Shown: positions 1 through 49,912 of the stretch, piece after piece
Numbering within the stretch: position 1 is the first letter of the stretch
Layout: the number at the start of each line of letters is the position of its first letter
IMG/VR virus record: IMGVR_UViG_3300020060_000012
Span: 1-49,912 of that record
Source of the DNA: a virus
DNA length: 49,912 nt
Reading direction: 5' to 3' (one strand)
Program-made: the position numbers and the translations under genes
Notes under the pieces: model-generated
What the model was told of the DNA's origin: nothing
Databases searched by the model: none
Seen by the model: the letters and a program-made list of their open reading frames with translations, nothing else

Positions 1-156
1 ATACACCACCAATTCAGCGCGGACCATCGGCCCCGCGGGCTCACCAAAAACATTGATGGGCTTGTAACACGTGGCGCTGACGCGTTGGAGAATCACACCC
101 CCGCCAAAATCATAGCGGGGGCGGATTTCCACCGGTTGTGTCTTGTCGAAGATCAC
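1..156 (-). CDS. Unrecognised phage protein, partial (N-terminal 52 residues)
   Basis: The reverse strand reads from a GTG at 156 through the left edge of the window without a stop, giving a 52-residue N-terminal fragment beginning MIFDKTQPVEIRPRYDFGGG. The GTG overlaps the TGA of the upstream leftward gene (GTGA), the coupling used by most neighbouring genes, which is why I accept this short fragment. The visible part is soluble-looking, with no signal peptide or membrane segment. I do not recognise the family. The rest of the gene lies outside the window. Confidence 0.6.
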   Translation of the reverse strand, partial: MIFDKTQPVEIRPRYDFGGGVILQRVSATCYKPINVFGEPAGPMVRAELVVY

Positions 157-950
157 CCTTTGGCAGCCAATACCGCGTCGATATAGGCGGCGACACCACC
201 TACCTTGTCCGGGTTCTGCACCAGGCTAATCAATTGACGTGGCGGCAGATTCACGGACTTCAAGGCCGCGTCCACTTCGTCATTGGTCAGCTTGCCGGTG
301 TTGGTGTTGGCTGTAATCTTCTGCATCAACTCACGGAACGCTGTCACCGACCCTTGAGCCGGTGTGCCCGGTACTGCTGCAATGCTGCTGGTATCCGTCG
401 CAGGCGGTGGGGGTGCCACCGGAGCGGTTGCGGGCGGGGGCGGGGCAACGGCGGCTGGCGTCACGTTGCGCAGTTCAGCCATGACGGCCGTGGCGATGGA
501 CGGGTCCAAACCCTTCTTTAGCTTCCACGTGGCATCAGTCTTTTTGCCCTTAGCCGTTTGATGTATGCGCGCATCCCACGGAATGCCTGCGCTATCGTAC
601 TCGGCGGGGGCAGCCGGTGCCGCGGGGGCAGCCGGAACAATGGCAATCGGTGCAGGCGGGGCAACGGGGATGGGCACCGGGGCCACATCTGTCAGGATGA
701 CAGGTGCCGCGGTCTTTGTTTCTCCGTGACCATCGAGCCCGGCCGGTTTCTTGGCGAACACAGCAGCCGTATCAATGACGGGCGCCGCTTCGCGTACTGG
801 TGCGGCTGGCGTCAATGCAGGAATGCGGAAGGCTGGTGGGGTGGATTCGTCCGCGTCGCGTGCGTCGGCTTCGGTGATAAGGAATTGGGCAGCGCGACGC
901 ATCAAGGTGGTAGTGTCCGCAGCGGTGTCAATCATTAGTTGCATGTGCAA
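153..950 (-). CDS. Proline/alanine-rich phage protein with WDxRIH motif
   Basis: A 265-residue protein on the reverse strand. Residues about 60-125 and 165-205 are low-complexity Pro/Ala/Val linkers. Between them lies a compact motif, about residues 123-150, reading GIPWDARIHQTAKGKKTDATWKLKKG. A segment of this type (WDxRIH, Lys-rich, then TWK/R and a Lys/Arg cluster) recurs in phage proteins encoded beside replication or recombination genes; its role is unknown to me. The C-terminal 60 residues look helical. The gene has its own promoter-like dyad at 997-1011 and is coupled by GTGA to the next leftward gene. The low-complexity linkers suggest a flexible protein that tethers small folded ends; this is inference. 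Confidence 0.8.
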   Translation of the reverse strand: MHMQLMIDTAADTTTLMRRAAQFLITEADARDADESTPPAFRIPALTPAAPVREAAPVIDTAAVFAKKPAGLDGHGETKTAAPVILTDVAPVPIPVAPPAPIAIVPAAPAAPAAPAEYDSAGIPWDARIHQTAKGKKTDATWKLKKGLDPSIATAVMAELRNVTPAAVAPPPPATAPVAPPPPATDTSSIAAVPGTPAQGSVTAFRELMQKITANTNTGKLTNDEVDAALKSVNLPPRQLISLVQNPDKVGGVAAYIDAVLAAKG

Positions 951-982
951 ATTCTCCGGGGGTGGGGGTTGACGTGGAGCGC

Positions 983-1011
983 ACGATAGAACACCATGAC
1001 GCCCCTGTCAA
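983..1011 (-). promoter_or_regulatory. Dyad operator A with overlapping sigma-70-like promoter
   Basis: On the reverse strand TTGACAGGGGCGTCA (1011-997) is a TGACR/YGTCA dyad. Its first six bases form a perfect -35 hexamer, followed after 17 bases by TATCGT (988-983) as -10. It lies just upstream of the leftward gene starting at 950. It is one of about ten related dyads in front of leftward operons in this window. Confidence 0.6.
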
Positions 1012-1115
1012 CTCGCGAGCCCAACCTATGATTAAATACGTCCCTGGCCTATTGTATATAGCGGGCTCTTTGTGCTTCATCGTCGGTACTCTCTTTGGGA
1101 TGGTACTTACCCGCA

Positions 1116-2837
1116 ATGCTTCGTGATTTCCAATTTGACCTAAAGGCCGATATATACCGGGCCTGGCATGAGGGTGCGCGCGTGGTCATGCCGGTCATGG
1201 CCACGGGTGGTGGCAAGACTGTTGTGTTTAGCGATATTGTGCGCGAGATGGACCAACCGGCCTGCCTCATATCGCACCGCCAAGAATTAGTCGGCCAAGC
1301 GGCGCTGGCCCTCAACCGTGAAGAAGTACAACATGGCATCATTGCCCCCGCGCAGATTCAGAAGCAAATTATTCAGCTAGAAATGGAGATGCACGGCCGC
1401 AGCTTCTACAGCCCGCGCGCTCCGGTGCGTGTGGCCGGTGTCGATACGCTGCTGAATCATGACACCACTGACCGCTGGCTACAGCAGGTTGCGGTGGTGG
1501 TGCAGGATGAAGGCCACCACGTTTTGAAGGATAACAAGTGGGGCACAGCCATGGGTATGTTCCAACCCAACGTGCGTGGCCTATTCCCCACGGCGCATTG
1601 CTACCGCGCGGACGGCAAGGGCTTAGGCCGTGACTCAGATGGCCTAGTGGACCGGCTGGTGTTGGGGCCGCACGGGCGCGAGCTAATAAGCCGCGGATTC
1701 TTATGTGACTATCGGCTGGTAGCGCCCGAAGACACCACAGACATGAGTGACGTTCATGTCACCGGTACAGGCGAGTATAGCCCCGTTGGTCTGCGCAAGG
1801 CCATCCACCGCAACAAGTCTATTGTGGGTGACGTGGTGGGGCACTATATGCGCTTCGCCGCGGGCAAACTCGGCATTACCTTTGCCGTGGACATCGAGGC
1901 AGCCACGGAGATTGCAGCGGGATACAGAGCGCAGGGCATCCCCGCGGAAATCATCACCGCCAAAACTCCACTATTCGTGCGCGGCCAGCTTATGCGCCAG
2001 TTCCGTGCGCGGCAGATACTTCAACTGGTTTCCGTCGATGTGTTGGGTGAAGGCGTAGACGTGCCCGCTGTCGAAGTCATCAGCATGGCCCGCCACACTG
2101 CGAGCTTCCAACTGTACGCGCAGCAGTTCGGCCGCGGCCTGCGTATCATGGTCACGGATCAACAGAACAAAGAGTGGGGCGGCTACACTGACCAGCAGCG
2201 GTTGGCGCTCATTGCAGCCAGCGTGAAGCCCACGGCCATCATCATTGACCACGTGAACAACTACCGGCGCCACGGGCTGCCCGACGTGGAGCAAAGCTAC
2301 AAGCTGACCCGACGCGAGCGCCGCAACCGCGGAACCATGGACGATGCCATACCGCTGCGTCCATGCCTCAATGAAGCCTGCCCCTCGTTCCTGAAGCCAT
2401 ACCAGGTGGTGCTGCCGGGCTGTCCGGAGTGCGGCCACAAGCCACCCCCGCAGCGCCGTGGTACACCTGACCAGGTAGAAGGTGATTTGGTGGAGTTGGA
2501 CCCGGCAGCGTTGGCGGCATTGCGCGGGGAGATTGCCCGCATAGATAGCCCGGCTGTCATCCCCTATGGTGCGGACAACGTGGTGGCACAGTCCGTGCGC
2601 AAACGCCACGCAGAGCGGCAAGACGCACAGGCCGCGCTTCGCGCTGCCTGGCAATTGTGGCAGGGCTGGCAGGTACACCAGGGACGGGGCGAGCGCGAAG
2701 GGTATCAAAGGTTTTATTTTAAATTCGGCACCGACGTGGCCACAGCCCACGCGCTAGGTGTGAGAGACGCAGCCGACCTTGAGGCGCGCATCAGGGCTGA
2801 CCTGCTAGCCAATAACATCACGGAGAAAACCGCATGA
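1116..2837 (+). CDS. SF2 DNA helicase (DEAD/DEAH-type) with C-terminal zinc ribbon
   Basis: A superfamily 2 helicase of about 573 residues. Counting from the ATG at 1116, the Walker A motif MATGGGKTVV lies near residue 28, the Walker B/motif II reads VVQDEGHH near residue 130, and the C-terminal RecA-like lobe carries DVLGEGVDVPAVEVISMAR and the motif VI-like QQFGRGLR. A Cys4 zinc ribbon follows (CLNEACPSF, then GCPECGHK), and a helical tail ends the protein. Such enzymes unwind or remodel branched DNA during replication or recombination. The in-frame TTG at 1095 is an alternative start; GGGATGG about 13 bases ahead of 1116 is the only ribosome-binding candidate. It heads the rightward replication operon and overlaps the next gene by ATGA. 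Confidence 0.88.
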   Translation: MLRDFQFDLKADIYRAWHEGARVVMPVMATGGGKTVVFSDIVREMDQPACLISHRQELVGQAALALNREEVQHGIIAPAQIQKQIIQLEMEMHGRSFYSPRAPVRVAGVDTLLNHDTTDRWLQQVAVVVQDEGHHVLKDNKWGTAMGMFQPNVRGLFPTAHCYRADGKGLGRDSDGLVDRLVLGPHGRELISRGFLCDYRLVAPEDTTDMSDVHVTGTGEYSPVGLRKAIHRNKSIVGDVVGHYMRFAAGKLGITFAVDIEAATEIAAGYRAQGIPAEIITAKTPLFVRGQLMRQFRARQILQLVSVDVLGEGVDVPAVEVISMARHTASFQLYAQQFGRGLRIMVTDQQNKEWGGYTDQQRLALIAASVKPTAIIIDHVNNYRRHGLPDVEQSYKLTRRERRNRGTMDDAIPLRPCLNEACPSFLKPYQVVLPGCPECGHKPPPQRRGTPDQVEGDLVELDPAALAALRGEIARIDSPAVIPYGADNVVAQSVRKRHAERQDAQAALRAAWQLWQGWQVHQGRGEREGYQRFYFKFGTDVATAHALGVRDAADLEARIRADLLANNITEKTA

Positions 2838-3055
2838 GCCAATGGGGTATCTTGGTATTTAGCGTAACCGCAGCCTATATGCTAAATGACCACCGGCCAA
2901 AGATGCGCCGATGGGGTCCGGTGTTCGGATTGTTGGGTCAGCCTTTTTGGATGTGGTCAACTTTTGCAGCGCATCAGTGGGGAATATTTGCTATGACCTT
3001 TATCTACACCGGCATGAGTATCCGCGGTTTTTATAACATGTGGCTGCGTAAATGA
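2834..3055 (+). CDS. Small membrane protein
   Basis: 73 residues, starting in the ATGA overlap with the helicase stop. It has two or three hydrophobic stretches (about residues 4-17, 30-45 and 48-62) with aromatic, Trp-rich faces and a basic loop (HRPKMRRWG), suggesting an inner-membrane protein with the basic loop in the cytoplasm. I do not recognise a family. Its place between a helicase and a second small membrane protein, all translationally coupled, suggests it is made early. A role in anchoring replication or altering the host membrane is possible but unproven. Confidence 0.72.
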   Translation: MSQWGILVFSVTAAYMLNDHRPKMRRWGPVFGLLGQPFWMWSTFAAHQWGIFAMTFIYTGMSIRGFYNMWLRK

Positions 3056-3324
3056 GGCAGCTACGCGTATTTGCTTTCTGGTTCGCGGTAGAATTCGCGC
3101 TGTACGGCATGCTAGTGGCCAATGGCCGGGCCTACGTGCAGGGAAACTACATTGGCACCCTTGTCACTGATATGCTTATCAGCGGCTTCAACTTCACCAT
3201 AGGCAAAAAATTCATTGAGAACGCAGACAACCGGAGTTGGCCCGCATTCTTCGGCTGCGTGTTCGGTGGGGGCGCTGGCTCCTGTGTATCTATATTCCTA
3301 ACCAAGATGGTGTACGGACAATGA
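3052..3324 (+). CDS. Small membrane protein, Gly-rich C-terminus
   Basis: 90 residues, coupled by ATGA to the gene before and the gene after. The N-terminus (residues 4-25) is hydrophobic and the C-terminal part (about 60-88) is a Gly/Phe-rich hydrophobic segment; a middle segment around residues 35-50 may also enter the membrane. The motif EFALYGMLVANGRAYVQG looks like one conserved among phage and prophage small membrane proteins, but I cannot name the family. The function is unknown. Organisation argues strongly that it is a real gene. Confidence 0.72.
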   Translation: MRQLRVFAFWFAVEFALYGMLVANGRAYVQGNYIGTLVTDMLISGFNFTIGKKFIENADNRSWPAFFGCVFGGGAGSCVSIFLTKMVYGQ

Positions 3325-3455
3325 AGCGCTACAAAGTCACCGTATCCTTCAACATCGGCAGCGGATTCACCTATTCGCTTATGGCTCCTAGCATCGTCCA
3401 CGCGGCTGCCTTCGTGTGGCACTGGCCCAATGTGCGAGTGGAGCGTTGCTTGTGA
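3321..3455 (+). CDS. Small unrecognised protein (44 aa)
   Basis: A 44-residue frame beginning MKRYKVTVSFNIGSGFTYSL. It starts at the ATG that overlaps the previous stop (ATGA at 3321-3324) and ends in the GTGA that starts the nuclease gene. The unbroken chain of overlapping start and stop codons is the main support. The sequence looks like a small beta-strand protein with a Trp/His-rich end. I recognise no family and assign no function. Confidence 0.65.
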   Translation: MKRYKVTVSFNIGSGFTYSLMAPSIVHAAAFVWHWPNVRVERCL

Positions 3456-3919
3456 CGTTGCTGGAATGGGCAGCCAAGTGGGGTATATCCATCGACGCGC
3501 TGCGCGACCTGGCCACATCCACGGCATACATCCCGCCCACCGTCGATGACGGCAGCGAGTCCCGCCAGCAATCCCTGGTGCGGCTCGAAGCGGCACAACG
3601 GCGCAATGTCTATCTGTTCCGCAATAACGTTGGCGCCTGCACCACCGACACAGGCAGCTTCGTGCGGTATGGCCTGGCCAATGACACGCCCGCCATGAAC
3701 GCTGCTGTGAAAAGCGCGGACCTAATCGGCTTCCGTTCGAAGCTAATAGTGGCCGCGGATGTCGGCACCGTGCTGGCGCAGTTCATAAGCCGCGAAGTCA
3801 AGCACGCCACGTGGCACTGGCGGAACACGCCCGAAGAACAAGCGCAACTGAAGTGGGCTGCGCTCATTAACACACACGGGGGCGATGCTGCAATAGTCAC
3901 CGGGCCCGGAAGTCTGTAG
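3452..3919 (+). CDS. VRR-NUC domain nuclease
   Basis: 155 residues, read from a GTG at 3452 that overlaps the TGA of the preceding small gene. The second half matches the VRR-NUC fold of the PD-(D/E)xK superfamily: YLFRNNVGA, then SADLIGF with the catalytic Asp, ISREVKH supplying the Glu-x-Lys pair, and a following QAQLKWAALI helix and GGDAAIV strand. Members are Holliday-junction or flap nucleases, often next to phage helicases and primases. The N-terminal 40 residues are helical and probably a specificity segment. The gene belongs to the replication operon, so a role in processing branched replication intermediates is likely. The exact DNA structure cut cannot be read from sequence. Confidence 0.87.
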   Translation: MTLLEWAAKWGISIDALRDLATSTAYIPPTVDDGSESRQQSLVRLEAAQRRNVYLFRNNVGACTTDTGSFVRYGLANDTPAMNAAVKSADLIGFRSKLIVAADVGTVLAQFISREVKHATWHWRNTPEEQAQLKWAALINTHGGDAAIVTGPGSL

Positions 3920-3922
3920 CCA

Positions 3923-3937
3923 TGACGGCAGCGTCAA
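3923..3937. promoter_or_regulatory. Variant dyad upstream of the TetR-like gene
   Basis: TGACGGCAGCGTCAA is a TGACG/CGTCA dyad with a 4-base centre, lying 35 bases before the TTG start of the HTH gene and between two genes of the rightward operon. It resembles the dyads in front of leftward operons but has CG in place of CAC at the inner half-site positions. TATCTT follows at 3941-3946. It could serve autoregulation; this is inference. Confidence 0.4.
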
Positions 3938-3971
3938 TGGTATCTTAATCAACCAACCGGAGAATCCTACC

Positions 3972-4253
3972 TTGTATAAAGCTAAAATCCTGGCCGCAGC
4001 GGTCAAACTGTCTGAAACACTCGGATACCAAAACGTACTCAAGCGCCACATTGCGGCCAAACTGAAGATTGGCATGGGCACAGTCAACAGCAATTGGGGC
4101 ACCATGAAGGAATTGCGCAAGGCGGTGGTCCTAGAAGCCATCCGCACCGGCAACAACGTCATCATCTCGCAAGCCCTGGTGGCCGGTGATTTGACTGCCC
4201 GCCGATTGGAACAGAAGCGACGCGCGGAAGCCCTGGCCAGCCTAGCGGCTTAA
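3972..4253 (+). CDS. TetR-like helix-turn-helix DNA-binding protein
   Basis: 93 residues starting at TTG 3972; the start is decided by GGAGAA at about 3959-3964, eight bases upstream. Residues 5-50 resemble the N-terminal domain of TetR-family regulators: ILAAAVKLSETLGYQNV as the first helix, then the HTH HIAAKLKIGMGTVNSNWGTM and KELRKAVV. The C-terminal ligand-binding domain of full TetR proteins (about 200 aa) is missing; only a helical tail rich in Arg/Lys/Ala follows. It is therefore probably a compact DNA-binding factor without ligand control. It sits between nuclease and primase genes and has a variant of the phage-wide dyad just upstream, making it the best candidate here for the dyad-binding regulator. 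Confidence 0.78.
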   Translation: MYKAKILAAAVKLSETLGYQNVLKRHIAAKLKIGMGTVNSNWGTMKELRKAVVLEAIRTGNNVIISQALVAGDLTARRLEQKRRAEALASLAA

Positions 4254-6731
4254 GTGAATCCCATGCTGACCGCTCTGTCTGAGCGGCGCTGCTTCATCGT
4301 GTACAAGTTGGTGCCCAAAGAGAATGGGAAAACCGACAAGGTGCCCGTGGACCCGGCAACGGGTTGGAATAGCAACGCTCAAGACCCCTTGACGTGGATG
4401 TACGCCCACGAAGCTGTGGCGTGGGCGCAAGTGCTGGGCCACCCGTATGGGTATGGCATCGTCATCCACACGGGCTGTGGCATCTTTTGTGTGGACATAG
4501 ATGGCGCCCTTGTCAATGGTGAATGGTCACCACTCGCTCAAGCATTCCTGACGCGCTTTGGTGGGTGCTTCGTTGAAGTGAGCGTGAGCGGCACGGGCCT
4601 CCACATCTTCGGCAGCTACACGGGCGCCCCGCCTCTACATAAGTCCAAGAATACGGCGCTGCACATCGAGCTATACACGGAACTGCGATTTATCGCGCTG
4701 ACTGGCACAAACGCGGTGGGGGACATCACGCACGATGCGACGGCGCAGCTTCACCAGTTCGCGCATGACTACTTCGAGAAGACCGACGAAGAGGCCGCAC
4801 CGGGCGAGTGGACGGACCGGCCGCACCCCGATTGGGCTGGTGACACGGATGACGCCACGCTATTAGAAAAGGCCCTGAAGTCAAAGAGCATGGCCGCGCG
4901 ATTTGGCAACGCTGTCACCTTCGCGGATTTATGGAACGCCAACGCGGCTGTACTCGGCAGGCATCTACCTCCCAACCCCACATCAAAGGCACCCTATGAC
5001 GAATCCAGCGCAGACCTGGCATTGGCCAATCATCTTGCTTTTTGGACTGGTAATGATTGTGAGCGCATGCAGAACTTCATGGTGGCGTCAAGCCTCAACC
5101 GTGATAAATGGGAACAGCGTGACGTCTACCTACGTGGCACCATACTCAAGGCCGTGGCCCGCCAAAAGACGTTTGCCGGTCCATCTCGCAATAAACCAGT
5201 GGCCGCGCTTGCGTCGATGGTCCCCCCTCCACCATGGGAAGCACAATCCGTGGAAGCGTGTGCCCCTCCACCTCCGCCCGCGATGGGCCAGGATGGGCTG
5301 GCCGCAACCATAATTATGGGTGGGTCCGACGCCACGGGGCTTGCGCCCGGAGCGCCACCGGTACCGGCCGCAGTACAGTACGAAGCCCCCGCAGTTGAGC
5401 CGGGCACGTACATGCACGCAGCCAACATGGCTGCCTTTTTCGAGGGCTGCGTGTATGTGCAGGACATCCACCAGGTAATGACGCCAAACGGCATTGGGCT
5501 AGATAAACAGAGATTTGATGTTACCTACAGCAGCGGGCGTATCTTCTCGATGCACTCTGACGGACAGAAGCCAACGGATTCCCCGTGGGATGCGTTCACC
5601 AAGTCGGGGGTGTACATCTCACCCCGCGTGCGGGGCATGTACTTCGACCCGCGCGAGACACCTGGCAACATCAAGGTGCGCGACGGGCTGCGGTGGATTA
5701 ATTCATGGCTGCCGGTTGACATCCGTGCCATCCCGGGAGATGTCACACCATTCCTGCGTCATCTGGCTATACTGTTCCCCAATGATTGGCGGGTATTACT
5801 CAATTACCTGAAGTTCATGGTGCAGCGGAAGGGCGAGAAGTGCATGTGGTGGCCGTTCCTTCAGGGCGTCCCCGGCAACGGAAAATCATTCATAAGTGCC
5901 ACCATGGCGTACTGCATCGGCCAGCGGTACACGCAGAGCCCCACGCCAAAAAACATTGATAGCAACTTCAACGCGTCGCTGTACGGGTGCCTATTCTTGG
6001 CGCTCGAAGATGTGAAGATTGCCGATGACTACGGCACGATGTGGGAAACCATCAAGCCCATGGTGACGCAGGAGACATTGGAGATTGAGCAGAAGGGCGT
6101 GGACAAAGTGACGCGCGAAATATGCTTCAACGGCATAATGAATTCCAACCACAAAGCGGGCATCCGCAAGACCCCCGATGATAGGCGCATAGGCAGCTTC
6201 TTTGCCGCGCAGCAGAGCCCGGAACACCTGGTGCGTGATGGGCTCACCCAAGAATATTTCAGCGCCCTGTGGGTGTGGGCCAAGGGTGGTGATGGATGGG
6301 CGCACGTGGCGCACTATCTGGCCACTGAAGCCATTGATGCGGACTTCCGTACCGACTACAGCCCCGTTACCACATCGACGGCCGAACACATCCTAGTGAG
6401 CTTCGGCGCCGCGGAACAAGAAATATTGGAGGCCGCACGCGCTGGCCTGGCTGGCTTCGCGGGTGGGTGGATTAATTCGGTAAAGGTTGACCAGCTATTG
6501 GTGCAGGCTGGCAGGGCTCGCGCTATCCCGCGCGCTGCCCGGCAGGCCATGATTGAGTCCCTAGGCTACCGGATACACCCCGGGCTGCCTGAAGGCCGCG
6601 TGGCGGGCCTCCTAAGCGACGGCACCACCGGGCCGGTGCTGTACGTCCGCAATGACCACACTACCTTGATGATGACCGACGTGGGGCAGATTAAAGCGAC
6701 GTATGAGGCCGCACAGAAGGCCAAGCCCTAG
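4254..6731 (+). CDS. Primase-polymerase fused to SF3 (D5-like) helicase
   Basis: 825 residues, two functional halves. The N-terminal half resembles archaeo-eukaryotic-type primase-polymerases: FCVDIDGAL (Asp-x-Asp metal motif, about residues 80-88) and SVSGTGLHIFG (about 109-119). A Pro-rich linker lies around residues 320-375. The C-terminal half is a superfamily 3 helicase with Walker A GVPGNGKS (about 539-546), Walker B LFLALEDVK (about 579-587), and a motif C-like ICFNGIMNSNH followed by RRIGSF (arginine finger region). These enzymes unwind DNA at the fork and lay primers. The start is GTG 4254, immediately after the previous TAA; ATG 4263 is an alternative. The gene ends the operon and shares CTAG with the convergent next gene. 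Confidence 0.88.
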   Translation: MNPMLTALSERRCFIVYKLVPKENGKTDKVPVDPATGWNSNAQDPLTWMYAHEAVAWAQVLGHPYGYGIVIHTGCGIFCVDIDGALVNGEWSPLAQAFLTRFGGCFVEVSVSGTGLHIFGSYTGAPPLHKSKNTALHIELYTELRFIALTGTNAVGDITHDATAQLHQFAHDYFEKTDEEAAPGEWTDRPHPDWAGDTDDATLLEKALKSKSMAARFGNAVTFADLWNANAAVLGRHLPPNPTSKAPYDESSADLALANHLAFWTGNDCERMQNFMVASSLNRDKWEQRDVYLRGTILKAVARQKTFAGPSRNKPVAALASMVPPPPWEAQSVEACAPPPPPAMGQDGLAATIIMGGSDATGLAPGAPPVPAAVQYEAPAVEPGTYMHAANMAAFFEGCVYVQDIHQVMTPNGIGLDKQRFDVTYSSGRIFSMHSDGQKPTDSPWDAFTKSGVYISPRVRGMYFDPRETPGNIKVRDGLRWINSWLPVDIRAIPGDVTPFLRHLAILFPNDWRVLLNYLKFMVQRKGEKCMWWPFLQGVPGNGKSFISATMAYCIGQRYTQSPTPKNIDSNFNASLYGCLFLALEDVKIADDYGTMWETIKPMVTQETLEIEQKGVDKVTREICFNGIMNSNHKAGIRKTPDDRRIGSFFAAQQSPEHLVRDGLTQEYFSALWVWAKGGDGWAHVAHYLATEAIDADFRTDYSPVTTSTAEHILVSFGAAEQEILEAARAGLAGFAGGWINSVKVDQLLVQAGRARAIPRAARQAMIESLGYRIHPGLPEGRVAGLLSDGTTGPVLYVRNDHTTLMMTDVGQIKATYEAAQKAKP

Positions 6732-6886
6732 CGGATGACGTGGCGCCAGCCTTGGACAAGGATGGTGCCGGGCGCCGCGTGGCGGCTGTTATAGGCAGCC
6801 ACGATGTCATCCACTGCGGTCTTGTCGCCAGCCCTAAGCCGGGCCAACAACTCTTCGATTTTCGCAGTCAATGCCTTGGTGTCCAT
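6728..6886 (-). CDS. Small unrecognised protein (52 aa)
   Basis: A leftward frame reading MDTKALTAKIEELLARLRAG, then DKTAVDDIVAAYNSRHAAPGTILVQGWRHVIR. The first half is an amphipathic helix. The frame continues upstream to a GTG at 6967, but the protein-like part starts at ATG 6886. It overlaps the 3' end of the upstream membrane-protein gene by 53 bases in another frame, which lowers confidence. Its stop codon is the reverse reading of the CTAG that also ends the primase gene. No function assigned. Confidence 0.5.
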   Translation of the reverse strand: MDTKALTAKIEELLARLRAGDKTAVDDIVAAYNSRHAAPGTILVQGWRHVIR

Positions 6887-7061
6887 GGACCACATCTTGG
6901 CGGGTGTCGGGGCTTTGGTCCGTGAGCGGTCGCACATCAGTGTGGTCCAAACCGGGGATGGCGTCACGGTCTAAGTGTTTGCGCCAGATGTGTATGCCGC
7001 GCAGGATGGCAGCAATCAGGAATATGTAAGCGAGGGCGAATAGCAGCAGAGTGGTGGGCAA
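6834..7061 (-). CDS. Small membrane protein, single N-terminal TM segment
   Basis: 75 residues from TTG 7061, chosen because GGGGAC lies six bases upstream on the reverse strand. Residues 3-22 (TTLLLFALAYIFLIAAILRG) form one clear transmembrane helix followed by a basic stretch (HIWRKHLDR), so the C-terminal 50 residues probably face the cytoplasm. That tail is polar with no recognised fold. The gene has its own dyad/promoter at 7112-7126 upstream and ends a leftward transcription block that runs into the primase gene from the other side. Function unknown. Confidence 0.6.
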   Translation of the reverse strand: MPTTLLLFALAYIFLIAAILRGIHIWRKHLDRDAIPGLDHTDVRPLTDQSPDTRQDVVHGHQGIDCENRRVVGPA

Positions 7062-7096
7062 GGTAGTCCCCTGTCAAGTGTGATGGATGTCTCATA

Positions 7097-7126
7097 ACCA
7101 TACACCACACCTGACAGGGGTGTCAA
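7097..7126 (-). promoter_or_regulatory. Dyad operator B with promoter
   Basis: On the reverse strand TTGACACCCCTGTCA (7126-7112) combines a dyad (TGACA/TGTCA) with a perfect -35; TATGGT (7102-7097) follows at 18 bases. A further half-site CCCCTGTCAAG occurs at 7068-7078. It precedes the leftward membrane-protein gene at 7061. Confidence 0.6.
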
Positions 7127-7139
7127 CTCTCAAGCCGGT

Positions 7140-7385
7140 CTATCCGTCGTCATTGGCCAGTTGGTCCCGCCACAGCCAAGTCACGGCTCTTTGTAAACAT
7201 CCAAGCTCCATGGCGCTGCTGTCGGCTGCGGCCTGCGCATCGGCGCTGGTGGCTGCCATGCTTTCCAGCTTGTCATGTTCATCCTTGAGAGACAGCAAGT
7301 GATGCCGGGCCGCGCGCAGTAAACAAGCACGCTCCGTGTTCCCCAAGCGCCCGTGGAGCGGCGGGTGTGTGTTGCCCGGGCTCAT
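7140..7385 (-). CDS. Small helical unrecognised protein (81 aa)
   Basis: A leftward 81-residue protein that starts in the ATGA overlap with the gene at 7382-8086. After a Pro/Gly/His-rich N-terminus, residues about 20-70 are strongly helical and heptad-like (LLRAARHHLLSLKDEHDKL), suggesting a small coiled coil. No family is recognised. It is probably expressed together with its upstream partner from the dyad promoter at 8134-8149, and the two may interact; that is inference from coupling only. Confidence 0.65.
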   Translation of the reverse strand: MSPGNTHPPLHGRLGNTERACLLRAARHHLLSLKDEHDKLESMAATSADAQAAADSSAMELGCLQRAVTWLWRDQLANDDG

Positions 7386-8086
7386 GCGTGCGCCCTCCCT
7401 GACGGGGCAGGCTGGCGGGTATGCGCAGGGCGTGCCCGTACCATCTGCGTGATGGTTCCCGCGTCGGGCTTGTCCAACCCATCCAAGATGCCCTGCAATC
7501 GCTGCATGGCGTCTTCAATGGTGGTGCGCGCTTCGTCGGGGTCAAGGTCTGCTATCTCACGCTCCACGCGCTTGAGGGCAGACTGTATGGCTTCCGCTGC
7601 CGCGTTGTGTTCGGGCTCCTGTGCCTTGGCCCACGCGCGCAGTTGAGACTTGCCCACCGTGGTCACATCGAGGCCACGCACGTCACCCCCGGAACGTATG
7701 AACATTTGCAGGGTGCTGGCGCTGGAACGTGCGAACGCGGCCCGGCTGTTGCGCACCGCCGCGCGAGCGCGGCGGGTGTCTACCTCCAACCCGTCTTCGT
7801 CCACCACTTCCGGTGTGGTGATGCCCTTGAGTACGAAGGCATACAAACGCGTATGGACTTCGGCCAGGTACTTACTGTGGTTCTCACTGTCGGCCACGCT
7901 GATTTTGCGGCGCCCCTTCACACCGTTGAAGCGTGCTTTGACGGCCTGCACCAAGATGCGCAGGTAACTAACATCATAGCGCTTGGCCGCGTCGGTGTTG
8001 GCCAGGTGAGCGGATGCCAGTAGTTCCACATCATGGTCGGTGGCTACGTAGTTCTTCGATTCCAACTTGTCTTCAATCTTGTTCAT
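7382..8086 (-). CDS. Unrecognised helical protein (234 aa)
   Basis: A leftward soluble protein of 234 residues, the first gene behind the dyad at 8134-8149. The start is supported by AGGAG eight bases before the ATG on the reverse strand. The sequence is acidic to neutral and mostly helical; residues about 150-205 (AAAEAIQSALKRVEREIADLDPDEARTTI and on) look like an extended helical bundle. A basic patch (FNGVKGRRKISV) is near residue 55, and the C-terminus is Pro/Arg-rich. There are no enzyme motifs I can name. It is coupled by ATGA to the next leftward small gene. Confidence 0.75.
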   Translation of the reverse strand: MNKIEDKLESKNYVATDHDVELLASAHLANTDAAKRYDVSYLRILVQAVKARFNGVKGRRKISVADSENHSKYLAEVHTRLYAFVLKGITTPEVVDEDGLEVDTRRARAAVRNSRAAFARSSASTLQMFIRSGGDVRGLDVTTVGKSQLRAWAKAQEPEHNAAAEAIQSALKRVEREIADLDPDEARTTIEDAMQRLQGILDGLDKPDAGTITQMVRARPAHTRQPAPSGRAHA

Positions 8087-8133
8087 GCTATGTACTCCTG
8101 TGTGAATGTGTAATTAATCATCGCAGGTGTAGG

Positions 8134-8149
8134 TTGACACGCGTGTCAA
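8134..8149. promoter_or_regulatory. Dyad operator C, perfect 16-bp palindrome
   Basis: TTGACACGCGTGTCAA is a perfect palindrome and the best copy of the dyad family. It lies about 48 bases ahead of the leftward gene at 8086. A -35 (TTGACA) is present in both orientations, but no convincing -10 at the expected distance. Confidence 0.65.
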
Positions 8150-8220
8150 GTTGCGTCTGTACGCGAGCGCACATAGCAGACATAAGATAATGCCTTGCCA
8201 TAATGTAGGAATATTCTGAC

Positions 8221-8250
8221 AAAAAAAAGCCCCACTGTTTAGGTGGGGCT
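8221..8250 (-). terminator. Intrinsic terminator for leftward transcription
   Basis: GCCCCAC (8229-8235) and GTGGGGC (8243-8249) form a 7-bp GC stem with a 7-base loop, extended by an A-T pair. Eight A residues at 8221-8228 become a U-tract when read leftward. It lies just after the 25-residue gene at 8297-8374 and before the next operon, so it ends the leftward transcription unit coming from about 10.6 kb. Confidence 0.85.
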
Positions 8251-8296
8251 AGTTGTGCTGCCGGGACGCGGGGGCGCCCGGAGCGCATCGCGGTGT

Positions 8297-8374
8297 TTAG
8301 CCGCGAATAACGCGGGCCACGAAGGCCAGCAAGAAGGGTGAAAGGGCAATCAGTGCAATGGTTGAAGTCATCAT
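8297..8374 (-). CDS. Very small membrane peptide (25 aa)
   Basis: A leftward frame reading MMTSTIALIALSPFLLAFVA followed by RVIRG and TAA. It is a single hydrophobic helix with a basic end, typical of phage micro-membrane proteins. An AGGAG ribosome-binding site ends eight bases before the ATG at 8374, matching the spacing in neighbouring leaders; ATG 8380 is in frame but too close to the site. The gene is alone between dyad D and the terminator at 8221-8250. Function unknown. Confidence 0.6.
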   Translation of the reverse strand: MMTSTIALIALSPFLLAFVARVIRG

Positions 8375-8405
8375 GGTCATATCTCCTGGTTAACGTGGTG
8401 CCATC

Positions 8406-8421
8406 TTGACACCAGTGTCAC
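8406..8421. promoter_or_regulatory. Dyad operator D
   Basis: TTGACACCAGTGTCAC contains perfect 6-base half-sites TGACAC/GTGTCA around CA. It stands between the gene ending at 8441 and the micro-peptide gene starting at 8374. GTGACG recurs 17 bases further right, as near several other copies. Confidence 0.6.
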
Positions 8422-8440
8422 CCGCTGTATGCGATTCGCG

Positions 8441-8878
8441 TCACAGTTCTGATATGCGCTTGCGCAGGGCTTCCAATTCCGTGCGGGCTTCGTCGTGCTG
8501 CTGCTTCCAATAGTTGGACACGTTGGTCTTATCCTGCCGCTGCTGTTCCAACTCTATGATGCGTTCGCGCTGTTTAACCACACGGGCTGCCAGCATCGGG
8601 CCAGTCTCATACGCAGGGCCGGTGCTCAACTCGACGCGGTATGTCTGCACGTGCGCGGCACGGCGCTCCAACTCTTTGATATGTTCCAGCGTGGACACAC
8701 CCACAGTGCGGCTTTCCATGGCCTCACTGTCAGCAGCATTGAGCGCTTCGCATACGTCGGTGGCGCTCTTCCACGTGTCCACCATGCCCATGTGCTTGGC
8801 GTCTTGTCCCTTGGCCACGCAACTATCGAACAGCACCCAACCCGCGTTGGCGTACAGGGCATAATACCGGTTGCTCAT
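8441..8878 (-). CDS. Unrecognised protein with C-terminal coiled coil
   Basis: 145 residues. The N-terminal 55 residues form a small mixed domain (MSNRYYALYANAGWVLFDSC and on). The C-terminal 60 residues are a heptad-type coiled coil (RVVKQRERIIELEQQRQDK, then QHDEARTELEALRKRI). It is coupled by ATGA to the upstream zinc-ribbon gene and is the last large gene before dyad D. Coiled-coil tail proteins of this size are common in phage accessory regions and often dimerise. I cannot name a family or function. Confidence 0.72.
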   Translation of the reverse strand: MSNRYYALYANAGWVLFDSCVAKGQDAKHMGMVDTWKSATDVCEALNAADSEAMESRTVGVSTLEHIKELERRAAHVQTYRVELSTGPAYETGPMLAARVVKQRERIIELEQQRQDKTNVSNYWKQQHDEARTELEALRKRISEL

Positions 8879-9081
8879 TTCTTGGTTCTCCTATTGGTTA
8901 AATAAATCGTATCGCACGTCTGACAATGCAACGTGGTGATGACACCCATGGCATTCTTCTTGGCGTACTTCGGCGCATAGCGACGCGCGGCGCCGTTCCA
9001 TCGACGGATGACCCCTTGGCCACCGGGCACTTCACAGCCACAGTGGCCGCACAGCCCGCGGAATCGGGTAGTCTCGCTCAT
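8875..9081 (-). CDS. Small zinc-ribbon-like protein (68 aa)
   Basis: 68 residues with two Cys pairs, CGHC at about residues 11-14 and CQTC at about 53-56, separated by a very basic middle (RRWNGAARRYAPKYAKK). This arrangement is that of a zinc ribbon, and the basic loop suggests nucleic-acid binding. It lies in a leftward chain of overlapping genes, coupled at both ends (9078-9081 and 8875-8878). The function is unknown; binding of DNA or host RNA polymerase are possibilities that sequence alone cannot separate. Confidence 0.7.
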   Translation of the reverse strand: MSETTRFRGLCGHCGCEVPGGQGVIRRWNGAARRYAPKYAKKNAMGVITTLHCQTCDTIYLTNRRTKK

Positions 9082-9521
9082 GGTGCCGCGGGTGGTAGCT
9101 GCATCACGGTTGTGTCTTCGAGCGCATCAGCCGGTGCGGCCTCGATGTCTGCCAGCGGGGTCAGGTGCTCCAACTGCGGGCCATCCACTTCAGTTAGGCT
9201 GTACAGCACTATGGGTGGCGTCCAAGCCATGTAACCGCGGACCACACACAGCTTGCCTGTGGGCTTATGCCTGACACGCGCATCAAGGCCCCACGTCGGT
9301 TGCTCATAGCGGCCCCACGTGTTGGCTATGTGGGCTATCACATCGTTGATTACAGCGTTGGGGTCCGCTGGCAGGTCGGCAATGGGTGCTGGCGGCTCCA
9401 ATAGGTCGCGTAAGTGAGCTTCAACGGCCTTCGGTGACTGGTGCTTGAACATCAACACACCATCTTCGAGCAACGCCCACAGGCCATCATAGCGTCGATG
9501 TATGGTGTATTTAAGGGACAT
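9078..9521 (-). CDS. Unrecognised protein (147 aa)
   Basis: A 147-residue leftward protein. Residues 1-45 form a small alpha/beta segment (YTIHRRYDGLWALLEDGVLM), followed by a Pro-rich linker (LLEPPAPIADLPADPNAV). Residues about 75-125 look like a small beta barrel (DARVRHKPTGKLCVVRGYMA), similar in appearance to YopX- or KOW-like barrels but not assignable. It overlaps the upstream membrane-protein gene by 11 bases and the downstream gene by ATGA. No catalytic residues are evident. Confidence 0.7.
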   Translation of the reverse strand: MSLKYTIHRRYDGLWALLEDGVLMFKHQSPKAVEAHLRDLLEPPAPIADLPADPNAVINDVIAHIANTWGRYEQPTWGLDARVRHKPTGKLCVVRGYMAWTPPIVLYSLTEVDGPQLEHLTPLADIEAAPADALEDTTVMQLPPAAP

Positions 9522-9984
9522 AGAAATGTATCCCCAACGATGCGTTGCGCTTCACGTAGACCATCTCCAAGCTGATAGTGCCAGTCTCCCATGCCTGTAT
9601 CAGCCCGCTGCTGACGTGCTCCCGTATCAGCGCCCGTGTGGCCAGGTAATGCAGCACTCCCATGCCGACGAAGTACCCGCATATCTGCGCTTCATTCGCG
9701 TGCGGGCCTAATACACCACTGCGCTGCGTCGCGCCTGGTACCCGATGCACCTGCAACGATTGCAGCATGTCGGCGCCCAAGGCCGCATCAAACAACCATT
9801 CAGTGCCGGGAGTGGCTAAAGATGTTCCTGTGGGAACAGGCGCCGCTGTTTCTTGAGCGAAGGCACCCGTGGCCAGCACGAACATCAGCAGCACCAAGAT
9901 GCCTGACAGCAGTATCAACCGGGGCACGCGTGTGGACTCAAGGCCGATGGCGGCGAAGGCTGCCCATGTTTCGCGGCGGCTCAT
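9511..9984 (-). CDS. Predicted exported or membrane-anchored protein (157 aa)
   Basis: 157 residues with a long charged N-terminus and a hydrophobic stretch at about residues 22-42 (LILLSGILVLLMFVLATGAF) ending in AFA-QE. This may be a signal peptide with an AxA cleavage site or an uncleaved anchor. The remaining 115 residues would lie in the periplasm. The gene is followed by two lipoprotein genes on its upstream side, so this operon sends at least three products to the envelope. No family is recognised. Candidates for such early envelope proteins include superinfection exclusion factors; this is inference. Confidence 0.68.
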   Translation of the reverse strand: MSRRETWAAFAAIGLESTRVPRLILLSGILVLLMFVLATGAFAQETAAPVPTGTSLATPGTEWLFDAALGADMLQSLQVHRVPGATQRSGVLGPHANEAQICGYFVGMGVLHYLATRALIREHVSSGLIQAWETGTISLEMVYVKRNASLGIHFYVP

Positions 9985-10187
9985 AGCGCCCCCAACTGTG
10001 TGCGAGGCTGTTGGACTACCTGCACATGGTTAGTGTGTGCCAGGTTACGGGCGTACAGGATGCCACCGGCAGTCAACACAGCGACACCAGCCACGGCCAC
10101 CACCTGTGGGTGCTCTTCGACGTAACCTGATATCGTGCCGCAGCCGGTCAGTGACGACAGCACCAACAACAGTATGGTGCGGTTCAT
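9981..10187 (-). CDS. Small predicted lipoprotein (68 aa)
   Basis: Starting at ATG 10187, in the ATGA overlap with the upstream gene, the protein reads MNRTILLLVLSSLTGCGTIS. This is a compact signal peptide with a good lipobox, LTGC. After cleavage a short tail and a second hydrophobic stretch (VVAVAGVAVLTAGGILYA) follow, then a polar C-terminus. It should be a lipid-modified envelope protein of about 50 residues. In-frame ATGs at 10208 and 10199 are less likely starts because of the overlap and signal-peptide length. Function unknown. Confidence 0.72.
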   Translation of the reverse strand: MNRTILLLVLSSLTGCGTISGYVEEHPQVVAVAGVAVLTAGGILYARNLAHTNHVQVVQQPRTQLGAL

Positions 10188-10435
10188 GGTGCACCCCATG
10201 GCATCCAATCAGGCAGCGGATGCGGTTGGAACAGTGCCACCTTCTTCGGGTCGCATGTAAAACCAAACGGGATGGCCTGCGCAGTATCGTGGGCGTATCC
10301 CACGACGCACTGGCGCCCGCCGTCCAACACCACATTCTCGAAGGTAACTATGGGTTTATGGGGCTCTACCGGCACACACCCGGCACAGGCGTGGAGCATG
10401 AGGCCCACCAGCATCCAAGCGATTATGCAGCGCAT
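10184..10435 (-). CDS. Small predicted lipoprotein or secreted protein (83 aa)
   Basis: 83 residues with a short basic start and a hydrophobic core (IIAWMLVGLMLHACAGC). Either LHAC or CAGC may act as lipobox; LHAC fits better. The mature part (PVEPHKPIVTFENVVLDGGRQ and on) has two more Cys and is beta-rich, which suits a folded periplasmic domain with a disulphide. It overlaps its upstream neighbour by 13 bases and couples to the next lipoprotein gene. Two tandem lipoproteins in a leftward operon outside the lysis cassette are notable. No family recognised. Confidence 0.68.
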   Translation of the reverse strand: MRCIIAWMLVGLMLHACAGCVPVEPHKPIVTFENVVLDGGRQCVVGYAHDTAQAIPFGFTCDPKKVALFQPHPLPDWMPWGAP

Positions 10436-10638
10436 GTGGCCCCCACATCGGCTTCGGAATACAGCACCACCAGTTCAAACTTCTGTTCTAGCCGGGTGCG
10501 CTGCGCGTTCGCCTTATCGCACGCGAGCGCTGCGGCTTCGGGTGTTTTCCAGCGTGCCGCCTGTGTGGGGCAGCGGGTCAGCGTTGATGCGAGCTTAGGC
10601 GCGTACATCAAGCCATTGGGCAGTACGAGTGCAAACAT
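10423..10638 (-). CDS. Small unrecognised protein (71 aa)
   Basis: First gene of the leftward operon behind dyad E (10697-10711). The 71-residue sequence begins MFALVLPNGLMYAPKLASTL and has a helical Arg/Lys-rich middle (TPEAAALACDKANAQRTRLEQKF) and beta-like end. There are three Cys but no recognisable metal motif. The pattern of an N-terminal strand pair followed by one long helix resembles small phage accessory proteins that bind host factors, but this is only an impression. No function assigned. Confidence 0.62.
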   Translation of the reverse strand: MFALVLPNGLMYAPKLASTLTRCPTQAARWKTPEAAALACDKANAQRTRLEQKFELVVLYSEADVGATCAA

Positions 10639-10696
10639 ATGGTGCCTGCGAGCTACACCGGGAAACCCCCGGCAGTACGCGCATCCTGGCAGGACA

Positions 10697-10711
10697 TGAC
10701 ACGGCTGTCAA
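10697..10711. promoter_or_regulatory. Dyad operator E
   Basis: TGACACGGCTGTCAA. On the reverse strand it supplies TTGACA as -35 with CAGGAT 17 bases later, a weak -10. It lies 59 bases ahead of the leftward gene starting at 10638. GTGACA recurs 8 bases to its right. Confidence 0.55.
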
Positions 10712-10730
10712 TACCGCTGTGTCACACTGT

Positions 10731-10832
10731 TTAAAATGAATCGCCCGCGTAATCGTCCCCGTCTTCGCTGCCATCTTCACCGGGCAGGAACCAAGGGCAA
10801 TCACGCGGGCAGTGGCAAGTAGTGTGTGGCAT
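10731..10832 (-). CDS. Possible Cys/His-rich micro-protein (33 aa)
   Basis: A leftward frame reading MPHTTCHCPRDCPWFLPGED, then GSEDGDDYAGDSF and TAA. The N-terminal His-x2-Cys-His-Cys-x3-Cys cluster could bind one metal ion, and the tail is acidic. There is no clear ribosome-binding site, so support is only the protein-like composition and the position in an otherwise gene-free stretch upstream of dyad E. Possible gene; could be chance. Confidence 0.35.
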   Translation of the reverse strand: MPHTTCHCPRDCPWFLPGEDGSEDGDDYAGDSF

Positions 10833-11055
10833 GACGCCATCGTACACGTGGGTGCACCGCGTCAGGGCTCACACTTAACAGATATCGACGCCCTACCGAT
10901 GCGCACCGTGCTGGCGCTACCGCGTCGATGCGGGTAGGGCATGGCGCTACAGTCACAGCGTTGCCTAGCGTTGCGTGCAAGCCTTGCAAGCTCCCAAGCC
11001 TTCAAGCTGCGCTTGCGCCCTTGCACCTTGCAACGTCGGCGTATGCGTTGCACGT
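10833..11055. repeat. Gene-free stretch with GTTGC/TTGCAAG repeats and an inverted repeat
   Basis: I see no convincing gene here. It contains an inverted repeat CCCTACC (10891-10897) / GGTAGGG (10933-10939), two copies of TGGCGCTAC (10912-10920 and 10942-10950), and a cluster of AGCGTTGC, CTTGCAAG, CTTGCGC and CTTGCAACG words from about 10957 to 11035. The same short words recur in the adjoining gene and up to 11475. The pattern could be replication iterons or regulatory sites, or only local drift. Confidence 0.4.
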
Positions 11056-11424
11056 CTACGCCTTGTATTCTCGGATGGGGCGATTGTGTTCTACGGCCCA
11101 AGTCAATGGATTGCCGTGCAACGCGACGGGCCAACCCTTGGACTTATCGAACTGCACTAGACAGGCATGCAAGTAGCGGTCTAACTCTTCCTTGTCTTCT
11201 ATAGTGACATTGACGGGTATCAGCGTATACAACGTGTAGCGTTGCACCACTTGGGCTTGGAGCGCATCTAGCGCCTTGGCGGTGTGGCCGGGTCGCAAGC
11301 ACTCGATACAACCCCCGGTGCTGGTGTAGCGTTGGGCGTGGTGGCCATACTTGCAAGGCTTACCGGTGCTGTAGAACATTTGGCCGGTTTCGCGGGCGGT
11401 GATTCTGAGTAACATTTGGTTCAT
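11056..11424 (-). CDS. Zinc-binding phage protein (CxxGH...CxxC)
   Basis: 122 residues starting MNQMLLRITARETGQMFYST. Residues about 22-45 read GKPCKYGHHAQRYTSTGGCI and ECLR, a CxxGH-x13-CxxC zinc motif. This motif is familiar from the N-terminal zinc domain of phage proteins and some HNH/homing-type endonucleases. The remainder contains no HNH catalytic signature that I can see; it is a helical region (HTAKALDALQAQVVQRYTL) followed by mixed alpha/beta. It may be a standalone DNA-binding relative of those nucleases. The gene is transcribed leftward from the AT-rich island at 11441-11530, divergent from the small terminase gene. Confidence 0.7.
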   Translation of the reverse strand: MNQMLLRITARETGQMFYSTGKPCKYGHHAQRYTSTGGCIECLRPGHTAKALDALQAQVVQRYTLYTLIPVNVTIEDKEELDRYLHACLVQFDKSKGWPVALHGNPLTWAVEHNRPIREYKA

Positions 11425-11440
11425 AGCGGGGGCTCTCCAT

Positions 11441-11530
11441 AATTAAAAGGTATTATTTAGATTGCAAGTTGCAAGATACACCATCTAATACAATATATAC
11501 AATACCTTTTATTAACAGACAGTTCTAAAT
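11441..11530. promoter_or_regulatory. AT-rich divergent control region with inverted repeat
   Basis: A sharply AT-rich island between divergent genes. AAAAGGTATT (11445-11454) and AATACCTTTT (11501-11510) form a 10-bp inverted repeat about 46 bases apart. Within it are two TTGCAA words (11463-11468, 11470-11475) and -10-like TACAAT and TATATA words. It probably carries promoters for the zinc-protein gene leftward, and perhaps an operator or melting site. Confidence 0.55.
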
Positions 11531-11571
11531 ACGTGAGAGATGTAGCCCCAATTCGAGGCATTCAAGGGGGC

Positions 11572-11599
11572 TTGACGGTGCTAGGCGTTACGGTAGGCT
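11572..11599 (+). promoter_or_regulatory. Sigma-70-like promoter of the small terminase gene
   Basis: TTGACG (11572-11577) and TAGGCT (11594-11599) are separated by 16 bases. Transcription would begin only about two bases before ATG 11608, giving a nearly leaderless message. This favours 11608 over upstream in-frame starts. Confidence 0.45.
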
Positions 11600-11607
11600 G
11601 TGGACAT

Positions 11608-12402
11608 ATGAACGCTGCCGTGCCGCAAACCATTGAATTAAAGGCCGATTTGCTCACCGCGAAGCAAGAAGCCTTCGCGCGTGCCTATGTGGAATATCGC
11701 AACGCAAGCACAGCGTACCGGATGGCGTACAACGTGGGGCGCTTGACGCAACCGCAGTCTGTGTGGGTGAGCGCCAGCCGTGAAATGGATAACCCCAAGG
11801 TCGCGCTAAGGATTCTAGAGCTTGAAGCCTTGGCGGCAGCGTCAACCGTCATCAAAGCTCGCGACGTGCTGCAAACGCAGCTTGATATTTCCAACGCTGA
11901 CGCCAACGATTTGATACGCGTGGCCTCGCGCAACTGTCGGCACTGTTGGGGCGTCGGGCACGCGTATCAATGGCAAGACGCGGAGTACGCCTACGCTGTA
12001 CAAGACGCGCTTGACGCGGGTGTCAGCGCTGACAGCAAGCCACTGATGAAGGCGCCAAGTGACCGTGGCGGCTTTGACTTCGACCCGCAGCGCGAGCCCA
12101 ACCCCGCATGCCCAACGTGTTACGGGGCCGGGGTGCGTATCGTGTTCGTGACGGACTCGGACAAGCTCACCGGCAAGGCGCGCAAACTCTACAAGGGCGT
12201 GAAGCTAGGAGCCAAGGGTGACTTGGAAGTGCTCATGGCCAACAGCGAAGACGCGCGCAAAGAAGTGGCCAAGCTGTTGGGCGCCTACCAGACCGATGGC
12301 AAAGTGGGTGAGCTAGGGCTGCCCCCGCCCGTGGATGCGCCCATGGACACGAACGCTGACCCGGCTGATGGGTATATGGCAATGGTGAAGCGAACGCGCT
12401 AG
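11608..12402 (+). CDS. terS: Terminase small subunit with DnaJ-type zinc motif
   Basis: 264 residues from ATG 11608; the frame is open upstream to a GTG at 11533, but the promoter-like element at 11572-11599 and the protein-like start MNAAVPQTIELKADLLTAKQ favour 11608. The N-terminal half has the typical small-terminase pattern: LTAKQEAFARAYVEYRNAST then AYRMAYNV, MDNPKVALRILELE, which binds DNA and starts packaging. Two CxxCxGxG repeats, CRHCWGVGH (about residue 113) and CPTCYGAGV (about 172), form a DnaJ-like zinc finger. After it comes KLYKGVKLGAKGDLEVLMAN and EDARKEVAKLLGAY. The zinc insert occurs in a subset of phage small terminases. Unusually, the large subunit gene is 6.3 kb away, behind a leftward block. 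Confidence 0.85.
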   Translation: MNAAVPQTIELKADLLTAKQEAFARAYVEYRNASTAYRMAYNVGRLTQPQSVWVSASREMDNPKVALRILELEALAAASTVIKARDVLQTQLDISNADANDLIRVASRNCRHCWGVGHAYQWQDAEYAYAVQDALDAGVSADSKPLMKAPSDRGGFDFDPQREPNPACPTCYGAGVRIVFVTDSDKLTGKARKLYKGVKLGAKGDLEVLMANSEDARKEVAKLLGAYQTDGKVGELGLPPPVDAPMDTNADPADGYMAMVKRTR

Positions 12403-12435
12403 GATGGTCACGGCGCGTTACACATGGCGCTAGCT

Positions 12436-12497
12436 CGCGGCACTGGCCACACGTTCGGGTTCTCCCTCCACGGTGACGATGATGGCCAGTGCCCGCG
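12436..12497. terminator. Large inverted repeat between convergent genes, possible terminator
   Basis: CGCGGCACTGGCCA (12436-12449) and TGGCCAGTGCCCGCG (12483-12497) pair over 14 bp with one bulged base, around a 33-base loop. It sits between the 3' ends of the small terminase gene and a leftward gene. There is no U-tract, so it may be a bidirectional block, an RNA-stabilising hairpin, or a DNA site used in packaging. Confidence 0.45.
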
Positions 12498-12500
12498 GCT

Positions 12501-12596
12501 TCAGATGACGGGAGTGAACCCCGCATACCACAGCCAGATGATGAACAGCGGCACCGCCAGCCAGTTGACAGCGTTGCCAAGGCGCTCCATGTTCAT
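12501..12596 (-). CDS. Micro-membrane protein (31 aa)
   Basis: A leftward frame of 31 residues, MNMERLGNAVNWLAVPLFII and then WLWYAGFTPVI. It is one Trp-rich transmembrane helix. The start ATG at 12596 overlaps the TGA of the preceding 42-residue gene (ATGA), and GGACAGAGCT lies upstream. It is the last gene of a leftward operon starting behind dyad F. The chain of overlapping starts and stops, with hydrophobic composition in this one frame, makes it credible. Function unknown. Confidence 0.6.
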   Translation of the reverse strand: MNMERLGNAVNWLAVPLFIIWLWYAGFTPVI

Positions 12597-12721
12597 AGCT
12601 CTGTCCACACGATAATGGCGTAGATCGCCCACGCCACAACGCCTGATATCGCGATGCCAATGGCCACGCCAGCCAGTAGCGTCCACCATAATAGACGTGC
12701 TTCGGGGTCGCGAGGCTTCAC
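12593..12721 (-). CDS. Micro-membrane protein (42 aa)
   Basis: A leftward 42-residue protein from GTG 12721, which overlaps the previous TGA (GTGA). It reads MKPRDPEARLLWWTLLAGVA and continues IGIAISGVVAWAIYAIIVWTEL, an N-terminal charged tail followed by a long Gly-containing hydrophobic helix, perhaps two helices. Coupling at both ends (12718-12721 and 12593-12596) argues for a real gene. Together with its two neighbours it forms a run of three tiny membrane proteins. Holin-like or membrane-modulating roles are possible but nothing shows this directly. Confidence 0.62.
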   Translation of the reverse strand: MKPRDPEARLLWWTLLAGVAIGIAISGVVAWAIYAIIVWTEL

Positions 12722-13014
12722 AGTGTGCGCCCCTCTTCCGGCACCAGCACGTCACGGCGCACACAGTACAGGCGGCTGTCACCGATGTCCTGCACGCGCA
12801 CAGCGAGCCCGCCCGCAGCGTTGCACCGGGATATCCAGCCGTTGATGCGGCCCGACCTGTTGAGGGACAGGCCAGCCACCATGGCCAGGATGACGGCCAA
12901 CAGCACGAAGCACGCCACCACTGTGGCATCGCCCCGCTGATGGTGTTGTGTCGCTCGCTGCGTGCGCTTGAATCGACGCGCCACGCGGCGCTGCTGATTG
13001 TTACGGTTGCTCAC
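12718..13014 (-). CDS. Small single-TM membrane protein (98 aa)
   Basis: 98 residues. The N-terminus is strongly basic and Gln/Arg-rich (MSNRNNQQRRVARRFKRTQR), followed by one transmembrane helix at about residues 31-49 (TVVACFVLLAVILAMVAGL). A C-terminal domain of about 48 residues has two Cys (WISRCNAAGGLAVRVQDIG, LYCVRRDVLV). The positive-inside rule places the basic N-terminus in the cytoplasm and the C-terminal domain in the periplasm, with a possible disulphide. It is coupled to both neighbours. Family unknown. Confidence 0.68.
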   Translation of the reverse strand: MSNRNNQQRRVARRFKRTQRATQHHQRGDATVVACFVLLAVILAMVAGLSLNRSGRINGWISRCNAAGGLAVRVQDIGDSRLYCVRRDVLVPEEGRTL

Positions 13015-13289
13015 AGGTGCTTACTCCCGTCGTTGATGAAGTCAATGAACGCCTGTTGCCAGGGCTTCGGTGTGTACTCCGGGCGCCGCTCGCCCACGGT
13101 GTGAGGGCGCCGACGTTCACGGCCCGGTACGTCGTGCCCGTTCCTGAAGGCCGTGTGTAGGCCGTAGGCTTGAGCCATGCGCTTGCGCCGGTCATCCACC
13201 GGCATGCGCTGCGTATCCTCCAACACGTCGGGCAGCACCCGCACTCGCGCAGTGTCGCTCAACATGCGGTTGGCGTCGGACTCGCTCAT
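13011..13289 (-). CDS. Unrecognised basic protein (92 aa)
   Basis: 92 residues, charged throughout, with an Arg-rich centre (MPVDDRRKRMAQAYGLHTAF, GRERRRPHTVGERRPEY) and a C-terminal amphipathic helix (KPWQQAFIDFINDGSKHL). No membrane segment or Cys pair is present. It is coupled by ATGA overlaps to the genes on both sides. The basic character suggests nucleic-acid binding. I do not recognise it and assign no function. Confidence 0.65.
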   Translation of the reverse strand: MSESDANRMLSDTARVRVLPDVLEDTQRMPVDDRRKRMAQAYGLHTAFRNGHDVPGRERRRPHTVGERRPEYTPKPWQQAFIDFINDGSKHL

Positions 13290-13570
13290 GACTGCGGCGG
13301 CTCCATGTTGCTCGCGATGGTGGCCCGTGCTTCGGGCGACAGCGCCGCGAACACCGGGTGTGTGGGGATGGCTGCGGCCAATTCGGCCTTGCGTGCCTTC
13401 TCGGCAGCCTTGGCGGCTACGTCGGCAGCATGAGCCAGGCGCAGCGGTAGGCGACGGTCAGCGCGGTTTGGTCCCTGTACGTGTACGTGCAACGCTCGCT
13501 TATGGGCGCGGTTGCGCCACAGGTTGCCCGCGCGCTTGCTGTGCTGGTTGGCTTTGTGTACTTGAGTCAT
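13286..13570 (-). CDS. Unrecognised His/Arg-rich protein (about 94 aa)
   Basis: First gene of the leftward operon behind dyad F. Two in-frame ATGs exist, at 13576 and 13570; AGGAG ends three bases before the first but nine before the second, so 13570 is preferred (start MTQVHKANQHSKRAGNLWRN). The N-terminal half is very basic and His-rich; the second half is an Ala/Lys helix (HAADVAAKAAEKARKAELAA) with a Pro-rich end. It could bind nucleic acid, but there is no recognised motif. Confidence 0.62.
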   Translation of the reverse strand: MTQVHKANQHSKRAGNLWRNRAHKRALHVHVQGPNRADRRLPLRLAHAADVAAKAAEKARKAELAAAIPTHPVFAALSPEARATIASNMEPPQS

Positions 13571-13576
13571 TGTCAT

Positions 13577-13804
13577 CTACTCCTGGTTGCCCCGGTATGG
13601 GGTGCGTGTATCTTGGGTGACGCCCGTGTCACTTGGCGTGATGGGCGTCACACTTCTAGCGCGTCGTGCACGGGCAGCGCTGCCGTACCCGGACATCCAC
13701 GCCCTGACTAGCGCGGCCTTGATGTCGGACGGGCTCAAGGTGAGGTAATTGCGTTGGGCGTAGGCGTTGGCCCGGCGCTTAGGTCCTGCATCGCGGCGGC
13801 TCAT
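13577..13804 (-). CDS. Unrecognised basic protein ending in the dyad F region (75 aa)
   Basis: 75 residues from ATG 13804, which overlaps the TGA of the upstream 44-residue gene. The first 50 residues are basic and protein-like (MSRRDAGPKRRANAYAQRNY, LSPSDIKAALVRAWMSGYG). The last 25 codons run through dyad F and the ribosome-binding site of the next gene, so this end is constrained by regulation as well as coding. The stop TAG abuts the next ATG. The gene is probably real, but its C-terminus may be unconserved. Confidence 0.55.
   Translation of the reverse strand: MSRRDAGPKRRANAYAQRNYLTLSPSDIKAALVRAWMSGYGSAARARRARSVTPITPSDTGVTQDTRTPYRGNQE
13617..13632. promoter_or_regulatory. Dyad operator F
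   Basis: GTGACGCCCGTGTCAC, inside the 3' end of the gene at 13577-13804 and 41 bases or more before the leftward gene at 13570. It is flanked by the shared word TATCTTGGG on its left and by a second half-site pair, TGATGGGCGTCACA (13640-13653). Confidence 0.55.
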
Positions 13805-13935
13805 AGGATGCGCCTGATGGTAACGCGCAGCGCGGAGCGCAGCAGGTCGGCCACTGTGGTGACATCGCGGGCCAGCAGCGTGAACACCATGCAGCCGTTC
13901 ACCGTGACCACATAGCAGTGTACGGGGCGCGTCAT
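13801..13935 (-). CDS. Small unrecognised protein (44 aa)
   Basis: 44 residues, MTRPVHCYVVTVNGCMVFTL and then LARDVTTVADLLRSALRVTIRRIL. It looks like a complete little beta-beta-alpha fold. The start overlaps the previous TGA and the stop overlaps the next ATG (both ATGA), so it fits exactly into the chain of coupled genes. Function unknown. Confidence 0.62.
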   Translation of the reverse strand: MTRPVHCYVVTVNGCMVFTLLARDVTTVADLLRSALRVTIRRIL

Positions 13936-14153
13936 GTCTTCAGCATCCAAGCGAACTTGGCCCATGCGGGGTCATTCTCGATACGCCAGCGCAACTGGTG
14001 GCGGCGTAGGTAGGCCAGCGGCACGAAGAGCCCTAGCGTGTGCAGGCAGGTGCGGCAGTTTACGTGGCCCACATCGAATTCAGCATAGTTGACCGTCAGC
14101 GGGCGCCCGCATGCCGTCTGCCGTGTCCCCTCACTGCGCCAGTGGACGGCCAT
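13932..14153 (-). CDS. Small protein with Cys/His residues (73 aa)
   Basis: From ATG 14153 the frame gives MAVHWRSEGTRQTACGRPLT, then VNYAEFDVGHVNCRTCLHTLG and a helical basic C-terminus. The ACGRPL...HVNCRTC pattern is a plausible single zinc site of the kind found in small phage proteins that read like MHWR...TACGR...VTCxxC. The start lies one base after the preceding TGA. The stop is coupled by ATGA to the next gene. Likely a nucleic-acid or protein binder; no family name can be given. Confidence 0.65.
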   Translation of the reverse strand: MAVHWRSEGTRQTACGRPLTVNYAEFDVGHVNCRTCLHTLGLFVPLAYLRRHQLRWRIENDPAWAKFAWMLKT

Positions 14154-14154
14154 G

Positions 14155-14406
14155 TCACAGCCTCCCCACGTGCTCTGCGAGCGCCGCAAAGCCCCGCTGT
14201 TGCCACACGCTGCCCTGGTCGGTGCAATCGGCGCCCACTAGCAGTTCATAGCCTAGCGTGTACGTGCGGAAGCTGTGCCCGTAGTTGATGCAGTATCGAG
14301 CCCACGCGCTGTTGGTGCTGCCGATGGGCGCCACCGATTTGCCGCGCGCCCTGGTGACCCGCAGCCCGTGTGTCAGCCGGTTGATGATGCTGGTGACGGT
14401 GCTCAT
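14155..14406 (-). CDS. Unrecognised protein (83 aa)
   Basis: 83 residues from ATG 14406, which overlaps the TGA of the upstream gene. The sequence MSTVTSIINRLTHGLRVTRA starts with a helix, then GKSVAPIGSTNSAWARYCINYG and a beta-rich segment ending WQQRGFAALAEHVGRL. No membrane segment or metal cluster. Its place in the tightly coupled leftward chain is the main support. Function unknown. Confidence 0.63.
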   Translation of the reverse strand: MSTVTSIINRLTHGLRVTRARGKSVAPIGSTNSAWARYCINYGHSFRTYTLGYELLVGADCTDQGSVWQQRGFAALAEHVGRL

Positions 14407-14780
14407 ATGCCACCGTAGCTGCCGCCTAAGCCAGGGCATTCATCGCTGCTGCAACGCCCTTGAGCGCGTAGAGCCCGCCCACATGCCAAGCAGCTACCGT
14501 GCGGGCGCCGCGTGTCAGCAGCCAGGGCCGGTATCGTGAGCACTTCGCCCTTACCATCATCGGTTGACATGATGCTGAAGCCAGCATGCACGGTGCCGTC
14601 CACACCCACCGCCTTGGCCAAGCGCCGTTTATGCCACCTGTCCATCGAGCGTGCCCCGGCTTGGTAGGCTTGCTCAAGGTAGTCTTGGGCGCCCTCATGC
14701 GTCCAATTGCGCACCGTGCGCCGGTTGGCTATGAGTTGCGCGGCGAACTGTTGCGCCCGCTTAATCATCAGTTTATTCAT
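14403..14780 (-). CDS. Unrecognised protein with C-terminal Cys cluster (125 aa)
   Basis: 125 residues. The N-terminal 60 residues are helical and basic (MNKLMIKRAQQFAAQLIANR, WHKRRLAKAVGVDG). A short beta segment follows. The C-terminus holds CLACGRALRAQGRCSSDECPG, four Cys that could bind one zinc ion. Coupled to both neighbours by ATGA. The helical basic part plus zinc end would suit a DNA-binding accessory factor; no known family is identified. Confidence 0.66.
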   Translation of the reverse strand: MNKLMIKRAQQFAAQLIANRRTVRNWTHEGAQDYLEQAYQAGARSMDRWHKRRLAKAVGVDGTVHAGFSIMSTDDGKGEVLTIPALAADTRRPHGSCLACGRALRAQGRCSSDECPGLGGSYGGI

Positions 14781-15073
14781 GTTGCGTTATCTCCTGTGTC
14801 AGTCAAAATATCTGCGTATCGCAGCAGGCCGCGCACCCCGATGGAGCCGCCAACGATGTCTTCCCACTCGATGCGCTTGCCATCATCAATGGAATGCACG
14901 CGCCCAATCCACTGGTGCCCGTAGGCGCCTGGCCCGCGCGGCTTGTAGGGAATGCGGATACGTTTGCCGGTGCGCATCGACACCATGTAGAGCCGGTCAC
15001 CCACACAGACCATCTGTGACCAGCCGCCCCACGTGCTAGGGCGTCGCTGGCCAATCAGGGTGTAGGTGTTCAC
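14777..15073 (-). CDS. Unrecognised beta-rich protein (98 aa)
   Basis: 98 residues rich in Trp, Gly and Tyr, MNTYTLIGQRRPSTWGGWSQ then DRLYMVSMRTGKRIRIPYKP. The predicted pattern is an all-beta small domain followed by a short helix (RGLLRYADILTDTGD). It couples to the large zinc/OB-like protein upstream (15070-15073) and to the gene downstream. I cannot place it in a family. Confidence 0.66.
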   Translation of the reverse strand: MNTYTLIGQRRPSTWGGWSQMVCVGDRLYMVSMRTGKRIRIPYKPRGPGAYGHQWIGRVHSIDDGKRIEWEDIVGGSIGVRGLLRYADILTDTGDNAT

Positions 15074-16062
15074 GCTGCAATCTCCTGTTGTGTGACGATG
15101 GCAGCCTTGGTGGGCCGCTTGAAGAAACCAAACTTGCTATCCTTATCGCTCACCGTGACACGCGCGTCAAGTTGCACCGTCACACCCTTCAGGTCGGCTG
15201 CCGCTTGCTCCATGCTGCGGTACTTAATGGGCGCGGTGTCATCCGGTGCGCGCTCCAAGTAGCCCACAGCACCATACAACTCGCGAGGCGCAGAGCCCCA
15301 CACCTTCCAACCTTCGGCCGTCTCTATGACAATCTTGATGGACTCCGGGCGCGGGAAGCTCTGCCCGTCCACCCATCCACCTTGGTCATACTTGGCGCTG
15401 ATAACGATACCTGCAATGGTGATGCGCTTGTCAGTGACCGGCACCGGCTTGCGCGCTGCGTCGCGGGCTTCACGTTCGGCTTCGAGATTGGGACGGTCTG
15501 CAATCTGCTTCAGGAGTTTGTGGGCGAATGCCTGTTGCTTCTCGCTCAACTCGCTGCCCCACCCAATGACCTTGCTGCACATGTCGCGCAACGTGACTTC
15601 GGGGAATTCTATGGAGCGGTTGGCCTTGTCCAAGTACATATCGAGCATGGCCAGCAGGCCCACTGTGGTCAGGTAGGCACGGGCCTTGGCCACGCGCTCC
15701 TGGTGCTTCTTCCATGTGTTTACCTGGTCGCGGAATCGCTTAAACGCCACCGGGTCACCCATGCGCAGCTTGCCAGCGCACGTATTGCCCACGCTGATAT
15801 AGGTGTTGGTGACAGCCGTGTGGAACGTTGCACCGTAGAGATACCGGGCGCCGCAGCAATCGCAGATGCCGGGCCACTTGTGACCCGCCACCGTGAAGCC
15901 GGGGTGCGCTTCCTGGTGCGCCAACAGGTTTTCGTGTTCGTCGGCCATCTCATTGCACAGCGCTTCCCATGCCTCTTCTGAGTGGCCAAGGTAGTGTTGG
16001 GACACGAACGTGAATTCAGCAGCGTTGATGACCGATGGGCGGAAGCCGTCTTTGCGTGCCAT
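15070..16062 (-). CDS. Phage protein with Cys cluster and OB-like C-terminal domain (330 aa)
   Basis: The largest leftward protein in this block, 330 residues. Residues about 66-95 hold CDCCGARYLYG...VGNTCAGKL, a CxxC-x-Cys zinc-type cluster. The middle is helical (about 115-200). The C-terminal third is beta-rich: KRITIAGIVISAKYDQGGW, EGWKVWGSAPRELYG, LKGVTVQLDARVTVSDKD, SKFGFFKRPTKA. The combination of zinc site plus a barrel-like domain ending in a FGFFKRP-type motif recalls proteins seen in many unrelated phages that may bind single-stranded nucleic acid. This is an impression, not an identification. The coding sequence contains a dyad-like site at 15155-15170. Confidence 0.72.
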   Translation of the reverse strand: MARKDGFRPSVINAAEFTFVSQHYLGHSEEAWEALCNEMADEHENLLAHQEAHPGFTVAGHKWPGICDCCGARYLYGATFHTAVTNTYISVGNTCAGKLRMGDPVAFKRFRDQVNTWKKHQERVAKARAYLTTVGLLAMLDMYLDKANRSIEFPEVTLRDMCSKVIGWGSELSEKQQAFAHKLLKQIADRPNLEAEREARDAARKPVPVTDKRITIAGIVISAKYDQGGWVDGQSFPRPESIKIVIETAEGWKVWGSAPRELYGAVGYLERAPDDTAPIKYRSMEQAAADLKGVTVQLDARVTVSDKDSKFGFFKRPTKAAIVTQQEIAA

Positions 16063-16065
16063 GTG

Positions 16066-16275
16066 CTAGTACTCTTCCGCCCACACGCGGCCTTCCGAGT
16101 CTTTCCAGATGGCGACGCACTTGCAGTCCCACGGCTCGCTGCCCTCGAAGGGCTTGTAATACTGGCCGGGCGTGGTGTCGGCAATCAGCAGGTATCCGTC
16201 AGCGGCATACGCGTCAATGCACTGCTGCAACGCGTTGTCTTGCGGGGTGTCTAAACCTTGAAACTCTTTTGCCAT
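16066..16275 (-). CDS. Small acidic protein (69 aa)
   Basis: From ATG 16275, selected because AGGGAG ends nine bases upstream. The sequence MAKEFQGLDTPQDNALQQCI then DAYAADGYLLIADTTPGQYY, PWDCKCVAIWKDSEGRVWAEEY has a helix followed by a beta hairpin pattern and a CKC pair. It is the first gene after dyad G and stops three bases before the ATG of the next gene. Function unknown. Confidence 0.66.
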   Translation of the reverse strand: MAKEFQGLDTPQDNALQQCIDAYAADGYLLIADTTPGQYYKPFEGSEPWDCKCVAIWKDSEGRVWAEEY

Positions 16276-16311
16276 CTCTGCGTACTCCCTGGTTGGTGAG
16301 CACATCTTGGA

Positions 16312-16326
16312 TGACAAGCGTGTCAA
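16312..16326. promoter_or_regulatory. Dyad operator G
   Basis: TGACAAGCGTGTCAA; on the reverse strand TTGACACGCTTGTCA followed by TCCAAGATG, a tail shared with copy I. It stands 37 bases ahead of the leftward start at 16275. Confidence 0.6.
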
Positions 16327-16341
16327 CTGCTGTGATCTACG

Positions 16342-16566
16342 TCACGTTTTAGCGTATCGGCTGCGCGTCCTGTCGAATTCGACCCACCCGCGGCGCTGGT
16401 ACTCCGGGGGCGTCTCCATGACGCGCTGTAAGCGCTGCTGCGCGGCGATGTCCGGGGGCGCGCCCATCCACTCGAAGGCGTAGTGGCGCTCCCACATGGC
16501 ATCGAGCGGCAGCCCTGTGCGGGGCTGGTTGAGCCCCCGGTGTAGGTCTGTCCACCCACCGCGCAT
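16342..16566 (-). CDS. Unrecognised protein (74 aa)
   Basis: From ATG 16566, which shares a base with the TGA of the preceding gene (TGATG). The frame reads MRGGWTDLHRGLNQPRTGLP then LDAMWERHYAFEWMGAPPDI and a helical C-terminus with Arg/Tyr. Three frames are open here; I chose this one because of the overlapping start and the balanced composition. Function unknown. Confidence 0.6.
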   Translation of the reverse strand: MRGGWTDLHRGLNQPRTGLPLDAMWERHYAFEWMGAPPDIAAQQRLQRVMETPPEYQRRGWVEFDRTRSRYAKT

Positions 16567-16730
16567 CACGCCACCTTGGCCCGCGGGATGTATGCCCGGC
16601 CGCCCTTGAAGGCCGCCCACGCCAGCTGTGTGGTGGCGCTGATGTAGGCGCCCTTGGTGTCCGTGTCCATGATGGTGTTGTCATAGGTGCCGGTGAACCA
16701 GCGTTCAAAGGCGCGTTGTAGTTCGCTCAT
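16566..16730 (-). CDS. Small helical protein (54 aa)
   Basis: 54 residues starting MSELQRAFERWFTGTYDNTI at ATG 16730, in the ATGA overlap with the preceding gene. The remainder is MDTDTKGAYISATTQLAWAA then FKGGRAYIPRAKVA. Proteins beginning with this kind of FExWF...AWxAF pattern are frequent among small phage orphans. The frame is open for 22 more codons upstream, but the overlap fixes the start. Function unknown. Confidence 0.66.
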   Translation of the reverse strand: MSELQRAFERWFTGTYDNTIMDTDTKGAYISATTQLAWAAFKGGRAYIPRAKVA

Positions 16731-16867
16731 GATGGCCACCCCATATTGCAAGGCCACATCGGCTGTGTGTCTCTGTAAGCCGTGTCCCAAACCCAATCCG
16801 GCACGATGTCCCCTATCACCATTTTACGCGGGGGCGTCGATACGTAGCCGCATGTGCAGCGGGTCAT
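16727..16867 (-). CDS. Small protein with CxC motif (46 aa)
   Basis: 46 residues from ATG 16867, overlapping the previous TGA. The sequence MTRCTCGYVSTPPRKMVIGD continues IVPDWVWDTAYRDTQPMWPCNMGWPS. Three Cys and a Trp-rich end suggest a compact, perhaps metal-stabilised peptide. Coupled on both sides by ATGA. Function unknown. Confidence 0.58.
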   Translation of the reverse strand: MTRCTCGYVSTPPRKMVIGDIVPDWVWDTAYRDTQPMWPCNMGWPS

Positions 16868-17037
16868 AGTTGCCACACTGCTGGCAGCACGGCCGCAGGG
16901 TTGAACGGATACCCGGCCGCGCGCTCCGCCTGCCAAGTCATGATGGCCCGCACGTCATCGCCCGTGTAGTCGCGTCGGGCTTCAGCGTGGGTGGACGCCA
17001 GTAGCCACTGCGTCAAGATGTGTTCGGCTTGATTCAT
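16864..17037 (-). CDS. Small helical protein (57 aa)
   Basis: 57 residues, MNQAEHILTQWLLASTHAEA then RRDYTGDDVRAIMTWQAERA and a Pro-rich end. Two predicted helices. The start ATG 17037 overlaps the TGA of the preceding gene; the stop overlaps the next start. No motif or family recognised. Confidence 0.62.
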   Translation of the reverse strand: MNQAEHILTQWLLASTHAEARRDYTGDDVRAIMTWQAERAAGYPFNPAAVLPAVWQL

Positions 17038-17414
17038 AGGGCATCCCACGTGCCGTTCGGTCGGTACAGAACGCAGGGCAACTCAGACTTGGTGGCAGCG
17101 TCGATGGCTGCCGCTTCTGTCTCGAATGCTTGGAACGCGCCCGTATCTTGTGTGAACACGTATTGCACCCACGGCTTGCCGCCCTTCTTCGCGGCAGCCA
17201 ATGCGCGCTTGACTATGCGGTCATCAGCAATGCCGCGGTTGTTATGCTGCGTGCGCGCCACCAGCTTGACGGTGCCGCGCTTGTCCGGGTCCGGTAGAAA
17301 GTAGCCCACATGCACCTGGCCGTTGGCCTCCTGCACGCGGTAGCGCAGCATCGGGGTGGCGGCTGATATCGCCGCGGGCTGGTTGATGGGGATGGGGTTG
17401 TTGGTGTCAGTCAT
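17034..17414 (-). CDS. Unrecognised soluble protein (126 aa)
   Basis: 126 residues with a disordered Pro/Ala-rich first 22 residues and a following alpha/beta domain (MLRYRVQEANGQVHVGYFLP, RGTVKLVARTQHNNRGI, ADDRIVKRALAAAKKGGKPW). The C-terminus is a separate strand-helix-strand element. Coupled by ATGA to both neighbours. Nothing catalytic is evident. Confidence 0.66.
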   Translation of the reverse strand: MTDTNNPIPINQPAAISAATPMLRYRVQEANGQVHVGYFLPDPDKRGTVKLVARTQHNNRGIADDRIVKRALAAAKKGGKPWVQYVFTQDTGAFQAFETEAAAIDAATKSELPCVLYRPNGTWDAL

Positions 17415-17965
17415 GTGGCCGGTGTCTCCATTAGTCTCAGAATTCGTTTACGCTTGGCGTTTAGCTTGCGCAAGGCCGTGGCCGCGCGCTTCGCTTTGGT
17501 CTGCCACCGTTTGATGGCCGCGTCAGTCTTGGCCAACTTGACGCTGTTGTCAACCTTACTGCGTCCCACTTTAGGCTTGGGCTGCATCCGCTCAATCAGG
17601 TTGTGTTTGACCACATAATGGGCCATCTGTGTTTCAAGCTGCGCGTGGCCACCGTCGTGGGGCCGGGCTGACGGGTGGCGCTTTCTGAATACGTAGTGGC
17701 TGGCATCGTGGATTAGCCGCCCCCATCCCTTGTGGTGGCTGCTGGTGGGCGTACTCGATGCCCACACCTGCCGCCCGCGGCTGCGGTAGTTGCTCCGTAT
17801 AGGGCGCCCGCCCCGGTTTTCGAGTACGCCCACGGGTATGTCGGCCGTGCCGCCGAAGGCCCGCACCAGGCGCTTGTATGCCTTCAGCGCGTCCACCTTG
17901 GTGATGGGTGGCAGGACTTGGGGCAGCATGAGCGCCACCCCGGTGTAGCGTGGGTCATTGTTCAT
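17411..17965 (-). CDS. Phage protein with HDxSH/HDGGH histidine motifs (184 aa)
   Basis: 184 residues. The central part reads GWGRLIHDASHYVFRKRHPS followed by ARPHDGGHAQLETQMAHYV. Closely spaced His residues of the form HDASH, RPHDGGH and AH give several possible metal ligands. The pattern resembles a motif in other phage hypothetical proteins but lacks a Glu in the HExxH position, so I do not call it a protease. The C-terminal 50 residues are a Lys/Arg-rich helix (IKRWQTKAKRAATALRKLNA), probably nucleic-acid binding. Coupled to neighbours on both sides. Confidence 0.68.
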   Translation of the reverse strand: MNNDPRYTGVALMLPQVLPPITKVDALKAYKRLVRAFGGTADIPVGVLENRGGRPIRSNYRSRGRQVWASSTPTSSHHKGWGRLIHDASHYVFRKRHPSARPHDGGHAQLETQMAHYVVKHNLIERMQPKPKVGRSKVDNSVKLAKTDAAIKRWQTKAKRAATALRKLNAKRKRILRLMETPAT

Positions 17966-18180
17966 GTGCCCACCTTAGCCGCAGCCTCGCGTGCGGCCTT
18001 GCGAGCCGCGCTGGCGTCCATCTTGGCCAGGAGTGCCACACACCGGACACAGCGGCGATGATTGGCCATGCCGTAGGCGCGGAATTCGTCAATCTTGATG
18101 TACATATGCGCAGTCTGGCGTTTACAGGCCACGGCGCCGTTCAGGTTTAAGTGCCAAATCCCTTGATTGTTCGCTGCCAT
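17962..18180 (-). CDS. Small protein with CVRC motif (72 aa)
   Basis: First gene behind dyad H. ATG 18180 is preferred over the in-frame ATG 18186 because AGGGAG ends nine bases before it. The sequence MAANNQGIWHLNLNGAVACK includes HRRCVRCVALLA, and with an earlier Cys and His could form a zinc site. The C-terminal helix is Ala/Arg/Lys-rich. It starts a chain of coupled leftward genes extending to 16342. Function unknown. Confidence 0.64.
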   Translation of the reverse strand: MAANNQGIWHLNLNGAVACKRQTAHMYIKIDEFRAYGMANHRRCVRCVALLAKMDASAARKAAREAAAKVGT

Positions 18181-18218
18181 CTTCATCTACTCCCTGGTGG
18201 TTGGTGTACGTATCTTGG

Positions 18219-18246
18219 ATGATAGCTAGGTTGACAAGCGTGTCAC
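18219..18246 (-). promoter_or_regulatory. Dyad operator H with promoter
   Basis: On the reverse strand GTGACACGCTTGTCAA (18246-18231) supplies GTGACA as -35, and TATCAT (18224-18219) follows at 16 bases as a good -10. This is the clearest case in which the dyad overlaps a promoter. It precedes the gene at 18180. Confidence 0.65.
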
Positions 18247-18249
18247 AGT

Positions 18250-18483
18250 TCACACTTTCGTACACTTGTGAACTTTCCAGCCGTATACCTTGGTGATGGT
18301 CAAGGGGTCATCGCAAGCGCTGCGCTCGCGTTCATCGAACAGCGCGGATTCAAAAGCCGCTGCTACTGTGTGAAACTCTTCACCCCGCACCCGCAGGCCT
18401 TCCACATCGGTGGCCGCGCTGCATGCTGCGGAGTGGCAAGTCTGGCTGCAAGTGTTCGGGTTGAAAACGATTACGTAGCGCAT
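18250..18483 (-). CDS. Small Cys-containing protein (77 aa)
   Basis: 77 residues from ATG 18483, MRYVIVFNPNTCSQTCHSAA then CSAATDVEGLRVRGEEFHTV. Three Cys in a CxxxC-x4-C pattern near the start could form a metal site; the rest is alpha/beta. No ribosome-binding site is visible, and dyad I lies only 16 bases upstream, so translation may begin close to the 5' end of the message. ATG 18492 is in frame as an alternative. Function unknown. Confidence 0.58.
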   Translation of the reverse strand: MRYVIVFNPNTCSQTCHSAACSAATDVEGLRVRGEEFHTVAAAFESALFDERERSACDDPLTITKVYGWKVHKCTKV

Positions 18484-18498
18484 GGGCAGCATCTTGGA

Positions 18499-18513
18499 TG
18501 ACACACGTGTCAA
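18499..18513. promoter_or_regulatory. Dyad operator I
   Basis: TGACACACGTGTCAA; on the reverse strand TTGACACGTGTGTCATCCAA, with the same TCATCCAAGATG tail as copy G. It precedes the leftward gene at 18483. GTGACG recurs 14 bases to its right. Confidence 0.6.
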
Positions 18514-18705
18514 TGTATGCCAACTGCGTCACAGTTTCAACACAGCACCACTTATTCATAACTGGTGCGCTTATTGCCCAACCCGCCATCACACCATAAA
18601 AATTTGCAGGATTCCTAGTGCTGTGTCACAGTTCCGCAGTACACCCCGGTTAACGGCTCTGCATGGCGCATCCGTCCGGGGTAATTTAACGGAGCTTGGG
18701 AAACC

Positions 18706-20370
18706 ATGGCCGCTGCAATACTTCTCCCCCCGCTTGACTTCAAAAACCCCGACTACCAGCCCATATGGCTTGAGCGCATCGAGCGCCTGAAGTGGCTGCG
18801 CGCGGCGCCTGACCGCTTTACGGCCGTTCGGGCCTACTACAAAGACCACGTGGCTGACTTCATCAGCGATTGGGCCGTTACAGTTGACCCCCGTGTCAGT
18901 GGTAAGGGCCGCAACCCCATCATGCCCATGGTGCTGATGCCTAAGCAGGTTGAATTGGTTGAATGGATAATTGGTCTGTGGCAATCGAGCGAGCCCGGGG
19001 TATTGGTAAAAGCGCGCGACGTGGGTGCATCATGGATAGCGTTTGCTGCCGCGTGTGGACTGTGCATCTTCCACAAAAATATGATGGTAGGTTTTGGCAG
19101 CGCTACCGAAGACAAGCTAGACAGCACCAAAAACCCGGACACTCTATTTTTTAAGGGGCGCATGTTCCTTGAGAACTTGCCCGAAGAATTCCGCGGCGGG
19201 TGGACCGTGGAGAAATGCAGCAGCCATAAAATGCTGACCTTCCCGCAGACTGCCAGCAGTATCACCGGGGACGCGGGTGACCGCATGGGCCGCGGTGGCC
19301 GCAAGGCTATCTTCTTCGTGGACGAAGCCGCGCACTTAATGCAGCCCGCTATTGTAGACGCGGCCGTGTCCGCATCCACTGATTGCCGCATAGACATGTC
19401 ATCGGTGCCCGGCCAGGCCAACCCCTTTGCGGAGAAGGCCCGACGCTATGCGGGCACCAAGCACCGTTTTGACTTTGATTGGTTCGATGACTTGCGCAAA
19501 GATGAAGTATGGTTGGAAAAGAAGCGCTTTGAGTTGGACCCCATCACGTTCAACCAAGAAGTGATGAAACAATTTGATGCGTCGATGGAAGGCATAGTTA
19601 TCCCGTACAACTACGTGCAGGCAGCAGTTGACGCGCATATCAAGTTGGGGTGGACCGTCAACGGTGTGAAGCTGGCCGGGCTCGATATTGCAGACCGCGG
19701 CAAGGATAAGAATGCCCTGGCCGTGCGCCACGGTATCGTCATCCGGTACGCCGAGATGTGGACCGGCAAAGACTCGGACCTATATGAAACAGCGGAAAAA
19801 GCGTTTGCCCTGTGCGACGAGTACGAAATGCCAGAATTTGCGTATGACGGTGACGGCATGGGCGTTGGCATCCGTGGAGACGCACGCAAGATAAACGAAG
19901 GCCGCAAAGCCAAACGCATGCGCACGGTGCGGGCCACGATGTACCGCGGCAGCGCGTCCCCTGTGGACCCGGAGTCCATCGCGCCTGGCACGGACCGCAC
20001 CAACGAAGATTATTATAAAAACCTGAAGGCCCAAGCGTGGTTTACCGCTCGCTGGCGCTTCCGCAATACCTGGCTGCTGGTGGAGACGGCCGCGGGCCGC
20101 GGCGACCCGTCCATGCCGCTGCCGAAGGTCGAAGACTGCATCAGCCTATCCAGCGGTTACAAGGATTTTGAGCGCTTGAAATCGGAGCTATCACAGGCCC
20201 AATACAAGCAAGACAACGCGGGCAAAATGCTGATAGACAAGGCCCCCATTGACAAGGGTGCCCTGTCGCCCAACCTGGCTGATGCCGTGATAATCGCCAT
20301 GGCCCCGCGCGTCGGGCGCCTGGTCATCACAGATGACATACTAGCGGCCACAGGTGGACGCACCCGGTAG
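18706..20370 (+). CDS. terL: Terminase large subunit
   Basis: 554 residues, the ATP-driven packaging motor with a C-terminal nuclease. The ATPase domain has a Walker A-like VLVKARDVGASW (about residue 100) and Walker B IFFVDEAAH (about 202-210). The nuclease domain has LDIADRGKDKNALAVRHG (about 325-342), FAYDGDGMGVG (about 382) and LADAVIIAM (about 530), which carry its acidic metal ligands. It opens the long rightward late region; the 190 bases before it contain no gene and presumably the late promoter. Its partner, the small subunit, is 6.3 kb upstream. Confidence 0.92.
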   Translation: MAAAILLPPLDFKNPDYQPIWLERIERLKWLRAAPDRFTAVRAYYKDHVADFISDWAVTVDPRVSGKGRNPIMPMVLMPKQVELVEWIIGLWQSSEPGVLVKARDVGASWIAFAAACGLCIFHKNMMVGFGSATEDKLDSTKNPDTLFFKGRMFLENLPEEFRGGWTVEKCSSHKMLTFPQTASSITGDAGDRMGRGGRKAIFFVDEAAHLMQPAIVDAAVSASTDCRIDMSSVPGQANPFAEKARRYAGTKHRFDFDWFDDLRKDEVWLEKKRFELDPITFNQEVMKQFDASMEGIVIPYNYVQAAVDAHIKLGWTVNGVKLAGLDIADRGKDKNALAVRHGIVIRYAEMWTGKDSDLYETAEKAFALCDEYEMPEFAYDGDGMGVGIRGDARKINEGRKAKRMRTVRATMYRGSASPVDPESIAPGTDRTNEDYYKNLKAQAWFTARWRFRNTWLLVETAAGRGDPSMPLPKVEDCISLSSGYKDFERLKSELSQAQYKQDNAGKMLIDKAPIDKGALSPNLADAVIIAMAPRVGRLVITDDILAATGGRTR

Positions 20371-20391
20371 CCCGGTGGCATACTCCCCGAT

Positions 20392-22161
20392 ATGAAGAAA
20401 CCCGCCCCCAAGCGCCCCGTGCGCGCCCGTAAGACCGATATTGTTCCCACGGGAACGCTGAAGCACCTGATGCGCGCAGTGCGTCGCACCAGCGAAAAGG
20501 CAGCGGGGGCGCTCGATGGCGCCGCTATCATCCGGCAGTTGAACCCAAACTACGGTGAGCTTCGGCTGCCCGAATTGCCGCCCGGTGTCATCCCTAAGAA
20601 GCCGCCCACGGGCACCGCATTGGTGCTGGCGATGGACAGCCCGGGCTGCAAAGAGATTGCCTATGACGCCATGCCCGATGTGGGCACGTTGTTTGGTTGG
20701 GGCAACTCCAACTTGGCGTTTGGCTACTTCTTCCAAGGCTATCCGTACCTAGCACAGTTGGTGCAGATCGCGGAGTACCGCGCCCCATCTGAGATGCAGG
20801 CCGCGGAGATGACCCGCCGATGGGTGAAGCTCAAGGCCACGGACAAGAAAAAGAAAAAAGACGGTACCGTGGATATTGCAGAAGATGAAGGCAAGCCCGG
20901 CGAAAACGCGGCGCCCGCCGAAGCTGACCCGCTGGCTGACAAAATCACGGAAATCACGCAGTGCATGGAAGACATGAAGTTGCGCGACCATTTCCGGACG
21001 TGCATCACCTATGACGGCTTCTTTGGCCGCGGGCAACTGTACATCCGCATCAAGGGCCAGGAAGATGACAATACCCGCCAGCTACCTTTGGTCATTGACG
21101 CGCAGTCAATCAAAAAGGGTTCGTTGCTTGGGTTCCAGCCGATTGAACCATATTGGACCACCCCGTATTCGTACAACGCCACGGACCCGACGCGGCCCGA
21201 TTTCTACAAGCCGTCTTCGTGGTTCGTGATGGGCAAGAAGACCCACCACACGCGGCTGCTGATGTTCCTGTCACGCCCGGTGCCCGACCTGCTGAAGCCT
21301 GCTTACAACTTCGGTGGGCTGTCGTGGACGCAGTTGCTTGAGCCAGCCGTCAACATGTGGCTGCGCACGCGCAAGTCAGTCAATGACCTTATCCACAAAT
21401 TCAGCATCACCGCGCTGCTGACTAACCTGTCTGCGTTGCTCGAAGACACGGAGAATGGTGGGGTGATGGGTCGCGCGCAGTTGTTCGCGAACAATCGCGA
21501 CAACCAAGGCTTGATGCTGTTGGATAAGGCCACGGAAGAGATTGTGAAGGCCGACACGTCGTTGGCATCACTCGATAAGCTCCAAGCGCAGAGCCAGGAG
21601 CACATGGCGGCGATTGTCCACCAACCGCTGGTCATCATGACAGGCATCACCCCTGCCGGGCTCAATGCCGACAGTGAGGGCGAGATACAAGTATGGCATG
21701 AGTTTTTATCCTCGCAGCAACAGAACGGCCCCGACGCTAACTTGAAGCTGTGCATTGAGGCAATCCAGTGTCACCTGTACGGTGTCATTGACGATGCCAT
21801 CACGCATGAGTGGGTGCCGCTTGATGAACCCACGGCCAAGGAATTGGCTGAAGAGCGGAAGAGCGACGCAGACCGCGATGGCGTGTATATCGACAAGGGT
21901 GTATTGGACCCGCAAGAAGTCCGTGACCGTTTGTCGAAAGACCCCACCAGCGGATACGATGGCTTGAGCGGCGATGCACCCGGCCTGCCGGAACCAGAAT
22001 TGACGGGCGAAGGTGACGGTGACGATGATGGCGAAGGCGCGTCCCTTGAGCACGCATCGAGTGAAGCGGACAAAGACCGCGAACACCAGTCAAGCGAGAA
22101 TGACAAAGACCGGAAGAACGCGTTGGCGCTCGCAGCGAAAAAAGCCGCCAAGAAGGATTGA
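20392..22161 (+). CDS. Portal protein (DUF1073-type)
   Basis: 589 residues directly after the large terminase, the standard position for a portal. The body matches the DUF1073 portal type: NSNLAFGYFFQGYPYLAQLV, MTRRWVKLKATD, LRDHFRTCITYDGFFGRGQL, PLVIDAQSIKKGSL, FVMGKKTHHTRLLMF and a later MTGITPAGLNADSEGEIQ. It forms the dodecameric ring through which DNA enters the head. A charged insertion lies at about residues 150-180. The C-terminus (from about residue 535) is an acidic then Lys-rich low-complexity tail (GEGDGDDDGEG, ALALAAKKAAKKD). No clear ribosome-binding site is seen upstream. Confidence 0.88.
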   Translation: MKKPAPKRPVRARKTDIVPTGTLKHLMRAVRRTSEKAAGALDGAAIIRQLNPNYGELRLPELPPGVIPKKPPTGTALVLAMDSPGCKEIAYDAMPDVGTLFGWGNSNLAFGYFFQGYPYLAQLVQIAEYRAPSEMQAAEMTRRWVKLKATDKKKKKDGTVDIAEDEGKPGENAAPAEADPLADKITEITQCMEDMKLRDHFRTCITYDGFFGRGQLYIRIKGQEDDNTRQLPLVIDAQSIKKGSLLGFQPIEPYWTTPYSYNATDPTRPDFYKPSSWFVMGKKTHHTRLLMFLSRPVPDLLKPAYNFGGLSWTQLLEPAVNMWLRTRKSVNDLIHKFSITALLTNLSALLEDTENGGVMGRAQLFANNRDNQGLMLLDKATEEIVKADTSLASLDKLQAQSQEHMAAIVHQPLVIMTGITPAGLNADSEGEIQVWHEFLSSQQQNGPDANLKLCIEAIQCHLYGVIDDAITHEWVPLDEPTAKELAEERKSDADRDGVYIDKGVLDPQEVRDRLSKDPTSGYDGLSGDAPGLPEPELTGEGDGDDDGEGASLEHASSEADKDREHQSSENDKDRKNALALAAKKAAKKD

Positions 22162-22196
22162 CAGCAGCGTCATCCATCGCGTAGCCTTCGCAACCA

Positions 22197-22694
22197 GTGA
22201 GAGCCCCCGACCTAATCATAGGCCCGCCAGCCGACCCACAAACGTGGCGTTGGGTATTTTTTAACTGGCGTGGCTGGCAACTCTGTCTGCACAAATGGTG
22301 GCGCAGCGACGAAGACCGCGCGTTGCATGACCACAAAGCCGACAACATCAGCATCATCCTAAGCCCGCAAGGCTTCGCGGAAATCGTGCGAGAGTGCGAA
22401 GAAGTGCCTGGCTGGCGCTGGTATACAGGCATGCGCGTCCAAGATATTCTGCACCGTCGCTTACCGTTCGTGCCTTACTTCCGACGCGCTGAAGTCCCAC
22501 ACCGCGTGGTACTCTTCGACAAGCGCCCCGTGTGGACGTTGTGGTTTCGGTTTCCGCCACGGCGCCGTTGGGGCTTCCACTGCCCGAAGGGTTGGGTGGA
22601 TGCGGATGTGTTTCTATCAAAGCCCGGCCAGGCCAATGGTGCTGGCGGGTATTACGCTGATGGTGTGAGTGTAAAGGGGCGAGGATGCGATTAA
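22197..22694 (+). CDS. Cupin-like phage protein (165 aa)
   Basis: 165 residues from GTG 22197. The sequence WQLCLHKWWRSDEDRALHDH followed by KADNISIILSPQGF, FRRAEVPHRVVLF, VWTLWFRFPPRRRWGFHCP shows the HxH...(E)...H spacing of small cupins: two His in HDH, and His in VPHRV. Proteins of this kind are common in phage genomes as orphans between structural genes. They probably bind a metal ion; the substrate is unknown. It overlaps the next gene by 10 bases. It begins an accessory cassette between portal and head-morphogenesis genes. Confidence 0.66.
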   Translation: MRAPDLIIGPPADPQTWRWVFFNWRGWQLCLHKWWRSDEDRALHDHKADNISIILSPQGFAEIVRECEEVPGWRWYTGMRVQDILHRRLPFVPYFRRAEVPHRVVLFDKRPVWTLWFRFPPRRRWGFHCPKGWVDADVFLSKPGQANGAGGYYADGVSVKGRGCD

Positions 22695-22870
22695 GAAAAG
22701 AATCTATGCGGCAGGTGACTGATGCGGGTATGGCGCAGCGTGCTGCTGACAGCATCCGTGAGCACATTGCCGACCCCTTCACCAGCCCGCGAAAAGGTGA
22801 CGACAGGCCGCGGTATTTCCGTGGCGCCCTGATTAAATCCAAACCGGAGACAAAGACCAATGGCAAGTAA
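22685..22870 (+). CDS. Small basic protein (61 aa)
   Basis: 61 residues, MRLRKESMRQVTDAGMAQRA then ADSIREHIADPFTSPRKGDDR and a Lys-rich end. It overlaps the cupin-like gene by 10 bases and the following gene by 11, so coupling supports it. No domain recognised. Confidence 0.6.
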   Translation: MRLRKESMRQVTDAGMAQRAADSIREHIADPFTSPRKGDDRPRYFRGALIKSKPETKTNGK

Positions 22871-23159
22871 ATCGACCCCCGCCCGCACCATCGCTGATTT
22901 TCGTGACGCGCATGACCGTGATGTCATCGTGCCCAAGAAGATGCGCGCGGCCTTGGAGCAAATCGCAAAGGTTGGCCCGGAACACTATGAATACGAAGTG
23001 GACTTTATGAAGCTGGCCAGCATCAGCACGGGTGAAATCGCCAAGTACCGGGGCCAATTTGAGGCCCATATTGTGGAAACACCGGCCGCTCACGGTAAGA
23101 GCGTGAAGCGTGTATATTTCGGCAACGCAAAGACAGCGGCAAAGCTCCGCGGAGAATAG
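22860..23159 (+). CDS. Unrecognised protein (99 aa)
   Basis: 99 residues beginning MASKSTPARTIADFRDAHDR, preceded by GGAGACAAAG within spacing range. It is alpha/beta and charged, with DVIVPKKMRAALEQIAKVGP and EHYEYEVDFMKLASISTGEI. The N-terminal TPARTIADFRDAHD resembles the start of the next gene product (ARTLKDFHAAHHP), so the two may share an N-terminal interaction segment. Stops three bases before the next ATG. Function unknown, perhaps a partner of the metallophosphoesterase-fold protein. Confidence 0.66.
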   Translation: MASKSTPARTIADFRDAHDRDVIVPKKMRAALEQIAKVGPEHYEYEVDFMKLASISTGEIAKYRGQFEAHIVETPAAHGKSVKRVYFGNAKTAAKLRGE

Positions 23160-23162
23160 GCC

Positions 23163-24665
23163 ATGACAACCGCACGCACCCTCAAGGATTTCCACGCAGC
23201 CCACCACCCCCTGGCGGAAGCCTCGAAGGTGCGGGAAATCCACGCCAACCTGGCACCCAAGGGCACCGTGCGGTTTCTCTTCACGGCCGCGCAGAACGGC
23301 ACACCCGTCCACCCGAAGGTGTGGGCAGCCATCCTAGGCATGCGTGACCATCTGAAGGCGCACCTGTCCGTGATTCAATTACGCTACAAAAACCCCACAT
23401 CACAGTGGTCACGCTCGCAAGAAGATGCAGAGCGATGGGACGAAAAGACCCGCCCCTATTGGCTCAACCAGCGCATGCAGGTGAACCCCAATTTGGTGTG
23501 TGCCGGATCGATCAAGATTGTACCCACTGCCGCGGAACCGCTAACGGGCTTCGAAGGGCTGACTGGTGGGGAGTCCACCATCGTGGGCCATACCAAATAC
23601 CAATTCAAAACCGTGCCTGTGCCCGGTGGCCAGATGGCCAAGCTGATGACCACCACGGGCGCTTGCACGCTCGCGAACTACACCAACAGCCGTGCTGGTG
23701 CCGGTGGTGAATTCCACCACTGCTATGGTGTGCTGATTGTGGAACTTGACAAGCATGGCATTTTCTACGCCCGCCACGTCAACTTCACCGACGATGGCGT
23801 GGGCATTGACATTGACACGATGTATACGCCCACGGGTGTGGAGAAGGCCCCGCCCTGCGAAGGCATCGCGATTGGTGACAGTCACGCCCGCTTCACGGAC
23901 CCAAAGGTGGACCGCGCGACGTTCGGCCCCAAGGGTTTGATTGAGGCCCTACAGCCCAAGCGCATCTATTTCCATGACGTGAATGACGGCTATGCGGTCA
24001 ACCATCACCACTTCGGCAACCCGTTCAACGAAGCGGCGAAGGCCAGGGCGGGCTATGACGACGCCATGGGGGAAGTGCGTGAGGCCGTCAACTTCGTGGC
24101 ACAGCGAACCCCGCTATACGCCACGTCCTACATCGTGCCCGATAACCACAGCGACGGCTTTTTGAATACGTGGATTATCAAAAGCGATTGGAAAAAGCTG
24201 CCCGTCATCCAGCGTGCCTTCTACCTCGAAACTGCCAAGGTGATGCACGACAGCGCAAAGATTGGCCCGGGCGGCACGGAGTACACCAACCCGTGGCCGT
24301 ATTGGGTCAACCGCATCATGAATGAGACGTGGGACAGGGAACGCGTCAAGGTGGTGTGCCTCACCGGCAAGGGTGGTGAGGGCTCGCGCGTCAAGGGCAT
24401 TCAGATGGACTTGCATGGTGACCGTGGCCCCAACGGCGCCCGCGGCTCTATCAAGAATCTGCGCCGTGTCGGTGTACGCGTCATGATAGGCCATGCCCAC
24501 AGTCCGGGCGCGAATGAAGGCGCCATGCAGATTGGCACGTCTTCGCGGCTCCAACTCGAATATAACGCGGCTGGCGTGTCGGGCTGGCTGCACACCCACG
24601 GGGCTGTGTACGCCAATGGCAAGCGCCAACTAATCACCATCGTCAATGGAAAATATCGGCTATGA
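23163..24665 (+). CDS. Calcineurin-like metallophosphoesterase-fold protein, possibly T5 A1-like
   Basis: 500 residues. The centre and C-terminus carry the metal-site pattern of calcineurin-like phosphoesterases: IAIGDSHARF (about 237-246, GDxH), LQPKRIYFHDVNDGYAVNHHHFGNPF (about 262-287, Asp-x-N/D and His cluster), VVCLTGKGGEG, and VMIGHAHSPGANEG (about 440-453, GHxHS). The N-terminal half includes IQLRYKNPTSQW, GSIKIVPTAAEPLTGFEGLT, and FKTVPVPGGQ. The overall plan brings to mind phage T5 A1, a metallophosphatase-fold DNase for host DNA breakdown, but I base that on motif order only. It lies in the portal-to-capsid interval, overlapping the dNMP kinase gene by ATGA. Confidence 0.66.
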   Translation: MTTARTLKDFHAAHHPLAEASKVREIHANLAPKGTVRFLFTAAQNGTPVHPKVWAAILGMRDHLKAHLSVIQLRYKNPTSQWSRSQEDAERWDEKTRPYWLNQRMQVNPNLVCAGSIKIVPTAAEPLTGFEGLTGGESTIVGHTKYQFKTVPVPGGQMAKLMTTTGACTLANYTNSRAGAGGEFHHCYGVLIVELDKHGIFYARHVNFTDDGVGIDIDTMYTPTGVEKAPPCEGIAIGDSHARFTDPKVDRATFGPKGLIEALQPKRIYFHDVNDGYAVNHHHFGNPFNEAAKARAGYDDAMGEVREAVNFVAQRTPLYATSYIVPDNHSDGFLNTWIIKSDWKKLPVIQRAFYLETAKVMHDSAKIGPGGTEYTNPWPYWVNRIMNETWDRERVKVVCLTGKGGEGSRVKGIQMDLHGDRGPNGARGSIKNLRRVGVRVMIGHAHSPGANEGAMQIGTSSRLQLEYNAAGVSGWLHTHGAVYANGKRQLITIVNGKYRL

Positions 24666-25168
24666 AACTGATTGGATTGACCGGGCTGCCCCGCTGCGGC
24701 AAGGATACCTTTGCGGAACGTTTGGTGGGCCATCACGGCTATGTGCGCCGTGCGTTCGCCACGCCATTGAAGGCAGCCGCGGCCATCCTGTTGGGCCGTG
24801 AAGTGTGGGAGATGGAAGGCCAACAGGGCTTCGACCGCGATGCTATCCTGCCTGAATGGGGCTTTAGCACGCGAGATTTTTTGCAGAAGTTAGGCACCGA
24901 ATGCTTGCGCAACCAGATACGGCAGGACTTCTGGATTAAGAAGATGTTGAACAGCATGCGCATGAGTGACAGCATTGTCATCACCGATGTACGCTTTACT
25001 AACGAAGCCAAGTTGGTACGTGACCTAGGCGGCACAATCATTGGCATTGCGCGGCCGGGATTGGTACGCAGCAGCCACGTGAGTGACGCACCTATAGCGG
25101 CTGACGCCATTGTGCTGAATGATGCGGGCATCAATGAGCTATGGGCTGAAGCGGATGCGTACGCGTAA
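24662..25168 (+). CDS. Deoxynucleoside monophosphate kinase
   Basis: 168 residues. P-loop GLTGLPRCGKDTF (residues 5-17), then the phage dNMP kinase signature STRDFLQKLGTECLRNQIRQ DFWI (about 75-100), and VITDVRFTNEA (about 106-116) as Walker B-like strand. The family phosphorylates dNMPs, including modified ones, to diphosphates during phage DNA synthesis; T4 gp1 is the model. It is coupled by ATGA to the metallophosphoesterase-fold gene, and its 3' end overlaps the next gene by 14 bases. A nucleotide-recycling pair with that gene is plausible. Confidence 0.85.
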   Translation: MKLIGLTGLPRCGKDTFAERLVGHHGYVRRAFATPLKAAAAILLGREVWEMEGQQGFDRDAILPEWGFSTRDFLQKLGTECLRNQIRQDFWIKKMLNSMRMSDSIVITDVRFTNEAKLVRDLGGTIIGIARPGLVRSSHVSDAPIAADAIVLNDAGINELWAEADAYA

Positions 25169-25991
25169 GCTAATAAACCCCACCAGCAAGCCCATAGTGC
25201 TGGTTCCTGTCCACTCCAACAAAGGTGTGGAGGCATGGTATCGCAAGCAATTGCAAGACCTGCTGGAACGTTGCGCCAACTCTATGCTGTGCCATATTCA
25301 AGCCGCGTGGAAGTCCAACACACCCACCGCGGGCTTCGCGCAGGATGCCCCCACACCCACGGTGGCGCTGAATCGAGCGCTGAAAAAATGGGGTGGCCTG
25401 TGGCAACGGAAGTTCAACAAGATGTCGTTGGACCTTGGCCGAAAATTCGTTACCAAGAATTTCGCCACCACAGATAGAGCATTCAACGCGGCGCTGAAGT
25501 CTGCCGGGTTCACCGTGACCTTCGCGCCTTCGAAGAAAAGCGTGGAGAATTACCACGCGGTCCTGCACGAAAACGTGGGCTTGATTAAGTCCATCCCCCA
25601 ACAATTCTTGAAGGATGTGAGCACCAGCGTGTGGCAGTCAGTCATGCGCGGTGGCGACATGGGCACGTTGCGCAAAGAGTTGCAGGCCAACTATGGGGTG
25701 TCCCACCGTCGCGCGTCATTCATAGCGCGGGATCAAAACAACAAGGCCAAGGCCGTCATTGAGAACACGCGGCGGCAGGAGCTTGGCATAACCGAAGCAG
25801 TGTGGCGACACAGCGGTGGCGGCAAAGTGCCCCGCAGCCATCATGTCCGATGGGGTGCAGATAAGCTGGTATTCAAGCTAGCGGATGGTGTGTATGACCC
25901 GCTGGCCAAGCAACAATGTTGGCCCGGCACCCTCCCCAACTGCCGCTGCACATCCAAGTCTATTATCCCCGGATTCGACAACATCAAGTAA
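25155..25991 (+). CDS. Head morphogenesis protein (Mu F / SPP1 gp7-like)
   Basis: 278 residues from ATG 25155, overlapping the kinase gene by 14 bases. The C-terminal part has the family signature: SHRRASFIARDQNNKAKAVI, QELGITEAVWRHSGGGKVPR, SHHVRWGADKLVF, KQQCWPGTLPNCRCTSKSII. The conserved PNCRC and the W-x-H pattern identify phage Mu gpF/SPP1 gp7 minor head proteins, which bind the portal and help assemble proheads. The N-terminal 100 residues are helical. It stands between the accessory cassette and the maturation protease as expected. Confidence 0.85.
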   Translation: MRTRKLINPTSKPIVLVPVHSNKGVEAWYRKQLQDLLERCANSMLCHIQAAWKSNTPTAGFAQDAPTPTVALNRALKKWGGLWQRKFNKMSLDLGRKFVTKNFATTDRAFNAALKSAGFTVTFAPSKKSVENYHAVLHENVGLIKSIPQQFLKDVSTSVWQSVMRGGDMGTLRKELQANYGVSHRRASFIARDQNNKAKAVIENTRRQELGITEAVWRHSGGGKVPRSHHVRWGADKLVFKLADGVYDPLAKQQCWPGTLPNCRCTSKSIIPGFDNIK

Positions 25992-26010
25992 CCTGCCGTA
26001 TGCTTGGGGC

Positions 26011-26739
26011 ATGCCACTCCAAGCCGGAAAATCTAAAGCCGCCTTCAGCGCCAACGTAGCCACCGAAAAACGGGCAGGCAAACCCACGGCCCAAGCTGTA
26101 GCGATTGCCTACCATGAAGCGGGCGAAGATATCGAGCTTGAAGAAGATGAAGACATTGACCTTGAGGCCAATGACTGCCCGGCCGTCGCCGCCAATGACC
26201 GGCGCATGGCGTTTGACCGTTCGCTGCGTGTGGAGACGGTGGACGGCCGCTTGGTAGTCGAATCCTGCAACATCTCGAAGGCCAACGTGTGCCCATACTA
26301 CGGGCGCGAAATCCCCGGCAGCGAAGTCTTGGGACTTGAGCCCGGTCGCGCGTACATGCTCTACCGCGATGCTGCGGAGCTTGAGGCCGCGAAGGCCACG
26401 TATGAGCGCATCCCGCTGATGATGCAGCATGTGGCTTCCACAGCAGATCAACCGAATAAGCCTTATATGGTAGGCACTATCAGCAACGTGCGATACCGTC
26501 ACCCGTTCCTAATTGCTGACATCACCGTGTGGGATGCTGAAGCCATCCGCGTCATCGAGTCCGGAGAACAACGGGAGCTTTCTTGCGGGTATCGGTACGT
26601 TGTTGACATGTCCCCTGGTGAAGTCGATGGGGTCAAATACGATGGCCGTATGACCAGGCTGGTGGGCAACCACGTGGCACTGGTGGAAGCGGGCCGCGTC
26701 GGTCCGGATGCGTTCGTACATGATTCGGCTGTTGCATAG
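26011..26739 (+). CDS. Capsid maturation protease-type protein (DUF2213)
   Basis: 242 residues from ATG 26011; the N-terminus MPLQAGKSKAAFSANVATEK then RAGKPTAQAVAIAYHEAGED is a widespread phage segment. After an acidic linker the DUF2213 core follows: DRSLRVETVDGRLVVESCNI, VCPYYGREIPGSEVLGLEP, IPLMMQHV, VGTISNVRY, ADITVWDAEAIRVIESGEQRELSCGYRY and GRMTRLVGNHVALVEAGRVG. The His in MQH, Ser in RELSCGYR and the NHVALV His fit a herpesvirus-type serine protease triad, as proposed for this family. In relatives I remember, a longer C-terminal scaffold part is often attached; here it is a separate gene. Confidence 0.82.
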   Translation: MPLQAGKSKAAFSANVATEKRAGKPTAQAVAIAYHEAGEDIELEEDEDIDLEANDCPAVAANDRRMAFDRSLRVETVDGRLVVESCNISKANVCPYYGREIPGSEVLGLEPGRAYMLYRDAAELEAAKATYERIPLMMQHVASTADQPNKPYMVGTISNVRYRHPFLIADITVWDAEAIRVIESGEQRELSCGYRYVVDMSPGEVDGVKYDGRMTRLVGNHVALVEAGRVGPDAFVHDSAVA

Positions 26740-26801
26740 TGTGATCCGGTTGGTATAGGATTGGACCACTTGTTGATCTACTTCTCATTTCCACGCGAGT
26801 T

Positions 26802-27461
26802 ATGCCCATGAAAGTTGCTACCCTGATTGCCTCGCTTGCTCCCTTCTTCGCGACCGATGCGAAGCCGGAAGACATTACCGCAGCCGTTGACGCGCAAATG
26901 GCGTTGGACAAATCCGCAAAGGATAAGGCCGCGAAAGACAAGGCAGCCAAGGATAAAGCCGCAGCCGACAAGGCCGCGAAGGATAAGGCAGCCAAAGACG
27001 GTGTGTTGAATCTCGAAGGCCCGGAAACTGAAATCATCACCAATTCCACGAATGACGAAGAGGAAGTGGATGGTGAAGATGAAGACAACGAAGACCCCGA
27101 AGAGAAAGGCGCCGCGAAGGATGGCAATTGGGGCTTGGGCGGAAAAGACAAGAAGGCCATGGACGCAGCGATTGATGCGCGCGTTGCCAAGGCTGTTGGC
27201 GCCCGCGATGCGCTCCATGCGGCCCGCCGCAAAGTTGAGCCCATCTTGGGTGTGGTCGCGTATGACAGCGCCGCAGAAGTTTACAAGGCCGCGTTGGTCA
27301 AGTTGGGAATTGCCGTTGACGGTGTTCCCCCGGCCGCGTATGGCGCCATGCTCGATGTGGCCACGAAGGCCAGCGGCAGCGCATCCCCCGAACTGGCGAC
27401 AGACGGGAAAGTCAAATCAATGTCGGAAGCCTTCCCGGGCTTCGACCGTATCCGCCGATAA
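26802..27461 (+). CDS. Probable scaffold protein with KDKAA repeats
   Basis: 219 residues, highly charged. Residues about 37-66 are tandem repeats of AKDKA, then an acidic stretch (NDEEEVDGEDEDNEDPEEKG) and a helical C-terminus with KKAMDAAIDARVAKAVGARD and KVEPILGVVAYDSAAEVYKA. The C-terminal pattern is what follows DUF2213 domains in some phage proteins, so I infer a scaffold role for head assembly. ATG 26808 (MKVATLIASL) is an equally good start. It is 62 bases downstream of the protease stop; stops in both frames in between argue against a frameshift fusion. Confidence 0.68.
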   Translation: MPMKVATLIASLAPFFATDAKPEDITAAVDAQMALDKSAKDKAAKDKAAKDKAAADKAAKDKAAKDGVLNLEGPETEIITNSTNDEEEVDGEDEDNEDPEEKGAAKDGNWGLGGKDKKAMDAAIDARVAKAVGARDALHAARRKVEPILGVVAYDSAAEVYKAALVKLGIAVDGVPPAAYGAMLDVATKASGSASPELATDGKVKSMSEAFPGFDRIRR

Positions 27462-27478
27462 GCAAATAGGTACATCAC

Positions 27479-28405
27479 ATGTCAAGCCCCAATGGTTTTC
27501 AAAATGTCGTCGGATCAAAGGCGCCCCCGGCTGTTGAAGGCGATTTCGCCAGCCTCAACCCGCGCGCATCAGTGCTGGCTGTTGGTGGCAACTTGGTTGC
27601 CCCACCAACCGGCTTGCTAGTCGGCCGCTTCGCGTTCGTTGACCCGACAGACCAAAGTGTCAGTCAGTCTTACGCCAGCGGAAACCAAATTGGTTTCTTC
27701 GCTCGCAACGCACAGGCACTCATTACCGCGTTCCTTGGCGCTGCCACCATGCTGGTGCCGTCAGGCTTCATGGTCACCCTTTTCAGCCAGGGCGAATTTT
27801 GGGCACGCTTCGGCAACGGCGCGACGGCGGGCCAACAGGTTTATGCCGATGAAACCACGGGCGCTGCGCAGAGCGGCACCGGAACGCCCACCAGCGTCAC
27901 CGGCTCCGTAGGCTTCACCGGCACGGCCAGCTTTGCCACCAACGTGCTTACCGTGGTCGCGCAGACCGCGGGCAGCCTGATTGAAGTTGGCGATGTGGTC
28001 ACGTCTGCGGGCGTTACCGCGGGCACCACGGTCACCGCGCAGTTGACCGGAACCCCGGGCGCTGTCGGCAGCACCTACAGTTTGAGCACCGCACCGGGCA
28101 CGATTGCCACGCAAGCGGCCACCACCACCAGCTTCACGCTGAATGTGACGGCCATCTCTGCTGGCTCGCTGTCGGTTGGCGATGTCATCAGCGGCAGCGG
28201 TATCACCGCGGGCACAACCATTGCAGCGTTCGGCACGGGCGTGGGCGGGGTCGGCACGTACACATTGGGAATTCCGGGCGGTGTGGCAGTCCATACGGCT
28301 TCGGAAACCATCACGGTGCCAGCAGGCAACGTGGCCACGCAGTTCACGGTGGCGTCGAATTGCTTGCCGGGTGAGTTGGCCATCATCTCAAGCTGGTACA
28401 ACTAA
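27479..28405 (+). CDS. Virion decoration/cement protein with duplicated insert domain
   Basis: 308 residues. The first 130 residues ([54 protein letters not shown]) and the extreme C-terminus ([18 protein letters not shown]) match the single-domain protein encoded after the capsid gene. Between them is an insert made of two beta-repeats, about residues 150-205 and 212-270, each with the plan L-V-V...G-VGDVV..GVTAGT-V...GT-GG-GTYSLS. It lies immediately before the major capsid gene and is probably a trimeric or pentameric capsid decoration protein displaying the insert outward. Confidence 0.75.
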
Positions 28406-28445
28406 GGGTTGCGGCTTCACAGTTTAGGAACACAGGAATATTCAC

Positions 28446-29465
28446 ATGAGAATCGCATTTGACCAAGCCGCACTCGCCCGCCGATATGGCGTCCACTTTA
28501 TGGCCAGCCTTGGCCGTGAAGCCACGGGCCTGAAGCTCATTGACACCGATTTGGCGATGGATGCGCAACCGCAACTGGTGACCGCTGCCAACGCTGGTGT
28601 GCCCGCGCTGTTCACCACGTTTGTGGACCCCGCAATCATTCAGATTGTGTTGGAGCCCCTGAACGCGGCTGAATTCTACGATGAAACCAAGAAGGGTTCG
28701 TGGGTCAGCGATACGGCGATGTTCATTACCGCAGAGCGCGGCGGCTACGTGTCCACATACGGTGACTTCAGCCAGGCGGGCCGTGTCACTTCGAACATCA
28801 ACTACCCGCAGCGTCAGAGCTACCACTATCAGACGTTCACCGAATACGGCGAGCGCGAGATTGAGCGGGAAGCGGAAGGCCGTGTGGATTGGGTCAACCA
28901 ACTCAACCAGTCTTCGCTGCGCGTCATGATGGAATTTCAAAATGACTCTTACCTGTTCGGCATTGCCGGGCTGCAAAACTACGGTGGTGTGAATGACCCC
29001 GCGTTGTCAGCGCCCATTGCGCCGACGTTGAATTGGACCACGCAGACGGACCCGCTGGTTATTTACAACGACATTCTGCGCCTGGTGCGATTGCTCATTA
29101 CGCAGTCCAACGGCATTCTGAATGCGAAGAGCGAAATGCGCATGGGTCTGTCGCCCACCAACGCGTTGAACTTGAACAAATCTAACAGCACCAACTTGAA
29201 CGTGCTGACGCAAATCAAGACCAACTTCCCCAACCTCACCATCTACACCATTCCGCAGTTCTCCGCTGTGAATGCAGGCGGCGAATTGGTGCAGTTGTAC
29301 GCGCCGATGGTTCGGGGACAGCGCACCGTGCAGTGCGCATTCACTGAGAAGATGCGCAGCCACGCGGTGGTCACCAAGTCTTCTTCGTGGGAACAGAAGA
29401 AGAGCGGCGGCACTTGGGGCACGATTTTCTATCGGCCCGTTTTCGTGGTGCAGATGGTCGGATAA
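28446..29465 (+). CDS. Major capsid protein (DUF2184-type)
   Basis: 339 residues, start supported by AGGAA upstream of ATG 28446. The sequence has the DUF2184 pattern: FDQAALARRYGVHFMASLGR, LVTAANAGVPALFTTFVDP, ERGGYVSTYGDFSQAGRVTS, NYPQRQSYHYQTFTEYGERE, WVNQLNQSSLRVMMEFQNDS and RSHAVVTKSSSWEQKKSGGT WGT. These proteins adopt the HK97 fold and are the main shell subunit of several small myoviruses and siphoviruses. Flanked on both sides by paralogous decoration-type genes. Confidence 0.88.
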   Translation: MRIAFDQAALARRYGVHFMASLGREATGLKLIDTDLAMDAQPQLVTAANAGVPALFTTFVDPAIIQIVLEPLNAAEFYDETKKGSWVSDTAMFITAERGGYVSTYGDFSQAGRVTSNINYPQRQSYHYQTFTEYGEREIEREAEGRVDWVNQLNQSSLRVMMEFQNDSYLFGIAGLQNYGGVNDPALSAPIAPTLNWTTQTDPLVIYNDILRLVRLLITQSNGILNAKSEMRMGLSPTNALNLNKSNSTNLNVLTQIKTNFPNLTIYTIPQFSAVNAGGELVQLYAPMVRGQRTVQCAFTEKMRSHAVVTKSSSWEQKKSGGTWGTIFYRPVFVVQMVG

Positions 29466-29479
29466 TCGACCACCCCGCC

Positions 29480-30016
29480 ATGTTTGGAAACCAACGCGCC
29501 CTCAATACGCAAGTATTCGAGGGCGCTTTCGCATCACTCCCCCGCTACATCAACGGCCAGCCGCGTATGCCCTCCGCGCCCGCTGGCCCGGGCGGCTACG
29601 TCGGACAAGCTGGTGGCACGATTGCCGCGCGCTTCGGGTGGGGCAACAACGCTGCCCACACTGTGGCGAACACGCGCACCAGCGCGCAAGACCAGCTTGG
29701 TGTGGTAGTGCCGCTGTTCTCCGGGTACGGCGCTGGCGTTGTCGGCTTCGGTCATTCCTGGCAATTCTATGACCCCGCGGTGCGCGCGTTCCGCATCCGC
29801 CAAGGGCTGCCTGTAACGCTCATGGCCAAGGGTGACTTCTGGCTGCGCTTCGCTGGCGGGGCCTATACTGGTATGCCCGTGTACGCCTCCCTGGTTGACG
29901 GCAGCGCCATTGCAGGCGAGACTACCGGCGCAGAGCTTACCCCGTGGTTCGTGTGCAGCAATGCTCCGGGTTGCGGGCTGGCGATGGTTTCTACTAACGC
30001 GCATTTCGGGGCCTAA
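29480..30016 (+). CDS. Second decoration-type protein, paralogue of 27479-28405
   Basis: 178 residues from ATG 29480. It aligns by eye with the flanks of the protein at 27479-28405: GLPVTLMAKGDFWLRFAGGA against [40 protein letters not shown] against [11 protein letters not shown], and FVCSNAPGCGLAMVS against [16 protein letters not shown]. It lacks the inserted beta-repeats. It comes right after the major capsid gene. Probably binds the capsid surface or forms penton-associated structures; which of the two paralogues is the true cement protein cannot be told. Confidence 0.72.
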   Translation: MFGNQRALNTQVFEGAFASLPRYINGQPRMPSAPAGPGGYVGQAGGTIAARFGWGNNAAHTVANTRTSAQDQLGVVVPLFSGYGAGVVGFGHSWQFYDPAVRAFRIRQGLPVTLMAKGDFWLRFAGGAYTGMPVYASLVDGSAIAGETTGAELTPWFVCSNAPGCGLAMVSTNAHFGA

Positions 30017-30058
30017 CACTCGATAGAGCGCATCAACAATTGTTATGGAGAATTGACG

Positions 30059-30514
30059 ATGGAACTTATCAGAATTGGTTGCAAACTCCCCCACGGCCTG
30101 TGGCTCGAAATTGGAGTGGAACACACGGAAGGTGCATGGGGTGGTGTGGTCAACGGACCGAAGTACGCCAAGGTGCTGTTGAATGGCACGCATGCCGAGT
30201 GGATGAAGCGAGTTCCGACTATTCAGCCGGTGGCATCGTTGAACCCGGAGCCGGGCTTGACGGACATCCCCAAAGACGTTTGGGATGCGTGGATTGCTGA
30301 AGGTGGTATGGGGTTCCGACATCCCGCGCGCCTCAACAACCTGATTTTTGTGGTGCCGAAGGGCAAAGAAGATGCGAAGGCAATATTGCAGGCCGTCGAG
30401 TCTTTGCGGTCAGGCTTTGAGCCGTTGGACCCAAACAAACTGCCGGAACTGATTGAAGAAGCCCCGGTTGAAGGGCGCCCACAGCTTGGCACCAGGCCGG
30501 TGCGTCGAGACTAA
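30059..30514 (+). CDS. Unrecognised head-region protein (151 aa)
   Basis: 151 residues; ATG 30059 is favoured because GGAG ends eight bases before it, although TTG 30053 is in frame. The sequence MELIRIGCKLPHGLWLEIGV then HTEGAWGGVVNGPKYAKVLL, IPKDVWDAWIAEGGMGFRHP suggests a beta-rich first half and a helical second half. Its position between capsid and DUF4054 connector genes suggests a minor virion or assembly protein. In some phages this position holds an unnamed 100-150 residue protein of similar look. Confidence 0.66.
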   Translation: MELIRIGCKLPHGLWLEIGVEHTEGAWGGVVNGPKYAKVLLNGTHAEWMKRVPTIQPVASLNPEPGLTDIPKDVWDAWIAEGGMGFRHPARLNNLIFVVPKGKEDAKAILQAVESLRSGFEPLDPNKLPELIEEAPVEGRPQLGTRPVRRD

Positions 30515-30517
30515 GCC

Positions 30518-31000
30518 ATGCCAGTAGTAGCCTGCACCAACACCCCACCCGTCCATGGCGTTGTCACCTTTGACCCCGCCGCGTTCGTGGTTGATTACCC
30601 GGAATTTACGGGCATTGCTGCCGGGGTGTTGGGCAGGAATTTCACGCGGGCCACGCTGCAACTGAATAATAGTTGTGGCTCGCTGGTGCAGAACGCCACG
30701 CAGCGCGAGTTGCTTTTGGAATTGCTGGTGGCGCATATCACCTTTTTGAACCAAGGGACCAATGACGGTGCGGGTAACGTTAATCCCCCACCGGGGGTGG
30801 TCGGTCGCATAAACGCTGCCACGGAAGGCAGCGTGAGTGTGGCGGCAGAATACAACGCACCCGCGAACGCCAACCAGGCGTACTACATTCAGACCAAATA
30901 CGGTGCCGAATTTTGGACCGACACCGCGCGCTTCCGCACGATGCGATACATCGGCCCGCAGAATGATGGACCCATAGGCCCAATCTTTAGAGGGTTCTAG
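30518..31000 (+). CDS. Head-tail connector (DUF4054-type)
   Basis: 160 residues starting three bases after the previous stop. VVTFDPAAFVVDYPEFTGIA with NFTRATLQLNNSCGSLVQNA, RELLLELLVAHITFLNQG, and the C-terminal YYIQTKYGAEFWTDTARFRT MRYIG is the DUF4054 pattern. Members are head-completion adaptors that sit between portal and tail. The helical bundle plus C-terminal extension fits a gp6-like adaptor ring. Followed two bases later by the tail-completion gene. Confidence 0.8.
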   Translation: MPVVACTNTPPVHGVVTFDPAAFVVDYPEFTGIAAGVLGRNFTRATLQLNNSCGSLVQNATQRELLLELLVAHITFLNQGTNDGAGNVNPPPGVVGRINAATEGSVSVAAEYNAPANANQAYYIQTKYGAEFWTDTARFRTMRYIGPQNDGPIGPIFRGF

Positions 31001-31002
31001 CC

Positions 31003-31572
31003 ATGGCCAAGGTCACCGGCAGGGTGACGGGTGGTAAACGTGCCATCAAGGTGTTGGAGCACATCGGCCGCAACGTCCGCAAAGGCAAGTTTGTGAAGGT
31101 CGGCCATCTCGAAACTAAAGACAGCGGCCACCGCGCGACCTACCCGGAATCTGATGTATCCATTGCGCAGGTTGCAGCGTGGGCAGAATTCGGCACCACC
31201 ACAGAACCCGCCCGCCCGACGTTCCAGCCAATGATTTCCAAGAATTCCCCGCAGTGGGGAAAACAAATGGGTGTGGCGCTGAAGCTATTCGACTATGATT
31301 CAGCCAAGGCGCTTGACCTTATGGGACAGCGCATGACGGATGAACTGGTGGAATCCATCGTGGAAACCGGCCAGACCTCTCTGAGTGAAGTGACCTTGAT
31401 GCTACGCAAAATGAAAGATGACGACAGCAGCTTGATAGTGACCGGCCGCACCGTGGCAGAAGCGCGGGCGCGCGTCGCCGCGGGTGAGAAAGGCGCGACG
31501 GGCACGCGGGCCAAGCCGTTGATGGACACAGGCGTGTTGCAGCGGAATCCAGCGTGGAAGGTTGAAGCGTAA
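31003..31572 (+). CDS. Tail-completion/neck protein (HK97 gp10-like)
   Basis: 189 residues. MAKVTGRVTGGKRAIKVLEH, FVKVGHLETKDSGHRATYPE, SIAQVAAWAEFGTTTEPARP TFQPMI and a C-terminal MDTGVLQRNPAWKVEA follow the gp10-like plan of a domain with a conserved EFGT..IP.RPFL motif and a final T-G-x-L segment. These proteins join the tail to the connector. The middle (about 110-165) is helical. Ends TAATG into the next gene. Confidence 0.75.
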   Translation: MAKVTGRVTGGKRAIKVLEHIGRNVRKGKFVKVGHLETKDSGHRATYPESDVSIAQVAAWAEFGTTTEPARPTFQPMISKNSPQWGKQMGVALKLFDYDSAKALDLMGQRMTDELVESIVETGQTSLSEVTLMLRKMKDDDSSLIVTGRTVAEARARVAAGEKGATGTRAKPLMDTGVLQRNPAWKVEA

Positions 31573-31961
31573 TGGGCATCAATATGCACGCCACCGTTCG
31601 CGGCGCCATCACGTCGGTCAACAATGACATTGCGGCGATGTTCCAAGCCAGCACTGGAAACACACCCAATGCGACGGGTAAACAGACGCCCTCCTACGCC
31701 ACGGCGGTGCCGGTAAAAATTCAATCGCAACCGCTTAAATACAGCGATTTGCAGCACATCAACAACATGAATTTAACGGGCGTGTTCCGCAGCATACACA
31801 TGTACGGGAACACCCAAGGGGTGGTGCGCCCGACGCAGCAAGGCGGTGACCTGCTGACCTTCAAGCAATCGCCCGGTGTGGCCACACAGACCTGGCTGGT
31901 GATATCGGTGATGGAGACGTGGGCCGAATGGTCAAGGGTGCTGGTATGCCTTCAACGGTAA
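31572..31961 (+). CDS. Neck or tail-completion protein (129 aa)
   Basis: 129 residues, ATG sharing a base with the previous stop (TAATG). Sequence MGINMHATVRGAITSVNNDI then PSYATAVPVKIQSQPLKYSD LQHI, GVFRSIHMYGNTQGVVRPTQ and QTWLVISVMETWAEWSRVLV. The beta-rich middle and WLV...E.W segment are similar to small neck proteins at this place in myovirus gene order. I cannot name a family with certainty. Overlaps the next gene in another frame. Confidence 0.65.
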   Translation: MGINMHATVRGAITSVNNDIAAMFQASTGNTPNATGKQTPSYATAVPVKIQSQPLKYSDLQHINNMNLTGVFRSIHMYGNTQGVVRPTQQGGDLLTFKQSPGVATQTWLVISVMETWAEWSRVLVCLQR

Positions 31962-32500
31962 GCCCAACGGCCGATGACGTGTACACCGCGGTGGGCGCCT
32001 TCATCGCGGCACAGCTTGGCCTGGTTGCGGGCGTGACCGTGGTGCAAGGATATGGCAACCGTGTGGCCATGCCGAATGCTCCCTTTGTGTTGATGACCGA
32101 CATCAGTAAGAAGCGCTTGGGTACCAACTCGATATCGTGGCAGAACCCGCAGCCCGACGCGGTGCCGCCCGTGCCCTTCCCTACGAATATCAGCTATACG
32201 CAGCCGCAACAAATGACGATGCAGCTTGATTGCTACAGCCCGGCTGCGTCAGAGTGGTCTGACATTTTGACCACGCTGCTGCGTTCCAGCGTCGGCTGTG
32301 ACGCCCTTGCCCCGACCTGCCAACCGCTCTATGCGGATGACCCGGCCCGGATTCCGCTGGCGAACGGTGAAGACCAGTATGAAGACCGGTGGAAAGTTAC
32401 CTTGCAATTGCAATATAATCCGGTGGTGGTGACTCCGCAGCAGTTTGCTGATACGCTCGCAGTCACGTTGATTGAAGTCGATGCCACGTACCCGCCCTAG
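31928..32500 (+). CDS. Tail terminator/neck protein (LIC_12616 or gp12-like)
   Basis: About 190 residues. The pattern GYGNRVAMPNAPFVLMTDIS with LGTNSISW, QQMTMQLDCYSPAASEWSDI LTTLLRSS, PLYADDPARIPLANGEDQYE DRWKVTLQLQYNPVVVTPQQ is that of phage neck-terminator proteins related to LIC_12616. They cap the tail tube and contact the connector. Starts at 31919 (GTG), 31928 and 31946 are all in frame; GGAGAC 11-14 bases before 31928 makes it my choice. Followed by the sheath gene. Confidence 0.72.
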   Translation: MVKGAGMPSTVSPTADDVYTAVGAFIAAQLGLVAGVTVVQGYGNRVAMPNAPFVLMTDISKKRLGTNSISWQNPQPDAVPPVPFPTNISYTQPQQMTMQLDCYSPAASEWSDILTTLLRSSVGCDALAPTCQPLYADDPARIPLANGEDQYEDRWKVTLQLQYNPVVVTPQQFADTLAVTLIEVDATYPP

Positions 32501-32511
32501 GAATTTGACCC

Positions 32512-34032
32512 ATGCCTAATTCTATTCCCGCTAAAGCCCTTGTGGCAGTCCAACCCGGTGTGTTGTCTCCTGGTGGCACTCCGCTGGCGCTCAACAGCGT
32601 ATTCCTGACAAGCGACCCATCAATTCCGATTGGCACGGTGCAGGCTTTCCCAAGCGCGCAGGCCGTCTCAAATTGGTTCGGAGCGCAAGCCCCTGAAACC
32701 TTGTTGGCCAACATCTACTTTGGTGGCACGAACATTTCCACGAAGATTCCGGGCGTGCTCTATTTCGCGCAGTACAACGCGGCAGCGGTTGCCGGATACC
32801 TGCGCAGCGCCCCGCTTGGCCTCACGCTGTCGCAAGTCCAAGCGCTATCTGGCAGCCTCACGCTGTCGATTGACGGTGTGTCCACGGTGTCTGCGGCCAT
32901 CAACCTTTCCAGCGCCACCAGCTTCAGCAACGCGGCGGCATTGATTCAGACCGGGTTGCAGGCGGGTACGCCCACCAACACGGCCACAGTGACTTATGAC
33001 GCGCTCCGCGGTGCGTTTGTGGTCACATCCCCGACCACGGGCGCTGCGAGCGCCATCGGCTTTGCCGCAGTCAGCACGCTGGCCACCGGCCTGAAGCTGA
33101 CCAGCGCGGCGGGCGCGGTGACTTCGGCGGGCGCCGTCACGGCTGTCCCTGCCACTCTGATGAACGCCATAACGGGCGCGCAACAGAATTGGGTTGTGTT
33201 CATGACGGTGACCGAAGTGGATTTGGCCCACAAAGAGCTTTTCGCCGCGTGGGTACAGACCACGAACAAGCGATATGTCTACGCGTGCCAAGACTCGGAT
33301 GCGTCGCCCACCACCAACCCGAACGCCACCGGCAGCTTCGGCAATATCGTCCGGGCTGCGGCTCAAGACGGCATTGAAGTGATTTATGACAACGCGGCGG
33401 GCGGTGCAGTGCCGGGCTCCATAGCGGCCTTCTTCTGCGCCTACGCGGCCTCCATCAATCTGACGGCCACCAACGGCAACACTACTGCGGCCTTCCGCGG
33501 CCAGGCCGGTTTGATTCCACAGGTTGTCGATGAAACCACCTATGACAACCTGATAGCCAACGGGTACAACTGCTACGCCAGTTTCGCTACCAGCACGCAG
33601 CAATTTCAGGAATACCAGCCGGGCAGCATTTCTGGTGAATTCTTGTGGGCCAACGCCTACTTGAACCAAGTTTATCTCAACAGCCAGTTGCAGCAAGCGG
33701 GCATGAATCTGTTGCAGCAAATCCCCGCGCTGCCGTATGCGACGCGCGGCCAAAATTTGATACGCGCGGCCTTCGCGGACCCCATCAACGCTGGCTTGGA
33801 TTTCGGCAGCATCGTTGCCGGTGTCACCCTGTCTTCGGCACAGATTGCCGAAGTGAACAACGCGGCCGGTGTGAATATCGCCACCACGTTGCAGCAGGTT
33901 GGCTGGTACCTGCAAATACTCCCCGCGGCGCCGAATGTGCGCACCGCGCGAGGCAGCCCGCCCATGACGTTCTGGTACACGGACGGCGGCAGCGTTCAAT
34001 CACTTGACCTTGCGTCAATAGACGTTCAATAG
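32512..34032 (+). CDS. Contractile tail sheath protein (DUF3383-type)
   Basis: 506 residues. The N-terminal part (AKALVAVQPGVLSPGGTPLA, FPSAQAVSNWFGAQAPE, GVLYFAQYNAAAVAGYLRSA) and the large core (ITGAQQNWVVFMTVTEVDLA HKELFAAWV, YVYACQDSD, FFCAYAASINLTATNGNTT, FRGQAGLIPQVVDETTYDNL IANGYNCYAS, YLNQVYLNSQLQQAGMNLL) match DUF3383 sheath proteins. Presence of a sheath shows a contractile tail. It has a Ser/Thr/Ala-rich inserted domain at about residues 105-225 that probably decorates the sheath. Followed by the tube gene. Confidence 0.87.
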   Translation: MPNSIPAKALVAVQPGVLSPGGTPLALNSVFLTSDPSIPIGTVQAFPSAQAVSNWFGAQAPETLLANIYFGGTNISTKIPGVLYFAQYNAAAVAGYLRSAPLGLTLSQVQALSGSLTLSIDGVSTVSAAINLSSATSFSNAAALIQTGLQAGTPTNTATVTYDALRGAFVVTSPTTGAASAIGFAAVSTLATGLKLTSAAGAVTSAGAVTAVPATLMNAITGAQQNWVVFMTVTEVDLAHKELFAAWVQTTNKRYVYACQDSDASPTTNPNATGSFGNIVRAAAQDGIEVIYDNAAGGAVPGSIAAFFCAYAASINLTATNGNTTAAFRGQAGLIPQVVDETTYDNLIANGYNCYASFATSTQQFQEYQPGSISGEFLWANAYLNQVYLNSQLQQAGMNLLQQIPALPYATRGQNLIRAAFADPINAGLDFGSIVAGVTLSSAQIAEVNNAAGVNIATTLQQVGWYLQILPAAPNVRTARGSPPMTFWYTDGGSVQSLDLASIDVQ

Positions 34033-34044
34033 GAGCTTTGACCC

Positions 34045-34476
34045 ATGGCCACGATTACAGCCGCCAATAGCGAATTCATCCTTACCATTCCGCTGGTGTT
34101 TGCGGTGCCGCAGCCGCTTGACCGCTTCGCGACGGATGACGCGTTTGACACCGAAGATGTCAGCCCTACGGAAGCCAAGATTGGTGTGGACGCGCAAATG
34201 TCCGCGGGCTTCACTCCGTTCCTGACAAAGCAGATGATTCATTTGCAGGCCGACAGCGACGCCATTTTTGTCTTCGACAACTGGCTACAGGCCATGGAGC
34301 AAGTGCGCGAAGTATTCTTCGCCAACGGCTCCATCATCCTGCCCGCGGTGGGGAAGATTATAACCCTGACCAAAGGCACCTTGACGCGAGCCAAGAAGCT
34401 GCCCGATGTCAAGAAGCTGCTGGAACCACAGTCCTATGAAATCACGTGGCAAAAAGTCGTTGTGGCGTTCCAGTAA
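34045..34476 (+). CDS. Tail tube-like protein (143 aa)
   Basis: 143 residues directly after the sheath gene, the usual tube position. The sequence LTIPLVFAVPQPLDRFATDD AFDTEDVSPTEAKIGVDAQM SAGF, QMIHLQADSDAIFVFDNWLQ and GKIITLTKGTLTRAKKLPDV KK fits the beta-sandwich tube subunits of small myoviruses. Length agrees with the family. It is immediately followed (no gap) by the tail chaperone gene. Confidence 0.72.
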   Translation: MATITAANSEFILTIPLVFAVPQPLDRFATDDAFDTEDVSPTEAKIGVDAQMSAGFTPFLTKQMIHLQADSDAIFVFDNWLQAMEQVREVFFANGSIILPAVGKIITLTKGTLTRAKKLPDVKKLLEPQSYEITWQKVVVAFQ

Positions 34477-34905
34477 ATGCGCCTGTCAGAACGGCTGACG
34501 ATTCCGGGTGTGCGCTCCGAAGCGCACGGTGAAAGAGACAACGGCAAGACCTTTGTGCTGACGGAGATGGACGCATACAGCGGCCAGCGTTGGGCCACAC
34601 GGGCGTTGCAGGCATTGGGCTCCGGTGGCATCCACATCGACGCAGACAGCCTCAAGGGCGGCTTTGCGGCGCTGGCGGGCATTGCCTTTGTCGGTCTGCT
34701 TCGAGCCAACACGGATGTTATACAGGGCTTGCTTGATGAAATGCTGACGTGTGCCAAGTATGAGCATGACCCGGCACTGCCGCTGCAATCCATCACACCG
34801 GGCATCAAGTGCCCCGTGGAAGAAATCAAAACGTTTTATCTTCTACAGCGGGCGTTGTTCACCCTTCACACGGGTTTTTCGCTGCCCGCGGCCATCCCGA
34901 CCTAG
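34477..34905 (+). CDS. Tail assembly chaperone, zero-frame product
   Basis: 142 residues read in the zero frame from ATG 34477, adjacent to the tube stop. Mostly helical after a beta start (MRLSERLTIPGVRSEAHGER). Its place between tube and tape-measure genes and the overlapping -1 frame mark it as the short tail chaperone (G-like), which binds the tape measure during tail assembly and is absent from the virion. A GGGTTTT heptamer at 34872-34878 lies nine codons before its stop. Confidence 0.8.
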   Translation: MRLSERLTIPGVRSEAHGERDNGKTFVLTEMDAYSGQRWATRALQALGSGGIHIDADSLKGGFAALAGIAFVGLLRANTDVIQGLLDEMLTCAKYEHDPALPLQSITPGIKCPVEEIKTFYLLQRALFTLHTGFSLPAAIPT

Positions 34906-35108
34906 GGGCGGATTTGTTCAAAGCGCGTGCGCGCGGGCTTGTCGATTACGTGAACTTCCCACCGCTGATTGGCATGATTGTCAGCAGTGAACATGCTACC
35001 CTTAATGAGTTGCAAACCGTCTATGGCGTGCGTGATGCCTATGACATTGCGGAACTTATCAGCGTAGACACCCACAATAGGCGCGAGGCGCAGAAGCGGA
35101 CAGAGTAA
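34477..35108 (+). CDS. Tail assembly chaperone, -1 frameshift (GT-like) product
   Basis: Predicted join of 34477-34878 and 34878-35108 by -1 slippage, giving 210 residues. The -1 part continues FAARGHPDLGADLFKARARG and then LVDYVNFPPLIGMIVSSEHA TLNELQTVYGVRDAYDIAEL ISVDTHNRREAQKRTE. This extension has no convincing start of its own near the junction and ends at TAATG, coupled to the tape-measure gene. As in lambda G/GT and P2 E/E+E', the long form probably binds the tube via its extension. Confidence 0.75.
34872..34878 (+). other. -1 ribosomal frameshift slippery heptamer
   Basis: GGGTTTT in the phase G GGT TTT with respect to the zero frame (codons at 34873 and 34876). Both tRNAs re-pair after a one-base slip to GGG TTT. 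It fits the X XXY YYZ rule exactly and is the only such heptamer I find in the overlap of the two frames. Confidence 0.8.
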
Positions 35109-36607
35109 TGGCTACCATCATTGACGCCCTGTTGGTCACGTTCGGCATTGATGCCAGCCAGTACAAGAAAGGCCAGCAGGAGGCCGACAAGTCGCTACAG
35201 GAAACTAAGCGCAAAAACAAACAAGCCACCACGGAAATTGGCAAGCAGTTCGATGACTTGGGCCGCAGCGTGCTGGCCATGTTCCTAGGTTTTGAGGGGG
35301 CCGTGGGCTTCGTCAAATTCCTTGGCGGGCTCAACAAAGGTGAAGCCGACCTAGGCCGCTTCGCTCGCAACATCGGGTTGAGCGTTCACGAAGTCAATAA
35401 ATATGGTTTGGCTGTGGAGTTGGCAGGCGGCAAATCTGAAGATGCCCAAGCTGCGTTCGCTAAGATCACACAGGAATTCTCACAGCAGTCAGTCACCGGG
35501 CAGACCGGCCCGCTGCTGACGTTCCTGCGCGCCCGCGGTGTGGCTATCCTCGATTCCAACAACAAGCTGCGCAACCAGGGTGAAATCCTCGAAGAGCTTG
35601 CCGACAAAACCGCGCAATACGGCCGTGTCTACCAAGCGCAGATGTTTGCCGCTGCCGGATTGAGCGAGGGCGAAATAAATTATTTGACGATGGAAAAGAA
35701 GGCCCGCTTGGATTTAATTGACTTGGCAGAACGCAACAACAAACTGACGCAGGAGAGCACCGAAAAAGCGGCCAAGCTACAAGCACAGTGGCGTGACATC
35801 GGGCAGACCGGCCGGGGTGTAGGGCAAACCATACTTAGCGAAATCGGCACTGCTATGGAAAAGGCAGATAATTGGTTCAAGAAAATTGAAGCCGACAAAC
35901 AGACAAAAGCGGCTGCGGCTCCTGGTGATGCTGCCACCCGCGCACAGCATATCCGCGATATGGAATCTGGTGGCGGCAATCTATGGTCTGATTTTACTAG
36001 GGGAGTTGCCAGCGCTGTCACGCAGGCCAACAAAGCGTATTCGCGTGAGCCCGACCCGGTGCAGAAGGCAGACTTGCTCAAGCACATTGCAGCCACCGAA
36101 GCCGCGTTGGGTATCCCCGGGGGTTTGCTCGCGCGCATCGCACAGCAGGAATCCCATTTTAGGCCCGATATCATCAGCGGCCAAACGAAATCAAGCGCAG
36201 GCGCCGTGGGCCTGATGCAATTGATGCCCAAGTATTTTCCCAACGCTGGCAAAGATCCGGTGGCCGACATAGCCACGGCGGGCGCGGAGCTTAAGCGGCT
36301 TCACGGTGTATTTGGTGATTGGGCCACGGCGGTTGCCGCGTACAACGATGGCCAAGGAAACATCCGCAGCGTGCTGGCAGGCAAGAAGACGTTGCCCGCA
36401 GAGACGGCGGCTTATATGTCACACGTACTCGATGGCCCGACACCAGGCGCGGGCGGTGGCGGCAGCAGCCACAGCATTGATGTGGACGTGGGCCAAATCA
36501 ACATACACCCGCCAGCGGGCGCGAGCCCCGCGGCCATTGCCATGATGGTGCCCGCGGCCATTGAGCGCAAAATGTCCGTGAGCCAAGCGGCATTGGGGCA
36601 ATCATAA
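35108..36607 (+). CDS. Tape measure protein with lytic transglycosylase domain
   Basis: 499 residues, short for a tape measure, implying a tail of roughly 70-80 nm by the usual 1.5 angstrom per residue. The first 280 residues are helical (YKKGQQEADKSLQETKRKNK, FLGGLNKGEADLGRFARNIG). Residues about 330-440 form an SLT domain: GLLARIAQQESHFRPDIISG (catalytic Glu in QES), GAVGLMQLMPKYF, and DWATAVAAYNDGQGNI. It would cut peptidoglycan during DNA entry. The C-terminus is a Gly-rich linker and a beta segment. ATG shares a base with the chaperone stop. Confidence 0.85.
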   Translation: MATIIDALLVTFGIDASQYKKGQQEADKSLQETKRKNKQATTEIGKQFDDLGRSVLAMFLGFEGAVGFVKFLGGLNKGEADLGRFARNIGLSVHEVNKYGLAVELAGGKSEDAQAAFAKITQEFSQQSVTGQTGPLLTFLRARGVAILDSNNKLRNQGEILEELADKTAQYGRVYQAQMFAAAGLSEGEINYLTMEKKARLDLIDLAERNNKLTQESTEKAAKLQAQWRDIGQTGRGVGQTILSEIGTAMEKADNWFKKIEADKQTKAAAAPGDAATRAQHIRDMESGGGNLWSDFTRGVASAVTQANKAYSREPDPVQKADLLKHIAATEAALGIPGGLLARIAQQESHFRPDIISGQTKSSAGAVGLMQLMPKYFPNAGKDPVADIATAGAELKRLHGVFGDWATAVAAYNDGQGNIRSVLAGKKTLPAETAAYMSHVLDGPTPGAGGGGSSHSIDVDVGQINIHPPAGASPAAIAMMVPAAIERKMSVSQAALGQS

Positions 36608-37332
36608 TGCCGTCCGTATTCATATCCGTCCCGCAGTTTCCCAACGTGCCCTTTGCTCCGGGTGTGCCGCAGCTATTGCGCAGTGCCACCGCGCTGCCCA
36701 TCGCGTCGGCACCGCCAGTGCTCCCACCCGCGCAGAATGGTGTTCTGTGGCAAGCCGCACAGGGTGATCCGGTGTGGGGTGTATTCGACAGCGACAACGT
36801 GCCGGTGCTGGCTCCGGACTCCATCATTGACTTCAGCAACCGTAAGCAGTTCCGTGTTAGTGATTTCCCCGTACAGCAAGGGCAATTCGCCAGCTACAAC
36901 AAGGTAGCGCTGCCCTTTGAAATTGCTATCAAGATGACATCGGGCGGCACCGTCAGTGACCGCACGCAATTCTTGAATGATGTGGAATTTGTGGCTGCCT
37001 CCACGGACATGTACACCATCGTGACCCCGGAGAAAACCTACTTGAATTGCAACGCGACGCACTACGAAGTGACCCGCCGCGGGCGCGATGGTGCATATTT
37101 TCTCGATGACGTGGAGATGCACTTTCGACAGATAATTGAAGTGGTGGCGCAGTACAGCACTGTGACCACACAGCCGACGCAGAACGCGAAGAACCCGGCC
37201 GCGGTGCCTGCCACCAACGGCGGGCAGGTGCAGCCACAGAAGCCCGCACCGGCCACGGTGAAGCTCGCTGATGATACGTTTTTCAACAACCCGGCCGTGA
37301 CTGATGCGCTGGTTGGTGGGGGTCCATTCTAA
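36607..37332 (+). CDS. Baseplate/tube-initiator region protein (241 aa)
   Basis: 241 residues following the tape measure. N-terminal Pro-rich segment MPSVFISVPQFPNVPFAPGV then GDPVWGVFDSDNVPVLAPDS IIDF, FRVSDFPVQQGQFASYNKVA and IVTPEKTYLNCNATHYEVTR. The WGIFD...PVL..DS and YP.E.G.FASYNKV pattern occurs in proteins at the tape-measure/baseplate boundary of related myoviruses, which probably join tube and hub. C-terminus is Pro/Ala-rich. Coupled by TAATG at its start and end. Confidence 0.72.
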   Translation: MPSVFISVPQFPNVPFAPGVPQLLRSATALPIASAPPVLPPAQNGVLWQAAQGDPVWGVFDSDNVPVLAPDSIIDFSNRKQFRVSDFPVQQGQFASYNKVALPFEIAIKMTSGGTVSDRTQFLNDVEFVAASTDMYTIVTPEKTYLNCNATHYEVTRRGRDGAYFLDDVEMHFRQIIEVVAQYSTVTTQPTQNAKNPAAVPATNGGQVQPQKPAPATVKLADDTFFNNPAVTDALVGGGPF

Positions 37333-37610
37333 TGTTGCAGATGCCCCTTAACGCGGTACCCTCGCAGACCTTCGCTGTGGTGTTGGCCGCGCAGAATTGC
37401 CAGATAGCTCTGTACCAAAAAACCACCGGCATGTATATGGACCTGGTGGCGAACGGCACGCCCATCACCACGGGTGTGCGCTGTGTGGAAGGGGCGCGGC
37501 TATTGCTTGATAGAAAATATCTTGGATTCGTCGGTGATTTCGGCTTCATCGACACGCAGGGCAACAGTGACCCTGCGTATAGGCACGCGTTGGCAATTGC
37601 TCTATCTTGA
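37332..37610 (+). CDS. Baseplate plug protein (DUF6983-like)
   Basis: 92 residues. PSQTFAVVLAAQNCQIALYQ then KTTGMYMDLVANGTPITTGV RCVEGARLLLDRKYLGFVGD FGFIDTQG is the compact beta pattern of baseplate plug domains (phage DUF6983 family). These small proteins close the central hub. ATG overlaps the previous stop; its TGA is within the TTGA that starts the next gene. Confidence 0.75.
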   Translation: MLQMPLNAVPSQTFAVVLAAQNCQIALYQKTTGMYMDLVANGTPITTGVRCVEGARLLLDRKYLGFVGDFGFIDTQGNSDPAYRHALAIALS

Positions 37611-38560
37611 GGCTTCAGACCTTGCCGCAGAATAGCTTTACCACCAAACAAATGCGGGTTACCTTCACGCTGACCAACAGTAACGCTGTGTTTGCGGGAA
37701 CCAACCGCAACGTGTTGAAGCTCACCGGGCTGCGCATGCGCGCAGTAATAAAGGGCGCTGGCGTGCCCGCGTTCCCTGAAGCTACGTTGAAGATTTATGG
37801 CATGGCACAGGCAGACATGAACGCGCTGGCCATTGTGGTGGTGGACGGCGGCAAGCCCGGGTACTTCTTCAATTCCGTGCTCATTGAGGCCAACAGCAGC
37901 GGCACCGATACGGGATGGTCCACGGTGTTTGCTGGCCAGATAATCACCGCGGGGCCAGACTATGACGCGCTGCCCAATGTTTGCTTGGATGTCACGGCCA
38001 TCACGGGTGGCTTCGACCTGTTGAATCCCGCGCAGCCTACCAGCTACCCGGGCACGGCTACGGTTGACAGCATCGTCAGCACCATTGCGCAGAAGATCGG
38101 CGCCGCGTACCAGAACAATGGCGTGACGGCCTCGCTGTCCAAGCAATACTTGGCGGGCACTCTTACCAATCAATTGAAGCTGGTGGCGAAGGCTGCCAAC
38201 ATTGATATAACTTGGGACCAAAATCAAAATCTAATATTCATAACCCCCAAGGGTTCCCCACTCGATATTGCGCGCTTTACGTTAAGCCCGTCTTCGGGCC
38301 TAGTCGGTTATCCCAAAGTTTTGGGGAACGGGTATTTGCAAGTGCGCTCTTTTTATAATCCAGCTTTCCGCACCAAGGCGCCGCTAACCATCGTGGGCAG
38401 CGATGTGGTCATAGACCCGAATCTACCCAAGACATTGAACAGCCTGGCAGATGGTGATTGGATTATAGGGCCGCTCACCAACACCCTTGACGCGCTTGAG
38501 CCCAACGCCAATTGGTTTACAGACATGACCTGTTACCCACCCACGGCACCCGGTCCATGA
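37607..38560 (+). CDS. Baseplate hub protein
   Basis: 317 residues from TTG 37607, which overlaps the previous TGA (TTGA); ATG 37652 is an alternative. Alternating beta segments (MRVTFTLTNSNAVFAGTNRN, LTGLRMRAVIKGAGVPAFPE, ATLKIYGMAQADMNAL) and a central TVDSIVSTIAQKIGAAYQNN resemble the gp27/Mu gp44-like hub plan of four small barrel-like domains. Position between plug and spike agrees. Such proteins form a trimer around the spike. Confidence 0.75.
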   Translation: MRLQTLPQNSFTTKQMRVTFTLTNSNAVFAGTNRNVLKLTGLRMRAVIKGAGVPAFPEATLKIYGMAQADMNALAIVVVDGGKPGYFFNSVLIEANSSGTDTGWSTVFAGQIITAGPDYDALPNVCLDVTAITGGFDLLNPAQPTSYPGTATVDSIVSTIAQKIGAAYQNNGVTASLSKQYLAGTLTNQLKLVAKAANIDITWDQNQNLIFITPKGSPLDIARFTLSPSSGLVGYPKVLGNGYLQVRSFYNPAFRTKAPLTIVGSDVVIDPNLPKTLNSLADGDWIIGPLTNTLDALEPNANWFTDMTCYPPTAPGP

Positions 38561-39132
38561 GTAATCCGGCATTCAGCAACGAAGGCCCCAATGATGCGGC
38601 CAGCGACTACAACGCCACGGTGTTCATCATCAATTCCGTGTTGGCCACGATGCAGACGGCTACGCTGGCCCGCGTTGTTGCGGTGAATGTTCCCGCGGGA
38701 ACGGTAGACATCAAGGTGTTGGTCAACCTGCGAAGCGCCAATGGTGTGGCTATCCCACATGATGTCATCTATGGGCTGCCATACTTCAGGCTTCAAGGTG
38801 GCGCCAACGCCATCATCATTGACCCGAAGGTGGGAGACATCGGCCCCGCAGTGTTTTGCTCGCGCGACATCAGCAGCGTGGTGGCCGCGAAGGGCCAAGC
38901 GAACCCCGGCAGCACGCGAACGTTTGATTGGTCCGATGGGCTGTACTTCGGCGGCATGCTCAACATGACACCCTCGCAGTTCATTCAATTTGTGGCGGGC
39001 ATCGTGATGCAGTCCCCCGTGGTCAGCACCACACAGAACTTATCCGTGGGCACGGGTGCCAGTGGCACGCTGACCGACACCACCGGGCAAGTGGCCACTT
39101 TCCAAGATGGCATCCTTGTCAACATAGCGTAG
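38557..39132 (+). CDS. Baseplate spike protein (Gp138 N-terminal type)
   Basis: 191 residues from ATG 38557, in the ATGA overlap with the hub. The N-terminal OB-like part (ARVVAVNVPAGTVDIKVLVN, YGLPYFRLQGGANAIIIDPK VGDIGPAVFCSRDISSVVAA) and RTFDWSDGLYFGGMLN match the Gp138 N-terminal domain. The C-terminus (QNLSVGTGASGTLTDTTGQV ATF) would make the beta-helical spike tip. It pierces the outer membrane during contraction. Confidence 0.78.
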   Translation: MSNPAFSNEGPNDAASDYNATVFIINSVLATMQTATLARVVAVNVPAGTVDIKVLVNLRSANGVAIPHDVIYGLPYFRLQGGANAIIIDPKVGDIGPAVFCSRDISSVVAAKGQANPGSTRTFDWSDGLYFGGMLNMTPSQFIQFVAGIVMQSPVVSTTQNLSVGTGASGTLTDTTGQVATFQDGILVNIA

Positions 39133-39143
39133 GAGCACCAGCC

Positions 39144-39512
39144 GTGGCCGTAGTCAATACCGAATATTTCACCGCCCTAACCGACCAGGTGAACGCTGTA
39201 GACTCCTGCGCAGAATTACAGGCTGTGACAGACTCGGCACTTGCGTCTATCCTGGCCATGGAGGCATCCGCCACGGCGCAGTTGACCACCATCACGCCCA
39301 TGCTGGCGTTGCTGACGGCGCCCACAACACCGTCCGAAGTCATCACGTACATTGAGACACTAATCACTGATTACCTTACGCCCCAACTGAAGCCCGCGGT
39401 GACGTTGGCCGCGCAGCTTGTCGCCACCATCGCAGCCATAGCGGCGCTCACTGCGGCCATCAATGCGAAGGCCGCGCAATTTCAAAGCTGTACCATTACG
39501 ATACCCACATGA
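39144..39512 (+). CDS. Unrecognised helical baseplate-region protein (122 aa)
   Basis: 122 residues from GTG 39144, decided by AGGAG at 39131-39135 eight bases upstream. Very Ala/Thr-rich and helical (ITPMLALLTAPTTPSEVITY, VTLAAQLVATIAAIAALTAA INAKAAQF). It could be a helical bundle attached to the spike or a small membrane-active protein, since the C-terminal helix is hydrophobic. No family recognised. Coupled by ATGA to the gp25-like gene. Confidence 0.62.
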   Translation: MAVVNTEYFTALTDQVNAVDSCAELQAVTDSALASILAMEASATAQLTTITPMLALLTAPTTPSEVITYIETLITDYLTPQLKPAVTLAAQLVATIAAIAALTAAINAKAAQFQSCTITIPT

Positions 39513-39865
39513 AAACGCTACTTTTAGACACGCAGCTATGGGACTTATGCTTAGATTCCGGGCGCAATATCGCTGCGGCACAGGCTCCCTACCAACTCGC
39601 GCAGGATGTAGCCAGCGCCATCCGCACCTTTTTGGGCGAAGTCTGGTATGACGACACCTTAGGCGTGGACTATTTCGGCCAAGTCCTAGGCCATACGCCC
39701 CCGCTGGCGGTGCTCCAAGCCCTGCTGGTGAAGGCCGCGGTGTCGGTCACAGGGGTGGTTAGTGCCCAATGTGTGATAAATTCCTTTGACAGAGCCACCC
39801 GGAAGGTGGCAGGCCAAGTGCTGTTCGTAGACAGCAGCGGCACAACCGGCACAGTGAGCTTGTAG
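39509..39865 (+). CDS. Baseplate wedge protein (gp25/W-like)
   Basis: 118 residues. MKTLLLDTQLWDLCLDSGRN, YQLAQDVASAIRTFLGEVWY DDTLGVDYFGQVLG, and a C-terminal beta domain match small phage gp25-like baseplate proteins, with the conserved Q-D...A.R.F.GE.WYD...G..Y pattern. They nucleate the sheath on the baseplate. Located just before baseplate J as usual. Confidence 0.8.
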   Translation: MKTLLLDTQLWDLCLDSGRNIAAAQAPYQLAQDVASAIRTFLGEVWYDDTLGVDYFGQVLGHTPPLAVLQALLVKAAVSVTGVVSAQCVINSFDRATRKVAGQVLFVDSSGTTGTVSL

Positions 39866-39866
39866 C

Positions 39867-41075
39867 ATGTCAACCAGCGTTCCCTCAATTCAGTTCACGC
39901 CCACCGGCCTGGTAATTCCCCCGGAATCTGCCGTGCTTGATGGTGTCCAAGCGGACATTGACGCGGCCTTTGGCGGCGATGTGAACCCCGATTTACGCAC
40001 CCCCCAAGGCCAGCTTGCTTCGAGTACCGCGGCTATCATTGGGGACAGCAATGACCAGTTTGCGCTGTTCGTTAACCAAATTGACCCGGACACGGCTGAC
40101 GGCTTCATGCAAGACGCCATTGCCCGCATCTACTTCATTGACCGCAACCCGGGCACATCCACGGTGGTGCAGTGCCAGATAATTGGCGCCGTGGGCACCA
40201 TCATCCCCGTGGGCGCGCAGGCGCAGGATACCAACGGGAACATCTACGCGTGCACGCAGGCCGGGCAAATACCGGTTGGGGGCACCATCACCCTGCCTTT
40301 CGCCAACCAGGTGCTAGGGCCAATACCGGCGCCCGCGGACACTGTTACCATAATATACCGGGGCATCAACGGTTGGGACACCGTGAACAATGCGGCCGAT
40401 GGGGTTTTGGGCTCCAATGTCGAGTCCCGCGCGGCCTTCGAGTTTCGCCGCAGCCAGTCCGTGGCCCTCAATGCTCACGGCAGCCCGGATGCCATATACG
40501 CGGCTGTGCTGAACGTTGCCGGGGTAATTGATGCCTACGTCATCGACAATCCCGAAGACACCGTAGTGAACATGGGCAGCACCGCATTCCCGGTGGGGCG
40601 CCATTCGGTCTATGTAGCCGTGGTGGGTGGCGCCGCGCAGGACATCGCCAACGCCATTTGGACCAAAAAGGATTTGGGTTGCGGCATGAACGGCAACACC
40701 ACGGCCACGGTGATTGACGAAAACTATTCGCCCCCGCAGCCTGAGTATCCCATCACGTGGGAGACACCCCCTGTATTGCCCATCAAGTTTGCGGTGCAGA
40801 TTTCCAACAGCAGCACACTACCGTCCGACATCGCAACACAGGTAAAAGCGGCCATCATCGCGAGCTTCAACGGCGCCGATGGCTCCACGCGCGTGCGCAT
40901 CGGCTCGCTGCTGCTGGCCTCGAAGTTCTATGGCGCCATCCAAACGATTGGCCCGGAAGTGTCAACCATCAGCATCTTGCTTGGAAGCTCCACGCCCACG
41001 CTGACTTCGCAGCTTATCGGCATAGACCAGCAACCCACAGTGGCCGCGGGTGACATCAGCGTCAGTCTGGTGTAA
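39867..41075 (+). CDS. Baseplate J-like protein
   Basis: 402 residues, the wedge component related to P2 J and T4 gp6. Features: DGVQADIDAAFGGDVNPDLR TPQGQLASSTAAIIGDSNDQ, DTADGFMQDAIARIYFIDRN PGTST, GTIIPVGAQAQDTNGNIYAC, the central NAADGVLGSNVESRAAFEFR RSQSVALNAHGSPDAIYAAV LNVAGV, and the C-terminal IKAAIIASFNGADG-type wing. Starts two bases after the gp25-like stop and is followed by the DUF2612 gene. Confidence 0.88.
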   Translation: MSTSVPSIQFTPTGLVIPPESAVLDGVQADIDAAFGGDVNPDLRTPQGQLASSTAAIIGDSNDQFALFVNQIDPDTADGFMQDAIARIYFIDRNPGTSTVVQCQIIGAVGTIIPVGAQAQDTNGNIYACTQAGQIPVGGTITLPFANQVLGPIPAPADTVTIIYRGINGWDTVNNAADGVLGSNVESRAAFEFRRSQSVALNAHGSPDAIYAAVLNVAGVIDAYVIDNPEDTVVNMGSTAFPVGRHSVYVAVVGGAAQDIANAIWTKKDLGCGMNGNTTATVIDENYSPPQPEYPITWETPPVLPIKFAVQISNSSTLPSDIATQVKAAIIASFNGADGSTRVRIGSLLLASKFYGAIQTIGPEVSTISILLGSSTPTLTSQLIGIDQQPTVAAGDISVSLV

Positions 41076-41080
41076 CGGCC

Positions 41081-41743
41081 ATGGTAGACGTTGAACAGAC
41101 CATAATCAGCCAATACGCCAACAGTCCCACGCTGTTGCAGCTAATCCAGAACGTCAACACGTACTTGGACCCGCGGGCAAATTTCCAAGCCTTCTTCGAT
41201 TCCGTGTGGAACGTCAACACCGCGCAAGGCTTCGGGCTCGATATATGGGGCAAGATTGTTGGCATCAGCAGGCTGTTGCAGGTGCCGGGCGACAACCCGC
41301 TATTTGGATTCCATGACGGCGCCATAGTGCCCGATGTGCAGCCCTTCGGCCAAGGCGTGTTCAACACCCCGGGCAGCGTGCTGACCAATGGCGTGGTGTT
41401 GACTGACCCGGCCTACCGCACGTTGATACTGGCCAAGGCGCTGGCGAATATCAGCGCTACCACCGCCCCGGCCCTCAACAACATCCTGCGCAACCTTTTC
41501 CCCGGCCGCGGGGTCTGCTATGTGCTTGATACGTGGACTGCGGCCGTGATGACGATGCAATACACCTTCAGATTCTCGCTTACTGTGACGGAATTCGCTA
41601 TATTGTCGCAGAGTGGTGTGCTTCCGCGTCCCGCTGGCGTAAAGGCCAGCATCGTGGTCATCCCTACAAGCATTTTCGTCGGGTTCCGTGAGTCCAACAA
41701 CGCGGTGCCCATGAGCTTCGGTCCGTTCTATTTGCCGCCTTAA
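41081..41743 (+). CDS. Baseplate/tail protein (DUF2612-type)
   Basis: 220 residues. TIISQYANSPTLLQLIQNVN, LDPRANFQAFFDSVWNVNTA QGFGLDIWGKIVGISR and LTDPAYRTLILAKALANISA TTAPALNNILRNLF are the DUF2612 signature. These are P2 I/gp-like baseplate periphery proteins that carry the fibres. The C-terminus ends FGFRESNNAVPMSFGPF-like (GFRESN...FGPFY), typical of the family. Fibre genes follow. Confidence 0.85.
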   Translation: MVDVEQTIISQYANSPTLLQLIQNVNTYLDPRANFQAFFDSVWNVNTAQGFGLDIWGKIVGISRLLQVPGDNPLFGFHDGAIVPDVQPFGQGVFNTPGSVLTNGVVLTDPAYRTLILAKALANISATTAPALNNILRNLFPGRGVCYVLDTWTAAVMTMQYTFRFSLTVTEFAILSQSGVLPRPAGVKASIVVIPTSIFVGFRESNNAVPMSFGPFYLPP

Positions 41744-41752
41744 GGTTTCACC

Positions 41753-42874
41753 ATGCCAGGTATTACAACACCACCAGTGATGGTTGAGCCGTTCGCCATA
41801 AACGCAGCGGCCCCGCAGATTACAAACCCAATCCCGCTGACCACGGCCACACCAGGCGCCGCTTCGTACAATCTTGGATTCCCGCCCGACACGATGCAGC
41901 CCATCGTGGCCGGTGGTGTGCCGCCCTTCGGCCCGGACTTCAACGGTATTCTGTTTGCCATCACTGCGAGCATTGCCGCTATGCAGGCAGGCCAGTCCTG
42001 GCTGTACAACACGGACATTGTGACGGCCATAGGCGGGTATCCCGCGGGCACCATCCTTGGCAGCGATGACGCGACGGCGGGCGCTCCTGGTGGCCTGTGG
42101 CTCAACATCGTCAACAGCAACGTGACTGACCCGGACGGCGGGGCGCCATCGGGTTGGGTGCCGCTGTACTCCTACGGGCATGCGGTGGTGGCCGGGCTCA
42201 CCAATGCCCCCGTGGTGCTCACTGCCGCGCAAGCCAAGAAGCAATTCCTGGTGTTCTCCGGTGCGCTCACCGCCAACGTACAAATCATGCTGCCCACGGT
42301 GTTCCAATCGTGGCTGGCCATCAACAATTGCACGGGTGCCTTCACGCTCACGCTGAAGACCGCAGCGGGCACTGGCGTGGCTATCCCGCCCGGTGGACCC
42401 ACGCAGCCGACGCCCATTTACTGCGATGGCACGAACATCCAACAGGCTGTGGCGCCGCTATCGGTGCCCATCTCTGTGCCGGTGCTGGCCAATACGCTGG
42501 TGGAACGCGACAACTTGGGCAACATCTTTGCGCAGCGCTTGAGCCAGGCGCAAGGCGTGGAGACAGTCACAACGGGCTTCGTGGCTGTGATGAACGCAGG
42601 CGGTGACACTTTCGTACGCTGGCAATCACTCGCAGCATTCGCCGCACAACTGTTGGGCGTATCGAGCGCTATCAAGAATGGTGTTACCGGCTCGCTGGCC
42701 GGTGGCCCCAACCGCTTCAACTATCCCACACCGTTTGCCACGTCGGCCAACTGTCCGGTGGTGTCGCCGCTCAACAACAGCGCCACGTATGCCATCACCG
42801 CGTTTGACCGCTTCGGGTTCAACATCAACACGGGTGCGGCCGTGCCGTTCTCATACATCGTGACGGGGACTTAA
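41753..42874 (+). CDS. Tail fibre-type protein 1
   Basis: 373 residues. Residues about 30-150 (YNLGFPPDTMQPIVAGGVPP FGPDFNGILFAITASIAAMQ, NTDIVTAIGGYPAGTILGS, LWLNIVNSNVTDPDGGAPSG W) form a domain also found in the next gene product and in many phage fibre proteins as the attachment end. The central part is beta-rich, and the C-terminal FNYPTPFATSANCPVVSPLN NSATYAITAF probably forms the distal tip. Likely a fibre or fibre adaptor on the baseplate. Confidence 0.72.
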   Translation: MPGITTPPVMVEPFAINAAAPQITNPIPLTTATPGAASYNLGFPPDTMQPIVAGGVPPFGPDFNGILFAITASIAAMQAGQSWLYNTDIVTAIGGYPAGTILGSDDATAGAPGGLWLNIVNSNVTDPDGGAPSGWVPLYSYGHAVVAGLTNAPVVLTAAQAKKQFLVFSGALTANVQIMLPTVFQSWLAINNCTGAFTLTLKTAAGTGVAIPPGGPTQPTPIYCDGTNIQQAVAPLSVPISVPVLANTLVERDNLGNIFAQRLSQAQGVETVTTGFVAVMNAGGDTFVRWQSLAAFAAQLLGVSSAIKNGVTGSLAGGPNRFNYPTPFATSANCPVVSPLNNSATYAITAFDRFGFNINTGAAVPFSYIVTGT

Positions 42875-42876
42875 AC

Positions 42877-43605
42877 ATGGCCGCTGACATCACTAACCCC
42901 ATCATAGAAGTATTTGGTGTTGACCAAGTGCCCCCGTATATCAACGCGGGTGGCTTGGTGCCGAAGACCACAGGCGCGTTGGGCCGCGCATCGTTTGATT
43001 TAGGATTCCCCGCATCGACAATGACGGACCCCACCTTGGGTGGCGTACCGATGGCCGGGCCAGACATGAATGCCGTTTTGCAAATGCTATCCCAATACTG
43101 CGTGGCATTGCAGACTGGCATGCCGATTGGCTACAACGCGGCCGTGTCCACCGCGATTGGCGGCTATGGTTTGGGCGCAGTGCTGGTGAAGGCCAGCGGC
43201 ATAGGCTTCTGGATAAGCCTGGTGGCCAGCAACGTCACGGACCCGGACACGGGTGGCGCCGGTTGGACATCGTTGCAGCCCGACCCCACGGGCGTGTTGC
43301 AGCTTGCGCAAACCCCGGGCACGTTCAACAACTACAACCCCGCGGGCTTTAACGCGGAGATTGGATACTTAGATATTACGCCCACCGCGGGTGATGTCAT
43401 TCTCACAGGTATTGAGGCCCCGCCAGATGACCAGTACCTACTGGTGACAAACCTGTCAAGCTCGCACAACGTGCAGTTGAATCGGCTTGACGGTGGTTCA
43501 CTCGCACAGAATCAAATGCGCTTGCCGGGCAACATCACCTTGGTAGCGAACAACGCGCAGTGTTTGCGCTATTCCACAGACCTTTCACTATGGGTACAAT
43601 CGTAA
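42877..43605 (+). CDS. Tail fibre-type protein 2, paralogue of fibre protein 1
   Basis: 242 residues starting two bases after the previous stop. Its first 135 residues repeat the adaptor domain of fibre protein 1 (FDLGFPASTMTDPTLGGVPM AGPDMNAVLQMLSQYCVALQ, AVSTAIGGYGLGAVLVKASG, WISLVASNVTDPDTGGAGWT). The rest is a different beta-rich tip domain (AGDVILTGIEAPPDDQYLLV TNLSSSHNVQLNRLDGGSL). The two proteins probably arose by duplication and may form a mixed fibre. Ends in TAATG coupling to the large fibre gene. Confidence 0.72.
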   Translation: MAADITNPIIEVFGVDQVPPYINAGGLVPKTTGALGRASFDLGFPASTMTDPTLGGVPMAGPDMNAVLQMLSQYCVALQTGMPIGYNAAVSTAIGGYGLGAVLVKASGIGFWISLVASNVTDPDTGGAGWTSLQPDPTGVLQLAQTPGTFNNYNPAGFNAEIGYLDITPTAGDVILTGIEAPPDDQYLLVTNLSSSHNVQLNRLDGGSLAQNQMRLPGNITLVANNAQCLRYSTDLSLWVQS

Positions 43606-45914
43606 TGAAAATTTTACGTCAAGTCTTGGCAGCATTGGTGCTGCCCGCCATTGCCGCGTGTCTCTTCGCCGCATCCGCTCACGCGCAAACCTTCAACGTG
43701 TTCTCACCAGGCTGCGGCCTGTCGGGCACATGGAATTCACAGAATTTACAGCTAGGCTCCGGTGCGTGTGTACAGGGCAACTTGCCTGTTACGAATTTGA
43801 ACAGCGGCACGGGCGCGAGCGCTTCAACCTTCTTCCGCGGGGATGGGGTGTGGGCGACGCCCCCGGGCACTGGTGGTGGCACCGTCAACAGCGTGGCCTT
43901 GACAGCGCCGTCAGTTTTCAGCGTGGCGGGCTCACCCATCACGAACACCGGCACCTTGGCGCTGACCTTCGCCACGGGGCAAACGGCAAATAGCTTTCTT
44001 GCCACACCGAACGGCAGCACGGGCGCTGCGGGTCTTCGTACCATTGTCGGTGCTGATTTACCTGCTATCAACCTTGCCGCTTCTGGCGCTGGTGGCGTTA
44101 CTGGAAATCTGCCGGTCACGAATTTAAACAGCGGTACAGCAGCATCATCCTCGACCTTCTGGCGTGGTGATGGCACATGGGGCACCCCGCCCGGTGGTGT
44201 TTCGTCGGTAGCCCTCGCGCTGCCGGTGTCGGTGTTCACGGTGTCGGGTTCGCCTGTCACCAGCACAGGCACACTGACGGGTACATTCGCGACGCAGACG
44301 GCCAACACGGGCTTCTTCGGACCGGCCACGGGTTCGGCCGCGGCTCCAACATTCCGCGCGCTGGTGGCTGCGGATATCCTGCCAATCAATCTGGCGTCAT
44401 CGGCCAACGGTGGTGTTACGGGCAATCTACCTACCACGAATTTGAACAGTGGCACCGCGGCAAGCTCCACCACCTTCTGGCGCGGCGACGGAGTGTGGGC
44501 GTCGCCAGCGGGCGCAGGACCGGGGAACCCGAGCGCAACCGTTGGGCTAACAGCGGTCAACGGTTCGGCCTCTACGTTCATGCGCAGTGACGCGGCGCCC
44601 GCGCTGTCTCAAGCGATTGCACCGAATTGGACGGGAAACCACACGTATACCCCTAGCAGCGGCCCGGGGATTACAGCGAATGGACAGCCGGGGGCTTTTT
44701 CGCTCGTAGTGAACGCAAGCACTAGCACAGGTAATTCCCTCGGGGTAGGTATTAACGGCGGAACAAATAGTTCGGATGTCGGATTTCAAATAAACAATGC
44801 GGCTGTAACGCTAAATTTGCTAAATGTATTTGGCGATGGCGGCATGACATTAGCGTCACCTTCCGGCGGAAACAAAGGCAACGGAACGTTAAACGCGGGT
44901 CAGTTATATAATCAGGGGTCCCCGGTTCCAGCAGCCAACCAGTCCCCCACGTGGACGGGAAACCATACGTTCACGCCAGCAAGCGGTACGGCCCTGTCGA
45001 TTACCGGGGCTTCAAGCGCTTCTGCGCTCGATATAGTCTCTACCCGCACGGCAGGGGCCATTGCCACAATAACCGCAAACGTAAATCAGGGTGCGGCACA
45101 GGTTATTACGAACAACAATTCTGGAACGGGCGCGAGCGCGCTTTACGAAGTGACGGATGGGACGGTTGCACAGGTATTCGAGCTACAAGGCGTAAATGCC
45201 ACGTCTTTTATAACGGGCGGCGTCAACGGCAATGTTTTAAATGTTGGCGGCACGGGAAATATCCCGATGCAATTAGTCACAAATCATACGGTGCGTCAGA
45301 CGATATCGGGGTCCGGTAACGTCACGATTGCCGCGCCCGGCAGCGGCGTGGGGCTTACCGTAAACGGCGCAGCGTCTCAGTACACAATGCAAATTACCGC
45401 AGCTACGTCGGGCACTCAGCAAGGCCTACTAATTCAAGGCGGCGCAGCTAGCACGGATTTCCCGCTAAATATTTTGAATCAAGCCGCTACGTCTAACCTA
45501 TTCACCACTTGGGGGGACGGGAGCATAACTACGAACGGACAAACGAAAAAGGGCGCGGGCACGTTCAACGCGGCGGGCTTATATGTAAACGGCGTATCTA
45601 TTAGCGCGCTGGCGGGACTTTTGACAGTTCACGCGGCGTTTATTTGCAGCACGGGCGGGTGCACCTTAAGCCCCGGATCGGTAGGCGCTAGCTTTACCTC
45701 TAGGGGTTCGGCCGGTAACTACGCAATTGCTCTATCGCCGGGATCCGGGGGGTTTACCGCCCCACCACAATGTACTGTCACCCCCGTGGGGTCGGGCCTT
45801 ATAGGGGCGAATTTTTCAGCTTTTCCGAGCGCTACTGTAGCCGCCGTGCAAACATTTTCCGCCGCTGGCATAGCTACCGATGAATCGTTTATTATTCTTT
45901 GCCTCGGGCTATAG
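43605..45914 (+). CDS. Large tail fibre-like protein with N-terminal signal peptide
   Basis: 769 residues from ATG 43605 (TAATG with the previous stop). The N-terminus MKILRQVLAALVLPAIAACL then FAASAHAQTF is a textbook Sec signal peptide with an AHA-Q cleavage site, odd for a virion protein. Three copies of a NLP-TNLNSGT-AS-STF-RGDG-W motif lie at about residues 59-86, 168-195 and 274-301. The distal half has N-W-TGNHT-TP repeats and a C-terminal receptor-type tip. Base composition and codon use change near 44,640, so the distal part is probably exchanged by recombination. Confidence 0.75.
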   Translation: MKILRQVLAALVLPAIAACLFAASAHAQTFNVFSPGCGLSGTWNSQNLQLGSGACVQGNLPVTNLNSGTGASASTFFRGDGVWATPPGTGGGTVNSVALTAPSVFSVAGSPITNTGTLALTFATGQTANSFLATPNGSTGAAGLRTIVGADLPAINLAASGAGGVTGNLPVTNLNSGTAASSSTFWRGDGTWGTPPGGVSSVALALPVSVFTVSGSPVTSTGTLTGTFATQTANTGFFGPATGSAAAPTFRALVAADILPINLASSANGGVTGNLPTTNLNSGTAASSTTFWRGDGVWASPAGAGPGNPSATVGLTAVNGSASTFMRSDAAPALSQAIAPNWTGNHTYTPSSGPGITANGQPGAFSLVVNASTSTGNSLGVGINGGTNSSDVGFQINNAAVTLNLLNVFGDGGMTLASPSGGNKGNGTLNAGQLYNQGSPVPAANQSPTWTGNHTFTPASGTALSITGASSASALDIVSTRTAGAIATITANVNQGAAQVITNNNSGTGASALYEVTDGTVAQVFELQGVNATSFITGGVNGNVLNVGGTGNIPMQLVTNHTVRQTISGSGNVTIAAPGSGVGLTVNGAASQYTMQITAATSGTQQGLLIQGGAASTDFPLNILNQAATSNLFTTWGDGSITTNGQTKKGAGTFNAAGLYVNGVSISALAGLLTVHAAFICSTGGCTLSPGSVGASFTSRGSAGNYAIALSPGSGGFTAPPQCTVTPVGSGLIGANFSAFPSATVAAVQTFSAAGIATDESFIILCLGL
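43779..44507 (+). repeat. Three-copy repeat in the fibre gene
   Basis: Three diverged copies of an about 84-base unit, starting near 43779, 44106 and 44424, encode the NLPxTNLNSGTxASxSTFxRGDGxW motif. Spacing is 327 and 318 bases. Confidence 0.75.
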
Positions 45915-45917
45915 ACC

Positions 45918-46229
45918 ATGGACGCACTCCCACAAATTCCGCAAGGATGGGTTAACGGGTTGTTCGCCGCGTTCGGCGCTCTCGTGTTTTGGGTTTACCG
46001 CAAGCTCGACGGCAAGGTCGAGAAAATCAGCGGCGAATATGCGACGCGTAAAGAACTAGTCGAAAGTGAGGCCCGTATTATGGCTGCGATCCAAAAGTCG
46101 AGCGATCTATATACCTCGGCAATGCAGCTAATGCACTCGGACAATTCGCGGGGCATGGACGGGTTGCGGACTGAATTGCAGCTAGTCAACTCCAAGTTAT
46201 TCGACCTCGCAAGTAGGCTCCCGAAATGA
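45918..46229 (+). CDS. Membrane-anchored coiled-coil protein in the lysis cassette
   Basis: 103 residues. MDALPQIPQGWVNGLFAAFG then ALVFWVYRKL gives one N-terminal transmembrane helix; the rest (KVEKISGEYATRKELVESEA RIMAAIQKSSD, MDGLRTELQLVNSKLFDLA) is a coiled coil. This layout occurs in phage hemolysin-XhlA-like and i-spanin-like proteins. As it directly precedes the endolysin by an ATGA overlap, a lysis role is likely. Base composition matches the shifted region beginning at 44,640. Confidence 0.68.
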   Translation: MDALPQIPQGWVNGLFAAFGALVFWVYRKLDGKVEKISGEYATRKELVESEARIMAAIQKSSDLYTSAMQLMHSDNSRGMDGLRTELQLVNSKLFDLASRLPK

Positions 46230-46615
46230 ACCCGCCGTATAGCCCCGCGCATCCCGACACGGACCCACGCTCGCTTCACGCGCGGCAAGTCCTGCATACG
46301 TTGCTCGTGTCCGAATTGATCGCATGGGCCGCTACGCAAGGGCTCGACCTTACGTGGGGCGAGACATGGCGGGTACCCGCACAGGCCGCCGCAAACGCGG
46401 CCAGCGGCGCCGGGATCGCGAATAGCCTACACATTCAACGCCTCGCCGTAGATTTCAACCTATTTGACAAGGTTGGCAAATGGATTACCGACCCGGCAGC
46501 GTTCAAGCCCTTGGCTGACTATTGGCTCACGCTTGACCCCCTGTGTTGCGCGGGCTACTATTTCCACTCTGTCGATGCTGACCACTTCAGCGTCACATAC
46601 CATGGGGTCATGTAA
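46226..46615 (+). CDS. Endolysin, peptidase M15 family
   Basis: 129 residues. LTWGETWRVPAQAAANAASG then GIANSLHIQRLAVDFNLFDK, FKPLADYWLTLDPLCCAGYY and VDADHFSVTYHGVM show the M15/VanY-type zinc peptidase pattern: His in SLH, Asp in AVDF and the final DADHFS His as metal ligands, with a Tyr/Trp-rich end. It cuts the peptide cross-links of the cell wall at lysis. No signal peptide, so it depends on the holin encoded next. Coupled to both neighbours. Confidence 0.84.
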   Translation: MNPPYSPAHPDTDPRSLHARQVLHTLLVSELIAWAATQGLDLTWGETWRVPAQAAANAASGAGIANSLHIQRLAVDFNLFDKVGKWITDPAAFKPLADYWLTLDPLCCAGYYFHSVDADHFSVTYHGVM

Positions 46616-46890
46616 TGAACACCACCGTTAAAGGCGCCGCGAAGTCCATCACCGTGTGGGTGGGTGGCGTACTGGTTGTCCTAGGGCAGCTTGCCCCGCT
46701 GTTGAGCCAAGACACGTTTGTGGCCCTTGGCCTTCATGACCGCTCGCTCAAGCTCGCGCTGACAGTCAGCGGCCTGCTGATGGTTGCTTGCCGGGCCATC
46801 ACCACCAATTCGTTGTCGGACAAGGGAGTGCCCGCGGCGCCCGTGGCCGCTGCACCAGTTCCCCCAACCACCCCGGAGAATCCTAAGTGA
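46615..46890 (+). CDS. Holin
   Basis: 91 residues, ATG sharing a base with the endolysin stop (TAATG). Two transmembrane helices (about residues 13-33 ITVWVGGVLVVLGQLAPLLS; 45-61 LKLALTVSGLLMVACRA) separated by a short charged loop, then a Pro/Ala-rich tail. The size, two helices and the place after the endolysin fit a class II-type holin. It forms the lesion through which the endolysin reaches the wall. Confidence 0.76.
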   Translation: MNTTVKGAAKSITVWVGGVLVVLGQLAPLLSQDTFVALGLHDRSLKLALTVSGLLMVACRAITTNSLSDKGVPAAPVAAAPVPPTTPENPK

Positions 46891-47306
46891 AATATTTGAC
46901 CTTATTTTTGACAGCCGTGGTCGTAATGGCCCTGTGCGCGTGCGCTTCTGTCCAATCGTTTTTCGGGTCCCCGCAAGCGCAGCCCATCGTGGACGCGGTG
47001 GTACTGGTGGCAGTGGCCACAGCAGAGCAGAAGGGCGTACCCGCGGCACAGATCAACAAGGTAGCCAAGGCCGCATTGCTGGCGGATACAGGCGTGGCGG
47101 GCTCGCTGGCGGCTATATCGGCCCTGGTGGACGATGCCATCGCAAAGTCAGGATTGCCCGCAGCCGACCTGGCAGCGGCTAAGATTCTTGAAGTAGCCTT
47201 AAGCGCAGCTATTACCGCGAAGATCGGCAACAACCCGGACTTGGCGCAAGCTCAAGCGGCTGTGGCCGTCATTCTCAATTCGGTGATTGTCGCCAGCGGC
47301 GGGTAA
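46887..47306 (+). CDS. Lipoprotein of the lysis cassette
   Basis: 139 residues from GTG 46887 (GTGA with the holin stop). MKYLTLFLTAVVVMALCACA is a lipoprotein signal with ALCAC as lipobox. The mature part is Ala/Val-rich and helical (PIVDAVVLVAVATAEQKGVP, LAAAKILEVALSAAITAKIG). It is larger than a usual outer-membrane spanin and lacks a Pro-rich stretch, so a spanin role is uncertain; it could be a membrane-associated lysis accessory protein. Confidence 0.7.
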   Translation: MKYLTLFLTAVVVMALCACASVQSFFGSPQAQPIVDAVVLVAVATAEQKGVPAAQINKVAKAALLADTGVAGSLAAISALVDDAIAKSGLPAADLAAAKILEVALSAAITAKIGNNPDLAQAQAAVAVILNSVIVASGG

Positions 47307-47747
47307 GTGTTCAAGACTGACCTGAATTTAATTGCGATAAATGGGCGCCCCAGTCTATGGAGATACGGGGCGCCGCTCATTTGGGACACGGGCGCGGAAA
47401 CCATTACGGTGCCGGTGGGTTTCCTGACCGACCTGGCCAGCATTCCCCACATGCTTGATTGGCTGCCCAACCTTAGCCCCATCGGGCTGTCACGTCGCCC
47501 CGCAGCGCTCCACGATTGGCTCTATGGCGGTGATCGAACCCGGGGCAAAGATTATGCTGACGACACGCTGCGCGCGGCGCTGCTGATGGAAGGCATGGGC
47601 AACGTGGGCGCATTCGAATATTGGTTTGCTGTGTCGAAGTTCGGACGGGTCGCGTGGGACGGAGACAACAAAGACTTGCGCGAAGAGCACTTTTTCACCA
47701 AGGCTGATTGGCAAGCCTACATCACCAACCTGGTTGATCCGTTCTAA
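47307..47747 (+). CDS. DUF1353 family protein
   Basis: 146 residues from GTG 47307, directly after the lipoprotein TAA. The sequence IWDTGAETITVPVGFLTDLA SIPHMLDWL, RRPAALHDWLYGGDRTRGKD YADDTLRAALLMEGMGNVGA FEYWFAVSKFGRVAW is the DUF1353 pattern, with FxTDxASIP, HDWLY and AD..L. Members are frequent at the end of phage late operons near lysis genes; function unknown. His and Asp in the HDWLY motif hint at a metal site. Last gene of the rightward late region. Confidence 0.85.
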   Translation: MFKTDLNLIAINGRPSLWRYGAPLIWDTGAETITVPVGFLTDLASIPHMLDWLPNLSPIGLSRRPAALHDWLYGGDRTRGKDYADDTLRAALLMEGMGNVGAFEYWFAVSKFGRVAWDGDNKDLREEHFFTKADWQAYITNLVDPF

Positions 47748-47751
47748 AGGG

Positions 47752-47843
47752 TACGTTGGGAGGGTATCGAACCCCCATTAATCCCTTATCGCCCTCTCAC
47801 CGGCCGTTATCCTAGGTTCGCCCGGCTACCCGACTACCAACGC
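47752..47843 (-). other. tRNA-like structure, not a canonical tRNA
   Basis: Read leftward, 92 bases form a 7-bp acceptor-like stem, GCGTTGG (47843-47837) with CCAACGT (47759-47753, one G-U), next to a perfect T-arm: GGGGG, TTCGATA, CCCTC. TA follows the 5' strand and a three-base-pair D-stem is possible. The length suits a class II tRNA, but I could not find an anticodon stem with a U33-type loop. No CCA is encoded. It may be a decayed tRNA, a tRNA mimic or a chance structure. Confidence 0.35.
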
Positions 47844-47861
47844 ATAGAATCTTCAGATGGC

Positions 47862-47928
47862 GCCTAGCTTCAAGACCGCAACACACCGCGTGGGCTTTAT
47901 GGTTCTGCGGGTAGGCTCGAAGCTAGGC
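47862..47928. terminator. Ten-bp stem between convergent genes, possible terminator or RNA element
   Basis: GCCTAGCTTC (47862-47871) pairs perfectly with GAAGCTAGGC (47919-47928). Inside, CCGCA pairs with TGCGG, so the 47-base interval forms a second stem. It lies between the convergent DUF1353 and DNA polymerase genes. There is no U-tract in either direction. A terminator, stable non-coding RNA or DNA site are all possible. Confidence 0.4.
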
Positions 47929-47991
47929 CCAACAGTGGGTATGTGATTTTAGGACACCGTACCACCATGGACACCTGGTGCCACAGTAACA

Positions 47992-48007
47992 TTGACACGG
48001 GTATCAA
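47992..48007. promoter_or_regulatory. Dyad operator J, at the 3' end of the polymerase gene
   Basis: TTGACACGGGTATCAA, one base short of a full dyad match. It overlaps the last codons of the leftward DNA polymerase gene and so has no leftward gene behind it within the intergenic region. Its role here is unclear. Confidence 0.45.
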
Positions 48008-49912
48008 TCAAACTTCCCGTATCGCTGGCCCATCCAGCCGCCCTTGGCTTTGATCGGCCAACCCTTCGCCCATGCGGGTAGCTCCATCATGATGCCTTCA
48101 AGGTCTTCAATCGACAGCCCACGGTTGATGACATCGGTCTGGCTGACTTCACACACCACTTCGTCATACGTCTGCATCACCACCGGGTAGCCGGTGGCTT
48201 CGAGCTTAACAACCGCATTGGCTTGGATGTCCCGCGCGACGGCCTGCACCACGTTTTCAAAGCCCTTGCCGCCGTAGAGCTTCATGCGCTCCCAACCAAG
48301 CGGCCCGGCCATAGGGTTGCTGTTCCAACCGCTGTAGGTCAATTCCAGTTCCCACGGTGCCGCATACGGCCGCGTGGAGGGCGCCAACCGGGGTTCATGG
48401 TATGTGAGCATGCGCCCGGACGGCAGAACGCAATACAGCACGTCTCCGTGGGTCTGGTAGCCTATCCCGCGGTAATAGAACGCCTGGCCAGGATTGAGCA
48501 CCGCGGACACCATGCAGCCTTCGAGCCCGAACAGTTCCGGGCGGGCGTCTTGGAATCGTCCGCGGCTCTGTCCACCCCACATCTCCGGAAGCTCCGGGGA
48601 GGCATCACGCCAAGCCAGAATGGCGTGCTTCATCTCTTCTTCGCTCAAGAATTCGTCGGCGCCAAAGCCCTTCATGGCCCCTATCCACCCGCCGAAACCC
48701 AACGACAGTTCGGCAAACTTGCCTATCTTATTGCGCATTGGGTGGTGCTTGCCACCCTTGATGCCCATGAGCTTGCCGTCAACGCGGGTGACTTCGCCGC
48801 CGCTGGCCAGGCGGTGCTGCACGAAGGCTTCAAAGGGTTCACCCACGATGCGCGCGGCGCTGGCCTCATAAATCATGCCGTGAGTGTGGAAGACATCTAG
48901 GCGCCACTCGCAGCCCGCCAGCGCCGCGGCCACAGCGCCTTCAATCGCGGAGTAATCCGACGATATGAGCACTTTTCCGGGCGCCGCGATGAACAGCGAG
49001 CGCAGGCAGTTGTTGACCACATCGAGTGCGGACAGCTTCGGGCTGTACTCGTACTCCACCAACTCAAGGCAACGGGCGCTGATGATTTCCAACGCTCGCT
49101 CGATGTCGGCTATGTTGTTCCATGTGCCCTTGTACAGATTGGTGGGCTGCACGCCCATGCCGGTCACACGCCCTGTGCGGGCCGCGTGGTACATATACAG
49201 GTCATGCACCCTGCCGTACTTGTCAACCGATGCCCGCAGCGCATACAGCTTCTTAACGCTGGCGCTCGATAGCATCTGACGCAGTTCCAGCACGCGGTAC
49301 ACAGCGCGCGCGTGTTGCGTCATGGCGCCCAACTCACCCAAGCACGCTTCGCGCATGGCTTCCATCTGCATGGATATTGACTCTTCGTCCATCCCATAGG
49401 AATGGATACCCATGGCCGACATCCACCCGGAAACCTGTTGCAGTTCGCTAGGCTCTATGCCACCCGTGATGGTGCGGAATTCGTTGCCGTATTTCTCATA
49501 GGCTTGTTCAACAATCGCTATGCAGTTTTCAACCGCGGCGATGTCCACTTGAATGCCACGGTCATTGATGCGTTGGTCAGCCTGCCACACGGCCAATTCG
49601 AACGGCGACAGATCCGGACTCTTCAAGCTCACTTCGGCTTCGGCTTCAATGTCACGGATGTTGTAGCGTTTGTATGCGGCCCACTCTTCGGGCGCTTCGC
49701 TTGGCTGCGTGATTACACGCGGGTCTTTCTTCGAGGGCTGCCGCGGGATACTAAAGAGCTTCATGAGCTTTTCGCCCGCGGGGTCTTTCTGTCTTGATAT
49801 GCGTGTCACCAACCCGACATCGGCCAGGGCGCCCGGGTAGGCGTTGGCCCGTGACTTCGCGGCGCTGCATCGTAGCTGGTTGGGATTGAGCGCGGGCCAA
49901 CCCAACACCGGC
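48004..49912 (-). CDS. polA: Family A DNA polymerase, partial (5' end outside window)
   Basis: At least 635 residues; the frame continues through the right edge, so the N-terminus is missing. The visible start is the end of a 3'-5' exonuclease-like domain (LRCSAAKSRANAYPGALADV, KDPAGEKLMKLFSIP, YNIRDIEAEAEV). The polymerase domain has motif A VLISSDYSAIEGAVAAALAG, motif B MRNKIGKFAELSLGFGG, and motif C QTYDEVVCEV, in which Tyr replaces the His of the usual HDE. Catalytic Asp residues are present in motifs A and C. It replicates the phage genome with the primase-helicase at 4254-6731. It converges on the late region. Confidence 0.9.
   Translation of the reverse strand, partial: PVLGWPALNPNQLRCSAAKSRANAYPGALADVGLVTRISRQKDPAGEKLMKLFSIPRQPSKKDPRVITQPSEAPEEWAAYKRYNIRDIEAEAEVSLKSPDLSPFELAVWQADQRINDRGIQVDIAAVENCIAIVEQAYEKYGNEFRTITGGIEPSELQQVSGWMSAMGIHSYGMDEESISMQMEAMREACLGELGAMTQHARAVYRVLELRQMLSSASVKKLYALRASVDKYGRVHDLYMYHAARTGRVTGMGVQPTNLYKGTWNNIADIERALEIISARCLELVEYEYSPKLSALDVVNNCLRSLFIAAPGKVLISSDYSAIEGAVAAALAGCEWRLDVFHTHGMIYEASAARIVGEPFEAFVQHRLASGGEVTRVDGKLMGIKGGKHHPMRNKIGKFAELSLGFGGWIGAMKGFGADEFLSEEEMKHAILAWRDASPELPEMWGGQSRGRFQDARPELFGLEGCMVSAVLNPGQAFYYRGIGYQTHGDVLYCVLPSGRMLTYHEPRLAPSTRPYAAPWELELTYSGWNSNPMAGPLGWERMKLYGGKGFENVVQAVARDIQANAVVKLEATGYPVVMQTYDEVVCEVSQTDVINRGLSIEDLEGIMMELPAWAKGWPIKAKGGWMGQRYGKFD

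Follow-up and report, generated by a model that had tools for sequence, protein, structure and literature searches.

The window, the whole 49,912-nucleotide stretch analyzed here, belongs to a virulent-type myovirus that is kin to Jedunavirus. Its terminase has relatives only in a Serratia contig (45%) and a Pseudomonadota bin (32%), which is too little to name a host. The original prediction had listed ten related dyads, all of which are present in the sequence, with the true starts of five copies (996, 7111, 10696, 16311, and 18498) one base away from those given; the listed copy at 8134–8149 is indeed a 16-bp palindrome without a mismatch. The dyad in front of the likely regulator gene (3922–3937) and the intragenic dyads had been missed. 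Table 1 collects these features.

Table 1. Dyads, CRP-like sites, and the TetR-like gene in the window, with orthologous positions in related contigs.
Feature	Position	Strand	Geometry	Associated gene or context	Orthologous position
Putative operator	996..1011	-	TTGACA arm as -35; 17 bp to TATCGT 983-988	leftward promoter, gene 153-950	L005 6382
Proposed auto-operator, dyad ATGACGGCAGCGTCAA	3922..3937	+	50 bp ahead of gene start	TetR-like gene
TetR-type DNA-binding protein, 93 aa	3972..4253	+		directly ahead of primase gene; proposed dyad binder
Putative operator	7111..7126	-	TTGACA arm as -35; 18 bp to TATGGT 7097-7102	gene 6834-7061
Perfect 16-bp palindrome TTGACACGCGTGTCAA	8134..8149	-	no clear -10 seen	past terminator-like hairpin, ahead of gene 7382-8086
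Putative operator	8406..8421	-	overlaps CRP-type promoter, centre -17.5		L005 12595
CRP-like site TGTGACGCGAATCGCA	8430..8445	-	centre -41.5 from CAAGAT -10 at 8403-8408
Putative operator	10696..10711	-	TTGACA arm as -35; 17 bp to CAGGAT 10683-10688	gene 10423-10638	L005 15021
Putative operator	13617..13632	-	overlaps CRP-type promoter, centre -21.5	gene 13286-13576	L005 17982, L007 2373 (dyad 4 bp closer to -10 there)
CRP-like site TGTGACGCCCATCACG	13637..13652	-	centre -41.5 from CAAGAT 13610-13615
Intragenic dyad	15155..15170	.		within gene 15070-16062	L005 19680 (kept)
Putative operator	16311..16326	-	overlaps CRP-type promoter, centre -21.5	gene 16066-16275	L005 20896
CRP-like site CGTGACGTAGATCACA	16331..16346	-	centre -41.5 from CAAGAT 16304-16309
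Intragenic dyad TTGACGCTGTTGTCAA	17538..17553	.		within gene 17411-17965	L006 8996 (kept)
Putative operator	18231..18246	-	overlaps CRP-type promoter, centre -33.5	gene 17962-18186	L006 9841, L007 6994
CRP-like half-site TGTGAACTGTGACACG	18239..18254	-	centre -41.5 from CAAGAT 18212-18217	shares bases with dyad
Putative operator	18498..18513	-	overlaps CRP-type promoter, centre -21.5	gene 18250-18483 (probably leaderless)	L007 7251
CRP-like site TGTGACGCAGTTGGCA	18518..18533	-	centre -41.5 from CAAGAT 18491-18496
Intragenic dyad	18884..18899	.		within large terminase gene	L006 10185 (kept)
Intragenic dyad	19628..19643	.		within large terminase gene	L006 10929 (kept)
Dyad	47992..48007	.		between convergent genes 47307-47747 (+) and DNA polymerase 48004-49908 (-)

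With up to three mismatches, TTGACACNNGTGTCAA occurs at 24 sites in the window against 2.2 expected (largest value 6 in 100 shuffles), and with up to two mismatches at 12 sites against 0.22 in shuffles. An unbiased dyad search covering every 6-mer half-site at spacers of 0–8 ranked TTGACA-N4-TGTCAA first in the window (31 vs 1.8; log10 p = -24.8), whereas the best dyad from shuffled sequence reached log10 p = -3.6. The core of the dyad is TTGAC-N6-GTCAA, with A or G as base six. Intergenic DNA, only 5.6% of the window, holds 11 of the 25 core sites with at most one mismatch (p = 3.6e-8), and the enrichment at intergenic promoters over shuffled sequence that the original prediction had set as its own test was thus obtained. 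Copies inside genes are also enriched, at 14 (up to three mismatches, a count that includes 13617, actually a promoter site) against 2.0, with a maximum of 6 across 200 synonymous-codon shuffles. The listed copy at 47992, flanked by convergent genes, does not stand before a leftward operon.

The promoters that dyads overlap fall into two classes. In those of the sigma-70 type, one arm doubles as the -35 element, an arrangement that had been proposed at 1.0, 7.1, and 18.2 kb; it is found at the first two, and the third plain case lies at 10.7 kb instead of 18.2 kb. The five CRP-type promoters have no -35 and carry a CRP-like site whose centre lies precisely at -41.5 relative to a CAAGAT -10; the tail already noticed beside several dyads is real and corresponds to this -10 hexamer. 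The window has five copies of GTGA-N32-CAAGAT, every one at a dyad, while the same two elements at 79 other gaps occur 0.13 times on average and once at most. The second CRP half-site is good in three of the promoters and weak at 18231 and 18498. In CRP-dependent class II promoters, TGTGA-N6-TCACA has its centre at -41.5 and the -35 is weak or missing; the five window promoters share this layout. No Crp-family gene was found on the phage contigs, and the predicted activator at the five sites is probably host CRP.

The product of the gene at 3972–4253 matches phrog_8723 (2e-21). As a single sequence it matches Pfam TetR_N at 2.7e-4 with 21.1 bits, below the Pfam cut-off of 24, and its family profile matched 125 PDB sequences (best 4.9e-10), those with names being TetR-type regulators. 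A structure model built from 12 sequences (pLDDT 94) has the TetR-type DNA-binding fold and matches TetR 2ns8 with an rmsd of 1.3 across 59 columns at a probability of 1.00, but with an E value of only 0.15; this model replaced an earlier one from two sequences, which was of low confidence and matched nothing. The protein has the N-terminal helix-turn-helix of TetR type, followed by three short helices; the C-terminal ligand-binding and dimerisation domain of the family is absent, the chain stopping at residue 93. Nearly all TTGAC-type carriers examined have a dyad 48–69 bp before the TetR-like gene, among them L005, JD001, KpV79, PEAT2, KsaM-C1, AAM22, MSW-3, Scuro, CP-T1, and eight metagenomic contigs, against a background of 9–18% of genes with a dyad within 80 bp in four of these carrier genomes. 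Such a dyad is expected if the gene is autoregulated. The counterparts of the window protein in JD001, KpV79, and CP-T1 are gp45, gp66, and gp14, respectively. At the more distant homologues in PD0307 and R9Y2, an auto-operator is not clearly recognisable.

Nearly all promoter dyads recur at orthologous promoters of a 75%-identical relative, and orthologous operators, at promoters chosen for holding dyads, show 91% identity over the half-sites, compared with 56% over the centre and 48% over the flanks. Beyond what the original prediction covered, related phages have the network too, and its presence follows that of the TetR-like gene. Dyads and protein are found jointly in contractile-tailed phages such as Klebsiella phage JD001 and Vibrio phage CP-T1, and across 25 phage records the TTGAC-N6-GTCAA peak goes with the gene (16 carriers vs 9 non-carriers, p = 6e-5). 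TTGAC pairs in carriers peak at spacer 6 only (window, 25 vs 2.4; JD001, 15 vs 2.5; PEAT2, 21 vs 2.6; KsaM-C1, 20 vs 2.9; MSW-3, 13 vs 2.0; CP-T1, 13 vs 3.3), and this peak is absent in Sashavirus, M6, and Loki. The literal TTGACACNNGTGTCAA is not enriched in distant phages, where the signal emerged only with a variable half-site; de novo searches of intergenic DNA returned the same dyad at or nearly at the top in JD001, AAM22, and MSW-3. KpV79, a Klebsiella phage, has 14 dyads, and 7 of these overlap promoters that its depositors had annotated (p = 2e-10). Dyads of the TCGAC type (SppYZU01, PD0307, 367.14, and R9Y2) also peak at spacer 6 and showed no intergenic preference in the three tested; because coding bias is possible, they were left out as support. 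The Shewanella phage SFCi1 has the TetR-like gene and few dyads (3), and 12 dyads (control 6) are present in the Rhizobium phage RHph_Y52, which lacks the gene. Part of the gene-dyad association reflects shared ancestry, the carriers forming perhaps about six independent lineages.

The dyads, their promoter geometry, their conservation, and their association with the TetR-like gene are established from the sequence. Most likely, the roughly two dozen palindromes are binding sites of the small phage-encoded TetR-like protein, and we consider it probable that they act as operators through which this very short, autoregulated repressor would shut off the early promoters. We infer that the protein binds the dyads, that it represses, and that the timing runs from early to late. 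In the early phase of infection, the leftward operons would be read by the host's sigma-70 RNA polymerase, using one operator arm as the -35 at some promoters and, at the five promoters lacking a -35, relying on activation from the CRP-like site at -41.5. The TetR-like protein would build up from its own operator-controlled promoter and then occupy the dyads, covering the -35 or the stretch from the activator site to the -10, so that the early promoters and its own promoter would be silenced together. In the least certain step, the intragenic dyads may be extra binding sites serving as roadblocks or depots. The core of the original prediction, an operator network on early leftward promoters, is well supported, and its interpretation as a whole is supported in part.

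That the dyads might be operators of another protein, from phage or host, with the TetR-like gene merely co-inherited, is unlikely. Common ancestry confounds the co-occurrence of gene and dyads, and for many leftward genes no family could be recognised, which leaves room for such a binder; against it, a dyad stands at a fixed position before the TetR-like gene itself across lineages. Klebsiella, Edwardsiella, Pantoea, Acinetobacter, and Vibrio all serve as hosts of carriers, which makes any one host protein a poor candidate. The 234-aa gene at 7382–8086, for which neither a family nor a relative was found, was rejected as the regulator, since it is missing from the 75% relative in which the dyads persist.

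A role of the TetR-like protein in activation, alone or alongside repression (for example, turning on middle genes), instead of early shut-off, appears less probable still. LuxR of Vibrio, a TetR-family protein that activates, is among the fold matches, and a baseplate gene of KpV79 is preceded by a dyad promoter; yet the dyads lie across the -35 or spacer of promoters that already have good elements, a placement typical of repression, and the promoter of the TetR-like gene is itself covered. The reading of the dyads as strong -35 elements, palindromic by chance and with no regulator, takes its appeal from TTGACA being the sigma-70 -35 consensus and from several arms acting as -35. It is already disfavoured and very improbable, as both arms are equally conserved, spacer 6 is unique, five promoter dyads do not occupy the -35 position, and the copies inside genes are enriched.

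A repressor acting at dispersed operators has counterparts in other phages. The conserved inverted repeats of the temperate actinophage phiC31 are operators overlapping many early promoters, and the window resembles it in this respect and differs in repressor family and in not being a temperate actinophage. With TetR, AcrR, and other TetR-family regulators, which bind palindromic operators as dimers, the window protein shares the DNA-binding domain and, as predicted here, palindromic promoter operators and autoregulation, but it has only about 93 residues and no normal-sized ligand-binding and dimerisation domain. The likeness to the stoperators of mycobacteriophage L5 that had been drawn holds in principle, as one short repressor site is present in many genome copies at early promoters and elsewhere; it does not extend to site symmetry, orientation rule, or repressor class. 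In an L5-type system, repressor bound between promoters halts elongation, and the intragenic dyads enriched in the window may have an effect of this kind. The sites of L5 (Cluster A immunity repressor) are 13-mers that lack symmetry and point with transcription, and the repressor binds them as a two-domain monomer (PMC9283540), whereas the window dyads, none of which has this asymmetric, oriented 13-bp form, are symmetric 16-bp sites with a predicted TetR-type binder in virulent-type myoviruses. The repeated element SPBRE of Bacillus phage SPbeta, a dispersed 15-bp promoter-region element bound by one master repressor, MrpR, was known in silico decades ahead of its binder (PMC10516654). It resembles the scattered element and single repressor predicted here, although MrpR is tyrosine-recombinase-like and comes from an integrating temperate phage.

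The dyads and the TetR-like protein seem to form a switch for early phage genes that has not been described before, and no paper describing these operators was found in the open-access literature (subscription journals not covered). The reading offers a likely function and target sites for a TetR-like gene left unexplained in many phage annotations, those of Klebsiella phages included, predicts the controlled promoters to the single-base level, and suggests that, in one lineage, the early phage genes are coupled to a CRP-type activator of the host. More speculatively, and with considerable doubt, this could be an undescribed system of a small-myovirus group, a minimal TetR-type repressor with a dispersed operator regulon that may keep phages such as the temperate CP-T1 quiet and that, in the window lineage, is wired to host cAMP-CRP so that early genes track host nutrition. 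Comeau et al. (2012) noted tetR genes in phiPLPE, CP-T1, and 138 and conjectured that they act in osmotic stress, with operators, promoters, and palindromes unmentioned; they also stated the puzzle that CP-T1 is temperate yet without known lysogeny genes (PMC3391216), for which the switch proposed here would be a concrete candidate. In a search without phage 138, the tetR genes of phiPLPE and CP-T1 proved homologous to the TetR-like gene of the window.

The dyad family, a 16-bp palindrome with a TTGAC-N6-GTCAA core, is real, as the original prediction had it. With up to three mismatches, TTGACACNNGTGTCAA has 24 matches in the window against 2.2 expected; the nearest relative has 21 over 22 kb, with 0.85 expected. 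When all 6-mer half-sites were enumerated without bias at spacers of 0–8, TTGACA-N4-TGTCAA ranked first in the window and second in the nearest relative, beside the overlapping TGACAC-N2-GTGTCA. Although intergenic DNA makes up 5.6% of the window, it holds 11 of the 25 core sites (p = 3.6e-8). Coding sequences contain 14 dyads, compared with 2.0 (maximum 6) in 200 synonymous-codon shuffles, and several are kept at the same position in relatives. These counts, the intergenic placement, the coding excess and the conserved positions extend the family beyond the sites first noticed.

Two promoter designs underlie the dyads. At sites 996, 7111 and 10696, the minus-strand TTGACA arm is followed after 17–18 bp by TATCGT, TATGGT or CAGGAT, and these are predicted sigma-70 promoters with the -35 within the dyad. 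The earlier proposal that a half-site doubles as the -35 thus stands at 996 and 7111 and fails at 18231, where the -35 is absent. Sites 8406, 13617, 16311, 18231 and 18498 all lack a -35 and carry a TGTGA-N6-TCACA-like site instead, centred 29 bp before CAAGAT in every case, which places it at -41.5 when CAAGAT is taken as the -10 hexamer. Activators at class II CRP promoters are centred at -41.5. The exact arrangement GTGA-N32-CAAGAT occurs five times in the window, always at these sites, whereas 79 other GTGA-to-CAAGAT gaps average 0.13 occurrences (maximum 1). Four of the five have, 22–33 bp further on, a start codon preceded by a Shine-Dalgarno sequence. At the 18498 promoter, an ATG without a Shine-Dalgarno sequence lies 7 bp past the hexamer (6 bp in the orthologue on the related contig L007), and the gene looks leaderless. 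In relatives, the distance from the CRP-like site to CAAGAT is constant within one base while the dyad shifts; at the 13617 orthologues in the related contigs L005 and L007, it lies 4 bp closer to the -10. Because promoter spacing is constant, the dyad moves and the promoter designs differ, the dyad is a movable element superimposed on both designs, as operators behave. A further CRP-like site, TGTGATGGATGTCTCA, immediately follows the 7111 promoter and is conserved in L005; its position would fit blocking, not activation.

Coordinates of the features discussed
Feature	Record	Position	Remark
TetR-like gene	window	3972-4253 (+)	directly before primase; 93 residues, TetR-type DNA-binding domain
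Dyad upstream of TetR-like gene	window	3922-3937	
CRP-like site TGTGATGGATGTCTCA	window	7079-7094	
CRP-like site, conserved copy	L005	12341-12356	
-10 hexamer and ATG at the 18498 promoter	window	18483-18496	
AT-rich stretch	window	11430-11533	inverted repeat AAAAGGTATT / AATACCTTTT; dyad absent
Gene downstream of AT-rich stretch	window	11056-11424	
Cysteine dioxygenase-labelled match	window	22197-22694	between portal and head genes
Two genes annotated anti-repressor Ant	KpV79	18272-20027	

The candidate binder is the TetR-like protein, which matches phrog_8723 (2e-21) and, below Pfam's cut-off, TetR_N (2.7e-4). Its family profile matches 125 PDB sequences (best 4.9e-10), and those named are TetR-type regulators. 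A model built from 12 sequences has a mean pLDDT of 94. TetR-family regulators are the best PDB hits to this model (probability 1.00); their E-values are modest (0.03 and above) because mainly the first ~60 residues correspond. The protein lacks the usual C-terminal domain. Homologues annotated as TetR regulators occupy the same place in JD001, KpV79, KsaM-C1, AAM22, SppYZU01, Scuro and others.

A dyad lies 48–69 bp before the TetR-like gene in the window, L005, JD001, KpV79, PEAT2, KsaM-C1, AAM22, MSW-3, Scuro and CP-T1. Eight metagenomic contigs have it at -58 to -60 and a ninth, L080, a weaker copy at -90. Only 9–18% of genes in four of these genomes have a dyad within 80 bp. Autoregulation is the simplest reason for the recurrent dyad before the TetR-like gene.

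TTGAC half-site pairs in gene-carrying genomes peak at spacer 6, with no comparable peak elsewhere. Dyads number 242 in sixteen carriers, where a reversed control pattern matches 36 times, and 25 in nine non-carriers, where the control matches 23 times (25 records; Mann-Whitney p = 6e-5, uncorrected for ancestry, the lineages not being independent). The exceptions are Shewanella phage SFCi1, with the gene and few dyads, and Rhizobium phage RHph_Y52, with dyads and no gene. Intergenic-only searches of JD001, AAM22 and MSW-3, made without prior knowledge, returned the dyad at or near the top, holding a -35 followed after 17 bp by TATCTT or TATAGT. In KpV79, 7 of 14 dyads overlap depositor-marked promoters. 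TCGAC-N6-GTCGA, a possible variant operator, peaks in Shewanella SppYZU01, Vibrio 367.14 and Alteromonas R9Y2, though coding bias may contribute.

From this evidence, which is comparative throughout, we infer a negative-feedback switch in which early promoters would fire first by host polymerase, and the TetR-like protein would build up together with the replication genes and then shut the early promoters and its own. Repression is the proposed direction because the dyads sit over the -35 and spacer. Site and spacing suggest a CRP step at five promoters, and since the phage contigs carry no detected Crp-family gene, the activator would be the host's. In KpV79, where no classical repressor is obvious, two genes annotated as Ant could act against the TetR-like protein.

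Comeau et al. 2012 recorded tetR genes in phiPLPE, CP-T1 and 138 and speculated that they act in osmotic stress. Their paper uses none of the terms promoter, operator or palindrome, and it describes CP-T1 as temperate yet having none of the known lysogeny genes (PMC3391216). Dispersed operator networks are already known in L5 (PMC9283540) and SPbeta (PMC10516654), and we found no paper describing the present operators in the open-access literature.

Window proteins match PHROGs for helicase, primase, DNA polymerase, terminase, portal, head protease, tail sheath, tape measure and baseplate, and the primase shares 40% identity with its counterparts in Jedunavirus-group Klebsiella phages. No integrase was found among the scanned proteins, which covered part of the ORFs. 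The window, a single IMG/VR record, probably lacks ~3.5 kb of the complete genome, since additional genes separate the DNA polymerase from the gene at 153-950 in a 53,260-bp relative. One window protein has a hit (1.4e-25) to a PHROG that bears the label cysteine dioxygenase, and the AT-rich stretch is possibly an origin or a separate control region.

Follow-up and report, generated by a model that had tools for sequence, protein, structure and literature searches.

A predicted programmed -1 ribosomal frameshift of the lambda G/GT type in the tail assembly chaperone gene of a contractile-tailed phage group

In the viral DNA analysed here (IMG/VR record IMGVR_UViG_3300020060_000012, positions 1 to 49,912; the whole 49,912-nucleotide stretch is called the window below), the tail assembly chaperone gene very probably carries a programmed -1 ribosomal frameshift of the lambda G/GT type, a prediction from sequence in which our confidence is high. 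That such a frameshift joins two chaperone frames had been put forward in an initial annotation, and codon phase, conservation, the open second frame and a downstream RNA stem all argue for it. The anatomy of the site, its conservation and the stem are directly observed in this analysis, and the features concerned are the following.

32512 to 34032, plus strand: tail sheath gene, upstream (Pfam DUF3383, E 2.6e-117; PHROG 205, tail sheath)
34045 to 34476, plus strand: tail tube protein gene, upstream (Pfam PF22764, E217_Gp32, E 1.1e-18)
34477 to 34905, plus strand: 0-frame tail assembly chaperone gene, G-like, 142 aa (PHROG 1932, fold and gene position)
34872 to 34878, plus strand: slippery heptamer G_GGT_TTT, with its T_TTT core at 34875 to 34878 (phase, and conservation in relatives)
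34878 to 35108, plus strand: -1 frame T-like extension, 76 codons (FAARGHPD...) and TAA, predicted to be reached only by slipped ribosomes (PHROG 3976, conserved open frame, AlphaFold)
34879 to 34883, plus strand: 5-nt spacer from heptamer to stem (stem starts in the family peak 5-6 nt after the heptamer)
34884 to 34890, plus strand: 5' arm of the stem, GCCCGCG (7-bp pairing with 34932 to 34938; covariation; family excess)
34932 to 34938, plus strand: 3' arm of the stem, CGCGGGC (pairs with 34884 to 34890)
35108 to 36607, plus strand: tape-measure or lytic tail protein gene, downstream (PHROG 2013 and others; SLT domain)

Most ribosomes would be expected to stop at 34905, which yields the G-like protein of 142 aa. 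In a minority, tRNA-Gly paired with GGT and tRNA-Phe paired with TTT would slip back by one base to GGG TTT, aided by the GC-rich stem 5 nt downstream, and these ribosomes would go on to read 76 codons in the -1 frame, giving a minor G-T fusion of 210 aa (134 + 76) with the predicted junction ...HTGF-FAARGHPD. By analogy with lambda, both G and the G-T fusion might bind the tape measure, with the T part recruiting tube subunits; the slipping of the ribosome, its rate and these G/GT roles are what we infer from the anatomy of the site.

The chaperone gene and its extension sit between the tail tube and tape-measure genes, a position that had already been likened to that of lambda G/GT, and the neighbours can now be identified by their Pfam and PHROG matches. 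The 142-aa protein itself falls in a chaperone family: it matches PHROG 1932, 'tail assembly chaperone', with an E value of 6.8e-23, and its predicted structure (mean pLDDT 86.7) is matched by Foldseek to tail assembly chaperones of viruses, among them Acinetobacter phage AB1gp01. A Foldseek search of the PDB gave no significant match to this fold, and Pfam and NCBIfam searches gave no match to either the 142-aa protein or the -1 frame extension. The tape-measure-like protein encoded downstream is short (499 aa) and has a transglycosylase (SLT) domain, which suggests a short tail with a built-in wall-degrading activity.

At the slip site, GGGTTTT is read by the 142-aa frame as G_GGT_TTT, the surrounding 0-frame codons being ACG GGT TTT TCG CTG CCC GCG GCC ATC CCG ACC TAG, with TAG as the ninth codon past TTT. 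The exact X XXY YYZ phase, the nine-codon distance to the stop and the run of 76 codons in the -1 frame up to a TAATG at the tape-measure start (TAA at 35106 to 35108, overlapping the ATG at 35108) had all been described in the initial annotation, and all of them stand on re-reading of the coordinates and codon phase. The heptamer is therefore found in phase and inside the overlap of the two frames. The bare GGGTTTT string is not enriched in the window (five found, 5.5 expected), so that the weight of the argument rests on its phase, its place and its conservation.

Viral contigs, phage records and one scan of bacterial genomes supplied the relatives, and since the wider scans used an N-terminal protein pattern, the slip site was not selected for; the structure work drew on contig loci only. 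After removal of identical copies, 117 distinct relatives were anchored on a conserved L-H-x-G/D-F motif, representing 90 clusters below 75% protein identity, 89 of them assessable for their frames. Already in the first relative search, GGGTTTT stood in phase in 17 of 17 loci. The T_TTT core lies at the same codon in nearly all of the 117 relatives; the codon preceding the Phe ends in T in every one, and Phe itself is almost always encoded by TTT, with one real TTC (L084), against a background of 220 TTT to 301 TTC. Likewise, a Gly codon at the site is GGT in 67 of 67 cases, compared with 210 of 1163 at other positions of these genes. A constraint on the protein alone is insufficient to account for such choices of codon, and it is the nucleotides themselves that appear to be kept. 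A sequencing error or a decayed gene that merely mimics two frames has, in our judgement, a negligible chance of being the explanation, since we found no point in its support and the relatives refute it: the two-frame layout comes back in isolates as well as in prophages and in metagenome contigs of many origins.

A full slippery heptamer (G_GGT_TTT, A_AAT_TTT or, one codon later, T_TTT_TTN) is present in 102 of the 117 relatives and 80 of the 90 clusters, against a background in which in-phase XXXYYYZ strings occupy 0.28% of the codon positions upstream of the site in the same genes. GGGTTTT had been described as less common than heptamers of the GGGAAAA type, but in these relatives it is the commonest: 52 have the GGGTTTT type only and 9 carry both this and, a codon later, TTTTTTN, while 37 have TTTTTTN only and 4 have AAATTTT. 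The remaining 15 relatives (10 of the 90 clusters) have no full heptamer, and keep the T_TTT tetramer. A comparison of the two frames in relatives had been proposed as a check, with lack of a heptamer named as a refuting result; this result applies to those 15, but the tetramer that they keep is by itself prone to shifting in E. coli (PMC4066793).

These numbers bear on the question of which tRNAs would slip, although the protein comes out the same whether two tRNAs slip on GGT-TTT or a single one on T_TTT. A real -1 frameshift driven by a single tRNA on T_TTT, with G_GGT adding little, overlaps our main reading, and we regard it as unlikely. In its favour, T_TTT is the only element common to essentially all relatives, including the 15 just mentioned, and U_UU.Y ranks second among the shift-prone tetramers in E. 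coli (PMC4066793). Against this, the base preceding the codon is G in 61 of 67 GGT sites and in only 18 of 40 GAT sites, a difference for which third-base composition is part of the explanation, and GAT sites usually gain T_TTT_TTN (the next codon is TTN in 31 of 40, compared with 14 of 67 GGT sites), as though heptamers were favoured. The bias towards G before GGT thus favours a role for the full heptamer in the programmed frameshift. According to Sharma et al., the most efficient heptamer class in E. coli is H_HH.U_UU.Y, where H is U, C or A (PMC4066793); G_GGU_UUU lies outside this class, so that the frameshift rate may be low, and a modest rate would suit a minor product.

The fusion protein could also be made if RNA polymerase slipped on the T run and added a base, since an extra U yields an identical GF-FAARG junction, and longer T runs are indeed present in some relatives, such as L101. 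However, the run at the window's slip site has only five Ts, that of several relatives (where the next codon is ACN, GTA or CTN) only four, and both the G before GGT and a stem spacing tied to the heptamer register fit tandem slippage by the ribosome, which makes the polymerase an extremely unlikely source of the shift. Longer T runs are seen in the slip region of L101 and of the Commensalibacter loci L152-L156, and polymerase slippage could contribute at these particular loci.

The second frame opens with TTC at 34878, and its translation matches PHROG 3976, 'unknown function', with an E value of 5.1e-17; the AlphaFold model of this T-like extension has a mean pLDDT of 85.8, and a Foldseek search of the PDB with the T part found nothing. 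Counted from the slip site, the -1 frame runs without a stop for 69-90 codons (median 76) in every one of the 89 assessable clusters. An open stretch of at least 60 codons in the +1 frame is seen in only 8 of them, and a +1 shift was rejected, as that frame is not kept open. By contrast with the steady open length of the -1 frame, the distance between the slip site and the 0-frame stop ranges from 1 to about 45 codons, so that it is the slip site, and not the end of the 0 frame, from which the length of the second part is set. In the -1 frame, substitutions fall preferentially at codon position 3, protein conservation of the second frame begins at the slip site, and the C-terminal extension is conserved as a protein. 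We think that PHROG 3976 is probably no independent gene but the T extension of a tail assembly chaperone, and this would give the family of 'unknown function' a role as a likely T domain. In L085, L106, L115 and L118 (viral contigs and Paraburkholderia adhaesiva), the GGT TTT of a GGGTTTT heptamer is followed at once by TAG or TGA, so that the chaperone ends exactly at the slip site, and the -1 frame is still present.

Might the -1 frame nevertheless be a separate small gene, with a start of its own or coupled to the upstream stop, and the heptamer be incidental? Several GenBank records do treat it in this way or omit it, and a short separate ORF is annotated for AsaM-56 gp68, GF-2 gp17, PA-1 ORF070 and Acjo_20. 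Separate genes with starts had been named beforehand as a finding that would count against the frameshift, and while the database labels are there, the starts are generally not: within the first 30 codons of the second frame an SD-like start occurs in only 5 of the 89 clusters and an ATG in only 11. In the window, none of the TTG, GTG and ATG codons in the -1 frame after the slip site (the first TTG is codon 13) has a Shine-Dalgarno-like sequence, in keeping with the early remark that this frame has no good start of its own. A separate gene is also at odds with protein conservation that begins at the slip site, and it leaves the exclusive use of GGT for Gly at the site (67 of 67) and the near-universal TTT unexplained; we therefore consider it very unlikely.

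The programmed frameshift gains further support from a feature absent from the initial annotation, a GC-rich stem that begins 5 nt after the heptamer. Across six same-register relatives, 42 of 42 pair cells are standard and two pairs change on both sides, whereas sliding the partner by 1-3 columns brings pairing down to 36-50%; this alignment is small and was picked for its common register, so that it counts as supporting evidence only. A strong stem starting 2-11 nt past the Phe codon is found in 58 of the 89 clusters, compared with 13.0 +/- 2.8 (largest 19, 50 draws) when the codons of the -1 frame are synonymously recoded and about 8 in dinucleotide shuffles. In the window itself, the region after the heptamer is no more stable than its shuffles (z +1.3 over 50 nt, +1.7 over 80 nt and about 0 over 120 nt), and with fold energy unexceptional, it is covariation and the family-level results that speak for the stem. 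Folding a column-wise consensus of 13 relatives yielded no usable helix, since these differ in helix register and in loop length, and stems were then found by per-sequence searches and in the same-register subset. Stimulatory structures are common, not obligatory, at frameshift sites, and the 5-nt-spaced stem at 34884-34890/34932-34938 is a probable stimulator of this one.

This frameshift belongs to a known type. G/GT frameshifting is widely conserved in tailed phages, and in phage lambda, too, a chaperone gene in the interval between the major tail protein and the tape measure has a -1 frameshift close to its end, used at a low level (PMC5009743). Lambda is a siphovirus with a different slip sequence, likened to the window by layout, and its G/GT ratio and binding roles are experimental (PMC5009743), whereas the binding roles proposed here are carried over from it. 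Closer in slip sequence is Burkholderia thailandensis phage PhiE067, by its published description also a myovirus, for whose gp16/gp16.1 the same heptamer, GGGTTTT, in the gene preceding the tape measure, has already been proposed; its frameshift, predicted in that paper, would give a fusion of 204 aa with the slip near residue 127, leaving about 77 further residues, against 76 here (PMC7266877). In a further report, the TAC-N/TAC-NC chaperones of Vandenendeviridae and Andersonviridae (phage Adele), myoviruses of other phage families, are described with an invariant GTTTTT motif, which also occurs in the window, and, ahead of the tape measure, with a -1 extension longer than 200 bp; the likeness is one of motif and extension (PMC12846349). 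The chaperones of Acinetobacter phage AB1/IME-AB2 (Obolenskvirus) and Aeromonas phage vB_AsaM-56 (Popoffvirus) are relatives in sequence and fold with the same gene order, the IME-AB2 slip site being T_TTT_TTA and not G_GGT_TTT. Their records carry no frameshift annotation, and a literature search of incomplete coverage found no paper describing a frameshift in Obolenskvirus or Popoffvirus relatives. What this analysis adds is evidence from across the family, a stem, and the switching of slip register that has taken place again and again. The slip site and RNA stem are unusually clear in this contractile-tailed phage group, which is large and mostly unannotated, and the reading corrects an annotation that either calls the second frame a separate hypothetical protein or misses it.

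On a protein tree of the relatives the slip registers interchange many times: the first changes 20 times and the second 13 times, and well-supported branches force at least 9 and 7 of these changes, respectively. The second-register heptamer ends 3 nt later than the first, and its stem starts about 4 nt further downstream (median start 9 nt, compared with 5 nt at first-register sites; p 3e-5, uncorrected for shared ancestry). We see roughly even chances that T_TTT is the basic slip core and that the heptamer has moved repeatedly between G_GGT_TTT and T_TTT_TTN (G_GGT_TTT_TTN being both), with the stem moving along and a 5-6 nt spacer kept. If this were true, the chaperone family would be a natural experiment in the evolution of frameshift signals. 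The repeated register changes, with stem positions to match, supply a set of cases in which to test how a low bacterial frameshift rate is set jointly by slip site, spacer and stem. Finally, L024, L146 and L151 (Klebsiella phage RCIP0114 and Raoultella prophages) have only GCT TTT GTA at the site, a T_TTT outside any full heptamer, with the -1 frame kept and, in L024, a weak downstream fold, and these three loci may use another stimulator.
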